Below, in pieces: positions 1-64,000 of a DNA stretch of 64,000 bases. Made by a program: the position numbers and the translations under genes. The DNA is taken from positions 222,827,803-222,891,802 of the forward strand of contig OV884059.1 in NCBI GenBank assembly GCA_930367215.1, in the 5' to 3' direction. The first letter of the stretch is position 1. Each line of letters begins with the position of its first letter. The notes beneath the pieces were generated by a model, which was not told the origin of the DNA, ran no database searches, and saw only the letters and a program-made list of their open reading frames with translations. The DNA comes from Pollenia angustigena (lineage: Eukaryota; Arthropoda; Insecta; Diptera; Polleniidae).

Positions 1-801
1 TTTGTTTCACTGTCAAACATCTTCAGTTTGGTCTATAATTTAACCATGAATCGTCTTATAAACGAACAACGCTATCAAAATGCGTGCTCTGTTAAGAAAG
101 TTCATCGCGCGTTTCTTGTGTTCAGCGACGAAGCTCATTTTTGGCTCAAAGGGTACGTTAATGAGCAGAATTGTTGATTTTGGAGTGAAGATCAGCCAAA
201 AGCATTACAAGAGCTACCAATGCATCCAGAAAAAGTCACAGTTAGGTGCGGTTTATGGGCTGGTGGCATCATTGGACCGTACTGTGAATGGTGAGCGCTA
301 CCGTGAGATGATATCCAACTTTTTTTTTGCCCAAAATGCAAGAGCTTGACTTGCATGAAATGTGGTTTCAACAAGACGGTGCCACATGCCATACAGCACG
401 CTTAACAATGGACTTATTGAGAGGCGAGTTCGGTGAACATTTTTTTTTACTTTCGGGTCCGGTCGATTGGCCGCCTAGATCGTGCGATTTAACGCATTTA
501 GACTATTTTTTGTGAGGCTATGTTAAAGCTCATGTCTATACACACATGCCCGCATTGGAAGACAACATTGAAGCATTTATTCATGAGATACCGGCCGAAT
601 TGTTGGAAAGAGTATGCCAAAATTGGACTAAGCGGATGGACCATTTGAGGCGCAGTCACGGTCAACATTTGCATGAAATAATCTTCAAACATTAAATTAT
701 ATGGACCGTACTATCGATTCAAATAAAGATTTCATGGATTTTTCTGAATTTTATGTGTTTTTTCTTTAAAACTTTCCTATAGCTGTTAAAAAATCACCCA
801 T
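1..801 (+). mobile_element. Tc1/mariner element, DD41D (rosa-like), copy 1, internally deleted
   Basis: The 5' terminal repeat lies outside the window. The 3' terminal repeat (AAAAAATCACCC) ends near 801 and is followed by TA at 802-803, the expected target duplication. The body aligns with the second copy at 10744-11645. Family assignment rests on the transposase fragment: 41 residues separate the second and third catalytic aspartates, the spacing reported for the DD41D/rosa group of mariners. Non-autonomous and decayed. Confidence 0.85.
61..695 (+). pseudogene. DD41D mariner transposase remnant, copy 1
   Basis: Reading across frames, the N-terminal start (NEQR...QNACSVKKVHRAF) jumps directly into FSDEAHF, the first catalytic aspartate region. 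Most of the helix-turn-helix DNA-binding region is therefore missing. WFQQDGATCHTA carries the second aspartate and DLTHLDYFL the third, 41 residues apart. The C-terminus ends ...LHEIIFKH before a stop at 693-695. Breaks: a frameshift around the T-run at 319-327, a nonsense TGA at 513-515 where copy 2 has tryptophan, and loss of about 30 bases after GGIIGPY relative to copy 2. No functional enzyme can be made. Confidence 0.85.
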
Positions 802-803
802 TA

Positions 804-1557
804 CAAAACGCACAAATAACAAAAGCTAAAATTTATAAGAAGTCTTTTTTCGTAGTCATCGGTTAAAATTTTGATAAATTTTCTGTTTTCTTTAAACAGA
901 TTTCAACACCACATGACACGTTTATGCATTTGTAGTAACTAACAACGTTTGAAGTCGACCACAACGTGTAAAAAATTTACGTATAAGTCTTTATTTATAA
1001 AGTACTTTTCGTTCGACTTAAACCTATAACAACTATTTCATACCATAATCAGGCGGCAAAAATTTATTTTGTGTGTGTTTTTTTACTGCTTCATTCAGCA
1101 ATTATAAATCTACACTTGCTTTAGAATATTTTATATTCTGTTTAGAATAAAATTATCATATTTTGTGCTCATAAAAAATAGAAGTAATTAGTTTGAAAAA
1201 AAAAAATCTGCTGGGATTTAATAGATGTATCATATAATTGCAGTTAAATGAAATCGTGTGAAATTAGTAATTGTTTAGTTGCGGGTTGAGTGTTATAAAT
1301 GAGATTTTTTTTTTATAATGGCGAATATAAAATCGGTGAAAGGCTAGTGTAGTTACTTACATATATACATATGTATAATAATAAATAAGGTGTTTAATGG
1401 CTTCATAAAATATTTAAATGCTGACAACTCTTTTTTTTGTTTTTATTTTTATGTTAAATTTCTGACTTTATTATAGCGTTTAGCTAAAGAAAATGACAAA
1501 TTGTGTTAAAAAAAAAATCGCTAAAAAATGCTTGCTTGAATGAGCCTTAGTGATTAC
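804..1557. other. AT-rich spacer with a fragment shared with 12590-12690
   Basis: No coding signal. Positions about 905-990 (CATGACACGTTTATG...) resemble 12592-12680, so a small dispersed repeat is present. The rest is AT-rich with homopolymer runs. Confidence 0.5.
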
Positions 1558-2563
1558 CAGGGAAACCAGAAATATGCAATTGCATGTTTTTTCTTGTGCG
1601 ACTAATGATGGCAGAAACAATATATTTATCCGTTTTAGAGCTTTTTATGAATTTTGGCATCGATTTGTTAGTGCATATTTTTGCATATTTTACCGTTTGC
1701 AGCATTTTTTTGGCATATTTTAGTTAAGAGCCTTTTTGCAGCATTTTTTAGGTTTATAGCGCATATTTTGCCTTTTTAATGCATATTTTGATATATATTC
1801 AATTTTTTTAGATGCCTACAAAAGCTTACGCAGCAAATAAAATTTTTTTTTTGAAAATCTGTTACATCAATTTCGACATCTACATTTAATTTTTAGTCTT
1901 AAATTGTAAGACAAAGCAGGCTATCATTAAGGATAAATGTTATGCGATTTATATCTAAACCAATCTTTTAATATTCCGATCGACTCAGAATCACTTTTTA
2001 AAGTGATCTAACGATGTCCATCCATCCGCCTGGCTGGTTGTCTGTCCATGTTAGCCTTGTGCGCAGAGTACAAGTTCCAAATGGTGAGAATCGGTCTATA
2101 ATTTCACATCCAAATTAGACTCTTTGTGTCGGCAAGCTATCTAATTACGATGGTATTTAAAATAAATTCATGCCAAAAATATTTTACTTCAAATTAAATT
2201 ATTTTCGAATCGGTTCACATTTGCTCAAAGCTCCCATCCTTAACTAGCTTTAAATTCCTTTTAAATGTTAACATTTGTTAACAATTTAGCGACCGTACCT
2301 AAAATCCCTTTAATACAAAAACCCATATCGATGTTAATATCTAGATAATATTCGGCGCAAACATCTCTTATATGAATTTTAACCGTTTTTAGGTTTTTTT
2401 TAGATTTTGTTATTAAATTGTTGAATATTGTGTCTTTAAATGAGCAATTTTTAAAATTTTTCAGGGCATATTTTTAACATTTTTCGGTGCATATCTTCCA
2501 GTTTTTACTGCATATTTAATGCGCATAAAATGTGCTTTTTAAAGCATATTTCTAGTTTCCCTG
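1558..2563. mobile_element. hAT-like non-autonomous element with GCATATTT word arrays
   Basis: Ends are near-perfect inverted repeats of about 20 bp: CAGGGAAACCAGAAATATGC at the left and its complement, with one difference, at 2544-2563. Flanking octamers GTGATTAC and GTCATAAT match at only 5 of 8 positions, but both fit the hAT target pattern nTnnnnAn, so this is probably an old insertion. The word GCATATTT recurs many times inside both ends (about 1670-1790 and 2463-2550) and not in the middle. No transposase frame is present; the middle carries repeat family B. Confidence 0.65.
1970..2180 (-). repeat. Repeat family B fragment inside the hAT-like element
   Basis: The stretch CTCAGAATCAC...CTAACGATGTCCATCC...CTTGTGCGCAGAGTACAAG matches, in reverse orientation, the core of the family B copy at 47160-47855. 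It lacks the terminal hairpin seen there. Confidence 0.6.
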
Positions 2564-2898
2564 GTCATAATAATACAGCACCTAAGACCAATGAATGTAT
2601 GCTACACGATGAACAGAGAAGAAAAGGGTCTTATGTAACAGGAAACATTTTTTATGAAAACTCTATAGTAGGAAATCATCTTTAAAGATCTAGAACTTTG
2701 CAAGAAAAGCTTTGCATGAAAAAAGATTATAATAGAATATTGCATTGTAAAAATGGGCATTGAAAATTTTTATTTTTTTAAACGTGGCTTTTGTTGTTTT
2801 TAAATTTTTCTTTAAGCTTTAGCTCGAAGAAAGTTTACCTCGGCAAATATTTTAAAATTCTTTTAGAACAAAAGTTTAACAAAAAAAAAAAAAAAAAA

Positions 2899-4086
2899 TA
2901 TATAGAGCAATTCCATATGAAAGCGATCGCCTTTTGGACGACCCCTCTCCGATTTTAAAATAAATAGTCTCAATCGATTGCCCAGCAAAAAATAATGTAC
3001 CTACATATTTTTTTTTTTTTTTTTATAGTGACTGGTTTAGTGGTGGTGTACACCACTGTCATGTGAAAAATTGAAGAATTCTTCATAAGGGACCTCATTG
3101 AAAGTTGTTTAAAAAAAAAACTACTAAAGCGATCGCAACGAGTGATAGCTCGTTGGAAAGGTATTGAATCAGGCTTTAATTGAGAAATAAAATTTTCCTA
3201 ATTTTTCTTAGAAATTTACCTTTAAATTTTCCCATGAAAATTAAATTTTCCGATTTTCCACAGAAGCTCCTAAATTTTCCGGCTAATTTTTTTTTTGGAT
3301 TCCTCATAATTTTTGCTTTAAGAATCAGCAATAAAAAAATGGGCCCCGACTCCTTGTTTGGACAGGAGAAAAGCATTTAAGAGACCACCTTGTTAAAAAT
3401 ACATTTTAAAAATTATTTTACAGTTAAAAATACATTTATGAAGAAAAAATCTTTCTTATTTTGCTGCTTATACTTAATTACAATATTTATTAAAAATTTC
3501 AATTGTCTTGGCATCATTATAAAATTAAAGTAACTTTAAATTTAGCACGTCGGCAGACGAAGAGTACCGCTTTACATTAATTGACATATCAGAAATATTT
3601 GGTATGAAGCAATGAAACTTTTGCGTTCCAGTTATAGTTTTGACATTATTATATCTGTTTTGAATTCGTCGCTCCATGGCATCGTGTTCTTTTTGAGTGC
3701 ATAAAACTGTGTTAATGGCAATTTCCTTGCTTTGAATCCACGAAAACAAATGTTGTACATTTAAGATCTGGTCGCATGGGCCCTTACCGTGGGACGTCGC
3801 GAAAAAGTGCCACTCGACCTTGCAGTTTTGTTCTTCTTCAATTATGCAAAGATTGTAAAAATTTTTAAAACAACTTTCAATGAGGTCCCTTATGAAGAAT
3901 TCTTCAATTTTTCACATGACAGTGGTGTACACCACCACTAAACCAGTCACTATAAAAAAAAAAAAAATATGTAGGTACATTATTTTTTGCTGGGCAATCG
4001 ATTGAGACTATTTATTTTAAAATCGGAGAGGGGTCGTCCAAAAATTTGCCAATTTTTATCGTTTTCATATGGAATTGCTCTATATA
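2899..4086. mobile_element. Foldback-type DNA transposon with ~210-bp terminal inverted repeats
   Basis: 2899-3110 and 3868-4086 are near-identical reverse complements, starting TATAGAGCAATTCCATATG and ending TTTCAATGAGGTCCC...AACAAC. The arms differ mainly by a short insertion near the outer end and by T-run length. Between them are an AT-rich part and, on the minus strand, a broken transposon-type coding piece. A 4-bp TATA duplication is possible but cannot be separated from the flanking TA run. The superfamily is not certain. Confidence 0.75.
3525..3845 (-). pseudogene. Transposon-derived protein fragment (HFFATSHGKGPCD motif)
   Basis: On the minus strand the frame reads EWHFFATSHGKGPCDQ followed by ...LFSWIQSKEIAI and QKEHDAMERRIQNRY, ending ...SADVLNLKLL. 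From memory, an FFATSHGKxxCD block occurs in many uncharacterised insect proteins thought to come from DNA transposons; I cannot name the superfamily without a search. In those proteins the CD is normally followed by a longer stretch, so an internal deletion just after GPCD is likely. The fragment lies between the long inverted repeats and may be a relic of that element's own transposase. Confidence 0.5.
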
Positions 4087-4379
4087 TATATATATATCGT
4101 CAGCTCAGAGTTGGCTTGGCGCATATGCCAAAAAGTCGGAGTGGAGAAAAACGACAAAGCAGATTTACATAAACATTTCTCAAAATGTACCCGATAGAAT
4201 TTTTTTATATTTTTACCACTGCTTTCGGTATATGTTTTGAAGAAAAATGTAAATTTTTGCGCACTTTCATGAATAAAGTTAGAATTTCATAGTATTTTTT
4301 TGAAAATGAAAAATATTATTTGTGCCGCATACGCCACTTTTCTAAAAAAAATTATAAAAGTGGCTTTTTGTGCTGCATA

Positions 4380-5171
4380 CATATACTTATTGCGTGAGTG
4401 ACTGACTCATTCATCATCGTACAGCCTAAATGCCTGAAGCCAAATCGATCCACTAAAACGAGATTTTCAAAAAATCGAATGTTTAGGGGGTAAAAAAGGG
4501 TAAATTCGGAAACCTTTTATCTCCAGAACTAAAAGAGATACAAAAAAAACTGTAATACATATCGTGGGTTTTTTTGAAAAATAAGTGGACAGGTATGTGG
4601 TACTTTTTTGAAATTCGCCTCTTTTAGGGTGAAAACGGGTTAAACCTGAATTTTGGTACGTTTTTGTCAGCCTAAACGCCTGAAGCCAAATCGATCCACT
4701 AAGACGAGATTTTTAAAAAATCGAATGTTTAGGGGGTAAAAAAGGGTACATTCGGAAACCTTTTATCTCCAGAACTAAAAGAGATACAAAAAACTGTAAT
4801 ACATATCGTTGTTCTTTTGCAAAATAAGTGAACAGGTGTGTGGTACTTTTTTGAAATTCGGCTCTTTTAGGGTGAAAACGGGTAAAACCTGAATTTTGGT
4901 ACGTTTTTGTCAGCCCATCTATCTTTTGATCCAATAAATCTAGAAATAAAGTTTTGTACCACATTCGAAACTTATCAAAAAAATACGAATACAGGTTTAG
5001 TACTTTTTCGAAATTCGAACATTTAAGGGGTGGGTGAAAATCGCAACTATTTTTGGTATTTTTTTACAAAACATTTTGCATTTTGCAATTTTTGATACTA
5101 TAATGGCGGGAAAAAATGGTACCGAAATACGGGAAATTAAATATCTTTGTTCAGCTTTTTGGTTCTACAAC
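4380..5171 (+). repeat. Dispersed repeat family A, copy 1 (5' part)
   Basis: Non-coding repeat recognised by TGACTCATTCATCATCG, CAGCC(T)AAACGCCTGAAGCC, GTACTTTTTTGAAATTCG, and GGGAAATACGGGAAATTAAA. Other copies lie at 20283-21370 (reverse), 29301-29700, 42590-43430 and partly at 27150-27640. It is split here by the LINE at 5172-7395 and resumes at about 7400. It contains a tandem duplication. Confidence 0.75.
4422..4913 (+). repeat. Tandem duplication, two units of about 246 bp
   Basis: Units begin CAGCCTAAATGCCTGAAGCC at 4422 and CAGCCTAAACGCCTGAAGCC at 4668. They run in parallel with few differences up to CAGCCCATCTATC at about 4914. Both units lie inside repeat family A. Confidence 0.85.
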
Positions 5172-5224
5172 TGGTATTTGTATTTTTTTTTGCTTTATTT
5201 ATTCCTCGAGCGAACATAGGGCTT

Positions 5225-7390
5225 CAACAAGATATTTCCAACTTAATCAATTGTTCGCAATTATTTTTGCCTCATCCCATGATTTATTGATGTCTGCAAG
5301 TTCTCTCCTTACAGACCTACGCCAGGTGTTTTTGGGTCGACCTCTTTGTCTACTTCCATGTGGATTTTATTCAAGTGCCATCCTGGTTACATTATGTACT
5401 GGCTTTCTTAAGGTGTGTCCTATCCATTTCCACTTTCTGCGTTTTATCTGTATAGGATCTTCATTGGCTAAGCTCCAGAGGTTTCCGTTTGTTATTGTGT
5501 TGGGCCAGTATATGCCACATATAATCCGAAGGCTTTTATTTATAAAAACTTGTAGCCGCTGCCTGATCGATTCACTGGCCAGCCATGTTTCACTCCCGCA
5601 TAAAAGGGTCGACTTGACACAAACGTTGAAAAGGCGGATCTTTGTTGTTCTCGTGATTTGTGGCGCTCGCCATATAATTTTAGGTCTTCCAAATGCACTC
5701 CTTGCCTTATTGAGCCTATTCGAAATGTCTTCATTAATGCCACCGCTTGTAGACATTCTGCTCCCTAAGTAGCAGAAGCAGTCAACGTATTCTATTCGGT
5801 GGTTGTTGATGGTGATATGACCGCTGCTTCTGTTATGGAGACGCATGGCGTACGTCTGTTTATATTTATTTCCAAGCCAACTTTTTTGGCTATCTTTTCT
5901 GGCTATTGTTTTATCTTGCATGTCCGAAAGTTTGTGTGAAAGAAGGCAAATATCATCTGCATATTCTAAATCCTTGAAATCTTTGAAAACTCCACACAAT
6001 ACCCCTTATCTTCTTGCACAGTTCCTCCATAAAACAGTCCATTACCACTGCAAAGAATAGTGGCGATAGAGGGCAGCCCTGTCGTACTCCCATGTTGGTC
6101 GTGAACGGATCGCTTACTGTCCCGTTGTTTAGAACCTGCAGTTCCGCGTTGGTGTACATAGCTTTGATGACTTGTGTAATTTTATTTGGCACTGCTTTCT
6201 TTTTTAGAGCTAGCCATATAGCGTTTCTAATGACTGCATCGAACTCTTTTTTAAAGTCAACGAATAGCAGATACAGAGGCGACTTCCATTCGATCGACTG
6301 TTCAATAATAATTCGAAGTGTATTTACCTGATCGACGCAGCTACGATGTGGACGAAACCCAGCCTGTTCGTCTATAAGTCCAGCCTCTACAGTTTCCAAC
6401 CTTTTAAGTATTATTGTGGCTAGTACATTGTATATTGTATTGTGCAACGTGATACCCCTCCAGTTGTCACAATCTCTGAGGTCAACTTTTTTGGGTAATT
6501 GTACCACATAACCTCTAGTCCACGAACAATTTATGGTTTCTGTTCTCCAAGTTTGTACAATATGCGGTTGTATGATGTTAGCTGCAATTTCAGTGTCTAT
6601 TAAGAAGAGTTCTGGTGGAATTCCATCTGCACCGCAAGCTTTGTTGCATTTAAGTTTGCTTATTGCAGTTGCTGTCTCTGTGATAGTAGGCGGGTCACAT
6701 GCGATTGTTCTGTTTTGTTCTTGTGCGGTACAGGGTAGTCCGAGTTCAGTTTCACTGATGTTACTTAAATCTCTGAAATGTGCCATCCACAATTTGGTTT
6801 GTTCCTCAGTGGTTGTAAGTAGAATTCCGTTGCGATCACGTACTGGTTGGTTTAATTTTGGTTTTATGTTTGTGAGCCGATTGATTACTGAAATGTGCCA
6901 TCCACAATTTGGTTTGTTCCTCAGTGGTTGTAAGTAGAATTCCGTTGCGATCACGTACTGGTTGGTTTAATTTTGGTTTTATGTTTGTGAGCCGATTGAT
7001 TACCTGATGTAGCTCTCTGATGTTGTTGGAGCCTGGCTTTTTCGGCTTCATCTGCCAATAATTCTATATACGAGCGTTTGTCGCTTCTAGCCGCTCTCTT
7101 AACCCTTTTTGCCACAACGGCGTATTGTTGCTTGATATGTGGGTTGTTGGCCATTGATATTTTTAAATTGTTTCGCTGTTCGATTAGTTGCCACGTTCTG
7201 TCTGTAATCCACGGTTTTCTATTTGCCCTCTGGTTCGGACCTAATTGCTCTTCAGCTATTTGATTCATGATCTTGAACGTATTTTCCCAGGATTGCTCTT
7301 CGTTATTGATTAATCTTTCTCTGAACATTAATTTTATTTGTTCACTTACTTCTTGGTCTTTAAGCTTGGCAAGGTTAAAGTTTTTTCTAT
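5225..7390 (-). pseudogene. Reverse transcriptase of the LINE, broken
   Basis: Order from the 5' side: a linker with KPWITDRTW and KRSYIELLADEAEKA; LPKKVDLRDCDNWRGITL; AGFRPHRSCVDQ; FVDFKKEFDAV; MGVRQGCPLSPLFF; YADDICLLSH (catalytic YADD at about 5952-5963); CYLGS; then WIGHTLRKP and a tail with GRPKNTWRR. Breaks: a 115-bp tandem duplication (6774-7003) that shifts frame, a second frameshift between 5953 and 5999, and a stop at 5367-5369 just before the tail. It would have catalysed target-primed reverse transcription of its own RNA. Confidence 0.85.
6774..7003 (+). repeat. Perfect 115-bp tandem duplication inside the LINE
   Basis: 6774-6888 and 6889-7003 appear identical, both starting TGAAATGTGCCATCC and ending CGATTGATTAC. 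115 is not a multiple of 3, so the event breaks the reading frame. Perfect identity suggests it is recent or an assembly effect. Confidence 0.9.
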
Positions 7391-7399
7391 TTAACCTTC

Positions 7400-8860
7400 T
7401 ATTTTTTAATTATCGTTAATATTTGACCTCAAAACATAAAATTCAACATGCAATGTCCTGAATGAATGCTTTACATCTCAGAAACCACAACAAATTTCGC
7501 GAAACAGATTTTGGATTCAAAAAGGGGGTATTCAAAATATATATACCCCATACCTACCTAAATTTTTTTAAAAATGGACGGTAGGTCAAACCAATTCTAA
7601 GCTGACGTTATGTATAAAAAGCTTTTAATTTATGAAAAGTTTTGTGACAAAATTATTTCTAAAAGCTTTATTGATTCTATATAATATAATTATGCATATA
7701 TAATTCTATTAGTAATAAACTTATAATAAATAATAATTTATAATAATATAAAAACTAATAAATATTTTGTTTTATTTTTCAGGTAACTATTTCTTTGTAT
7801 TTTGTTTAAATTCTTAACAACAACTACAAGTAAGTCTATTTAGTTTCTTATTTACTCTTTTAATATTTAAAGTTTTTGATTAAATTACTACAAAGTTTCA
7901 ATAAAATCAAACTAATTCTGATGAGAACTTTTTAATTATTTTGTAAATTGATAAATTTGCAATAACCACTTTTGACTACGAGTAATTGAGTCAAAGTTTT
8001 TTTTTTCTTTATTAAAAAGTTTAAAACCAAAAAGCTATTTAAACCAATTACTTTTAGTTAAAGCCTTTAAACATAATTAAAAGCTTACAAAACTTTATGT
8101 TTGTATTCAACAAGAAAATACAATCCACTGTACAAAATATTAAAGGCAATTCTTTATACTACCCTCTACCGTCCTACAACCTGTAGTCTGAACATAACAA
8201 GTGTTAAATTTCCAATAATTACAAAATAATATCGTATTTATTTAGTCATTAACTTTCCTATTAAAGTCACTTAACAAACCGAGAATAAAAGGAACGACGA
8301 CATTGGAAACCAAGTAATCAAGGCAACACGTGAATATTTTCCCCCTCAACAATCAGCAATCGATAACAAACCAAAAGATTACAAAGTTTTACCGTTTAAT
8401 AAATAAGAACAAGTGGCATTTTGATCGTTACTAAAATCGTATTACAGCTTTCAAATTAGACAGTCACATTATTAATAAATTCATAGGAGAATTCCTTAAA
8501 TAAAAAGGTGAATAAGTAATTAATTTGGCGAAAGGGAATTTGGAAAGTGTAAAGAATTGAAGTGACGTTAAAATTTTACTCCGTTTAATACCTTTTTACC
8601 GCCTTTGTTTAACGAATTATGCTTCATAAATCTAATGAATCAATTGCATTATTTTTTTTTTTTTCCAATTAAAAAGTTTATTAAGGGAATGAAATATTAC
8701 AAATTTAATGAAGCAGCTTTATTAACACTATAATAAAATTAATATTTATTAATGATTTGTAATAGGAATAAAAAAACTCACAACAACTTTAAACGCACAT
8801 TAAAAAAAGGGCTGCAATAAATAACTATAAATAAACATCCATTATAAAACTGTGATAGAA
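7400..8860. other. Remainder of repeat A, then AT-rich spacer
   Basis: 7400-7570 continues repeat family A (CGTTAATATTTGACC...AAAATTCAACATGCAATGTCC). From about 7570 to 8860 the sequence is AT-rich with no coding, RNA or repeat signal that I can support. Confidence 0.5.
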
Positions 8861-10135
8861 ATTTACACCTTTTTTTTAGATAAGGCGGGCACTTGCCGTT
8901 TTAACGTAATTCTGGTGCGCTGAAACCAGTGGTGCTAGCCGTTTTTTTTAGATTTGCTCTTGTTTTCGAGATGTACCGTTATTTCGAAAGTGGAGGAGGT
9001 TGCACAACATATATTCGCGTTACTCAAAAACGCTTTAGTTTACTGAAAATACTAAAAAAAACCGAAATACCGCAACAAAATTTCCTTTAAGAGGGGTAAA
9101 ACTTTTTTCTATTATGCGCAGTAGGGTGGTCGCCAATACAAAAATGAAGCCATTTTATAGCCATTAACAATGATTCACGATTCGATGAGATTGGACCTCA
9201 ATTGGCGAAAAGAGCTGCATTTTAGGGCGCGGCAAAACTATTTTGTGTGGATTTTTGTTTGTTTTTGTATTGGGTTCTACCTGGTTTAATGTAACATGTA
9301 TGTGAAAAAGAAAAAAGGGCTTAAATTTTGAGGCGTGGCATAAAAGTGAGTAACATAAAAGCCAGATATACTTAGTTTTACAAGGACTTTCTTCGCACGT
9401 TTACAAAAATTAACATTTGGGGGAAGGATCCAAAATTGCATAAGTGGCGCCCACAGTTTGATGTCAGATTGAAAAGTCACCAAAGGCAAAAATGAACCCA
9501 CTGTCAAGCCATGAACAACGATATTCGATATGATAAGATCGGACAGCGCTACATATAAAAAACCAAAAGTGCTGTATTTTGGGGCGTGGCAAAAAAAAAT
9601 TTTTCGTGTTTTAGAAACTTCATTGACAAATCTTTCATTCTAGGGTGTGACTGGCGCAACTTTTTTTTTTTTTGTATGGAGGTCGACCCGGTCTAATGAG
9701 CAGGAGTTTTCGAAAAAATTTCTTATCAAAATTTCGAAATTTTTGTTTCTTAAAAATTCATAAAAAATTGGAAAATGCAGCCAGCTAGGCTTCCAGACGT
9801 ATAAAAAACGAAATTGCAAAAAGCCATAAATGATTAAAATCTGTTAGCAACTTTTGATTTTATTCGCAAAAGTCGAAATATATTAATTAATTAAAGAATT
9901 TCATAAAACGCAATATTTGAATGGGAGCCCCCCTAAGAAGTGGAGATTAGGGACAAGAAATTCTCGAGAAAATGTTAAGGACAAAAAACTGATTAAGGTC
10001 GGGCATACATTTTATCCCAGTAGTGGGACTCCTGGGCATTTATGGGACTTTTCTTTCAATATATTTCTAGTCTGCATTGAATATTTTGTATGGGAGCCCT
10101 CTTAAGGAGTGTGTAGGTATGTTAGAAATAAATGA
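8860..10135 (+). repeat. Dispersed repeat family C, copy 1
   Basis: Starts GAAATTTACAC, then GGGCACTTGCCGTTTTAACG, CAGTGGTGCTAGC and, at the other end, GGGAGCCCCCCTAAG. The second copy at 38463-38990 has the same order. Here an extra ~580 bp (about 9121-9700) separates the two halves and holds two diverged repeats of a unit with TTTT(A/G)GGGCGYGGCAAAA. No coding frame fits. Confidence 0.65.
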
Positions 10136-10446
10136 TTACGATAAAAAATAAAGCGGGGTTGGTTATGCATTTGACCCATCTAGGGGCATGCTATGAATTT
10201 TTTAAAAAAAAACATCGAAATTTTGATAAAAAAATTATTTTATTTTTCAAAAAAAAAAAATTTGAAAAATTTGAAAAATTCAATTAGATGAGCTCAAGCC
10301 TGACTAAATATCAAAATTTGGAATTACAAATCGTCAGTTCAACTTAAAAATCATAATTGTTCTTTTAAATAAATTAAAGTTATTGGAAAAATTAGAAACT
10401 TCATTGAAATACAAAAACCTTTTCATTTAAATAATGAAATAATATC

Positions 10447-10658
10447 GGGTGCGTTCGTAAATGCATCACTGCGCTGCATCAGTGATTTCAAGTGGTTATA
10501 TGTATATTTATCAGTGAAGGAAATGTGGACCAAAAAATTGTGAAATACTCCACAAAAATAATAGTCACACAATAATAAAAGTTATAATTATTCTTTTATT
10601 CCATTAAAAAAAGTTTGCTTTTCTGATGCAGCGCAGTGATGCATTTACGAACGTACCC
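10447..10658. mobile_element. 212-bp MITE with 36-bp terminal inverted repeats
   Basis: Left end GGGTGCGTTCGTAAATGCAT... and right end ...ATGCATTTACGAACGTACCC pair over 36 bp with one mismatch. The inside is AT-rich with no frame. No clear target duplication could be read (left ATAATATC, right TTCTTCAT), so the superfamily stays open. Confidence 0.8.
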
Positions 10659-10743
10659 TTCTTCATCAAACAAAAAAAAAAAATTCATTTCAATTCAAAA
10701 ATTTGTGTTATTAATTAAATTTGCATTAGTATACAAATTAATA

Positions 10744-11645
10744 TCGGGTGATTTTTTAGCTATTATCGTTTTGGTAACACTGGTTTAAACAGCTGACGCA
10801 CACTTCGTCTTTTGTTTCACTGTCAAACATCTTCAGTTTGGTCTATTATTACAAACGAACAACGCTTGCAAATTATTGAATTTTATTATCAAAATGCGTG
10901 CTCTGTAAAGAAAGTTCATCGCGCGCTTCTTGTGTTCAGCGACGAAGCTCATTTTTGGCTCAATGGGTACGTTAATTAGCAGAATTGTAGATTTTGGAGT
11001 GAAGATCAGCCAGAAGCATTGCAAGAGCTACCAATGCATCCAGAAAAAGTCACAGTTTGGTGCAACTTATGGGCTGGTGCCATCATTGGACCATACTTCT
11101 TCAAAGATGATGCGAATCGTAACGTAACTGTGAATGGTGAGCGCTACCGTGAGATGATATCCAACTTTTTTTTTGCCCAAAATGCAGGAGTTTGACTCGC
11201 ATGACATGTGGTTTCAACAAGACGGTGCCACATGCCACACAGCACGCTTAACAATGGGCTTATTGAGAGGCGAGTTCGGTGAACATTTTATTTCACGTTC
11301 GCGACCGGTCAATTGCCCGCCTAGATCGTCCGATTTAACGCCTTTAGACTATTTTTTGTGGGGCTATGTTAAAGCTCATGTCTATACACACATGCCCGCA
11401 TTGGAAGACAACATTGAAGCATTTATTCATGAGATACCGGCCGAAATGTTGGAAACAGCATGCCAAAATTGGACTAAGCGGATGGACCATTTGAGGCGCA
11501 GTCACGGTCAACATTTGCATGAAATAATCTTCAAACATTAAATTATATGGACCGTATTATCGATTCAAATAAAGAGTTAATGCATTTTTCTGAATTTTAT
11601 GTGTTTTTTTTTAAACTTTCCTATAGCTCTTACAAAATCACCCTT
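10744..11645 (+). mobile_element. Tc1/mariner element, DD41D (rosa-like), copy 2, complete ends
   Basis: 902 bp bounded by TA at 10742-10743 and 11646-11647. The left terminal repeat TCGGGTGATTTTTTAGCTAT matches the reverse complement of the right end apart from a few changes. The body carries a transposase remnant with the same internal deletion as copy 1. It is non-autonomous but was probably movable by a transposase supplied elsewhere. Confidence 0.9.
10849..11541 (+). pseudogene. DD41D mariner transposase remnant, copy 2
   Basis: NEQRLQIIEFYYQNACSVKK runs straight into FSDEAHFWL (first aspartate), with loss of most of the DNA-binding region. Then come WSEDQPEALQ, VTVWCNLWAG, GPYFFKDDANRNVTVNGERY, WFQQDGATCHTA (second aspartate) and DLTPLDYFLWGYVK (third aspartate). 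The second and third are separated by 41 residues. Breaks: a stop in the GYVN*QN segment (about 10975) and a frameshift at the T-run 11166-11174. The last 122 codons (11173-11541) are open to a natural C-terminus ...IIFKH. Confidence 0.88.
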
Positions 11646-11647
11646 TA

Positions 11648-12550
11648 CTATCAATTAAATGTTTTTTGATATTAACAACATTTTCTGCAGTAATGTTGTT
11701 AATAAAAGTAAACATTTAATTCACTTAATTAAATTTTTAATTTGATTAATGTTTTAGTTGAAACAAAAAATTGCCAATAATTTTTTCTGTGTTTGTCCCT
11801 TAAACGTTATGGCATTGAAATGTTAGTTTCATTAATGTGATGATAGAAAGTCGCAGTCTTAAAAAAATTTCTCGCATTAAATGAATGAAAAATGTTCATA
11901 GATTTTATGAAACATTTCATTAATTGGGGGCTAACAAAATATTCTACACTCATTCAATGACGCTTTACATAGGTTGACTTTGAATGTAATTTTTTCCTTT
12001 GATAATCATTAAAATTCATTGGATCTGTGAAGAACTTTTTTTAGTGTATTCAGCATAATTTTTCAACACAATTGTTAGACTCCCTATACTTAACATAATC
12101 TTTACATACATTTTACCAACAACTTTTTAAACGCATTATCTTTCATACATAATCGCTACTCGCAGCATTACATTACACCAATTAAAAAAGTACATTCCCG
12201 TTATTCACACGGTAACTCGCATATGCACATAGCTCAAATTTGGCTGTACATTTTTGTAGACCTATTAAGATTTGTGCTTGAATTAAATTTAAATTAAATT
12301 ATACATACGTGGAGTAGAAGGTCAAGACATCCTTACTCTTACGTAAACGTATACGTTGCGGATCAGCTGTATCCGTTTTTCTTTACAAGCTTTTTTTAAG
12401 TGGGTGCTCTTATTTAAACGTGACGTTGCACCTGAAATATTTTTAATATTCTTCTCCGTTTTCACTTATCAGCTGTTAAAGAATTTTGGTGTTGTTTATT
12501 GTAATTGATAGAGTGAACTTTTTATCGATATCCATGACGTTTTCTATTTT
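11648..12550. other. AT-rich spacer, nothing recognised
   Basis: No open frame of note, no inverted or tandem structure I could support. Short AT-rich words (TTAATTAAA) recur near 11700-11760. Confidence 0.4.
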
Positions 12551-12589
12551 TATAAAATGGGCACGAATCATTATAAATTTGAACAAATT

Positions 12590-12955
12590 TACATGACACG
12601 TTTATGTATTTGTAATAACTACCAACTATTTAAGTCGTCTGCAACGCTTACGTCTCCGCAACAACATTTACGTATGAGTAACGCTGCTCTAAGATTCAAG
12701 ACCAACAAGTATAGACGTTGTTCGTGGCCAGCGTTTAAAAAACTGCAGTCAAAGTAGAAAAACTGCCATTTCTTCCACTTCTTCATTTGCCATTAGCCAA
12801 AGACTGTTTTACTGCTGATTCATTAAATGTAAACAGTCGCCAACTCAAAAAGAGAAAAGTTGTACACAAATTTTGGTTTTTTGTTCGACAGTTTTTGGTT
12901 TCGACTGCAGCTTTTTAAACCCTGTTCGTGGCAGTCTGATTTTGAATCTCGTCTC
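12590..12955. repeat. Small dispersed repeat with internal inverted repeat
   Basis: 12592-12680 matches 905-990. Within 12694-12950 an inverted repeat pairs CGTTTAAAAAACTGCAGTC (12730s) with GACTGCAGCTTTTTAAACC (12900s), each next to TTCGTGG. A segment of it also appears reversed at 56705-56766 (CTTTGACTGCAGTTTTTTAAACG). Probably a decayed MITE; its ends are not defined. Confidence 0.5.
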
Positions 12956-13499
12956 TGTCAAATTTTTTTTTTCTAAAAAAAAGATGTAAAATTAATGTTT
13001 GTACGAAACATGTTTGTGTTGTTTATTGGCGTCCACCAAAAAGAAAAAGTGTGTTTTTGCCAAGCAATTTGCGTGATTTATTTTGCCCTTAATTAATTGA
13101 ACGTAACAACAAAGTTTTTTTTTTGCTTTGGAAATGTTGAATTTAGTGCCAACAAATTTTTACTTGTGAGAAGTTTGGCTTAGCTTCTTCAATTAGAAAA
13201 ATTGTGCAGCTTAAGCTCAACGATGGCTTATCAAAACTTATCCTGAATATGTTCCATCTAATTTCAATGTGCGAAAGATAGTTATCTATATATCGCTCAT
13301 TGGCTGCAAGACCGGCATAACTCAAAAAAATCCATTTCCAGATCAACGCATTTAAAGTTTTTGATTTGCTCCAACTACTTACAAAAAAAGATGACAGATT
13401 CTCTTCAAACTCGGAAAGTATAAAAGATATAAAGATGAAATTAATACACAATATAAAGAAAAACAAAGCTAACAATTCTGCATCTCTAACTCCAAAATT

Positions 13500-14140
13500 T
13501 TATTTATTGAGTTATGCAGGTCTTGCAGCAAATGAGCGATAGATAAAAATGAAAAATGTATGTTTGTTGGATTAAAGACTTCTTAACTTCCAAACCGATT
13601 TTCCGTGATCCCCGAAAATAAAATAGGCTACTTATTTTTCCGATAGGGGTAGGGGAAATGGTACCCCCCATAGGATGCCAAGATTAAATATCGCATTTCT
13701 TAAGAGGCTCTGCAGACATTTGGTCTAACTTTTTGCAGTAGGATCTTCTAAGCCGCGAAATCGAAATAAGATACCAGCAGGGAAAGTAGTTTCCCCCATA
13801 GGACGCCAATGTTGAATATCGCATATCTTAAGAGCTGTTATAGTGAGAATGTTAAAACTCGGTAATAAACTACACCTTTGCAAACAATTAAGGTGTAGGC
13901 TCAGAGGAAGGAGCAACGCCTCCCATGAGATGCATATATTAAATATCGCGTAACTGAAGAACAGTAACAGCTAGAGGCTTCAAACGTGGTTAAAGCCACT
14001 ATTATGGTAAATTATTAATTTTAAAATAAAAATATCTGAAGACAAAAGTTTCAAGCTTTGTAGGACCCCCTCTTATGGCTAACTACACCTTCCAGAATAA
14101 AACTTAAGGGGTAAGGGGCAGGGGAAGCAATAAGTAATAT
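13500..14140 (+). repeat. Degenerate tandem repeat, unit about 120 bp
   Basis: The phrase (C)CCCATAGGATGCCAAG...TTAAATATCGCATTTCTTAAGAG recurs at about 13665, 13795 and 13920 with mismatches. The leading edge (TTATGCAGGTCTTGCAGC at 13513) is repeated in reverse at 13295-13322. The style resembles the tandem part of the Helitron at 21745-22235, but the units differ. No coding frame. Confidence 0.5.
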
Positions 14141-14164
14141 ATAAGCAATAAAAAATTTTATATT

Positions 14165-14335
14165 ATATTTTTTTTTTATATTTTTGAATGGTTGTCAACA
14201 TTTTTGTTGGTTAAATAAAAATCAAACAAAAATTTTAATTGAATCAGTAAAAAAATTTGTAGATATTAAAAAAATTTTCAAACAAGCGTTTGTTTGAAAA
14301 TAATTCGGCAATACTTTTTTCTGTGTGCAGTAAAG
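14165..14335 (-). repeat. Dispersed repeat, reverse copy of 61595-61745
   Basis: Contains the perfect palindrome TTTTCAAACAAGCGTTTGTTTGAAAA-like core and AATTCGGCAATA..., ending in an acacagaaaaaa-type edge. The same order appears in reverse at 61595-61745, which is one end of a larger element there. This copy is probably a solitary end. Confidence 0.6.
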
Positions 14336-14407
14336 TAAGTAAAGTAATTCTTAATAATTTTTATAAAAGAAAAAATAATATGTCATGTGCCACAGAATTT
14401 TTTTACT

Positions 14408-14614
14408 ACGAAGCAGGTTTGTAAGGGAGAATATCACAAATAATTGTAAAAAAACATTTAGTTTGTAAAGCTGAACGTTACTTTCACCAGTGCTTATATG
14501 CGTTGAATAAAGCGCATTTTGTGTCTAAAATGTATTGCTTCAAAGTGGGAACTCGCAATATAAAATTCATGTGTAAGCGAAACAATTACATTTCTCCCTT
14601 ACAAACCTGCTTCG
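14408..14614. mobile_element. 207-bp MITE with ~24-bp terminal inverted repeats
   Basis: ACGAAGCAGGTTTGTAAGGG at the left pairs with CCCTTACAAACCTGCTTCGT at the right; pairing continues through GAGAA. The inside is AT-rich without frame. Target duplication not resolved. Confidence 0.75.
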
Positions 14615-14639
14615 TTTGAAGCTCAATTTTATATTACGC

Positions 14640-15110
14640 AAATGAAAAAGCTTATCTTTCTTTGTTCTCTATAGACTCCTAAGCTACTAAACCTATTTCC
14701 CTGAAATTTTCACAGTAATTCTCTGATTACGCGGCGCTCAACATTGGCGATTAATATTTTTAATTTTCAAGTGGCTGCCATACAACGACAATAAAGATTT
14801 CTACATATTTGAAGTGTTATAACAGTGAAAGTATTCCAATTTTGTTCAAATAGCTTAGATAATAATACACAACATCTTTCAAAAAGTAGGTTCAATGGGA
14901 AACGTAGGCATATCACCTGGAAATTTCTGTATATCTGTAGAACGGTTACTGTAAAAGCATTTAAATTAAGTACAAGATGCTTTGTTATTATAACACGAAA
15001 TCTGTTTTAAAAAACTTTTACCATTTTTTTTTTCGGTGGGGGAAGCAAAATGCACCGGGTTAAGGCAGTATTATATATAATACTAGCATTTAACCCGCTA
15101 CCTCGTTAGC
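14640..15110. other. Spacer with a nested palindrome next to the provirus
   Basis: Mostly AT-rich without coding signal. At 15056-15097 CGGGTTAA...TTAACCCG encloses an 18-bp perfect palindrome AGTATTATATATAATACT. The last six bases before the provirus, GTTAGC, are its target duplication. Confidence 0.6.
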
Positions 15111-15682
15111 AGTTACGATAACACCTAATAAAATCATAATATGAATTCTATATTATAATATAATATATATTCCATATATATAATTTTATACATTTTACTT
15201 TTATTTATTGTTATTTCGCAATACATTTTATTCTGACATAGTTAAATTTCCCAAGAATTAGTGATTGCACTTTTCAATGATTTTTTAACGTATTGATTGT
15301 CATATTTAAATACTAATTTTATTTAACATTATTATTTCACAATACATTTTATTTTGACATAGTTAAATTTCCCAATAATTAGTGATTGCACTTTTTAATG
15401 ATTTTTATTTAATTTATTGATTGACATATTTAATACATTTTGTTTTAACTTGTTAAATTTCCCAATAATTAATAATTGCACTTTTTAATTTAAATTCATT
15501 TTATTGACTGCGAAATAGCAACGTTTAATATTTTTGTTTATTTTACCTTTACCATAAAACTACTATAAATATAAGTGAATTGTAATATTTAAGTAAGTCT
15601 AAATTTTGATTCAATAAAAAGTAATAAAAAAAAAACCGATACTAGTTTTTTTTTTAAGGTATTATTACCAAGGAACTTAACT
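15111..15682 (+). repeat. 5' LTR of the provirus
   Basis: Starts AGTTACGATAACACC and ends GGAACTTAACT, inverted at the tips (AGTTA/TAACT). It contains about three diverged tandem units of roughly 110-120 bp, each with TTAAATTTCCCAAxAATTA and ATTGCACTTTT. TATAAAT at 15564 and AATAAA at 15613 are candidate promoter and polyadenylation signals. Confidence 0.93.
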
Positions 15683-15694
15683 GGCGACGAGGAT
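15682..15694 (+). promoter_or_regulatory. Primer binding site, tRNA-Ser(GCU) type
   Basis: TGGCGACGAGGAT directly abuts (and shares one T with) the 5' LTR. It is complementary to the 3' end of animal tRNA-Ser(GCU), which ends ATCCTCGTCGCCA as I recall it. A serine tRNA primer and an overlapping PBS are known in errantiviruses. Confidence 0.8.
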
Positions 15695-15715
15695 AAACGG
15701 GATATAACTCGTTAA

Positions 15716-16744
15716 CATATTGTCATATACTTTGGCAACATCGGTAGAAAAAAATGGAGATTGGTAGTCGACTATCGAAAACTAAATGAAGTTACGATTG
15801 ATGATAAATATCCAATTCCAAATATAGACGAAATCTTAGAAAAACTTGGAAGATGTCAATATTTTACGACTCTAGATCTCGCGAAAGGTTTTCATCAAAT
15901 AGAAATACACGAGAAAGATATACCAAAAACAGCATTTAACGTAGTAGGTGGACACTATGAATTCCTTCGTATGCCGTTTGGGCTAAAAACGGCTCCTGCC
16001 ACATTCCAGCGGCTGATGAACAACGTTTTAGGAGACCTTATTAATAAGATCTGCCTGGTATATTTAGATGATATTATTATCTTCTCTACTTCATTACAGG
16101 AACACCTGGAATCATTAACCAAAGTATTTCAACGATTAAAAGATGTAAATCTAAAAGTTCAACTCGATAAGAGCGAATTTTTGAAAAAAGAAACAAATTT
16201 TCTCGGGCATATTGTGACTGAAAACGGCATTAAGCCAAATCCGGATAAAATAATATGCGTACAAAAATTCCCGTTGCCTACTACACCAAAGGAAATCAAG
16301 CAATTTCTTGGTTTAGCAGGTTATTATAGGAAATTCATTAGGGATTACTCCAAGATTGCAAGACCCATGACTAAATATCTGAAAAAGGATACTAATATTG
16401 ATACGAATGATCCCGAATATAAGGAAAGTTTCGAAAGGTTGAAGACATTATTAGTCAACTCTCCCGTTCTAGCATACCCTAATTTCAATGAAAAATTTAC
16501 TCTGCAAACTGATGCAAGTAATTTTGCAATAGGAGCAGTACTTTCCCAGAATGGACATCCTATTTGTTATGCGAGTCGAACGCTGAACGATCATGAACAA
16601 AATTACAGCACTATTGAAAAAGAATTATTAGCAATAGTGTGGGCCACACAACAGCTACGACCATATCTATTTGGCAGACGCTTCTTAATTGAAACCGACC
16701 ACAGGCCACTCACTTGGCTATTCTCCATAAAAGAACCTAATTAA
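15716..16744 (+). pseudogene. pol: pol, N-terminal part: reverse transcriptase and RNase H, ended by a nonsense codon
   Basis: The open frame begins after TAA at 15713-15715 without its own start codon, because the upstream gag-protease part is deleted. Counting from the leucine codon at 15761: [10 protein letters not shown], then [15 protein letters not shown] (about residues 68-82), catalytic YLDD at 101-104, and the ...[12 protein letters not shown] connection (about 185-197). RNase H follows, with TDAS (about 250-253), [10 protein letters not shown] and [13 protein letters not shown] at 16742-16744 interrupts the frame; the same frame continues directly into the second part, so this is a single nonsense change rather than a true end. 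Confidence 0.92.
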
Positions 16745-18283
16745 AAATTAGTAAGATGGAGACTACGGTTACAAGAATACGATTACGAGATAAAGTATAA
16801 AAAAGGAGTTCTAAATGGAAATGCTGACGCTCTTTCTAGAGTTGAGATACATTTAAATGATGAAGACAACTCTACAACACTGACTAATAATAACGTAGTT
16901 GTAGAAACAACCAATCCCTTAAATTTTTATCGAAGACAAATCGTTGTCAATAAGACAACCTCCGGTTCACTAAAAATAAAAAACGAAAAAATCTTTAAAA
17001 ACAAGAGGAAAACAATATCGGCCAAAGAATTTGACGAATCAACTATTATAACAATATTGAAAAATCATTTTGATTCAGATAAAACCAATGCAATCCTGAT
17101 TCGCGATGAATCCGTTTCAGAAAAATTTAAAGAAGTCATAAATAGATATTTTGAAGCCAGCAATGGATTCAAAGTTCTGATATGTAAGAAAATATTAGAA
17201 GATATCTTAGACGAGAATGTGCTTACCGATCTAATAGAAAAAGAACATAAAAAGAATAACCACAGAGGTATAAACGAAAATTTTGCAGAATTAAGAGCGG
17301 AAATCTACCACCCACAATTAAAAACACGAATAACTCAATTTATAAATAATTGCGACATTTGTAACAAGGAAAAATACGAGAGAAGACCAATCAAACAAGA
17401 ATTCAAAATAACGGAAACTCCAGAAAAACCTGGGGATGTAATACATGCAGATGTATTTTATAGTTTAGGAAAAACTCTATTTTTAACATTCATCGATAAA
17501 TTCTCCAAATATGCCCAGGCTATAAGGATAAAAAACAGATCCTGGATTGAATTTAAAATAGGTTTAACACAATATTTATCAATTGCGGGAAAAATAAAAA
17601 AATTGGTTATAGATAACGAATTGGGCTTCAAGGCCTTACCACTTTTAGAATTTCTTAGAGAACAGGAAATCGAAATACACTATACTTCGAACAATAATCA
17701 CTCTTCAAACTCTGATGTAGAAAGGCTTCATAACACGATAAACGAACACATTAGAATACTTAAACATGATCCCAACAGAGAAACAGAAACAGTCGAGGAA
17801 AAAATTTACAAGATAATAATGTATTATAATAATACTATTCATTCGACAACTAAAAGAAAACCGGTTGATTTTAGAAACGGTACCATTAACCAAGAGGAGT
17901 ACCCCTCAATCAGGAACTCTATTATCAAAATGAAGGAAAATACTATTAACAAACTCAACGAAACCCGAGAAAATGTAGATATTCAGACAGGAAACATTTA
18001 CATTAAAGACGAAAGAGGCGGAAAAAACCATTCTAAGTTTAGGAAAATAGTTGTTTCTGAATTGGATAATGATCATGTCATAACAGATAACGGATACAAA
18101 TACTATAAATCACACATCAAAAGAAAGAAGAAATTCCAAAACACCGAAACCCCAAATATAACAGAATCAATGTCAAACTTAAATTTTTATTTTTCAGATG
18201 AATCCACTTCACATAATTCTAACATTGATGACACTTCCCGAAATGATAAAACCACAAAGCATGTACATCCAGAATTTAAATGA
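16745..18283 (+). pseudogene. pol: pol, C-terminal part: end of RNase H and integrase
   Basis: In frame with the first part, 16745 reads KLVRWRLRLQEYDYEI and NADALSR. The integrase has a zinc-binding HHCC region (HKKNNH, then CDIC in a NCDICNKEKY context). The catalytic core has aspartates in IHADVFY and VIDNELGF and a glutamate in NSDVERLHN. The second aspartate and glutamate are 35 residues apart, the canonical DD35E spacing. The C-terminal part is lysine-rich. It would join element cDNA to host DNA. Its last 86 bases overlap env. Intact as a frame but cut off from its upstream partner. Confidence 0.9.
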
Positions 18284-19745
18284 TAACAAAGGTTACATCC
18301 CGATAAAAGAAGATGACACAAAAATCATCGACCATTATAATAGAATATTCCATTTCATCAATCTAACCAACTATCATCATTCCATCGAAATAATAGAGAA
18401 AAACATAAATCTGTTAAACGGAACTATTTCTAATTTGAGACCACTAGTAGATACCATCGAAAATAATTTCATCTTACTAAAAGCCAAAGTAAATAATTTA
18501 TCACCACATTTTAGAAACAAACGCGGCCTTGTTAATGCACTTGGAAAAGGTCTAAAATTCATAACCGGAAATATGGACAGCGATGATGAAAAAGAAATCA
18601 AGAATGCTCTCGATGCCCTCGCAACAAACATGAAGGATAGATCAATAGAAATAAGTTCTTTCATTCAAATAAGCAAAACAATATCTTCACAGATCCAGAA
18701 TATTACAACACATATTAACACACAACAAAATAGAGTTAGGAAATATATAAACAATTTCCGGAACGAAATTCAAAACAAAATATCCAACTTAGAAGATGAA
18801 GTAATGTTTCTGAGACATATATATCAAATTGATAATGATATTACCTTACTTAGAAATCACGTGGATGATATTGGTCAGGTCATATTCACAGGTAAAATGG
18901 GTATTATTCCTACAGATATATTAGACAACCAGGAACTGCAACTCATTGACAATTTTAATACCTACACTAATATTAAAGTTGGAGTTGCATACCTTTCGGA
19001 AACTTTTGTAATAATATTATCCATTCCAAAATATTCCCCTAATTCACTTTCCAAAATAACATTTGAACCAATCCCAAATAAAGAAAATAAATCCTTATAT
19101 TTAGAAGAAAATCAAATACTAATTGACAAAGAAAACAACATATTTCACGCAAATTTAAGTTCCAATTCCATTAAAACTCTAAGAAAATTTAACGATCATT
19201 GTATCGAAAACATTATAAAGAACAAAAAACCGGAATGCATTTTTAGAAAATTTGAACTGTATGAGGTAAAAGAAATAAAGCAATTTTTCATATTATTTAA
19301 AAACTATTTCGGAAACATAACACACGACTGTACACACGAAAATAATGAAAAATTATCCGGCACATTCATTCTAAAATTTGAAAATTGTAAAATTACAGTA
19401 GAGAATATAAGATATTACAATGATAAAATAAACTTCAAAGAAAATTTTATTTTAAGCCACTTAATCACAGATATTAAAGAAAATAAAACATTGCATGTTG
19501 ACTTAAAACTTGAAGATTTATATTTAAAGCAAATAAATTACGAAAACGACTTTAAGAAAATTGATTTTAAACATAATAAAATATTTAATATAACAAGTAA
19601 TGGAATAAACATCATTATATTCATTATCATTATTGTACTCACATCATTAATATATAAGAGAAAAATTAATGTATATCATATTTCGTCGGAGCCTCATACT
19701 AACGGTGGGGGAGTTACGATAACACCTAATAAAATCATAATATGA
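18198..19745 (+). CDS. env: Envelope glycoprotein, insect errantivirus type
   Basis: 515 codons, uninterrupted. A pyrimidine-rich tract and CAG directly before the ATG look like a splice acceptor, fitting a spliced env mRNA. A basic furin-type cleavage site RNKR is at residues 106-109, followed by a glycine-rich hydrophobic stretch (110-124) like the fusion peptide of baculovirus F-like Env proteins of errantiviruses. Several N-linked sites (NLT, NGT, NLS) are visible. A transmembrane helix lies near residues 470-487 with a short basic tail. The final ~10 codons lie inside the 3' LTR. The signal peptide is weak (residues 1-15). Whether it is expressed cannot be told. Confidence 0.9.
   Translation: MNPLHIILTLMTLPEMIKPQSMYIQNLNDNKGYIPIKEDDTKIIDHYNRIFHFINLTNYHHSIEIIEKNINLLNGTISNLRPLVDTIENNFILLKAKVNNLSPHFRNKRGLVNALGKGLKFITGNMDSDDEKEIKNALDALATNMKDRSIEISSFIQISKTISSQIQNITTHINTQQNRVRKYINNFRNEIQNKISNLEDEVMFLRHIYQIDNDITLLRNHVDDIGQVIFTGKMGIIPTDILDNQELQLIDNFNTYTNIKVGVAYLSETFVIILSIPKYSPNSLSKITFEPIPNKENKSLYLEENQILIDKENNIFHANLSSNSIKTLRKFNDHCIENIIKNKKPECIFRKFELYEVKEIKQFFILFKNYFGNITHDCTHENNEKLSGTFILKFENCKITVENIRYYNDKINFKENFILSHLITDIKENKTLHVDLKLEDLYLKQINYENDFKKIDFKHNKIFNITSNGINIIIFIIIIVLTSLIYKRKINVYHISSEPHTNGGGVTITPNKIII
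19704..19711 (+). promoter_or_regulatory. Polypurine tract, plus-strand primer
   Basis: GGTGGGGG directly precedes AGTTACG of the 3' LTR and lies inside the env frame. Short, with one T interrupting the purines. Confidence 0.75.
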
Positions 19746-20282
19746 ATTCTATATTATAATATAATATATATTCCATATATATAATTTTATACATTTTACT
19801 TTTATTTATTGTTATTTCGCAATACATTTTATTCTGACATAGTTAAATTTCCCAAGAATTAGTGATTGCACTTTTCAATGATTTTTTAACGTATTGATTG
19901 TCATATTTAAATACTTATTTTATTTAACATTATTATTTCACAATACATTTTATTTTGACATAGTTAAATTTCCCAATAATTAGTGATTGCACTTTTTAAT
20001 GATTTTAATTTAATTTATTGATTGACATATTTAATACATTTTGTTTTAACTTGTTAAATTTCCCAATAATTAATAATTGCACTTTTTAATTTAAATTCAT
20101 TTTATTGACTGCGAAATAGCAACGTTTAATATTTTTGTTTATTTTACCTTTACCATAAAACTACTATAAATATAAGTGAATTGTAATATTTAAGTAAGTC
20201 TAAATTTTGATTCAATAAAAAGTAATAAAAAAAAACCGATACTAGTTTTTTTTTTAAGGTATTATTACCAAGGAACTTAACT
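19712..20282 (+). repeat. 3' LTR of the provirus
   Basis: Same as the 5' LTR except T for A in the ATACTTATTTT context, A for T in GATTTTAATTT, and one A fewer in the A-run near 20230. Followed by GTTAGC, the target duplication. Confidence 0.95.
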
Positions 20283-21370
20283 GTTAGCGTCTCCTTTTTC
20301 TTCGTGGACATATTTGTATGCCAAAGTTTATTTTTCCAGGTTTTAACTTGTTTTAATTCTAGCATTTCTTTGTAATCGGGTCTTTTATTTCATGAACATG
20401 TTTATATGCCAAAGTTTATGTTTTCCTAGATTTTAACAAATTTAACCTATAATTTTGTGTTTCTTAGTTCAATAGTATAGAAAATAAAAAAGTACCACTC
20501 GTAGAACACAAAAGCAAATTACAGAAAGTAAATTCCCGTATTATTCCAAAATATATACAGGTTGTACGCGTTTACTTTCTCAGGACATTACATCTTGAAT
20601 GTTCTGTTTCTAGGTCCAATACTTATGAAAATTCAAAAAGTACCAGTTAAGGAACAAAAAAGTACCAAAAAGTTCCCTCATAGATTCGTATCCATTCAGG
20701 ACATTGCATGTTGAATTTTATGATTTAAGGTCCGATATTAACCATAATTCAAAAATACCAGTTGTAGAACCAAAAAGCTGAAGAAAGATATTTAATTTTC
20801 CGTATATCCCATTTTGGTACTATTTACCTTCCCCCCCCCCCCCCCCCCCCCCATTTAAATTTTAAAAATTGCAGTATTTTAGTGGGTGCCCATAATTTAG
20901 TACGAATATGTCAACGAATGATGCAAAATGTACCAAAAGTACTAAAAATAGTTACGATTTTCATCCCTTAAACGTTCGAATTTCGAAAAAGTACCAAACT
21001 TGTATTCGTAGTTTTTTGATAAGTTTCGAATGTGGTATAAACTTTATTTTTTGGTTTATTGGTTCAAAAGATAGATGGGCTGACAAAAACGTACCAAAAT
21101 TCAAGTTTTACCCGTTTTCAACCTAAAAGAGCCGAATTTCAAAAAAGTACCAGACACCTGTCCACTTCTTTTCAAAAGAACGACGATAAGTATTACAGTT
21201 TTTTTGTTTTTTTTTTTAGTTTTTACCACCTAAACATTCCAATTTTCACAAATCCCGTCTTAGTGGAACGATTTGGGGAAAGACCCACCTCCGCTCCAAA
21301 TTTCAAGTTTTTAGCTTCAGGCGTTTAGACTGTGCGATGATGAATCAATGAGTCAGTAACGTTAAAATCT
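20283..21370 (-). repeat. Repeat family A, copy 2 (reverse), with a 22-bp C run
   Basis: Reverse copy of the family seen at 4380-5171: it shows GACAAAAACGTACCAAAATTC, CGAATTTCGAAAAAGTACC and CTTCAGGCGTTTAGACTG...GATGAATCAATGAGTCA. At 20831-20852 is an uninterrupted run of 22 C. Left part (20290-20440) holds two ~100-bp units with ATATGCCAAAGTTTAT. No coding. Confidence 0.7.
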
Positions 21371-21744
21371 ATATATTATACCTTATCTATATATATAAAA
21401 ATAAGTTGCATTGTGTTAGTAATTGATGTTCTCTGAAAAGCGTGAACCGATTTTGTTTCTGTAAAGTTCACGCGGGAGGTGACGTCAATAACAAGGTTTT
21501 TATGTATCAACGGTCTTCAAATGTGTATTGGTTCTTGAGTTATAGGCATAGTGAACACTGCATTCATTCCGAAACATGTATTTATATTCCCATACAAATA
21601 TAAACAAAATGCCCTCCATTTTGTACTCCTCCGAAACGGCTAGACCGATTTTTATGAAATTTTTTTTATGTGTATTTGTTAGGTATGAGAATAGATCGTA
21701 GAGTATATTTTATATCGCTAGAGGGCGCAAAATATTGCAATATT

Positions 21745-22235
21745 GCTCCCACTCCCCAATCTTCTAAGCTAATCAACCGGTTTTCTTAAAATTTGGCATG
21801 CAGGCAATGTACAATCTGAAACCGAATAAGGAATATGGTGTAAAATAGGGTAAGAGGTCTAAAAGCTCCCCCCTATATCATCGTAACTTATCAACCGCTT
21901 TTTTTGAAATTTCGCAGGCAAATAGTGTTACACTTGGAAAGAACTATAGCCTATAGCTTTTATTATTTAGGGCGTGAAATATAGCAAGAGGGGTAAAAGC
22001 TCCCCCTCCCTCTATCTTCTTAACTAATCAACCGGTTTTCTTAAAATTTGGCATGCATACACTGTAAAATCGGAAAGAGGACAGGGCATAAAATAGGGCA
22101 AGTGAGGTAAAAGCTCCTCCTCTCTATGTCTTCTTAACTAATCAATTAATTTTCTTGAGATTGGGCAGGCAAATAGTGTAACATCTGGAACTAGGGGCTA
22201 TAGTTTTTTCTTAAAATTTGGCTAGCAGACACTGT
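21745..22235 (+). repeat. Degenerate ~120-bp tandem units in the Helitron 5' part
   Basis: AATCAACCGGTTTTCTTAAAATTTGGCATGC-like phrases recur at about 21772, 21892, 22022 and 22140, each followed by a TAAAAGCTCC...CTTCTTAACT block. They stand where the Rep and N-terminal helicase parts of an autonomous Helitron would be. Confidence 0.65.
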
Positions 22236-22241
22236 TACATC

Positions 22242-23388
22242 CGAATGAATTACCAAGTTAATGAAACTCCCACATGTAACGTTTCAAAAACATCTGGAAC
22301 GGCAAAATTATTGAAACGTTGCGGTATCATTATTTGGGATGAATGCACTATGGCGAATAAGAAATCTGTTGAAGCATCGGAAAGAACAATGAAAGACCTT
22401 CGAGGTAATTCAGAGTTGTTTGGTGGTGCCTTGATTTTATTGTCAGGCAATTTTAGGCAAACATTGCCCGTCATTCCTAGATCGACAGCTGCCGATGAAA
22501 TTAACGCTTGCTTAAGGTCTTCATGCTTATGGAGATTTGTAAAAACATTGAAACTCATCACTAACGTTCGTATTCAGTTGCAGAATGATCCATCTGCTGA
22601 TAAGTTCTCTAAGCAATTGCTGAAAATTGGGAATGGTGCAATGCCTGTTAATGACACTGGATTGATAACATTGCCACATGATTTTTGCCATTTCGTACAG
22701 TCAAAAGAGAAGTTGTTCGAACGTGTCTTCCCTTATATAGCACAAAAATATACATGCCATACATGGTTGAGTGGCAAAGCAATTTTAGCGGCAAAGAACA
22801 AAGATGTTAGTGAATTGAATATGGCTATACAATCAAAGATTCCTGGCGAATAGGTTTCGTACAAGTCTGTGGATACTGTTTCCAATGTAGAAGATGTTGT
22901 GAATTATCCAACAGTATTTTTGAATTCGTTGGATTTACCAGGATTGCCTCCGCATTATCTCCAATTGAAAGTTGGAGTCACTATTATTATGCTTTGCAAT
23001 ATCAATCAACCCCGTTTGTGTAATGGCACAAGACTTGCTATTAAAAGGTTGATGGCTTATGCAATTGAAGCTACTATTTTAGCGGGTAAATTCAAAGGCG
23101 AAGATGTATTCATTCGACGCATCCTAATGACTCCGTCTGATATGCCATTTGAATTCAAACGACTTCTGTTTCCTGTTCGGCTTCGGTTTGCGGTTACTAT
23201 TAATAAGGCGCAAGGCCAATCATTAGGAATTTGTGGAGTGAATTTAGAGTATCCAGTTTTCTCAAATGGACAGTTGTATGTAGCCTGTTCGCGCGTTGGC
23301 CAACTATCGGTTTTGTATATTTACGAAAATGGAAAAACAGGAAATGTTGTGTACCACAGAGCATTACAAAAAAAAAAAAAAAAAACAA
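22242..23388 (+). pseudogene. Helitron Pif1-like helicase, C-terminal part
   Basis: Reads MNYQVNETPTCNVSKTSGTA at the 5' edge, so the Walker A loop is already lost. Motif II is IIWDECTM, motif III LLSGNFRQTLPVIPR (GN where GD is usual), then LITNVRIQL; a TAG-type stop at 22851-22853 breaks the frame. It continues with NSLDLPGLPPHYLQLK, LCNGTRLAIK, FAVTINKAQGQSLG and GQLYVACSRVG, the last helicase motifs, ending ...NVVYHRALQ before an A-run. In autonomous Helitrons this domain unwinds DNA during rolling-circle transposition. Confidence 0.92.
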
Positions 23389-23670
23389 TTTATCACTGAT
23401 TTAAATGAATTCGAATTGATTTCTTATTTTCTTTTTTGCACTATAAAGTGTGCAGGGGTTCGCTAGGATATACATATATAAAAATAAGTTGTCCTATGTT
23501 CGTGATTTTATAACTCGAGAACCACTCAACCGATTTTCACCGATTTCCACTGATGGTTTATAAAAAAAAACTCCAGGTGATTTAATTAATTTTTTTTTAT
23601 TTATGGTAGATTGCGCTGGGGTCAAGTTATTAACAAAATTATCCAGTATTTCATTTGTTATGTTTATGTA

Positions 23671-24218
23671 CAGGGTGACCCAGAAAGTGGTGTCGCTTAA
23701 AAGAGCCATTATGGCCCTCTCAGTGTGCGCTGTGGCTCCATCCTGTTGGAACCATATTTGCGGATGGTTTTTCACGGCTGGCCTTACAAAATTTTCCAAC
23801 ATGGCCCGATATCGATCACCATTGATGGAAATGGCGACACCTCGTTCATTTTCAAAAAAATATGGGCCAATGATCCTTTCTGAAGAAACACCGCACCAAA
23901 CAGTACACTTTACTGGGTGTAATTGTCGTTGATGAGGTACTCTCGGGTTTTCCGTAGCCCATATCCTACAGTTTTACTTGTTAACGAACCTATTTAATTG
24001 GAAATAGGCTTCGTCACTCATAACTAAGTTATGAACACAATGGACCGTTGATTTGAAAAGTAAATTTCAACGATTTGGCCACGTTGTTCAGTTGTGTATT
24101 GCTCCATTATAAATTGTCCAAGTCTTCTTTACAAAATACTGAAAAGAAAAGAAAAAAAAAATTATAATAAAAAAGTTATAAGGATTTCACACCACTTTGG
24201 TCTTTCTGAGCCACCCTG
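23671..24218 (-). mobile_element. Mariner-like element nested in the Helitron
   Basis: 548 bp flanked by TA on both sides (23669-23670, 24219-24220). Terminal repeats CAGGGTGACCCAGAAAG and, reversed, CAGGGTGGCTCAGAAAG. It holds a minus-strand transposase with at least two internal deletions, so it is a MITE-like derivative. Confidence 0.85.
23675..24110 (-). pseudogene. Mariner transposase remnant (nested copy)
   Basis: From the N-terminal side: MEQYTTEQRGQIVEIYFSNQ, a deletion, then VMSDEAYFQLN (first aspartate) and NCRIWATENPRV. Next come CTVWCGVSSERIIGPYFFEN, GDRYRAMLENFVRPAV and WFQQDGATAHT (second aspartate). The frame then runs into the terminal repeat, so the third aspartate region is deleted. 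Related to, but distinct from, the DD41D copies. Confidence 0.85.
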
Positions 24219-24260
24219 TATTTAGAAAACCCCGAGCAGCGCCGATACCAAACAGCTAGT

Positions 24261-26060
24261 TTTATATATACATATAGATAACGACTTAATAAAAAACTCT
24301 GCATTAAAAATTTATCAAAGCGGCATTAAGCAAATTTATTGGTGTAAATTTTCGAAAACTTAAAGGAAATTTTTCTTAATATAAATGGCTTAAAAGTGCC
24401 ATGGCTTAACAAGATACTAAACGGTAGAATCTAGCCACTTAATTGGCAACAGTGGCAACTAAGAATTTACTTTTTTCCGTGGGGGAGAATAAAAACAATT
24501 TCTATCATTTTATTATTGTTTCGTTGAGAATCTACTAAAATTTTTCGGTTTCTTTTTATCTAGACCTCTATTTAAAATGTTTCCTTTTTTTTGCACTTCA
24601 AAGATATTAAAGACCCATAAAATAGTATCCAAAATGCAAATCATCATTTGTGACTGGAAAATAAAGAGGAAAAAAATGAATATTTTAGATAACAAAAAAA
24701 AACCTATCATCCAAATTTCTATGGCATCTTGGTAAACAGCCAAGTAGGCAAATAAATAAAGTCTGCAAATAAATGCAGGTCAAAGTCAGGGCAAGTTTTT
24801 CAAGGCTTTTTAGGAAATAACTTAGGTCTTCCTTTAAATTGTTAACATTTTTTATTTTAATTATTGAAAAATAATAAATATAACGAAAATCTTTACAATT
24901 GACTTTAGTGCTTTTATTGTAGGTCATATGGAAATTACATAACAGCTGCCGGTTTAAGCAGTTTGCTAAAAAAGGCTCGCAAAAGAAAAGAGCAACGAAT
25001 TTCGAAATATATTTAGTGTTACTGAAATTTGACATAATTTTGTTATATCTAACACATACAGAAATACCAAAAAGCCTAAACACGCATACACATTTACTTA
25101 AACCACTTCCCTGTATAATAATAACAAGTTAAGTAAAGCAATGTCAATGCCTTTGTGAGACATTTCTTAGTACACGAGTGTACCTATACGCCACACCAGC
25201 ACACCATATGCCACACTAAACTCGTACTCATTCTCATCATACAAAGACGCTTATTAAATTCAAAAAACCACACACATGCTTAAGCATAAGCACTCGGCCT
25301 GCCTTACACTAACTTACACTTTGTCACTTTACCCATGTTACTTGCTCTCAAATACTTTGCGGAAAGGGAAATGACTTAAAAGTCTCGTCTCCTCCATCTG
25401 ATTTAATATCGAATATAATAGAAATGAACAAAAACAGCAACGCTTTTAATTCTATTCTCCCATTCTCATTTTTGCCTATAAGAATAAATTCTCTGTATTA
25501 AAAAAAAAAAAAAACAAATTGAGTTTTCTGTTCATCTAAAATGCGCATGACATAAGTCTAAAAATGAGCACATTTTCTCTTTATTTTTTTTAGTACTAAA
25601 TGGCAAAAAGTTTTTTGTTTTATATTAAAGTAAGAAACAGTTTCTTGTCGTTCGCTTTGGGGCATTTCATTAATTTTTTTTTTCCTAAAAAGCAAATTTA
25701 GCAACAGTCACCGATTTTTTTTATGTTCATTTTGTTTATTCTATTTGTTGACAAAAATTGTTGCCAAAACTCCTCTGGGGAATAATTGTGGGTTTAATAT
25801 TTGGAAAATAATATTTTTTTTGCTCCCATGCTGTTGTTTATTATACTTGTAGAAACTTAAAGTTTACGTAGAATTTTTGGCTTAATGCTTTAAGGGAAAG
25901 TAAATTTTGTCTTTAAAATCATTTGAATTAATTAATATTAAAGTCAATTCTGTGGGCCTATTTTAGGGCGTAGTTGCATGTTGAATAAGTAAGAAAACTT
26001 TGAATGTGATTTCTCAACCAAAGTTATTTTCGGGAATACAAAGTTTATTATTAATACGAT
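24261..26060. other. AT-rich spacer, nothing recognised
   Basis: No supported gene. One minus-strand open stretch (24685-25083) is cysteine- and phenylalanine-rich with no recognisable motif and is treated as chance. 25100-25400 is less AT-rich and could be host non-coding DNA. Confidence 0.4.
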
Positions 26061-26064
26061 CTTC

Positions 26065-26345
26065 GTATGACGTGCTAAATTCCCAGTTTTTCATATTTGA
26101 TAAATACACTGAAATTTATTGTTGAGGAAAAGCAAGCCTCTATGCGCTTTTCGCCGGTTGCTTACACCAGCTCATCAGGAAACCTTTTCCAAAGATTTTA
26201 GAAAAGCCAAAAATAACAAATAAAACCTTAAGCGAATAAGAGTTATAAACACTCTAAGTCGTACCTGTAACAATATCAAAGCTTAATCAAAACACCAACC
26301 ATAAACAGTGAGTTTATCTTTTCTTACATCCCCCTACAATTGGTT
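26065..26345 (-). repeat. Hammerhead-bearing repeat (family D), copy 1
   Basis: Shares CTAAATTCCCAGTTTTT, GAAATTTATTGTTGA, ATCAGGAAAC, TTTTAGAAAA and ...ACAATAAACAGTG in order with copies at 31871-32202 and 57487-57795. The most diverged of the three. Function of the repeat as a whole is inferred to be a Penelope-related non-autonomous retroelement because of its ribozyme motif. Confidence 0.7.
26136..26184 (-). ncRNA. Hammerhead ribozyme-like motif, copy 1
   Basis: On the minus strand: CUGAUGA, stem II GCUGG/CCGGC closing a UGUAAGCAA loop, GAAA, then AGCGCAU and A at the expected cleavage position. Stem I pairs GGUUUC, before CUGAUGA, with GAGGCU, after the site (C-G and A-U pairs plus G-U wobbles). 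Stem III is a near-palindrome of 8 nt, too short for a hairpin, as in the minimal hammerheads of Penelope-like elements that cut as dimers. Confidence 0.7.
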
Positions 26346-26374
26346 GGGTTCTTTCCGACTAGAATTGTAGTTGT

Positions 26375-26419
26375 AAGTGGGTTAAAAGAAAATTTAAAAA
26401 ATTTTCTTTTAACCCACTT
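26375..26419. repeat. Perfect 21-bp hairpin
   Basis: AAGTGGGTTAAAAGAAAATTT, a 3-base AAA loop, then the exact complement ending AACCCACTT. It lies just beyond hammerhead repeat copy 1. Confidence 0.9.
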
Positions 26420-26439
26420 AAGAAAAGTTGAACCTTAAC

Positions 26440-27150
26440 ATTTAGGAACATTTTTTAAATTTTAAATTGGCAAATATAATTTTAATAAACAAAATTAAGG
26501 CAAAATAATAAAACTTTCGTCATATCAATAAAGTTTTGTCAAATTTACAACATTTTCTCATATAAACAAAACTCTGTATAAAAAAAACTGTAATATAAAT
26601 TTTTTTTGTCAATCTAGAAAAACTTAGTAAAATTAGAACAATTAGCACAATTTTTGTTATTGTGTTTTCTTTTCTACAAAAAGTGTGACACTTTATTTAG
26701 AAAAAATGCAATTTGGTGTCTGTTTCTTAAAAATTTTGCTCCCGAAAAGGGTGAGTTTTTTAGAATAAAACAAGTAAATTACTTAATTATATTAATTATT
26801 AGTAAATTTACAAAATTTTTTAAATAAAAAAAAAAAAACAACTTTGTAAATATTACAAAATATTGCTTAATTTTTTTTGCTGTTGTTTCAATGTAAATTC
26901 CCAAACGAAAATTTTTATTTTCATTTCAAAAACAGGCAGCTAGTCGAACAAAAAAAAACCTTATTTAAAATAACAAAATTAAGGCAAGTTTGCAGAATTC
27001 AGTCAAATAAACAAAACTTTGTCAAGCTTCCAAAATTTAATTGATGTAACAAAATTTAATCGAGTTAACGCAATTTTTGTAAAATTTTTAGTTTTGTTTA
27101 AATTAACAAAATTATGTAATGTGTATCAGCAAAACTTAGTTAAATAAACA
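26440..27150. repeat. AT-rich low-complexity tract of AACAAAATT words
   Basis: Degenerate repetition of (TTAAATTA)ACAAAATTTTGTC-like words without fixed period. Similar tracts lie at 31180-31860 and 32210-32660. No coding. Confidence 0.5.
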
Positions 27151-27640
27151 AAATCTATATATAAATCGGCTAAGGCAAAACAGTTAAGAACACTTTCCTC
27201 CTCTGTATGCCAACCGATTTGAACAAAATATGCACCATTTGAAAGAAATTTACTCACAGAAGGGCACAATATATATTTTATTAAAATCTGTTCAATAATT
27301 TCAGAGTTATAAGCGTTTAAAATTGCTACTAACACAAATGCAAAATAAATAAATAAAAATTTATTTTCAATTTATTTTCAAATAACAAAAAACTAGGGTG
27401 ATCGATTATTCGACATTTTTCAGAAACCGGTTTTCGAATATTTCGACTATATATTTCTTATGTATAAATCAGGCCAGGCAAAACAGTTAAGAACGCTTTC
27501 TTCCTTTGTTTGTCATGCGAACCTTTTATGGGCAGAAAAAAGGGGAAATACGGGAAACTAAATTTCTTTCTTTTACTTTTTTGTGCTTTATGTGATAATA
27601 AATAAATAAAAATAAATAAAAATTAATCAAGCTCGAGGCC
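27150..27640 (+). repeat. Repeat family A fragments
   Basis: GGCAAAACAGTTAAGAAC occurs at about 27172 and again at about 27477, each followed by a TTTCYTCCT stretch. The second copy continues into GGGGAAATACGGGAAACTAAATTTC, a family A hallmark. Confidence 0.55.
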
Positions 27641-27679
27641 AGTGTTTTTTCGTAAATAAAAATTCCTTTTTTATTTGCT

Positions 27680-27720
27680 TCCAATATTTCGATCTTCTTT
27701 GAAGATCATCATCAGGGATT
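27680..27720 (-). ncRNA. Hammerhead ribozyme-like motif in the Penelope 3' region
   Basis: On the minus strand: CUGAUGA, one unpaired U, a perfect 7-bp stem II GAUCUUC/GAAGAUC with AAA loop, GAAA, then a palindromic AUAU and U at the expected cleavage position. Stem I is UCC/GGA. A very short palindromic stem III is what is described for hammerheads of Penelope-like elements. Position after the endonuclease stop also fits. Confidence 0.75.
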
Positions 27721-27932
27721 TCTTTTCCATAAATTCAAGAACAAAAAAATACAATTATTACAAACATATAAATAACAACCACATATATGGACAACAACCA
27801 CATTGATTTTGTTTTTTTAAATTGTATGTTTACAAAATATATACACACTCACAGTGAATTTTTATAAACACAAAAACTTAAAACTTTGTGGTTCACACAT
27901 CGACATCTAGACTTGCACTAAACTTAAAATCC

Positions 27933-28820
27933 TTATTGCAGATTGATCTTTTTTACTAAACCACTGTAGTTATTGGCACACGAACACTCTACGTCGCTCT
28001 TAAAGTTTACACTCGTTGTTGTTGTTATGATGTGAAGCATTTCCAGCATATATCGACGTTTGTAATTCGGCTCTGTTTGTAACACACTAACATTATTAAA
28101 ATCAGGTGAGTGTTTGTTTTTGACACAGTGGTTCACAAGTGCTGTTTTTGGTGTGTCTCTACTGAGTTTTAATTTTTGATCCGATTTATGGCCTGCGATT
28201 CTAGTTTTGAGTTTGTTTTTAGTGGTTCCAATGTACACCTTATCACAACTTTCATTTAAATTTCCAATACAGGGTATATTATATATAACATTTGATTTAT
28301 CCATGTTCAGAATTTTATCTTTTGTTTTGCTAAATATTTTTGAGATATTGTTGTCCGTTTTGTGTGCTATTCTTAAGTTTTCACCATTAAACAATTTTGA
28401 TTTTTCAAATTTCTCTGATATTTCGGGTACATATGTGAGGAATTTGTAACTTTTTGGTATGTCAGTAACTTTCGAACTATTTGAATTCCTATTTTTATAG
28501 TCACGAATAAGGTTATTCGTGAGTTTTTCAGGAAAATTGTTGTCAAGAAGGATGATTTTAATTTTTCTTATATTATTTTTGTGGAATTCCAAGTCACTCA
28601 GATTTAACACTCTTATTATTAAGTTTTCAGCCGTATTAATGATTACTCTTTTTGGATGTTGTGAAAAGAAGTTAATTATTCTACCGGAAGAGGTTGGTTT
28701 TTGGTAGCATTCCATTCTTAAGATGTTCCCATCTCTGATTACAACGGTATCCAGATATGGTAATCTAAAATTTGTGATAATTTTTAAATTTTCTATAATA
28801 TTGAACTCAGAAACATAATA
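27933..28820 (-). pseudogene. Penelope-like RT C-terminus plus GIY-YIG endonuclease
   Basis: Before the first methionine (28715) the frame is open and reads RLPYLDTVVIRDGN. Counting from that methionine: YQKPTSSGR at 4-12, NFFSQHPKRV, FHKNNIRKIK at 44-53. The GIY-YIG domain follows: VIYNIPC at 143-149, VYIGTT at 160-165, arginine 172 and histidine 176 in KTRIAGHKSD, NHCVKNKHS, and the likely catalytic glutamate 225 in MLEMLHI. The domain nicks target DNA for retrotransposition. The 260 residues have no stops, so decay is light apart from 5' truncation. Confidence 0.9.
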
Positions 28821-28822
28821 TT

Positions 28823-29292
28823 CAGTGTTCGAAAATAAACACTAAATATCGTTTTTTAATGTTCGGTTCGGTAGATTTGTGGAAAACACAAACGCTAATA
28901 GTGTTTGTGTAGAAAATCATTAAAAAAATAACGTTTCCCTGTTAGTCATCTTTCGAACACAAAAATATTATTGTTTTTATCAAATACAACAAAAGATGTG
29001 AACATTTAATTCCGTTCGGTTTCTTTTGAAAATCCACAAACTTCAATGTGTTCGGTTAGGCTGATTAATGTTCGTCCCTTTTGGCTGGTAAAAAAACATT
29101 ATAGAACATTAAAATATAAAGTTTTTCTACAGTATCACTACAAATGTTCTGTTTTTTTTTAACGAAGAACTGAACATCATATAATGTTCGGTTCTTTCTT
29201 GAAAATAGTTATGAACGGTATTAGGGGTTGTGTTTGTCTACACAATCACTAAAAAAATAGATATCGTTCCTGGGTGTGTGAGTCGAACACTG
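28823..29292. mobile_element. 470-bp hAT MITE with perfect 8-bp target duplication
   Basis: Terminal repeats CAGTGTTCGA/TCGAACACTG; flanks ATAATATT at 28815-28822 and 29293-29300 are identical. TGTTCGGTT-like words recur through the body. No transposase frame. It sits at the truncated 5' edge of the Penelope-like element. Confidence 0.93.
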
Positions 29293-29300
29293 ATAATATT

Positions 29301-29700
29301 ATAGATGTAGGATCCTGAGTGAGTGATAACCTATAAGATAAAAAATGCTGGTATTTTTTGTTTTTCGCCTGGAACTTTTTTGAATTTTCGTTAATATTCG
29401 ACCTATAAAGATAAAATTATACATTAAACTGGGTGAACAAGAACATGTAAGGGGGCGCTTTTTGGTAATTTTTCGTTCAACAGCTGGTACTTTGATTATT
29501 TTTCGTTAATATTAGACATAGAAACATAAAATTAAACGTGCAACGTCCTGAGTGGATGACAATACATAAAGGAGACTTTTTGATACTTTTTTGTTGTTTT
29601 TCAATTGGTATTTTTTATATTGAACTTACAAAATTAAATTAACTCACGTAGAAGATAAAATATGAACCGGAGGTTGGTCCCTCGCCAAATCGATCCACTT
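29301..29700 (+). repeat. Repeat family A, copy 3
   Basis: Two successive units with CGTTAATATT(C/A)GAC, ACATAAAATTAAAC and CCTGAGTGGATGA, as at 7400-7470 and 43300-43420, ending CCAAATCGATCCACTTTGA. Confidence 0.6.
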
Positions 29701-30236
29701 TGAAGGAAAAAATAAATGCTCGAAACAAATAAATTCATATATACTTAGATGAATAATATTTTCTTCATATTTACAAAAAAAAAATATGGTCGAATTTTGA
29801 CCATTAGGCGAACACTAGTTCGCAAAATTAAGGTAAAGGGCGGGGAGTACTGCAGTTTCTGTCAAGCAAGTTTACAAAAAACAAAAAGGACGTTTTTATA
29901 AAAATTAACGTTTCTATGCATTATCTATTAAAAACATCCAGTTTTGACAATATTTTCCATATAAAATTCAAAACTAATGTTTACGTTCGAAATTGTTGGA
30001 TATGGGCATTTCCGTCAAAAGGTCCACCGTGACCGACAATTTAAAAGTTATTAAAAGCTGATTATTTTACGATATTGTTATAGAGAAATATTTAGATTTT
30101 ACTAATTTTATAAATTTACGCATAAATTTGTTCACTTTGATGAACAATCAGACTGCAAAGTTGTGCAAACGCAATTTCTTATATGTGAGAATGTTTTATT
30201 GTATGTTTTCTTTAATATTTATCTCTTTTAAAAGAG
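29700..30236. other. AT-rich spacer, nothing recognised
   Basis: No frame or repeat structure that I can support. Confidence 0.35.
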
Positions 30237-30503
30237 GTGATATTTGATAAAAATTATTCCAAAAAAATGTTCTTACATGGTCTGTCATCTAAGGAAGAGT
30301 TCAAAGAGAAATATGTTACTCGGATTAACGGTAAATTTTTTTTTAATCACTGTTCAGTTAAATTATTATGGAAAAAATTCACGTTCGAAATGTCACGTAT
30401 CGACCCAGATTTTGGCTTAAAAAAAGAATATACAGAAGATTTAAGAATCAAACCAAGACGTTTTAATGTTACATTGCTACGTGCAATTCTGAAAGTAGTT
30501 TGA
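30237..30503 (+). CDS. Unrecognised 88-codon open frame, possibly a fragment
   Basis: Starts with ATT as first codon in the reading used here; the first ATG is a few codons in (KMFLHG). The protein is basic with EEFKEKYVTRINGKFFFN and FEMSRIDPDFGLKKEYTEDL, which looks more protein-like than nearby AT-rich frames. I recognise no domain. A poly-T run encodes KFFFN. It could be a host exon, a transposon fragment or chance. Confidence 0.2.
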   Translation: MIFDKNYSKKMFLHGLSSKEEFKEKYVTRINGKFFFNHCSVKLLWKKFTFEMSRIDPDFGLKKEYTEDLRIKPRRFNVTLLRAILKVV

Positions 30504-30889
30504 CTAAAAAATTGTGCCAGGTTTCGCTGAATTACGCCTTTTTATAAATGGCCAAAAAAACAAGTCCTATTTTTTCACGTTCGAACCGCTACTTCTTTTG
30601 CCATTATCTTTGACCTAGAATCGCGCCCTCCATAAACTTTAGCATAGATAACAGTGCTTTCTTAGTGCTATAATTTAAGGGTTAAGATAACTTAAAAATA
30701 CTTGTTGTTTAAAATGTTATTGCATTTTTGATGCGTACGACTTTCACGTTCAACACTTTGGATTTACCCATATGCAGAAAATTTTTTTTTTGAAGTGAAA
30801 TGTAAAATATTAAAAATATCGCACCCAAAAAGAGTTTATTAACTTGAAATTTAAAAACTTTCAGTAGAAGTAAATCGCTTTTTAATTTA

Positions 30890-30986
30890 TGGGTCGATTA
30901 CGGTTGGCAATAGCAATAAAGATAAGTTACCAGCAGCGAAATTGGGCAACTCAACTTTAGTTGAGCTGCCATCCGTAATCGATCCA
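30890..30986. mobile_element. 97-bp MITE with TTA target duplication
   Basis: TGGGTCGATTACGGTTGGCA at the left pairs with TGCCATCCGTAATCGATCCA at the right (two mismatches). Flanking TTA at 30887-30889 and 30987-30989, the 3-bp duplication typical of PIF/Harbinger. A second inverted pair (CTCAACT/AGTTGAG) lies inside. Confidence 0.8.
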
Positions 30987-30999
30987 TTAATTAAAGCAT

Positions 31000-31870
31000 A
31001 ATAAACAAATTTTTTTAACCAGCCGTATCATTACTGACAAGTAGACAACATTGCGTCATAATTTTTCAGCTATTAGATATAAATATTACGTGTAGATTTT
31101 TTCCATAAAAGTGAAAAAATAAAAATTTCGAGTTAATACCCTCTTGTTGATCAAGTGCGATATGAATTTAAATTTTATTAAAGAACAAAGTTTTTGGTTT
31201 TAGTTGAATTTTTTCAATACTTTTTTTAAATTAACAAAGTTTTTGCTAAATAACAAAATGTTGTAATATTAACAAAATTTGGTAAAATTAAATAAAAATT
31301 TTGTCTAATTAGCAAAACTTAGCTAAATTAACAAAATAGAAACAAATTTTTAAAATTGTGACTTATTTAACAAATTTAAACAAGCTTAATTTTATTTGTT
31401 AAATTAACAAAATTGAGTTAGTTTGCAGATTCTAGGTTAATTAACAAAATTTATGGCCGTTTTCTCATTACACGATTATCACTTTTCCCAACGAAAAACT
31501 GCACATTAAAGAAATTTGGTTTTCTCAATGTCTAATTTACTTCTATTCTGTCGCAAAGCTTACCAGCACTCATCTACCAATTAGTTATTTACTTTTATTT
31601 GCCGTACAGATCAATTCAATCAGCTGACTCCCAGCTTTAACATGTATTTTGAGAGGTGTTGCCAGCTGAAAACAATATTTTTTGTCGGTATATTGAGAAA
31701 CCCAAAATCGTTAACCGATAGTTTATCGCTCTAATAAATTTTTGTTGACATTAAGTAACAGCCAGTTTATCGATACATTGAGAAAATGACCATTAGTCTA
31801 ATTAATTGTTTTTTGTCAAATTTACCAAATTTAGGTTAATTAATAGAATTTTGTCAAATTAAAAAAAAAA
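31000..31870. other. AT-rich spacer with AACAAAATT words
   Basis: 31180-31440 has degenerate AACAAAATT repeats as at 26440-27150. 31450-31790 has ordinary composition and no recognisable feature. Confidence 0.4.
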
Positions 31871-32202
31871 TCAAAAGATTTTGTTATTCGTGCTTAATTC
31901 CCAGTTTTTATTCTTGATAAAAACACTTGAAATTTATTGTTGATGGGATAAGCTATTCCTATGCGCATTTCACTGGTTGCTTAGGCCAGATCATCAGGAA
32001 ACTTCATCCATAAAGATTTTAGAAAAACTAAAGATATTAAACCAAATAAAACTGTTAAACGTATAAGACTTATAGCAACAGTTCTACTTGTAATAATATC
32101 AAAGTTTAAACAAAACACATCAACAATAAACAGTGGGCTTATCTCATCTTACATAATAATAATAAAAACTGGGAATTAAGCACGAATAACAAAATCTTTT
32201 GA
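31871..32202 (-). mobile_element. Hammerhead-bearing repeat (family D), copy 2, with 40-bp inverted ends
   Basis: 31871-31910 (TCAAAAGATTTTGTTATTCG...) and 32163-32202 are exact reverse complements over 40 bp. The other two copies have only one of these ends. The inside matches copies 1 and 3. Whether the second end is part of the element or came from a head-to-head partial copy, common in Penelope-like insertions, cannot be settled here. Confidence 0.8.
31955..32002 (-). ncRNA. Hammerhead ribozyme-like motif, copy 2
   Basis: On the minus strand: GUUUC, CUGAUGA, stem II CUGG/CCAG (with a U-U closing mismatch) around CCUAAGCAA, GAAA, UGCGCAU, A, then GGAAU. Stem I pairs GUUUC with GGAAU (3 Watson-Crick plus wobbles). 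Stem III would be the perfect palindrome AUGCGCAU, implying a dimeric form. Confidence 0.75.
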
Positions 32203-32450
32203 AATTAAAATTTTGTATTCCCAAAAATTTAAATTTCTTTTTGATTAAAAAAAAATTATTGTCAAATTAAAAAAATTTTGGCAAATAAACAAAATTGATA
32301 AAAAAATTAAATTAACAAGATAAGGACAATCAAACAAACACGACTAGCCAAATTACCAAAGTTACAAAATTTTGTTAGTTTTACAGAATTAAGTTCAAAC
32401 AAAGTTTTGTTAATTAAATTAAGCTAAATTAACCAAATTTATTCAATCTT

Positions 32451-32640
32451 ACAAAATTTTGTTAAATTAACAAAATTTGTTCAATATGACAAAGATTTAT
32501 TAAATTAACATAATTTATTCAATCTGACAAAATTTTGTTAAATTAACAAAATTTGTTCAATATGACAAAGTTTTGTTAAATTAACATAATTTATTCAATC
32601 TTACAAAATTTTATTAAATTAACAAAAATTTAGTCAAATT
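32451..32640 (+). repeat. 76-bp tandem repeat, about 2.5 units
   Basis: ACAAAATTTTGTTAAATTAA starts at 32451, 32527 and (with one change) 32603. Each unit is itself two related ~38-bp halves. AT-rich and non-coding. Confidence 0.8.
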
Positions 32641-33139
32641 AAATCAAACTTAACTAAATGTTTATAAGCTAAGGAAAAAAAGTCAAACTTATAATAAAAA
32701 TAACTGTGGGATGTTTCATATTTTTTTTTAAATGTGTTGCATGAAAAACACGTAAATATGTTGCATATTTTACTCACTGTTATATAAGGTGTTCATTAGG
32801 GCTATAAACAAATTTTTGGCATAGTAACACGGAGTGGCCAATAATGTTTTAGTAATGAAAACACCTGTCTGCCGTCGTTTTGCGAAGAAAACCTCACGCA
32901 GGGAAGCAAATTTCTAAAACCTTCCAAGAAATTTTGAACCGCGATAAATTGTAAACCGTAGGAAAATTTTTAAATCTAAAGCAGTGGATAAATTCCAAAA
33001 TAGCATTTAAGTGATACGTATCGGAATATATACAAATATCAGGTGTATATTTTTAAAATTTCCGTGAGATAAAAATTGTTGTTTTCAAACTTCAACTCGA
33101 TTGCTGCGCGAACTTTTTTTGACAATCCAAAAAAATTAT

Positions 33140-33790
33140 CATATTTATACCCTTCACCACAGGTGGTGCAAAGGGTATATATAAGTTGGTCATTCCGTTT
33201 GTAGTTTCTATAATATTGATGTTAGACCCTATAAAGTATATATATTCTGGGACCTTATGAGGAGCGAAGTTGATTTAACGATGTCCGTCTGTTCGTCTGT
33301 CCGTTGAAATCGATTTTCCGAAGACCCCATATATGATGGGGGCCAGGTTATTAAACATTTATGTCACATATGGTCCGGAATTGTTTGCTATTGAAATTCA
33401 GCAAGATCGGTCTACAAATGGCTGAGATATGAGTAAAAAACCACGACTGCCTCAAATTTTTTCCTTTAAGGGTCAAATTAGACGTGACATTACCATACCA
33501 ACACTGTATTACCAAAACGACATAAACATACCATACAAACCTACTATATACAAGCTACTATGTCGTATTAAATTTTAAGAATAAATCTTAGGTCCCTAAT
33601 AAACTCCCTCCCTGAAATCACTTAAAAAAAGAAAGGTCCCATACAGATGCTTATATCCAGATAATTTTCGGCACAAAAAATCGTATAAGCGGGTCCATGA
33701 TTGCCCATTGCTCTTTAAAAGGGTTTGGGGTGACCATGTCTTTGATTCAATATACTCAATACCTTTCTGGTCGAAGTTTTATTTGATTTC
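33140..33790 (+). repeat. Repeat family B, copy 2
   Basis: Starts with a terminal hairpin TATACCCTTCACCAC/GTGGTGCAAAGGGTATA (33147-33182), then CCTATAAAGTATATATATTC and GATGTCCGTCTGTTCGTCTG. The copy at 47160-47855 has a similar hairpin and core on the opposite strand. No coding. Confidence 0.65.
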
Positions 33791-33799
33791 TTTATTGGA

Positions 33800-35553
33800 T
33801 TTTCCTTGTCTTTATAAAATGCTTATAGAAGACAATTAAGTAACACTTATAAAGTCTAAATTAAGGAAATCCATTTCGGCTCTTTCACTAACTAAGCACC
33901 AAACTCACCGATTAAGGATATATTATTAACCATATAGTTAGTTCAACTATTTATTGCACTTTGTCAATTCCTTTTTATAAGCACCTTCTTTCCCCAGAGG
34001 GATATTCATGCAAAAAGTGTCATAAATTATTATTAACAATTTTTGTTACAATTAAATTTTAATTACCGTTTTTGCTAAAACAACAATTTTTTATTATAAA
34101 TGAAACGAAAAATCTTTAAAGAAAAACAAATTTAATTGGCCAAACGAAATATTTATAATTCCATCAAGTGGGCTTGTATTCACATAAAATGAATTTTAAC
34201 TAAAATTAAACGACTCAAAGTAAATTTTGATGTATCTTCATTAAACATTACACCCACACACTCACACACACACTTATGTGCATTAATAAAAGGGGAAAAA
34301 TGAATAATGTTGCCAAATAAAAATTAATTTTTAAATAAATGTGTTTATGAATGATTTAAAAATAATTTTTTTCTGTTTAATGGTGACATTAAAAACAGTT
34401 TTACGACTTCCTTGAACAGAGCAAAAAAAAAAAAAAAAGAACTGAAACAAAAACGAAGAAGTCTTTTCGAACAGATGTTCAGCACATGAAAATTTTAAAA
34501 GAAAAATGTTAAAATTAAAAAGAAAAAAAAAATCCAATAAAATTATTATTAAGTGAAAATGAGAGACCGACTAAAAAGAAAAGGAAACAGAGTGTACTAG
34601 GGAAAAGCAATAATTGCTAAAATATGAGAAACATTTATTAGAAAAATTTGTTTTAAACGAAGGAGCTAAAAACGCTAATGAAAAAGCCAACAAAAACTAA
34701 TTAACAATTATGAAGTGTCTGTTTTTGTATTTTTGCTCTTATAAAAAGTCAAATGAACAAAAGCAGAACAGCATCATAATTTTAGGTCAAAAGGCTAAAA
34801 AAATGTTGTCTTTTTAAAAGTTTAAGTTGCGGTCTGTAAAAGGAACTAAAAAATAGAAAAAAAAAAAATTTAATTATATCTTAACGTTTTAAGAGGAGAA
34901 GACAGTTTAATTTGAACTAAGTTTTGTTAACAGTATTTAACAAATAAAATCTTATTGTCTTCTTTTTTTATCATAAGGAATTGTGTAGGAATTGCACAAT
35001 GGGTTGTTAAGAAAGCAAATACCACTTCATATCTGCAAATATTTTAAAATTGTAATGAAATATAATTTTTATTTCTGATAAATAGCAAATATTTTTAAGT
35101 ATTTAAGTACGGATTCTTGATTCAAGAAAGTCTTTACCCACCGTTCTATTAAAACCGCTTCGGATTGATTTAAGTACGGATGGATTGATTTTTGTTTTGA
35201 GTGTATATAAATTTAAACGGTGCTTAAAATGCTGCAATTGCTTCTTATTTAATTGCTTTGTAAAACTTTGGCTGCTGTTTTCAGAATTTTTAGGAAGCAG
35301 TAGCAAAAGGATTAAAATATTTTGTAGCTATCAAATTACACTGGTCTACAAATTTGAAAAAAGAAATTGGCCGCAGAAACGAAGCATGATTTTTAACTTA
35401 TCTGGGTGCGCTGAATTCGAATCTGGCATAGAAATTAGTCTATCACATCTAGTTCATTTTTTATCGCATGCTGGCAATACTGTAAAACAGTCAATACTGA
35501 TACTAAAATTTCACAATTAATAGTTTGACAGAAGCCCACATTCATTCTAAATC
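33800..35553. other. AT-rich spacer with a host-like repeat near 35090-35190
   Basis: No gene recognised. 35095-35185 (TACGGATTCTTGATTCAAG...ACCGCTTCGGATTGATTT) is an uninterrupted copy of the sequence that the solo LTR splits at 50680/51760, so it is a dispersed repeat and a useful empty-site reference. Confidence 0.5.
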
Positions 35554-35561
35554 TTCATAAA

Positions 35562-36738
35562 CAGGGCTGCCAGGTACTTTTTTTCCTTGTCCCCAATAAA
35601 TTAAAAAAAAATCCCCAAAAATCCCCAAATTAAAAAACAAAACCTTAAAAAGTAAAAATTTTTTTTTCCTGACCAAATTTTAAAATTTTTTTGAGCAAAT
35701 TTTAAATTTTTTTAAAAAAAGTAAGAAAAATTTTAATAAGAAATCCCCAAAATTCCCCAAATTAAAATTTTTAGTAAAAAAATTATTTTATTTTGTTTGT
35801 AGCGACTTGTTTGGGCATGTTTTTCAAAATCCCTTTTATGCGATTTCACTGAGCAATTACAAGAAGAACAATATGCTGTTTTTGAAGACGAATGAGCCAA
35901 TTAATATAAATTTGGAGCTTGTTCAATCGGTTTTAGCCATCCTTGAAATCAACAATAAAAATAAGTGCATATGTATATCCGTTATTTCTTTAAAACTTCA
36001 ATGCATCATAAGTACTTACCAATAGCCCAGCAATCTTTTTCCCAAGCTTTATTATAATGTCTCTCATATTTACTTATTTGCTTGAAAATTGTCTTTAAAA
36101 AATCAAAAATTGTATGTGTTGTCAACGGTTCTAGATTCTTTTTTTAAATTCTTCCATTTTAAAACACTCACTCAAACGGCTCATGTCTTTTTGACATGAT
36201 TCTTCCTTTTTCTTCTTTGAACATGAATTGGCGTTCAAATGATTCATGTCATGTTGACGAAATGGTTTTTATTTTGTATAGTCGTGCGTATGCATATGTG
36301 CATTTTTGATATTAAAAACAAAAGAAAATTGAAGCAACGAATAAGAAAGCAAAGCGTACTGACAGTACATGCATCTGTGTACTCGTTTCTTCTCCCCTCG
36401 CGCCATTAAAGTAGCAATCATGTCATTTAAACTTGAGCCATTTGAACACAGACTAAGTTTATTAAGTATCTTTTACACACTTAACAATAATGGTAATCTT
36501 AATTAGGACCCTTCACACCGTATCAGTTGTTGATAAGAGTAAGATAAAAGTTTTGGTACTTATTTAAAATATAAAAGAAGGAAAAATATATTTAAAATGT
36601 GTAAAATCCCCAAAAAAATCCCCGAATTTTATTTTTAAATCCCCAAAATATCCCCAATCCCAAAATGACTTTCTTTGTCCTTTTTGCTCGCATGAAATCC
36701 CCAACTTTGGGGATAAATCCCCAAGTCTGGCAACCCTG
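35562..36738. mobile_element. hAT-like non-autonomous element with TCCCCAAA word arrays
   Basis: 1177 bp with ends CAGGGCTGCCAG and CTGGCAACCCTG; flanks TTCATAAA at 35554-35561 and 36739-36746 are identical (8 bp). The word TCCCCAAA repeats inside both ends (35590-35640, 35740-35765; 36605-36725). No transposase frame; the middle is unremarkable. Confidence 0.93.
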
Positions 36739-36749
36739 TTCATAAAAGA

Positions 36750-37364
36750 AACGTTTTAGCATGCTCCCTGACATCGTGTGCTACTGATTAAAGCTATTTT
36801 TGCTTTGTGTGGGGTGAATATTTGCTTGGACAAAAAAGAATATAATTTCAGAATCATTTAAATATGCAAGTTTACATTATTTTCGGTTTTGCAATCAGAA
36901 ACTTGGACAAATTGTGGACACCGACAATGTTTTGCATTTTCTACCGGGCATTTAGATTTTTTTTCCAACAAAAAAAAAAAAACTAAGTACAGTGAGCGAC
37001 GAACAATGAGAAGATTAAATGAAAATTGAGAGAAATTATCAAGGATTTTGGGACAAAAGCATGCTGCGAGACAGACTGGACTCTAATACGTGAAATCGAA
37101 CCAACAAAATACAAACGACATTCAAATTACGCCATTCCCTTTTGAAAATTCATCGATTTTTAAATAAACTAGTTATTTTTTATTAAAAAAAAAACGATTA
37201 AAAACATTTCTTGTATCTCGAAAACCTGAGGTGATAGAGAAAACCCAATCACAGATTCAAATTCAGCCCACCAAAATACCCTAGGAAAGATATTTAATTA
37301 ATCTAGTCCAAAACCTTGTTGGCTAGCGTTATTATAATGTGCAACAAAAAAAAAAAAAAAACAT
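36750..37364. other. Spacer, nothing recognised
   Basis: Contains A-runs at about 36970 and 37348 and no supported gene or repeat. Confidence 0.35.
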
Positions 37365-38394
37365 CCTCAACACTTGCAACGCGAAATAAAAGTAGTCTAC
37401 TAGTAGAGCAAATTTGCAAAAGGGTTTTGAAAAGTTAACTCGGCCTCCCGAAATATGGGCCTCTAAAGTTTTTGAATTGAAAAAAGAACAAAAATTACCC
37501 CTTAAAATTAATGTAAGAGGGTTAATATATTTTTTGTAAAGAATCGCCATACAGTTCTACTAAAGACATCTAAAATAGTCTTTTAGGTCAGAAGTACATT
37601 TAGTATATTTTTTTTACTTGTACCAAACGCCTTTTCAAGAAATTCAAAAATGTCAATGCCCGAAATTTCGATAATTCTTTTTAAATAGATTGCACGAACT
37701 TTTGGTCTTTGAAGACCCCTAGTGAAATTTGATGCAAAAAATATTCGGAGAACATTTTAACCCTTAAAAATGCCGTTTAAGTATTCTTTTATGTAAGAGT
37801 TGGGAAAAAAGGACCCCTTAAAAGAGAGTTAGAGGGTTAATAAATTCTAAGAAAAGAATCGCCATACGATTCTACTGAAGACATCTGAAATAGTCTTTTA
37901 AGTCAGAAGTACATTTAGAATATTTTTTTCACTTGTACCAAACGCCTTTTCAAGAAATTCAAAAATGTCAATGCCCGAAATTTCGATAATTCTTTTTTAA
38001 ATACACTGCACGAACTTTTGGTCTTTGAAGACCCCTAGTGAAATTTGATGCAAAAAATATTCGTAGAACATTTTAACCCTTAAAAGTGCCGTTTAAGTAT
38101 ACTTTTATGTAAGAGTTGGGAAAAAGGACAAAAATTACCCCTTAACATGAATGTTAGAGGGTTAATAAATTCTAAGAAAAGAATCGCCATACGATTCTAC
38201 TGAAAACATTTGAAATTATTTTTTAGCTCAGAAGTACATTTAGTATATTTTTTTGACTTATACCTAACGCCATTTCAGAAAATGCAAAAACTTTAGGGGC
38301 CCATATTTCGGGAACCCGAGCTAACTTTTCAAAAAGTTTTGGCAGATTTGCTCTACTAGTAGTCTACTTTCAATTCGCATTGCAAGTGTTGAGG
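37365..38394. mobile_element. Foldback-like element: ~112-bp inverted ends around 315-325-bp tandem units
   Basis: 37365-37479 (CCTCAACACTTGCAACGCG..., CTACTAGTAGAGCAAATTTG) and 38284-38394 are reverse complements with scattered changes. Between them GAGGGTTAATAWATT starts units at 37517, 37832 and 38157, i.e. two full units plus a partial third, highly similar. No coding frame. It resembles foldback elements with internal satellite. Confidence 0.85.
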
Positions 38395-38422
38395 CTGGCG
38401 GCGATGACCCGAATTTTGTCGC

Positions 38423-38462
38423 ACAGTGTTATTTATAGTGGAGCAATAATAACACTGTGCTC
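38423..38462. repeat. 13-bp inverted repeat GCACAGTGTTATT
   Basis: GCACAGTGTTATT and AATAACACTGTGC are exact complements with a 14-base spacer, immediately before the second family C copy. Possibly the relic of a small element. Confidence 0.6.
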
Positions 38463-38990
38463 GAAATTTACACATTTTTTAGACAAGCTGGGCACTTGTC
38501 GTTTTAACCTAATTCGGGTACGCTGAATCCAGTGGTGCTAGCGGTTTTTTTAGGTTAGGTCTGATTTTTGAGATATACCGTTATTTCGAAAATGTAGTAG
38601 GTTGCAGAACATATGTTCGCGTTATTTAAAACGGTTTTAGCTTATTGGAAAAACTAAAACAACCAAAATTCCGTAATAAAATTTCCTTTAAGAAAGGTAA
38701 AACTTCTTTTTTATATGCGCAGTCGTTTTATCAAAGTTTCGAAATTGTTGTTGTTTAAAAAATCATATGAAATTGGAAAATGCAGCTGGGCTAATTTTTT
38801 CCAGACGTATAAAAAACGAAGTTGCAAACAAAACGAGCCATAAATGATAACAACAGACGAAAAATTTTTATTAAATCTAAGAATTTCATAAAACGCAATA
38901 TTTGTATGGGAGCCCCCCTAAGGGGTGGAGATAAAGGGAAAGTATGAATTGAGAAAATGTTAAGGACAAAAAACTAATGGAAAACTAATG
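38463..38990 (+). repeat. Dispersed repeat family C, copy 2
   Basis: Colinear with 8860-10000 (GGGCACTTGTCGTTTTAACC, CAGTGGTGCTAGCGG, GGGAGCCCCCCTAAGG, GAGAAAATGTTAAGGAC) but without the ~580-bp middle part found there. Confidence 0.7.
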
Positions 38991-39043
38991 AAAGACTGCA
39001 CAGAAAAGCACCACTTTGGTATCAAACTGTTTATATATAAACC

Positions 39044-39315
39044 CAGTAAAAACTTCGCCTACTTTTTCAAAATGAATAGCTTCTTTAACTCATTATTTTG
39101 TAGTTTTCTTCTATAACTACATCTATAACAACTTCTATAACTACTTTTTTCTGGATGTATGCAGGTAAACAAAATAATGACTTACTTTTTAATGCGTTCA
39201 TTTTGGGACATCCCTTGTAAAATTCATTGGTTCTTTCAGTAGAATTGTAAGTAGTGCTCTTATGTTTTTCTGATTACTCAACACATTATTTTGTAGGCGA
39301 AGTTTTTTTTAGTGA
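39044..39315. mobile_element. MITE with AAACTTCGCCTAC inverted ends
   Basis: CAGTAAAAACTTCGCCTAC at the left and GTAGGCGAAGTTTTTTTTAG at the right pair apart from A-run length. A second inverted pair, CATTATTTTGTA and ACAAAATAATG, lies inside. No target duplication resolved. Confidence 0.65.
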
Positions 39316-39329
39316 CTTCTAGGCAGTTG

Positions 39330-40170
39330 TGGAATCTTTTCTTCAATGTATATGAAGAATATAATTTATATGAAGCTTTTCATAGGACTTTTTTTTAATT
39401 ATTAAATTCTTTATTCAATGCAGAAAAAGTATTTTCAATGACGTTAATCAATATTATTAATTATAATTAAACATTTACTGCTATTAGAGCATTAGTTCAA
39501 AAATAACTGCATTTGCTTCTTTTGCATTTGTGGTAAATTTTAAGAAAAAAAAAAAAAGAAAAAAACTGTCATCAGTTCTAAAAAAAACTTGTAGCTTAAT
39601 CTAAAGCCTAGAGTACACAGAATTTGAAAAGCCACATGCGCATGTGGTGGCATCGAAATTAAATCAGAGCTACATGCGCATGCGGGTTTTAACTCCGCTT
39701 CTTTAAAAACATTATTTTTTTGCTACGACTACAAGTACAGTTGAAAAAATATGAAGTTGTGTTAAGAGTGAAAGTATGGTTCCAAGTAATTCACTTTTTT
39801 TTTTTAACTAGACTATTAACCCTAAAAGGTTACACTTTATTTTAGTACATTATGGGTACTCTTCGTCGAATCGACAAACTTAAAAAAAAAAAAAAAAATT
39901 CAGCAAAATGCTTAACCAACAAAAAACCAATTTTAAACCAAAAAAAAAAAAAAAGAGTTTAACTTGCTCTGATTTTTTAGCCCTGAAAAATTTCCTTTGA
40001 GCTTCGTTCACTATCAAAAAAACATTTTCACTTGGTGTTCATAATAGAGCAACAATTTCTTTTCCAACCACACACATTTTGCATTAAGAAACCGTTTGCA
40101 AACTTTAGCCACCCAATATTATGCATTTATTATTATTTTTACAACATTATGTTAAAATTTTTATTCAAAA
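39330..40170. other. AT-rich spacer with A-runs
   Basis: Long A-runs at about 39543, 39883 and 39940; no gene or repeat structure that I can support. Confidence 0.4.
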
Positions 40171-40171
40171 C

Positions 40172-40315
40172 TAACAGCCAATCCCACGATGTCACACGTT
40201 AACGTTCGCATAGAAAATTACATTTAAAACAAAAACAATTTCTAAAATTTGTTTTTGTTTTAAATGTAATTTTCTATGCGAACGTTAGCGTGTGACATCG
40301 TGGGACTGGCTGTTA
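40172..40315. repeat. Long hairpin H1, ~66-bp arms
   Basis: TAACAGCCAATCCCACGATG... pairs with ...CATCGTGGGACTGGCTGTTA along the whole arm with two transitions (A/G, T/C). The inner part ATTACATTTAAAACAAAAAC and its complement are shared with hairpin H2 at 41759-41895, but the outer ~32 bp are not. Confidence 0.92.
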
Positions 40316-41307
40316 ATAAAATTATTTTAAACGTCAGAAACAATTTCATACAAATTGTTGCTGAAGTAAAAGTAGACTCAACTTTAGTTACATTTAAAAA
40401 AAAAAAATTTATTACATTTTTGTTCTAAAAATGAAAGGAAAATATATGAAATACTTTGGGAAGAAAAAACGATATTGTTGCTCTGATTGTGAACAAAGGG
40501 ATTTTTACTTATTTTAAAAAGGTTATATCACAGGCCTAGATTCTGCTCTTGTCCTCCCTAATTTTTTTTCTCTTAAATGCTTGAACTTCACTAACAAAAA
40601 CAGACAATAAATTAAAACTTCATCCGAAAAAACGCCTACAAATTCATCACTTGTCTTAAATCTCTGCTTAAATATTTTAATGTGAATAAAATTAATGTAT
40701 GACCTTAAAAAACAACAATTAAAACAAATTAAATAAAATACAAAAATGTTGTTTTTTACTCACAAATAGCCTCCTGAAATTATGCAATAAAAATAATTAA
40801 AATACTTTTAAGAGATTGTTTTTGTAACGGTTTCTTCGTTGATGGAATTTAAAAGAGAATTTAAGACAAATTTATGCAAATTATATTTTTCAATTTCTTT
40901 TTTAACCCTTATGTGAGTGACAAAAAAAAAAAAAAACACCTTTAACAGAGTGACAGGGTACCACATACAATAAATACGAAATATATATAAGAAAATTCAT
41001 TTAACAAAATGTAAAATATAAGTTTTTGCAATGTCTAACATAAAGACGATTTGAGGGATTTCCCTTTGGCTTTATGATTGATCGACAAATACATCTACTT
41101 GCTACTGCTTTCATACATTACTATGTTTATACGTGAATAAGTTCGGTGAGCGCAAGAAGAAGGTAAAGTGCAATAACAACATTGGCTTCTTGTTCTAAAC
41201 AAGCACGCTTAGAGTCCATAGATACAAATGATATATAAAACGAATGTGAACATATTCTGAAAATGTGCGATATAATATCAGAAGCATCCGATGCAAAACA
41301 TATGGGA

Positions 41308-41650
41308 TAAATAGAGGACAACGAGGATTCATATGATTCTGACGGGAGTGAAGAAACAACTAAGGTCCATGGAAAGGATGGTTCTCATTGGCGTCTTGAT
41401 CGCTATCCGGAATACCAATACATCAACAGAAATTACGGCAACGCAGAGGTCCTGATCCTGGCTTAAATATAGGAGCACCAAAGGACGTATTTAAAACTTA
41501 ATTATCCAGTGAGATGTGCGATATAATTTTGCGTGAAAGTAATAGTAATTTCAGAGTTGACGGCAGTTGCTCTATGTGCCAAAAAAAAGGAGGCCGTGCG
41601 CAAGTTGTATCGAACATTCAATTCCAAGGATCTCAGTACACAATTTTTGT
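41308..41650 (+). pseudogene. piggyBac-like transposase scraps
   Basis: Across frames, an acidic N-terminal piece (EDNEDSYDSDGSEE), then GPDPGLNIGAPKDVF, and shortly after a cysteine-containing piece VDGSCSMCQKKG like the C-terminal zinc ribbon of piggyBac transposases. The catalytic DDD domain is missing between them. The assignment leans on the element ends; the protein match is weak. Confidence 0.45.
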
Positions 41651-41758
41651 TTTTTTTTTGTTTTTTCTTATTTGTTCTATAGTGAAGTGTATATAATTTA
41701 TATTTTTTTGTACTTTCTTCAAGCCTTTTGTTTGAATAAACAATATAAAAGAAATATT

Positions 41759-41895
41759 GGCCTGTTCGTCGATAACGAATGAAGACTTCGTTCGCATAAC
41801 TTGCATGCAAAACAAAAACAATATTTAATTATTTGTTTTTGTTTTAAATGTAATTTAAGCGACCGAAGTCTCCATTCGTTATCGACGAACAGGCC
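41759..41895. repeat. Long hairpin H2 nested in the piggyBac-like element
   Basis: GGCCTGTTCGTCGATAACGA pairs perfectly with its complement at 41876-41895; pairing weakens through the middle and is perfect again in AAAACAAAAACAA/TTGTTTTTGTTTT. The core is shared with H1; the outer arms are different. Confidence 0.9.
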
Positions 41896-42589
41896 GTATG
41901 TATATGTACAAAATAACTAACACTGTCTTTTTATTTTTAAATTTTAAATTTTCATTCATGTGAAAAGTAAAAAAATATTCCAGTTTATTCAATTCAACAT
42001 GCTTTTAAGCTGATATTCATTACAATAAATTAAATTGTACTAAAAAATAAATGTTATTTTAAATATTTTCGTTAAGGTACCCGGGTACCCTGTCACTCCG
42101 TTAAGGGTGCAAAATATAAATTGACCCACAGAACCCTTTCAAATTAAGAAACTAAGCTAATGTTTATTTAAATATATTTAAAACACAATAATAAGAGTTC
42201 TCAAGAGGTTCCACTCCCTTAAGAAACTTCAAACAAACAAAAAATGCAATGAAAGATTAAAAAGTTACCCGGGTACCCTGTCACTCACATAAGGGTTAAA
42301 TTTATAAAGCAAAAAAAAAAAAATATTTTCTTTAAAGATCGCCAAACACAGACACCGAAAGAAGTTTTAAAAATCAAAACATACATAAATAGAATATGAG
42401 AAAACGTATGGCGAGAGAAATAAACGCCCTTTTTTGTATTAAATTCAACATTTTTCATTTTTTTTTCGAGAGGAAATAATTCCCAGTTTCCATTTTGTAT
42501 TAAAAAATTTCTACAAAATTTCTAGTTTTACAAGTTTTTAAATGTCAGTTTCACTTAATTTTTTTTGTTATCGTTGTTGTTCATTGGAA

Positions 42590-43430
42590 AAAAGAGCGCA
42601 GGCATATGGCACTTTTTTGAAATTCGGCCCTTTTAGGGAGTAAACGAGTATAACCTGTATTTTGGAACGCCTTTGTCACTCCGTCTATCTTCTAAACAAG
42701 TAAAAATAGATAGAAATAAAGATTATAACAAATTCGTAACTTATTTACAAAATACAAGAATTAATTAAATACTTTTTCGAAATTCCAACGCCTAAGGGGT
42801 AAAAATTGTAACTATTTTTGGTACTTTTTTTACAATACATATTTCGAATTAAATTATTGGCTACCATTATAATATAAAAATTTTTGTTACTTCTGTAGGG
42901 TGGGGGGGGGGGGGGGGGAAAGTATCAAAAAGGGGAAATACGGGAAATTAAATTTGTTTCTTTTACTTGTCCATGCTGCATGCGGTAATGGTTCCTGAGG
43001 GAATTAGAATCTATTAAGCGGGGCTTTTTTGGTACTCTTTCGTTTTACAACTGGTACTTTTTCAAACCTTTTCTTTAGCTTCACTTCGGAATATCAAATA
43101 TTGTAACGTTAATTTAACCGCCTTATACTCAATGCAAATGGATGAAACTTTGCAGGCATTTTTCCCGATGACAATACACGAATACATGGGCGTAGCCATA
43201 ATAAAATCTAGGGTGGGGGGCCAAATTTTTTTTAAATGTTCTTTTTTAAGAAAAGCGTTTCTTAAAAAATTTTTTTTAATGTTCTTATTATTTTAATTTT
43301 CGTTAATATTATAAAAACATAAAATTAAACTTGCAATATCCAGAGTGAATGAGAATCTTCAAGAATTTTAATTAATACTGAACATAGAAACAGAAAACTC
43401 AACATGAACAGTCCAGAGTGATAGGACCTT
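42590..43430 (+). repeat. Repeat family A, copy 4, with a 17-bp G run
   Basis: CACTTTTTTGAAATTCGGCC, GGAACGCCTTTGTCACTCCG, GAAATACGGGAAATTAAATT and CGTTAATATT follow the order of copy 1. G run at 42902-42918 at the place where the reverse copy at 20831 has 22 C. Confidence 0.7.
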
Positions 43431-43439
43431 TACAAGTCC

Positions 43440-43560
43440 TTGCACTGCTTAAAACCATTTCATTGCAAAATTCTAGGACTACTAACCATGTCCGTCCGTC
43501 TTCCGTCTGTTGAAAAACATTAGATATCGCAAAAAAGAAGACTTGGGAAGATCTATATAT
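43440..43560 (+). repeat. Short repeat with GTCCGTCCGTC core
   Basis: ACTAACCATGTCCGTCCGTC...TTCCGTCTGTTG resembles the core of family B but lacks its other parts. Confidence 0.4.
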
Positions 43561-43568
43561 GTAATCCT

Positions 43569-45140
43569 TTAATTCCCTGTGGAATATAGGGCCGCAACAA
43601 ATGTGTTCCATTGTATTCTATCAGTGGACATCGTTTTCATCTCATTCCAGGACAGGCCATGCTCATGCAACTCGTTCTCAATTTGTCGTCTCCAATTATT
43701 CGCAGGTCTACCAGGTCTCCTGGATCCTTGGGGGTTATATTCTACAGACTGTCGCGTTAAATCATGTGCTGGTTTTCTCATTGTGTGTCCTAGCCAACTA
43801 AATTTACGAAATCGGATATTCATACTTAAAGGAATTTGATGGGTTAAATTCCACAACTCCAGATTTGATATCGTGGCAGGCCAGAATATCCTCTCAATAC
43901 GCCTGAGGCAGCGGTTTACAAAAGCTTGCATTTCACTCATTCCACGGCTCGAAATATTCTAAGTTTCACAGCCATACAGAAGCACAGATTTTACATTGCT
44001 ATTAAAAACCTTGATTTTGGTGTGAGTTGAGATATTTTGAGATCTCCAGAATTTATTAAGCGTGCCATACGCTTGCTTTGCCTTACACAGTCTATTCTGT
44101 ATATCTTCTTTGATGCCCCCTGTTTTTGAAATTATACTCCCCAGGTAACAAAAGATTTCAACATCGTCAATGGGTTGGCCCGAAAGCTGAAAGTTCTTGT
44201 TGCATGAAGAATTTATGCGCATTGATTTGGTTTTGTTGATATTAATTTGTAATCCCGCTTTCGCTGCACGTGTAGCAAAGGTTTGAATCTTAGATTGCAT
44301 GCTAGAGAAGCGGTGGGATAAAAGACAGACGTCATCTGTATAATCAAAATCTTCTAACCTATCATGAAGGCCCCACGAAATTCCATGATGCATAATCATG
44401 CAGTGGTTCATAACTACGGCAAGTACTATGTTAAACAGTAGTGGAGACAAAACACAGCTTTGACGAACACCTACGTTTACTTTGATGGGGTTGCTTGCTG
44501 TACCCTCTTGAAGTATCGAACAAAATGCGTTGTTGTATAGCTCCTTAATAAGATTAATTATCTTCTCGGGAACTCCTCTGCATCTCAGAGCTTCCCATAT
44601 TGCCTTGTGTTGTAGTGTATCAAATGCACGTTTACACTCAACGAACACTAATGCCCGTAATTTCTACTAAAAGAAAGCTGGCCGTGTTCGTACCTAACAG
44701 TTACCTTTACCTATTTCAACGTTTATTTGGCCTTCGTGGTTTTACCTTCAGTTTTCCTTTAAAATATGGTAGCATTTACACCACAGGTTTCTATACACAG
44801 CTAGATTTCTTTTTGTAGAAATTACGGGCATAAGTAAAGGGCTGAGCGCCATACAACCGACTGTTCCACAATTACCCTCAGGTTGTTGATGTGATCAATA
44901 CATGACTTGTTTGGTCTAAAGCCCGCTTGTTCTGCAATACGATTGTAGAGGATGTGGGCTATGATTTTGTTTACACTATTCAAAAGAGTAATACCCCTCC
45001 AGTTGGACCAATCTTGCAAGTTTCCTTTTTTTGGGAGTTTTATGATAAGGCCTACTCTAGTATTATCCGGAATTTTCTCGTTTAACCAAAAATTTTAGAT
45101 CAAGGGTTCTAGTAACGTTGCTGCTTGGGAAGATAGAATT
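43569..45140 (-). pseudogene. Reverse transcriptase of the second LINE, broken
   Basis: Order: IIKLPKKGNLQDWSNWRGIT, AEQAGFRPNKSCIDHINNLR, VWRSALYL (then the MITE), FVECKRAFDTL, VGVRQSCVLSPLLF, FDYTDDVCLLSH, CYLGSII, LLYGCET, nonsense TAG at 43959-43961, then FVNRCLRRI, WLGHTMRKPAHDLTRQ and GRPANNWRRQIENEL to a natural stop at 43569. The catalytic box reads YTDD instead of YADD and RQSC replaces the usual RQGC. Both suggest decay of catalytic function before or after insertion. Confidence 0.85.
44652..44830. mobile_element. 179-bp MITE with TAA target duplication, inserted in the LINE
   Basis: TGCCCGTAATTTCTAC at the left and GTAGAAATTACGGGCA at the right are exact complements; weaker pairing extends further in. 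TAA at 44649-44651 and 44831-44833. Removing element plus one TAA rejoins the LINE reading frame between SALYL and VFVE, which confirms the ends. The 3-bp TAA/TTA duplication points to PIF/Harbinger. Confidence 0.93.
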
Positions 45141-45149
45141 TGGTAAAAA

Positions 45150-47155
45150 TATTTTTATGAGACGACAGATTCGTTTGGTATTGAAAATTTGACAAATCGG
45201 TACAATCTCTTAGCTAAAAAATTAAGTCCCATGGGATAAAACTTTTAGCTCAACAACGACAATAAGAGATGATTTAATGCATCAAAATTACAATTTTTGC
45301 AAAATTTAAATTTATTTTTGAAAAATATTTTTTAATTTTGAAAATTCTATTACTTTATTTTAAAACTCTATTAAACCGAATGTTTTTTTTTCATTTCTTT
45401 TGATGTCTATTACATTTGTTTGTGTGATAATATGCAATACTTAATCTATCCTTAACTTTAAACAACAGTTAAGTTTGGTAAATCCGATTATCATGTGGTT
45501 TTTATATTCTGTCAATTACAAAAATAGAAATTGAGCAAAAGAATTCAAAAAAATAGTTTTTAAGGAAAACTTGTTCATGTCATGTCCATGCAACAGTTAA
45601 AGTCAAAGTAAAAAAGAATCAAAAATTACATATTGTAGACCACAACGTTAGAATTACATTACATGCAGAGACACACAAGTTACAGAAGGCACAAGACAAA
45701 CCTGTTGTCTCAATATGGAAAGGATACTGGCCACAGCTAGTAAAAGGATATTTAAAGGGAGTAAAAAAGACAAAAAGTTACAAACAATTAGCAACATGAA
45801 AATGGAATGTAGTAACAAAAAGTAAGAGGTCATTCATTCCACTTAGCTTAAATAGGGAAAATCTGCATCGATCGAAATAAATTGTAGTGAGACAGGGCGA
45901 GGCCTGGGTCTGTAGTGCGTGCGGCTGAGGTAAAACTTGCCAATTACAATTTTTTTTAGTGTGGTATATTTAAGAAATATTATGGTTTCATGCCTGGTCG
46001 CAAAATTTGGGCATTTGTCGGTTAATTGTCCCATCAAACGAATAAATTGTGCTCAAGACAAGTCCTCTATAATCATCTAGTTTTATTTCATAATCAGCTT
46101 TACTCTTCTGTTTTCGCCAAATACAGATAATTCTCTTCCGGGCTGGACAAACGATTTTTTGCACTAAGGCAGGGTTTTTGGGACAAAGCCTGAAACTCGG
46201 ATTTTTTCCGGCGAAATGTTTTTTGTTGTTATTATGTATACAAAGTTTTTAATAGCTGCACAAATCGGTTTTCAGATTAACTTAACCAATTTTGTTGGTT
46301 TCAAATGCAAGGGTGACCTGTCCGTGGAAGCCTGGCTTCGATTCCCGCGGCAGTCAAGAATAGAAAATTTCAATAAATTTTAATTAATTTCATGTTGTAA
46401 CATTCCTTTCTTCATAAAAATAATTTAATGAAAATTAAAGTTGATGGTCTTTAGCCTGATTGAAAATATCGAAATTTGGATTAAAAACCATAAACAGTTC
46501 AACAAAATAACCCCAATACTAATTATTAACTAAACCAAGTTTAACTGAGATCTTAAAAACCCAGCCATAGTGTTTTTTATTCATTTGTCATTGTCAGTAA
46601 CAGTTTAATGTAGAAATGTCTTCTTGTTATGGCTTTGGACACAAAAATTCGCCTTTTAACGACTCAACTCGTGTGGTAACCAAATTATTTGCTTTTCGAT
46701 GAATAGTTCTGTTAGCAAATGTTTTACAAGTTCATCTTGAAGAAATGCTTTCAAATTATCAGCTTCCGGACATGATGTTTTGCTGACCCGAAATTCGACA
46801 TTTTAAAGCAAAAATAAAAAAAAACTACTTCGCTACTTTAATCTAGTGCATTTTATTTCTAGTTAAATGGGCTTTACCCCACGTCTTCATGCGCTTTCGA
46901 TTTGAAAATGACATGACCATAACGCCGGCAGTGCAACGTATGTGGCGAATACGTGTTGATGTTTATGCCCAACAAACACCAAGTCAAAACTATACTTAGC
47001 AATACTGAAGCGAACAATGAATGTAAACATTAAAAATGGCGATTAAAGTTACATTTTTACTTCGTGGTTAAATGTGTTTTACAAGTCAGCGATTTATTTT
47101 TTGTGAAAAATAAAAATTACTTGTGAGTAATGAAAATAATTAAGAATACGATTAA
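45150..47155. other. Spacer, little recognised
   Basis: No gene. At 46327-46365 CCTGGCTTCGATTCCCGCGGC resembles the B box and T arm of a tRNA and could be a SINE scrap, but no A box or tail could be placed. Confidence 0.4.
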
Positions 47156-47159
47156 AAAA

Positions 47160-47855
47160 CAAGTAGGAAAGTATAGTCGGTCTAGTCCGACCATATGACA
47201 CCCTATAACCACAGTATTTAAAAACACATCATGCTTATGTGTCCATGTAAATATGGATTTATCTATGTTTATAAACTTCATGAAAATCGGGTTGAAAGTT
47301 TGTGAGAGGCAGAAATTGCCCCCTGCCTCCTCTTGTGGTCCTATTTTTTGAAAACTGTATAGCTTATGTGTCCCTATAGATATGGATCTATCTATGCTTT
47401 GAATTTTATTAAAATCGGTTTGAGAGGCAGAAATTGTCCCCTTGTGGTCCTATTTTTTTAAAACTGTATAGCTTATGTGTCCCTATAGATATGGATCTAT
47501 CTTTGTTTTAAATTTCATTAAAATCGGTTTAATAGTTTCTGAGAGGAAGAAATTTCCCCCTATCTTCCCTCGGCCCATTTTCAATAGGCTTGGTCCTTGT
47601 GCCGATAAGAACCTATGACCCAAATTTTATCAAATTATCTCCAAAATTGTGACCTGTACTTTGCGCACAAGGTTACATGGACAGCCAGCCAGCCAGCCAG
47701 CCAGCCAGCCGGACGGACATCGTTAGTTCGACTAAGAATGTGATTCTGAGTGGATCGATATACTTTAAGGTGGGTGGAGGACCATTATTTTAAGGCGTTA
47801 CCCACATCAGCACAAATGCATAATACCCTCTCCACTATTGTGGTGTGGGTATAAA
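47160..47855 (-). repeat. Repeat family B, copy 3, with a CCAG microsatellite
   Basis: GTCTAGTCCGACCATATGAC at the left; three diverged ~110-bp units with CTTATGTGTCC(A/C)TRTA(A/G)ATATGGAT...TTAAAATCGG; CTTTGCGCACAAGGTTACATGGACAGCC; (CCAG)n at about 47683-47710; and at the right a hairpin ATACCCTCTCCAC/GTGGTGTGGGTAT. It matches 1970-2180 in reverse. Confidence 0.75.
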
Positions 47856-47859
47856 AATA

Positions 47860-49847
47860 ATAAAACGGAATGTTAATCTCACAGCCGAATGTTAATCTCA
47901 CAGTTTATTTAAATAAATAATGAATTTAAATTAAAAAAATAAAATATTTTGATTTATATTCCACATTTGAAAAACATTTGAGAATAACGTTTGAAAGCAA
48001 GTTGAAAATAAAGGCATTTTTCAATTTAAAAAAAATTTCCCCTTTTTGTTGAGAATGCTATGATTGTCAAATGATTTTCAAGTCATTATCAAACGTTTGA
48101 TTTCAAATCACTATCAAATTGATAACAAACTTCCGTGTTTGTTGGGTGTTCTGATTGAACATAATTTTTGTTGTTGTGGCGTTTGGTTGTATACAGAAAA
48201 TACATTGTATGGGCCAACACCATGTCGCACAATTTAGAGGAAATCGTCTTGTGCAACAGTACAAGCGACATTGTCTTTTATTAAACTCTATGTGGCACTA
48301 TGCGCCCACAAATAATAATAATAATATAATAATGAGGGACATAAAAGCGCCATTGTATTTTAAGTTGTCATTTATCAAACTCTATACTAGTTCTGGGTTG
48401 GTATAAAAGAACATTGCCTTAGAAGTTTTCTTGTATACAAAGCTAATGACGACAAAGCTTTCTTCTGCCGTAGTTGAATGAATTTCAATCACTTGGTCCG
48501 GTTTACTTAAAATTCTCACAATCTTTTTTGTTGATTGTTGATTTAAATAGCTACGTGCGATTTACGAATAAGCACAATCCAGTAAAATCGAAAGTATGCT
48601 GCTAAACGTAGTCGCTCATCTCGTCTTGGGAGACCTCGCCGCTATTTGTATGGAAATTTGTCGAGTCACATGTAATTGTGCATGTCTGTCAAAATGGCTG
48701 TTTAACAGAAGGTTTATAATATTTGGTCACAAACGTACATGTAATTTACTTCTGACATTGTCTCTGTTTTTTTCCCATAGTTGTAGCAAAAACCAAAATA
48801 AAAATGCCGCCACGAAAATTTTTATTTACGCCGTAAAATAATTTAGCCATCTTAACATATTTTTCTTTTAATTCAAAGATATCAATTTAGGATATTATAA
48901 TGAAACGGTTTTTATATACATATATTTACATAAATTCTATTCAATAGTGGGATGATCGAACCTATCTCGGTATTGAAAAATATTAACTTCAGCCGGCTAA
49001 TGATTCCGTCAATAGTGGACGCCGCTGTCGATTTCCACACGGCATAGATTTCTGATGTCAGATGGTTTGTCATAAGAAAATAGAGCACGATCTTATTGAA
49101 ATTTTGTCAGATGACTTTGCATCTGACTTTTACAGAAGCAAAGTTTAAAAGGTAACACACGACATGTATGTATTTTGCAGTGGGAAATTTGACATGTATT
49201 GATTATTTTCCATTATAAATTATTAAATATGTTAGCTGTTATTACGATTCTTTAATTACAATTAAATCCTATTATTACTTTGGATTGTTCATTGATTTTA
49301 ATTAGATTTCTTAAAAATAGTAGTTCCTCCATTACACATTCCGTGTAATTGATTGTAATATTAATAAAAAAAAGTAATTGAGACCCCTTATCTGATTAAA
49401 AAAGCCAGTTACATACTCTGCAGTACGTACCTTAAGCATTTGATTTTCTTTGCAATTATTTTTTAAAGAAGCGCATGGGTATTTGTGTATGTCTGTCTGT
49501 CTGTCTGTCTGTCTGCAGTTACTGTTACAGATACAGAGTAAAATTTATAAAATTACATTTTTATTCAAGAAAATGTATAAAGGGTTTTCAATGTATTTGT
49601 ATTAAAACATTTGTGTTAGTGCTTTTATATATTTAAATGTGTATGCACAAATTTGGTTTTACAGGATACTCAGATTTTTAATTTTATGTTTAACATTATT
49701 TTTCAGTTCATTTTCCTTCTTTCCTCCCTCTTCTTTGGTTACTTTCTTGTCATATTAAAAGCCAAGAGTGAAATGACAAAATCAAGGCCATTAAAGGTTA
49801 AAGACTGCAACTGATTCTTTTAGAATATATGAAGCAGATCTTGAAAA
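47860..49847. other. Spacer with a TCTG microsatellite
   Basis: (GTCT)n at about 49488-49516. 48150-48430 has a partial direct repeat (GCGMCATTGTMTTTTA...AAACTCTAT). No coding feature supported. Confidence 0.5.
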
Positions 49848-50692
49848 CTTAATACCAAGGTTGGTAACCGAAACGAATTTCGGAATCGATACTGGTATTA
49901 AACTGTTTGATTTTTCGGTATCAATAAACAGAAATAAAAACACTCTGGATAATTTAAGTTTTTTATACTTTCTTTAAGTACGAATCGTACTAAAAAATTC
50001 AAGTACGCATAACGCTAAAACGTACTTAAAACAATCCTAAATGGGATCACTTTCGAAACTCAATTCCGGAATTTCTTAAAATAAAATACAAAATTCTTAA
50101 AACAAGCAAAAAAAAAAAAAAAAATAAGATTAAACTTTTCGTTGGTAGTGCCACTCTGAGAGTAAAATAACAAAGAGAGCGTTTTAATCTTATTTAACTT
50201 ATGAAAGTTTGTGAAAGACACTTTAACAACACCACACAATTAGTTTAAATACGATTTGCTTGTTGTGTGTAGAAACAACAAAAACAAGAGAACAATTGAG
50301 AACTTTTGCTTTTCATTTAGTTTATATTTTCAGTTTTATGTGTACATTAAGTTTTTAAGGTAAAAACCATATCGGAGATGATAGTGGTGTTTAAAAATTT
50401 TAAATTCTGTAAGGTGTAAAACGGGTAAGAAAATCAATCATAGTAAAATTTTGATTATAATTTAACCTTGGTTTATTTCGAGTTCGAATTCGGGATTTAA
50501 TCAACTTTATAATTCTTAAATCAAGCTTATTTTGAGAGAGATTCAATCTTAGTTTTACTTAAACAATCTCATTTTCGCATTATTTCAACTTGAAATCGGG
50601 ATTGAATATGGATAAGTTAAGTATTTCGCAATTGAAAATCCGTACTTGAATCAATGTTTCTATACTTGATTCAAGAAAATCCGTACTTATCG

Positions 50693-51754
50693 TGTAACGT
50701 GACGTTACAAACTAACCCTATATATACATATAATATTAACATCATAAAGTATAAGTAACCCAACACCTTGAATACCCTTACTATTTAACTTACTACTATG
50801 AATACCCTTACTGTTTACCTAAATAACATTTTCACAGTATAAGTCTCATTTAGTTTATAAATAGACAAGGTTTTGCTCAGAACAAACAGAGTAGATATTG
50901 ATACTAACCCCAGTATTTACGCTTCGTAGTTAGCACTTTTCATTGTTTGCCGTATCTAGTCGTATTTAAACGAAGTAGTTATTCGTCTTACCCGATTACC
51001 TCGCCCTCGAATTCCGTTGGTGCCCAAGTAAACCGAACCAGTATTCAGCCGTATTTTACCCGAACACCTCGCTCTCGAATTCCGTTGGTGTCCGAGTAGT
51101 TTAACCAGTAGTTAGTCATTTTACCCGAACACCTCGCCCTCGTATTCCGTTGGTGGCCGAGTAAACCGAACCAGTACTTAGTCGTATTTTACCCGAACAC
51201 CTCGCTTTCGAATTCCGTTGGTGTACGAGTAGTTTTACCAGAAGTTAGTCATTTTACCCGAACGCCTCCCCTGGCATTCCGCTGGTGCCCGAGTAAAACC
51301 GAACCAATATTTAGTCGTACACCACGCTCTCGCATTCCGTTGGTGCCCGAGTAGTTAGACCAGTAGCTAGTCGTATTCACCCGAACACCTCGACCTCGAA
51401 TTCCGTAAATCAAACCAGTAGTTTGCTACAGCTTACATAGCCCGTAATAACCGAATCCGTTTCCAGTCTCTTTACCAGATCATTCCCGTTTCATAGCCCG
51501 GTTCCAGTGCACCCCCGGCCAACGCGTCTCAGCCCCGTAACAGTTCCCGTCCGCAGCCGCACCGACTCATCGAGGACTGTCGTTAGTTCTAAGTATTAAG
51601 CGTTGATTAAGATTTCGTAAATAAAGCTTTGTTGAAATTATTGTAGCGAACATACACGAAAACATCCCGTGTTTCATTTCAAAGGAAGCAGACCTTCGAA
51701 TTGACCCTGGACAGACTGAGTCATACCTTAGCTGGGAAAGTAAACTGCGTTACA
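50693..51754 (+). mobile_element. Solo LTR, TGT...ACA, about 1062 bp
   Basis: Starts TGTAACGTGACG and ends GCGTTACA. TATATATACATATA near 50720 and AATAAA near 51621 are candidate promoter and poly(A) signals; the GC content is far above the surroundings. The empty version of the site is visible at 35110-35185. Flanks ATCG and ACCG match at 3 of 4, a possible 4-bp duplication. LTR length and TGT/ACA ends suit BEL/Pao or another LTR class; not decidable without internal sequence. Confidence 0.75.
50995..51412 (+). repeat. Minisatellite inside the solo LTR, alternating ~60-bp units
   Basis: Phrase CGAATTCCGTTGGTGCCCGAGTA recurs seven times or so (e.g. 51008, 51070s, 51140s, 51210s, 51275, 51335). 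Units alternate between GAGTAAACCGAACCAGTA and GAGTAGTTTAACCAGTAG, giving a ~120-bp higher-order period. Confidence 0.8.
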
Positions 51755-51904
51755 ACCGTACTATTAATACCGCTTCGGATTGATTTGAGTACGGATGGAT
51801 TGATTTTTCTCTAAAGTGTACCTGGATTAAATTATTAGGGGTGTGCTGGAAGTCGAAAACGGAAGTGGTTTTTAATACAGTTTAAATATAATTTTTATAA
51901 TTTT

Positions 51905-53330
51905 TGTTATAATATTCTTTTATTAAATGCTTTCATTTTACGTTTTCGATTTCCTGAACACTCCTGTATGTGTTCAAACAAAACTGCTTCGAGATCATAT
52001 TTTCCATACAATTTGACATACAAATTTGTCGTAGAAAGCTGTCGTGAAATACAATCGATTTTATTTTGATAACGTGTTTTTCTTATGCTCTCACATATAG
52101 ACACTTTTTTTCCAACAACAAATGAAAGTTAGATATTAAAACAATGAAAGGAGAGAGAATTTGAAGTAACTGCCGACGTTTTTAATGTGGGCTTTAGGAT
52201 TTTTGCCCGAAGTCGAAGATTTAATTCTATCTGAGCACTGAGTCTTTAACTTCAGGCAGAAATCCTTATGCAGATATTTTAAACTTCGGCAGTAATTTCA
52301 AATTCTGTAAAATTTTTTATTTTCTTTTGTTTTTGATTTTCTGTTGTATGGAAATTAATGAAAGTATGGTAGCATTGTTGGGAGAATTAAGGCTCAGTTA
52401 ACCGGGAGTAACAGTATCGTTGCAAATCAGCTGCTTTATTTTGTTGTATGTACAGCTATTAAAACGATTGTTGTTAGCAGTAAGATGTTACATCTCAATC
52501 TGTAAGAAATATGTATATTGGTCTTAAACATAACGGTAAGGTTAAGTTACTATTACTCCCGGCTAACTGAGCCTAAATGATGAAACAGAACTGGGGCTGA
52601 ACGTTTTTTTACATGCAGTTTGACATAAAATTATGCCAGAGAATGCGGTCGAGAAATAAAATCAATTTTAATGATGAAACAGAACTGAGTCTTCAACTTC
52701 AGGCAAAAATTTTCAAGCCCATAATTAAAACGTCGGCAGTAACTTCAAATTCGCTCTCATTTCTTTCGTTTTCTTTTCTTCATATTTTTCTTTGTTTACA
52801 AAATGTATGAAATTGAATGAAAGTATGGTAGCATTGTTATGAGAATAATTGTATTTATGTGAGAGCATTAAAAAAAACGTCCTCAAAATAAAATTGATTT
52901 TATTTCTCGACCGCATTCTCTGGCATAATTTTTTGTCAAACTGCATGTAAAAAAACGTTCAGCCCCAGTTCTGTTTTATCATTTATTTTGAGGACGTTTT
53001 TTCTAATGCTCTCACATATAGACACTTATTCTCTTAACAATGCTACCATACTTTCATTCAATTTCATACATTTTGTAAACAAAGAAAAATAAGAACAAAA
53101 GAAAACGAAAGAAATGAGAGAGAATTTGAAGTTACTGCCGACGTTTTAATTATGGGCCTTAAAATTTTTGCCTGAAGTTGAAGACTCAGTTCTGTTTCAT
53201 CATTAAAGTGTCTTTATGTGAGGGCATTAGAAAAAAACGTTCTCAAAATAAAATCGATTTTATTTTACGACTACAACTTTCTACGGCCAATTTTTGTGTC
53301 AAATTGTATGAAAAATATGGTCTCGACCCA
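51905..53330. repeat. Block of repeated inverted copies
   Basis: Several segments recur in both orientations. GAAAGTATGGTAGCATTGTT occurs at about 52361 and 52818 and reversed at about 53037. A CGACCGCATTCTCTGGCATAAT block is at 52905 and reversed at 52630. ACTTCAGGCAAAAATTTTC is at 52695 and reversed at 53165. CTCACATATAGACAC occurs at 52090 and 53010. It is a complex foldback structure within the hAT-like element. Confidence 0.75.
52391..52573. mobile_element. 183-bp MITE with TAA target duplication
   Basis: GGCTCAGTTAACCGGGAGTA at the left and TACTCCCGGCTAACTGAGCC-type right end pair over ~26 bp with two mismatches. TAA at 52388-52390 and 52574-52576. PIF/Harbinger-like by its 3-bp duplication; unrelated in sequence to the MITE at 44652. 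Confidence 0.88.
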
Positions 53331-53777
53331 GTTCTGTTTAAACAATCAATTCTGTTTGAACACTATTTGTTATATCGGTATCTGTTTTACTGCCGGTATC
53401 GGCATTAATAACGGTATCGGTTGCCAACCTTGCTAAATACACAATAAAATCCCAGTTTCTAAAACATGAAAGAATTAAGTCTGAAATTCAAAACATCTGG
53501 AGGAGGGGTTATGAGTTGCTGAACAGTAAAAAGAATGTTTAATAGGATTGTTAAAACTTTAATATTCTCTCGGTTACATACACACATGTGTGCGTGTGTG
53601 TTTATTTTTTTTGCTATAGACCTTATTTATATTGACCTAAAGGACAAAAAAAAAACAATTTTGTGGGATTCATGCAAAGATGGGATTTAAAGTAAGTTTG
53701 AAATTAAAAAAATTTATTTCAAATAAACTGATTTTATCTCTAGAATAGGGATGTACGATTATCGATTAATCAAAGGT

Positions 53778-54545
53778 ATTTTTTTTTACTTTGAGCCAAC
53801 ACTCAGGGGATGCCCCCTGCTAATGCAATGCATTGTGTTGGAATTAGGAAAATAGGTTATGGGGGGAAGGAAAGAGGGAGTAGTGTTTGTGGACATTTAA
53901 TTTGAATTTTTTCCAAATTGTACCCGACAGTTCGACCAAGAAACGAATTTTCTCTATAATGCGTTGTGCGATACATTGGACAATCGACAACAAACGGATG
54001 TGATCTGCTGGCAAGGCGAATACTACGGGCATGCACCCGCGCCTCAGGGATGAGTTCGGCCATCTCAGCTGAACATCTTCCGTGGTAATATCGATAGAAC
54101 AATGCCGCTCAACCCACATTTCGACGATGCTCCAAACAGTCAATAGAGCTGGATACCCTACTGTCATTTATGAGCTTCAACGCACTCCTTTGCACCCGAT
54201 CCAGAAGCTTCAAGATAGACCTTAAAGCACCTGCACAGATATGGGAGTTGTATTCCATTTTCGGTCGGATATAGGCAGTATAAATGGTTAAGAGATCAGA
54301 CGGAGTGAAGTAGTTCTTGCACCGTTTTAAGAAAACAAGTAACTTGAATGTTTCTTTCGACACTTGAAAGACATATTGGTTCCAACGAACATCAATGAAT
54401 TTTCATGCCCAGAATATCAAGAGTGTCTGATTCCTCAATAGATATACCTCCCATACATACGGATGACGCTGACTCCACAAGACGTCTGTGGGTCAACATG
54501 CAACATTGAGTCTTACGAGCATTAAAATCGAAAGATTATTTATTT
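53778..54545 (-). mobile_element. LINE fragment (family L3), 3' part
   Basis: Minus strand with an A tail seen as a T run at 53779-53788. It shares coding and 3' UTR sequence (CATAACCTATTTTCCTA, AATGCAATGCATT) with the plus-strand copy at 58715-59351. Confidence 0.8.
53850..54540 (-). pseudogene. LINE reverse transcriptase C-terminal region, frameshifted
   Basis: Across frames: FNARKTQCCMLTHRRLV, IEESDTLDILGMKI, then an open stretch SKETFKLLVFLKRCKNYFTP, DLLTIYTAYIRPKMEYNSHI, LDRVQRSALKLINDSRVSSS. A frameshift follows near 54110, then FYRYYHGRCSAEMAELIP, RSHPFVVD and YRENSFLGRTV. This is the post-catalytic part of a LINE ORF2 (jockey/CR1-like wording, by memory). The catalytic YADD lies in the missing 5' part. 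Confidence 0.8.
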
Positions 54546-54549
54546 CATT

Positions 54550-55115
54550 CTCAATCAAATCCGACGTTTCGTTGGTTTTTGTTTCCAACTTTTTCAGGGA
54601 TTGAGTTTTTTTTTGTAAGTTAATTTAATTTAATTTAAGTAATCAAACTTAAGATTAATCGATTAAAAAAATTAATTTGTAATTGATTGGCCGATTACTG
54701 AATAATAACTGAATAACTTAATGTTTGATTAATCAATTCGAATAATATTGATTAACCGATTTATCCTGAATTCCTAATTAAGATTTTGAGGAAAGGAAAT
54801 TTAAAAATTTTTGGAGTACCAGGTCGGTAAGAATGAAATCTTGTAGGTACTTTATAACACAGTACTTTTTAAGAAGATATTTTTTAATAAAAAAAAAATT
54901 AAATAAAAAAAAATTTTGCAAAAAGTACTTTTAAAAATATACCAATTGATGAAATACTATTTAAAAAAAAGACGTCTAAAAAACGTTTCCAATTATCACT
55001 TTATTTTTTAAAGGTACTTTTTCTAAAAAAAAAGAATTCTTAAAACGGGTTGCTTTTTTACAAGATGAAAAACCGCATTTTTCAGGGTTTAAAAAACCAA
55101 AAACTATCGAACAAA
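54550..55115. other. AT-rich spacer
   Basis: Repeated GATTAATCGATTAA-like words at 54650-54770; otherwise nothing recognised. Confidence 0.4.
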
Positions 55116-55117
55116 AA

Positions 55118-56143
55118 ACGGCTCCACAAAAAGCCCCCCAATGAAATAACGCCCAAAGGAGAAATGAAATATTTACCAATTTTTTTCATATATTTTTGGG
55201 TGTTATTTCATGTGAAATAACTCCCAAGTTTTTTGGGCCGTTTTTAATTTTTTTTTTTGGGAATTATTTCATTCCTCATTTGGGGTTTTCAAATTATGAA
55301 ATAATCTCCAATGAAATAACACCCAACAAATTTTTAAAATTCAGAGCTTCTTTCATAGCGTGTTTAATTTGGGTATTATTTAATTTTTTATTCGGGGGTT
55401 ATTTCATTTTTAAAGCTGTTGGTTTTTGGGGGTTATTTAATTTTATTTGGGGTTTATTTCATTTGCTTAGTTTGATCTTTTTCCTTTTTTTTTTTTTTGA
55501 GAATTCAAGTAACGGTTTTTTTGGTCAACATATGAGTACAATGCCTGTTGAGTGGAGTTTTTGTAAAACATTAAATATTTTCAGTTGTGCATCGAAGTTC
55601 GGAGGCTTTACATCATCTCGTGTTAATATTTAAAAAAATGGAATTCGAAATTGTTGGTGGAAGACGAAGAAATAGCAATTTGCTATATTCTTTAAGTGTT
55701 AAGGCCAAACGTAAAAGGCAAATTGGGTAAAATAACTGCAGCAATATTTTTGAACCGAATATATCCTTATTATGAAGTAGACGCCTGCGGGCCTCCACAC
55801 GATTCATTTCAATAATTTTGCGACTTTGCTGTTGGTCCATATTGACTTCATGAAATCCTTGGTGAAACTGACTCTTTTATGAATTTTGGGCATAATTTCA
55901 TTTTTGTTGCTGATGGGGTTTATTTCATTGGGGGTTATTTTATTTTCATCATTGGGTGTTATTTCAAATGAAATAACTTCCATATATTGGGGGTTGTTTC
56001 GTTTTCGTTTTGGGGCATATTTCATTTATTTTTCGATGTTATTTCATTCACTGCTTTTAGGTGTTATTTCCTATTTTTTGGGGTTTATTTCATTGGGGGT
56101 TATTTCCTGGGCGTTATTTCATTGGGGGCTTTTCGTGGAGTCC
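55118..56143. mobile_element. Element whose inverted ends are TTATTTCATTGGGG minisatellite
   Basis: Left edge CTCCACAAAAAGCCCCCC and right edge GGGGGCTTTTCGTGGAG are inverted, each followed inward by TGAAATAACGCCCA. From there, arrays of (T)GGGGTTATTTCATT-like words fill about 300 bp at each end, in opposite sense. The middle (55490-55860) has ordinary composition and a minus-strand open frame starting MDQQQSRKIIEMNRVEARRR without recognised domain. Confidence 0.7.
55613..55840 (-). CDS. Unrecognised 75-codon open frame in the minisatellite-ended element
   Basis: Starts with ATG; basic N-terminus (MDQQQSRKIIEMNRVEARRRLLHNK), then leucine-rich. It is the only non-repetitive part of the element and so could be a scrap of its protein. 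It may equally be chance; no motif known to me. Confidence 0.2.
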   Translation of the reverse strand: MDQQQSRKIIEMNRVEARRRLLHNKDIFGSKILLQLFYPICLLRLALTLKEYSKLLFLRLPPTISNSIFLNINTR

Positions 56144-56199
56144 AAAAAACTAAAATTTGTGTACAACTTTTGGCTTGACAGCGGCTTTTTACCTTTATA

Positions 56200-56659
56200 C
56201 TCTGTTCACACTTGGGTTTTTCACAGCCGTTCACATTACCTTTGAGAGTATTAAGATGACAGATGATTAAGAAAAAAAACACAACAATCAAATTTATATT
56301 TCTTAAAAGTATTAAAATGGATAAAAACACTTTTATAAAGTTATCAGAAGATAATTTTAAACATATTATTAATGAAATTTTGAAAATTTATGAATTATTT
56401 AAGGAACAAATAAAAACATTAAGCAGATATCGTGGTCGGTTGTACACGTTCATGTTGGCCGATTCTACATTATTCACAGTTTGAGGAATGTTCAGGGGAT
56501 TCTATGTGAGTTATGAAGTGATTTCGTTGAAATAATGTCAATTTGAAGTGATTAAGAAATCACTTCAATGTATGGTTAATCATCTCGATGTTGATGTGAT
56601 TAGAGCTTAATCACGTTCGAGTTGCTTAAACGCGTTTAAGAACCCAAGTGTGAACATAG
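56200..56659. mobile_element. 460-bp MITE with GTTCACACTTGGGTT ends
   Basis: CTCTGTTCACACTTGGGTT at the left and AACCCAAGTGTGAACATAG at the right pair with one mismatch. TA on both sides (56198-56199, 56660-56661) suggests a Tc1/mariner-type duplication, though TA is weak evidence here. Internal ATTAAG/CTTAATCA words are abundant at the right. A 56263-56484 open stretch inside shows no known motif. Confidence 0.75.
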
Positions 56660-56661
56660 TA

Positions 56662-57184
56662 TTAATGAAACAGAAGTAAAAGCAACAGTTTTTTTTGGCC
56701 AGTGACAATTTAAGTGGCAGAAAAGGCAGTTTTTCTACTTTGACTGCAGTTTTTTAAACGCTGGTATTTTTAGCCCAAGGGCAAAATTACGGCTTTCGAT
56801 ATCGATCGAAATTTCACTTTGAATTGTATTTTATTTTCAATCGATATCGAATACTGTAATTTGATTTCGGGATACTTTTTCAAAGAGTGCAAAAAGTTTT
56901 TTTTTAAGTAGTTTCTTTTGAACAAAACATTAATAAAAGGGTTATTTCCTAAAATTGTAAAATTTGGAAAAATTTTAAATTGTTCTTTTAAGTGCTTTTT
57001 TTATTCCCACATGATTTGAATTTAATTTTTGTGTTTCTTGACACGTTTTATTTATTTATTTTTCTGTTTTGCAGACATGTTTATTTTCCAAAAAAAAAAA
57101 AAAAAAAATATATTAACAACTTTTTACTCTTAAAACCCATAAAAGAAGAAAAACAAATCACATTTCTTTACTAAATTCTTACAG
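56662..57184. other. Spacer with a short repeat shared with 12720-12770
   Basis: 56705-56766 (GGCAGTTTTTCTACTTTGAC...) is a reverse copy of part of the repeat near 12740. 56800-56860 has TCGATATCGA-type words. The rest is AT-rich. Confidence 0.45.
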
Positions 57185-57486
57185 CTTAAAATCAGGGTAG
57201 TCAGATGTGGCGATTTTTCGCCAAACGTGGCGATTTATAAACCTAATTGGCGACGCAATTTTGTGTTTGGCGACACGGCGATTTTTTTTTGGCGAAATTA
57301 AAAAAAGTTGGCGATTATTTTGGCGATATCTAAACCGCATTTTATGTTTTTTTTTTTTATTTATATGAAAAAATGTATGAGTACTGGCTAAGTTTTTTCT
57401 TGTAAGTTTTAACAAATTTTTAAATCGCAATAGGAATGCGATTGTTTTAGGTGATAAATTGATAGTATTGCCAGATACATTAGACT

Positions 57487-57795
57487 GAAAACTTAAAAGA
57501 TTTTGTTATTCGTGCTTAATTCCAAATTTTTATTATTGATAAAAACACTTGAAATTTATTGTTGATAGGATAAGCTATTCCTATGCGCATTTCGCTGGTT
57601 GCTTAGGCATCGTCAGGAAACTTCATCCATATAGATTTTAGAAAAACTAAAGATATTAAACCAAATAAAACTGTTAAACGTATAAGACTTATAAGCAACA
57701 GTTCTTCTTGTAACAATATCAAAGTTTAAACAAAAACATCAACAATAAACAGTGTTTATCTCTTCTTACATTCCCCACTACAATTGATTGGAATT
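57487..57795 (-). repeat. Hammerhead-bearing repeat (family D), copy 3
   Basis: Nearly identical to copy 2 from AAAAGATTTTGTTATTCGTG to ...CAACAATAAACAGTG, then CTTACATTCCCCACTACAATTG as in copy 1. It lies inside the hAT-like element, so it inserted later or was carried along. Confidence 0.82.
57576..57620 (-). ncRNA. Hammerhead ribozyme-like motif, copy 3, stem II damaged
   Basis: On the minus strand: GUUUC, CUGACGA, UGCCUAAGCAACCAGC, GAAA, UGCGCAU, A, GGAAU. Core residues, stem I and the palindromic stem III are kept, but three to four bases on the 5' side of stem II are missing relative to copies 1 and 2, so this copy is probably inactive. Confidence 0.65.
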
Positions 57796-58259
57796 TTTTG
57801 CAATTTTATTTCAAACTGATCTCATACGTTTTAGGTTTAAGGATAATCAGCCTTCTAATGACAATTGCACCATTAAAAATCGCAAAAAGCCAGATTTCTT
57901 AAGGTGTTCCGAAGCTCGTGCGGTTTGCTTTCAATCTGCCATAGTTTCTTACAAAAATTCTAGTTCTCTTCCGAATACTATTGCAATTTTACGTCGCCAA
58001 ACTTCTTGCGATTGCGATTTACAGAACACGTATTATGCGATTTCAAGTCAAACACACAAATGTTAAGCGTTTTGTGATTGTCTACTATAATATAAACACA
58101 CTACTAGAATAAGGCTAAATATGGAAAATTTAAATAAAGGTAAAATTCACTTGTATACTCTTTTTTATACAAAACTTTTATTTGGCGATTTTTGGCGATT
58201 TTCAGTATGCTATTTGGCGATGAATGTGAAAATAAATTGGATAACCCTGCTTAAAATTG

Positions 58260-58714
58260 TTTTTCTTAAAGATTAATTCTAGTTTTTTTTCATGTTTTTA
58301 TGGACAAAACATGTAAAAATACTTAAAAACATTAGAAAAAACACATTTCTGAGTTTTCTAAATCTTATTTTTTTTTAAGAAGAAAAGGCAAACAAAAAGA
58401 ATTTTAAGTTAAATTGCACGTCTAAGAAGTTTTAAATATCAACTTAAATCCTTTTTTTTGTGGAAGACAAAATCATTGCACTAAAAAATATATTTACTGA
58501 TTCAGTATGGGAAAAATTTTATGGCCACATGAATCACTGTTATCCCAACCATATTATGGTCGAATCAGTTTTGTAATTTTTAGTTCAATTATCATACTGT
58601 GGAAACCCATAACCATGGCTTTTTTACTCTGACCATGTTTAGAACTAAACAGAAACAATTTGCTCTTTTTTATACTCTTTTAAGAGCACTGTGTTTTTTT
58701 TTGCCCCAGCAATT
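58260..58714. other. AT-rich spacer
   Basis: No gene or defined repeat; ACCATATTATGG-like words near 58550-58620 recur at 59440-59530. Confidence 0.4.
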
Positions 58715-59351
58715 ATATTCGATTTTAATGCCCGAAATACCCAATGTTGCATGCTGAGGCATAAACGTACGACGGATCAAGGTGCCATCTGTATGAATAA
58801 ATGGATGGCATAACTATTGAAGAATCAGTATCTCTTGATGATCTGAGCCTGAAAATACTATATGATGTTTGATGGGTAAAAAAAGGTGCCGAAAGAAGCA
58901 TTCAAGTACCCCGGTTTTTTAAAACGGTGTAAGAGACGCTTCACTTTATCTGATTTCCTTACTATTTATCGTTTTTTTTTTTATTTTTTTTTTTATTTTT
59001 TTTTAATTCCCTATGCTAATTCCCGCGAAGCTTGACGCTTGTCTGCAGGAAGGAAACCAGAGTCTCTGGCGGGAATCGAACCCGCAACCCCGGGGTTGAA
59101 AGACTAGCTCACTACTAGCTAGTCTACCGGGGCACTAGCCGGTGCAGCGTACAATGCATTACAGGGAAAATTCGATTTTGGCCTGACTGTTCGTATGTGG
59201 AATAATCTTTCTACTGAAGTCGTCCCCCTCACTTTCAACAACAATAAATTCAAATTCTTTCCTCATTCCCGTAACCTATTTTCCTAGTTCCAAAACAATG
59301 CAATGCATTAGTTTGGGCCATATCCTGAGAGCTGATGCTAAGAAAAAAAAA
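58715..59351 (+). mobile_element. LINE fragment (family L3), second copy, interrupted
   Basis: Plus-strand relative of 53778-54545. FNARNTQCCMLRHKRTTDQG and KEAFKYPGFLKRCKRRFTLS, ending FLTIYR at 58971, are colinear with that copy. It resumes at about 59148 with RTMHYRENSILA and ends in the shared 3' UTR and an A-run at 59341-59351. The part between (about 200 bp in the other copy) is deleted, and a SINE-like unit sits in the gap. Contains stops and frameshifts. Confidence 0.78.
58972..59147 (-). mobile_element. tRNA-derived SINE
   Basis: On the minus strand it begins GGCTAGTGCCCCGGTAGACTAG and contains a perfect T arm GCGGGTTCGATTCCCGC with the B-box core GGTTCGATTCC (plus-strand 59069-59085). 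It ends in an A-rich tail (T-rich run 58972-59016). A head like tRNA, a short body and an A tail define tRNA SINEs. No complete cloverleaf can be drawn: ACTAGCT/AGCTAGT forms one 7-bp stem but the acceptor stem is missing. Confidence 0.65.
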
Positions 59352-59477
59352 ACAATGGTCGCACGACATTTGGGATGCTCGATGTTTAATGTAATCCAAA
59401 CAACCAACATCTTTTTCTGGCCAGCATACAATTATGGTGGCCATGCAGGGAACTAATTAAATCAAAGTATGGTTGTA

Positions 59478-59512
59478 GAAACCATGATATGATTATAGTA
59501 ATCATATAATGG
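59478..59512. repeat. Imperfect hairpin AACCATGATATGATTA
   Basis: AACCATGATATGATTA, three bases, TAATCATATAATGGTT: pairs with two mismatches. Part of a stretch rich in ACCAT/ATGGT words. Confidence 0.6.
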
Positions 59513-59574
59513 TTCTTGTAACCATAATATAGTTGGAAATTTTCCAATTAAAATATTAAAGCTAATGTTGATTA

Positions 59575-59965
59575 TCCCTAGGCGAAAGGGAACTAACACC
59601 AAACCTATCACATTACAGCTCTAAAGTGGTAGCAACCGGTTCTAGTTCTAACACTTTATATGAAGGGGACTGCTGCTACTTTAACATGGCGATGTTCTAG
59701 GAAGGGGTTCATTGGAATCTTTCTCACACTTTGTAACTGGCTACAGATTTGTCCATTTTATTTATATAGAGTGGCTTCCCTAGAGGGAAGCGAACTGACA
59801 CCAAAGTAGTCTAGTGATAGGTCTTTGGTGGAAGAGACCGGTTCTAGTTTTAACACTTTCTATGAATAAGACCTATCACTTTTACATGGGGTTGTCATTG
59901 GAGGGGGTCAATTGACACCATTTGACCAGTCACAAATCTATTCTCAATGGACGTGTTTAGTGACA
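59575..59965 (+). repeat. Diverged tandem repeat, ~200-bp unit
   Basis: ACCGGTTCTAGTT(C/T)TAACACTTT at about 59636 and 59837; each unit starts with CTAG...GGGAA...GAACT(A/G)ACACCAAA (59578, 59778). Two units with about three-quarters identity. Confidence 0.7.
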
Positions 59966-60020
59966 GTTACTAAAATGTAGTATTATTTCAATACGATGTA
60001 GTTTTATTTCAATAAAACAA

Positions 60021-60495
60021 GTCCAAGAATTAAATTCAAGTGCCAAATTTTAGAAAGTCCCAAAAAAATGTATCACACCACCGGTGAAGACTGTAATATA
60101 ATTCATTACTTTTTATAACTTTTTGTTCTCCATAAACCAGTTACATGATTGGTTCTCCTTTCACTGGTCATGAGTTCTTTCTTTTTGTACCTGTTCTATT
60201 TTCACAACTCCCAGGACCAGTCTGTGGGACCAATTGACACAAATTTCCCGCAGGGAAGTCCTACAATTAAATTCAAGAGCCAAATTTTAGAAACTCCCAA
60301 AAAAATGTGTCACACCACCGGTGAAGACTGTACTGTAATTCATTATTTTTTCTACTTTTTTGTTCTTCATATACCAGTTACATGATTGGTTCTCCTTTCA
60401 CCGGTCATGAGTTCTTTCTTTTTGTACCTGTTCTATTTTCACAACTCCCAGGACCAGTCTGTGGGACCAATTGACACTAATTTCCCGCAGGGTTA
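60021..60495 (+). repeat. Tandem duplication, two units of 237 bp
   Basis: GTCCAAGAATTAAATTCAAG at 60021 and GTCCTACAATTAAATTCAAG at 60258; both units end GACCAATTGACACNAATTTCCCGCAGGG. More similar to each other than the preceding units. Confidence 0.85.
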
Positions 60496-60544
60496 TGAGT
60501 AACGTTATGATCGCCAAAAAAGGGCAATAGCTTGACGAGCTGTT
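60496..60544 (-). pseudogene. Mariner transposase scrap, C-terminal side of a hAT-split copy
   Basis: Minus strand reads ...PTARQAIALFWRS, continuing the QQYG fragment at 62723-62872 after removal of the hAT-like insertion. It corresponds to the stretch just after the second catalytic aspartate in mariner transposases. Confidence 0.7.
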
Positions 60545-61049
60545 GGTCCATATAGGGATGACACGATACCTCTAAGGTATCGATGCTTTTACTCGATGTG
60601 GTATAGCTCGTAAAGTATCGATACCTACTTAGTATCGAAAAAAAGTACCGATAGAATAAAAGAATAGAAAGCAGCATTTAAAAAACGTTCTTATTAGTGT
60701 TTTAGTACTACACAATACAATAAGAACTACGACCCATTAGAATTTTTGTGCAAAACGAAAAGTGTAAAAATTTAGACCACTTTAAGTTACCACCAAGTAC
60801 CAATTTCCATTCGAAAAATCTTTTTTGTCTTAGGAAACAAAATTTTATACAACGTTCAGGATAACACCCTTTGATTAACCTTTTATTCCAGAAATCAGCA
60901 TTGTCCCTATGTATTTATTTTAAATGTGAATATGTATTTTATTTTTAAATTGATAAATATATAATAAAGGGTGGTAAAACCATAATCCACGATGTTAATT
61001 GTGAGTCACACCTTAACGTCAAGTTTTTTGCGCAACTTAAATTGACCTT

Positions 61050-61450
61050 TCTTTGTTTCAGAATTTAACAACTTCTATCATTGAGAGGTACACAATTGAG
61101 CAGCGCGTTAAGATTGTTAAAGCCTTTTACGAAAATGGGCGGTCAATCAAAATGCATTTCGTGCACATTGTGATTTTTTTGGGCAGCATAATCGACCAAA
61201 TGTGTCCACAATCGGGAGAATTGTGCGCAAATTTCAGCAAACGGGGTCTGAAGAAAATGGGAAAACATATGTGCATACTCGCCCAGTTAGTTCTGCGGCT
61301 GGCGGCGTTATCGGGCCGTACTTCTTCGAAAATGAGGTCGGCCAAACAATAACAATAACCGTGAATGGTGTTCGATATCTCGCGATTATAACGGACTTCC
61401 TATATCCAGAAATTGAGGAAATGGACCTAGACGATATGTGGTTTATAGGT
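61050..61450 (+). pseudogene. Mariner transposase remnant inside the hAT-like element
   Basis: Across frames: ERYTIEQRVKIVKAFYENGR, then FFGQHNRPNVSTIGRIVRKF, QQTGS, a deletion, GGVIGPYFFENEVGQTITIT, VNGVRYLAIITDFLYPEIEE, LDDMWF. Both the N-terminal helix-turn-helix and a central segment are recognisable; the aspartate-bearing motifs are missing. A start-like AGGGTGGTAAAACCATAATC at 60968 could be its terminal repeat. Confidence 0.75.
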
Positions 61451-61596
61451 GTTTACTGATCAAACGGTTTCTTGATATCGTTACTGCTGCTCGAGCTCTG
61501 GAAAATAATCAAAAATTTAAGATTAATTTCAATACAAAAGTGAAACGCTTACTTTTGACCGACACCGAGTATATTTTTACCGATACTACTTGGTAC

Positions 61597-62613
61597 ACAG
61601 AAAAAATTATTGCCGAATTATTTTCAAACAAACGCTTGTTTGAAAATTTTTTTGATTTCTACAAATTTTTCTACTGATTCAATTAATATTTTTGTTTGAT
61701 TTTTATTAAACCAACAAAAATGTTGACAACTATTTAAAAATATAATATACGCGTTATTGGTTTCAAGTTTTCATAATTTTGTATGAAATATTTAACGCTC
61801 CTTAATGTTGTCGTTTTTTGGCATTTTTTTATTTGATCGTAAGCAACACTTCTTTATGTGAAATATAAGAACTACAACAAAAAACCACATGCAGTCTATT
61901 TTTAGACGCTTTAAAAAAGTACAACAACAAGAAAAATTATAAAAAAGCGTGACGAGGTTTGTAGTAAAAAACACAATAAAAACAATAGCAGGTAAACAAA
62001 CGGTTCACTTTTTTAAACAACAGAAACAACATTATAAGAAACAAAATAAATTTTTTGTTGGTTTCAAAATTGATTAAAAAAAAACAAAATCCCGTATTTA
62101 ATTTTTTTCAAACTGTTTACTTAAATACATCAAATACAAAAATAGAATGATAATGAAAAACATATCGAGTCGGTCTGCCGCCGTTTTTGGTTACATTTCT
62201 TCTTCATTAGCAAAGGAAAGGATTCAGCAACAGTGGGTGATGAAGAAAAACATTGTTTGTATAAATAAGAATTCGTTCAAAAATTATTCCAACAAAAAAT
62301 GTGTCTCAAAGCCAGCCGGTCGCTCTGCTTTGCTTCATCTTCTCCAACAGTGCTTGCTTGTGTGCGCGTCATTGCTTGTGCAAAAACTTTTTTGTTTGAT
62401 TCAGCAAAATTATTTGTTTGAAATTTATATAAGTTTCAGTAAACTTTTTGTTTGATTCAGTTAAATTATTTGTTTGAAAAAATCGGTTTTTTTTTTCAGT
62501 TAACAGAATGCAAATAAATTGTTTGAACATGCGAATTTGTTTATAGGACCGATTTCAGACAAAAAATGTTTTGGTTCTACAAATTTTTTGTTTGAATTGG
62601 AAAAATAATTTTT
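61597..62613. mobile_element. Repeat with ACAGAGAAAAAATTATT-type inverted ends
   Basis: CACAGAAAAAATTATTGCCG at the left and AATAATTTTTTCTCTG at the right are inverted. Next to the left end is the palindrome CAAACAAACGCTTGTTTG also found at 14310. TTTGTTTGATTCAG words recur at 61700 and 62390-62460. Ends are approximate. Confidence 0.5.
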
Positions 62614-62722
62614 TCTCTGCACTCTGCTGCTAAGTATCGATTACAAAAATACTTGGTACTTATATAAAAGTTTCGAATATGTACTTGTATTTACTCGGGA
62701 TGAAACGATCCCTAGGTCCATA

Positions 62723-62872
62723 TTGTTGGAACCACAATTTTGAATTGTTTTCTACCTCGGGCCTTAAAAAATGTTCAATCATTGCCCGGTATTGCATGAC
62801 ATTCACATTAACCGCAACTTGTTCGACGTTTTCGAAAAAATTTGGTCTAAATTTACCCCACACTATATCGAG
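62723..62872 (-). pseudogene. Mariner transposase scrap, N-terminal side of the hAT-split copy
   Basis: Minus strand: FFENVEQVAVNVNVMQYRAM, IEHFLRPEVENNSKLWFQQY. The second catalytic aspartate is changed to tyrosine (QQY for QQD). It joins across the hAT-like element with 60496-60544. Confidence 0.8.
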
Positions 62873-62879
62873 TCATTAC

Positions 62880-64000
62880 CGCAACAAAAAAAAACTTAAG
62901 CGACCAAAACAAAATTTTAAAGGAGAAGATTTTTTTTTATATCATAAACATTTTGTATGAAGGTTGTCGCTTACGATAAATTAGTTTTTGCTATAAAATC
63001 GTACGTATGGTACTTTATTATTGTTAAGGAGATGATGCAAGTGTTGCAAATAAATTCATTTATTAAAAAAAACCAAAATTGAAAATTATGTCGCTTAAGC
63101 TTTTTTACGGTCATGCCGCTATTGTACATTTAAGTGGGTGCCTTGATGTTCAACAATTATTTTTGCAATTTTGGAGCCCCATATACTTGAACATTAAGGT
63201 AAAGATGGACCTCATTGCTCATTATTCGATATGATCTATGTGACTAACGACCAACTTCACCAAGTTCAATTAAAACTCACTATTACTTTAACTTACAGTT
63301 CACAATACGTTTGACAGTTATAACTGGTAGTTCATTATAATTGAACTGGGTGCATTTGGCCGTTAATAATCTGACTTTCAAAATAAAATTGAACAAGGTT
63401 GTTTTCTTTGTTCTGGGCTGAGTCTTTCCAAAAAATCTATTCACTTTTTAAATCACAACGTTCATTTTGCGCAACCATGTACTAAAATATATTCAGTAGC
63501 TCTTCGACATGATTATTGAATGCGACAAAAGGGTGTATGTGAAGAGGCTGCATAGTTAGAATCCTCTAAATATTTCCTTAAAATAAAAATCTTTTCCTCA
63601 ACCTCATTGTCTCATTGTCTCATAATTCATATTCTCATTCCTTTTATTTTAATTCATATTTTTTTTTTTTTTAATTTTTAATATAAATTTACTTAATTAA
63701 CTGTCAATTCCACTTAACTCCGTTTTAAAAGTCTAACAATTTTTTTTATCTCTATCCCGCCCGCCTCTGTAGATGAATTGTTTACACAAAATTCGTAGCA
63801 TACATTTGGGGGTTTTTAAGAAAAAAAAAAAAACACACACGCACATCTAAATATTTTCCACTCAGTTAAGCAAAAACGGTTTAAACTTTTATACTAAAAT
63901 TAGTTTTCTTCAACCTCTTTTCAACCAAAACTAAACTTTACATGAAAACAAAACAAACTCACTTGAAATTAAAGTGTTGAAGGAAGTCTTTGTATGTTAT
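62880..64000. other. AT-rich spacer to the window end
   Basis: A weak inverted repeat CCAAGTTCAATTA/TAATTGAACTGGG spans 63259-63350. CTCATTGTCTCATTGTCTCAT at 63603 is a short tandem. No gene recognised. Confidence 0.4.

Follow-up and report, generated by a model that had tools for sequence, protein, structure and literature searches.

The window analysed here is a stretch of 64,000 nucleotides from Pollenia angustigena (contig OV884059.1), in which a preliminary description had placed four minus-strand hammerhead-ribozyme-like cores. All four were found where they had been placed, although stem II is missing from the copy at 57576-57620, and they are of two kinds: one belongs to a Penelope-like element (PLE) as its minimal hammerhead, and three are type-I layouts within a repeat, family D. 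The features are as follows; sites a and b are the preferred 3' ends defined below.

26019..26392, minus strand: family D copy D1 (subfamily B), 3' end at site b
26126..26195, minus strand: D1 type-I hammerhead-like region, predicted cut after 26141; stem III weak (A-A mismatch)
27609..27682, minus strand: PLE stretch from the predicted cut to the 3' end at site a (about 74 nt)
27674..27722, minus strand: minimal PLE hammerhead, predicted cut after 27683
27933..28841, minus strand: 3' part of a Penelope-like ORF (302 codons), GIY-YIG-like motif by eye
31873..32154, minus strand: family D copy D2 (subfamily A), main segment, 3' end at site a
31945..32014, minus strand: D2 type-I hammerhead-like region, predicted cut after 31960; U-U at the base of stem II
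32158..32229, plus strand: D2 partner on the opposite strand, 5'-to-5' (unit positions 380-450)
57490..57798, minus strand: family D copy D4 (subfamily A), 5'-truncated, 3' end at site a
57567..57633, minus strand: D4 hammerhead-like region, stem II gone through a 3-nt deletion; predicted cut after 57582

Hammerhead-like cores of the window

The 27680-27720 core differs in kind from those of family D, since its A9 and stem II are separated by an additional U and it lacks a true stem III. In the D1 core (26136-26184) stem III consists of a single A-U pair next to the A-A mismatch, and the D2 core (31955-32002) carries a U-U mismatch at the base of stem II. The D4 region has 3 nt fewer than most family D members and shows four broken stem II pairs under covariance model R1. 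Stem I had been described as covarying; this did not hold, as all three D copies have the same proximal GUUUC strand and differ solely in the 3' strand, with G-U tolerated.

A strict three-helix descriptor applied to the window matched the 31955-32002 copy alone, and gave no match in 60 first-order Markov simulations of the window searched on both strands. The Rfam check that had been proposed was negative: the whole window gave no match at the gathering score, and no hammerhead was found at E<=10 in 25900-32400 or 57300-57900, all four cores being missed. Covariance models R1 and R2 were applied to the window alone, and because they were built from the same families (the D2 region 31945..32014 is among the sequences behind R1), their window scores are not independent evidence.

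PLE minimal hammerheads combine a CUGANGA core, stem II and GAAA with almost no stem III, and lie in the PLE 3' region. The motif at 27674-27722, which sits downstream of the PLE ORF, matches this pattern with nothing unusual seen, and its earlier assignment to a Penelope-type ORF was borne out. The ORF itself, in which a GIY-YIG-like motif is recognised by eye, has no Pfam match, and its structural model (pLDDT 73.8, pTM 0.41) gave no useful Foldseek match and no GIY-YIG. Among its relatives, all four long ORFs carry RVT_1, and PF01541 is found in 5 of the 27 members of the alignment. The stretch 27609-28841 is thus a Penelope-like element having a reverse transcriptase (RT) with GIY-YIG, assigned through its relatives, and a minimal hammerhead in its 3' region.

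The core was intact in 29 of the 32 PLE loci examined in this genome, of which L041-L060 were our selection among 131 matches. Stems I and II covary, with seven of ten pairs changed on both sides (0/500 shuffles), in alignment A1, whose 14 members comprise 13 distinct sequences collected with a pattern that demands an intact core and L050, added by hand. Three loci absent from A1 (L043, L047 and L048) depart from PLE minimal hammerheads in that CAGANGA replaces CUGANGA, with stem II pairing retained; L047 adjoins an 825-aa open frame. PLEs of this genome have two 3' ends, approximately 59-78 and 92-113 nt past the predicted cut, and opposite-strand PLE neighbours are arranged 5'-to-5' in 21/21 pairs.

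Organisation and insertion structure of family D

Family D is a non-coding unit of 461-481 bp (461 in L023, 468 in L027 and 481 in L061) with a type-I hammerhead layout. Its GC content is 28.6% and 32.0% (one unit per subfamily), and no ORF of at least 130 aa was found in the D stretches of the window. Exact matches to a core pattern of 25 positions number 22,312 genome-wide (11,240 + 11,072), and the reversed pattern has none; viral contigs contain no match to the core pattern. The units form head-to-tail arrays; among the first 100 places listed, 33 of the 43 same-strand neighbours within 2.5 kb are spaced 440-490 bp apart, mostly 469. In being a non-coding tandem unit with a type-I hammerhead and a GC content under about 45-50%, family D agrees with animal non-LTR retrozymes, and it is probably a retrozyme, a non-autonomous hammerhead element. 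Circular folds of the unit are more stable than 60 shuffles (z of -3.0 and -3.2).

In alignment A4, which holds 25 D sequences and excludes window copies D1 (indel) and D4 (deletion) and some others, CUGANGA, GAAA, the A15.1-U16.1 pair and the unpaired H17 are invariant or nearly so in type-I order, and the CUGANGA/GAAA/U-A core is retained in both subfamilies. Across 22 distinct sequences 93.6% of helix cells pair, with just one or two pairs in stem III and with D4 lacking stem II. A search for compensatory changes, also proposed beforehand, gave strong covariation for the PLE ribozymes and a single pair for family D: in the 22 distinct genomic sequences one distal stem I pair is changed on both sides, U-A vs A-U. 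This may represent one event, since the difference separates the two subfamilies. The number of such pairs is not above shuffles (500/500) and the covariation score is (0/500); covariation within family D is weak. The preliminary description was to fall if an Rfam match and compensatory changes were both missing, and only the former is. Rfam gave no match even for a subfamily B copy with a perfect 5-bp stem II, and the hammerhead fold was the minimum-energy fold in none of five D sequences tested. The missing Rfam match, the one covarying pair and the non-optimal fold count against the explanation of family D that we favour below.

Copies of family D end at two preferred places, approximately 87-105 (site a) and 120-127 nt (site b) past the predicted cut, these classes having been defined after the data were seen. 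The 32 3' ends of subfamily A divide into 16 at site a, 11 at site b and 5 elsewhere, and the 21 of subfamily B into 6, 14 and 1. Loci L009-L015 were excluded from these counts as the same places as L002-L008, and the 13 3' ends of L081-L092, obtained with a query reaching site b, were counted separately (12 at b). Dispersed copies differ in their flanks and in how far they are truncated at the 5' end, and share the two 3' ends. Downstream of the hammerhead are short tails of 35 bp (L022), 39 bp (L005) and, in others, 46-62 bp; L022 is composed of unit 427-461 followed by 1-426, and L005 of 423-461 followed by 1-429.

All mapped opposite-strand D pairs are 5'-to-5' (13/13), as are the nine opposite-strand neighbours among the genome matches listed (9/9); no mirrored pair was seen in a control LINE family with 121 matches. 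D2 was considered as a TIR/MITE and rejected, its inverted piece being a variable 5'-to-5' partner. Target-site duplications (TSDs) were clear in L018, where the mirrored pair is bracketed by a 13-bp direct repeat, and probable in L004, L005 and L065, in 23 composites examined. Family D thus shows the marks of Penelope-type insertion, namely two 3' ends with a tail and head-to-head inverted pairs. Its 5' ends are not in excess at the predicted cut (1/46 subfamily A ends), and 10/46 fall within the hammerhead region (unit 287-346). The absence of this excess, the few TSDs, units longer than 170-400 nt and the 3' ends outside both sites (5/32 in A, 1/21 in B) also count against our preferred explanation.

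Relation of family D to PLEs and its mobilisation

All cores had been placed in Penelope-related sequence and family D had been taken for non-autonomous Penelope relatives with a ribozyme. Hammerhead-type motifs are present, and family D is best explained as a non-autonomous element with a tie to PLEs; the descent was not borne out, as BLAST found no body sequence common to D and the 32 PLE loci. BLAST did find D copies or pieces near PLEs in L039, L044, L050 and L054; L050 and L048 also gave two weak matches (31 and 38 nt). At its 3' terminus D agrees with the window PLE lineage at 13/15 (B) and 12/15 (A), and no other unit position is equally good (0/444 and 0/424); against all nine PLE lineages the subfamily A value is reached at 2/424 other places. 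By eye, D and PLEs seemed to share a stem-loop around site a; this was dropped as single-sequence folds were mixed. What ties D to PLEs is therefore the structure of its insertions together with a short terminal motif, rather than any demonstrated descent, and with neither an RT ORF nor PLE body homology family D is not classed as an autonomous Penelope-like element.

In the parts of the literature consulted, family D resembles two known systems. Like the animal non-LTR retrozymes (Cervera and de la Pena 2020, PMC7229834), it is a low-GC, non-coding tandem unit with a type-I hammerhead and many copies, resident alongside PLEs with minimal hammerheads; HHR_Amex2 of that paper similarly has a short stem III (two pairs, tetraloop) and a U-U at the base of stem II. 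It differs in its unit of 461-481 bp, against a reported 170-400 nt or so, in its RNA circles being putative, and in its PLE-type tails, paired 3' ends and 5'-to-5' pairs, none reported for retrozymes in the sections of PMC7229834 consulted. In listings, abstracts and selected passages of open-licence literature, neither PLE tails nor mirrored pairs were found described for retrozymes, and no description of family D was met.

PLEs described in PMC3846280 and PMC11167929 share with D a tail of 30-40 bp that lies between two RT starts past the hammerhead cut, as well as inverted pairs in head-to-head arrangement, tandem copies and short TSDs. D itself lacks an RT ORF, and none of its body sequence is found in the PLEs compared here. 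According to the portions seen, the tail of Anolis PAc is the stretch between two RT start sites, and both target strands are cut and extended (PMC11167929); Adineta vaga PLEs have a tail, a TSD, head-to-head pairs and integration in trans via pLTRs (PMC3846280).

The motif, arrays, two preferred 3' ends, tails, mirrored pairs, one clear and a few probable TSDs, and the likeness of the 3' end to that of one PLE lineage are read directly from the DNA of family D. It is probable that D is a non-autonomous, non-coding element of retrozyme type which uses the RT and endonuclease of co-resident PLEs. Head-to-tail arrays would be transcribed, and the hammerhead would cut multimers to unit length, possibly acting as a dimer joined by the palindromic stem III, or with the aid of protein. 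The putative RNA circles or multimers would then serve as template for a PLE protein acting in trans, which would prime reverse transcription at either of the two favoured internal sites and extend both target strands, giving 5'-to-5' mirrored, tailed and often 5'-truncated insertions. Since the tailed copies L005 and L022 start and end at nearly the same internal site, the template would have been read for about one round.

Alternatively, PLEs may move D while the hammerhead-like region acts as a structural or protein-binding signal that cuts no RNA in vivo. We regard this as unlikely, though it deserves weight: the CAGANGA loci keep stem II paired, one of them beside the 825-aa frame, and in D the hammerhead fold is non-optimal and 5' ends do not accumulate at the cut. 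In Anolis PAc, ribozyme mutants are reported to leave insertion unchanged and RNA-seq found no ends at the cut (PMC11167929, in part). On the other hand, the head-to-tail arrays fit a self-cutting multimer, and the core persists in both subfamilies; as D copies are recent, such conservation alone proves little.

An improbable reading makes D a satellite that unequal crossing-over, rolling-circle DNA or segmental duplication has spread, its hammerhead match being incidental. Long runs at constant 469-bp spacing favour it, as does D4, whose truncation and flanks are common to L002 and L003 and which is thus a copy carried inside another repeat; but the many dispersed copies with their recurrent 3' ends, the direct repeat around L018 and the empty simulations argue otherwise. 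Mobilisation by a LINE-type RT has still less to commend it, for although LINE-type ORFs abound in the genome (24,745 first-look candidates) and the D-PLE terminal motif is short, AT-rich and, for subfamily A over all nine PLE lineages, matched elsewhere in the unit, D and PLEs share two 3' ends and exclusively 5'-to-5' mirrored pairs, which the single LINE family checked did not show.

Mobilisation of D by PLEs would bear on animal retrozymes in general, for which Cervera and de la Pena regard PLEs as a strong candidate mobiliser because of type-I hammerheads in both, tandem occurrence and co-residence (PMC7229834, in the sections consulted). We give an even chance to the wider proposition that D is sequence evidence for a PLE RT copying animal retrozymes in trans, by two-sided target-primed reverse transcription of about one round of circular or multimeric hammerhead RNA. 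With D ends legible to the base in a genome that also holds intact-looking PLEs, the identity of the mobilising enzyme becomes accessible to a test with one PLE protein and one D RNA.

Hammerhead-like cores of the window

The preliminary description placed four hammerhead-ribozyme-like cores in Penelope-related sequence. All four were located on the minus strand of the window, but only one (27674-27722) is the ribozyme of a Penelope-like element (PLE), while three lie in a non-coding repeat, family D. A strict three-helix descriptor, which had no match in 60 simulated windows, recovered one of the four cores (31955-32002); that at 26136-26184 was missed because its stem III is weak, that at 57576-57620 because stem II is lost, and the Penelope motif because stem III is nearly absent. 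Rfam hammerhead models, the check originally proposed, did not recover the cores: nothing reached the gathering score in the whole window, and no hammerhead appeared at E<=10 in two stretches. The four-core observation is real, yet two things lie behind it: a PLE ribozyme like those already published, and a very abundant family resembling retrozymes, the non-autonomous hammerhead elements.

Further features of the window: open frames, recognised by eye, and a mirrored partner of D2
5367-7409, minus strand: LINE-type reverse transcriptase-like open frame
15716-19745, plus strand: LTR-retrotransposon pol-like open frame, with a further ORF
22215-23399, plus strand: Helitron-type helicase-like open frame
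32158-32229, strand opposite to the D2 copy of family D: mirrored partner of D2, 5'-to-5', one of 13 mapped cases
43959-44663, minus strand: LINE-type reverse transcriptase-like open frame

The Penelope-like element and its hammerhead

The PLE open frame (28841-27933, minus strand) had at least 131 matches in the 1.37-Gb assembly of 31 contigs, where the best 130 of 7,908 first-look candidates were scored. Among the matches listed, several relatives have open frames of 825-867 aa; RVT_1 was present in all four long relatives examined, and named relatives include proteins of Haematobia, Musca, Episyrphus, Rhagoletis and Lucilia. The motif does lie 3' of this frame, as had been described, but the label GIY-YIG gains Pfam support only from relatives: PF01541 was found in 5 of the 27 members of the homologue alignment and not in the window ORF itself.

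The same motif follows the ORF in the 12 nearest PLE loci, and 17 of 20 further loci, hand-chosen to span lineages, carry a hammerhead with an intact core. In three of the 20 (L043, L047, L048) the sequence downstream of the ORF reads CAGANGA, a change of U4 to A in CUGANGA, with stem II still paired; the L047 motif adjoins an 825-aa open frame. Such variants suggest that the fold may persist once catalysis is lost, or have a role besides it. RNAalifold proposed stems I and II for 14 PLE sequences, with pairing in 97.9% of cells and both sides changed in 7 of 10 pairs. This covariation score was reached in none of 500 shuffles; slid structures paired in only 26-40% of cells, a control that favours the proposed structure since it was taken from the same alignment on which it was scored. 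Judged from sequence, the window motif is a PLE minimal hammerhead like those already described, and it is well supported as a structured RNA.

Family D: unit, subfamilies and fold

The D units measured are 461 bp (L023), 468 bp (L027) and 481 bp (L061, subfamily B). A 25-position core pattern gave 11,240 + 11,072 exact genome matches, and its reverse none. The first 100 places listed gave 43 same-strand neighbours within 2.5 kb, and 33 of these were spaced 440-490 bp apart, mostly 469. Two long arrays (G000:C1, ~3111092-3119460 and ~4180873-4185643) have constant 469-bp spacing and one mid-array strand switch each, 5'-to-5'; they look young. The window copies represent two subfamilies, A (D2, D4) and B (D1), with 79% identity between D1 and D2 and 93% between D2 and D4. 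At L079:38-908 a B unit comes head-to-tail after an A unit, a possible sign of template switching or of recombination between the two subfamilies. D4 (~57400-57910) has a 5' truncation and both flanks in common with L002 and L003 (the same places as L009 and L010), so this copy was multiplied inside another repeat.

The sequence architecture of D is established. The core and the stem I internal loop A/AGC are kept by both subfamilies, and the CCUAAGCAA loop is present in nearly all alignment rows. Stem I had been said to covary. One pair is indeed changed on both sides between A and B, but the other variable pairs, one distal and four proximal in stem I, change on one side, mostly by way of G-U pairing, so the claim is weaker than stated. 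The hammerhead was the minimum-energy fold in none of five D sequences; monomer activity is therefore not to be assumed, and D remains a predicted ribozyme. For its relatives, dimer action has been described in amphibian retrozymes (PMC7229834) and protein help for the ribozyme of PAc, the Anolis Penelope element (PMC11167929).

Insertion ends, mirrored pairs and the relation to Penelope elements

Segment ends of D were mapped in 52 loci and the window, and two 3'-end classes were defined after inspection of the data. The 32 ends of subfamily A divide into 16 at site a (87-105 nt past the predicted cut), 11 at site b (120-126 nt) and five elsewhere; in B, 6 of 21 fell at a (90-94 nt), 14 at b (121-127 nt) and one elsewhere. 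Twelve of 13 additional A ends were at b, a biased sample as the query itself reached b. PLE lineages of the same genome show two 3' ends too, ~59-78 and ~92-113 nt beyond the cut predicted for them. In PAc, reverse transcription is stated to start mainly at 111-118 nt within the ORF, against 26 for the cut, a distance of 85-92 nt by subtraction; its 30-40-bp tail is described as reaching from one start site to a second (PMC11167929).

No excess of 5' ends was found at the predicted cut (1 of 46 in subfamily A), so D insertions are unlike copies of molecules ending there; predicted circles or uncut multimers would fit better as template. Ten of the 46 lie within the hammerhead region (unit 287-346, ~13% of the unit), where reverse transcriptase perhaps stops. 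The tailed copies L005 and L022 each begin and end at site a, spanning roughly one whole unit. We give an even chance to the reading that Penelope-like reverse transcriptase copies animal retrozymes such as D in trans, by two-sided target priming, from about one round of circular or multimeric hammerhead RNA; the variation in tail length keeps this estimate from being higher.

Opposite-strand D neighbours were 5'-to-5' in all 13 mapped cases and in 9 of 9 among the genome places listed, as were all 21 opposite-strand pairs among 31 neighbour pairs of the best-scored PLE protein matches. The control, a single LINE family (query ORF 5956-6963), had no opposite-strand pairs within 6 kb among 121 matches listed. 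Head-to-head is the arrangement most often seen in Adineta vaga PLEs, where self-priming was favoured (PMC3846280); in PAc both target strands are cut and extended (PMC11167929), which, as we read it, would directly yield mirrored pairs. At L018 a 13-bp direct repeat lies immediately outside both 3' ends of a mirrored pair, the pattern expected from a single insertion event. Probable target-site duplications flank L004, L005 and L065; in the remaining 19 of 23 D composites they are undecided or absent. A near-perfect inverted repeat at the D1 5' end (26374-26420) may be a mirrored partner in very short form.

Set against the end of the window PLE lineage, the terminal 15 nt of D at site b agree at 13 positions (B) or 12 (A), values equalled at 0 of 444 and 0 of 424 other places in the D unit; with nine PLE lineages taken together, 2 of 424 places equal the A value. 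BLAST of the D unit against 32 PLE loci showed no body homology, returning only D copies or fragments lying close by and two weak matches, 31 and 38 nt long. By its sequence, D is a retrozyme-like family of very high copy number, with Penelope signatures in its insertions; given terminal likeness without body homology, its relation to PLEs, its predicted trans-mobilisers, seems to be that of a SINE to a LINE.
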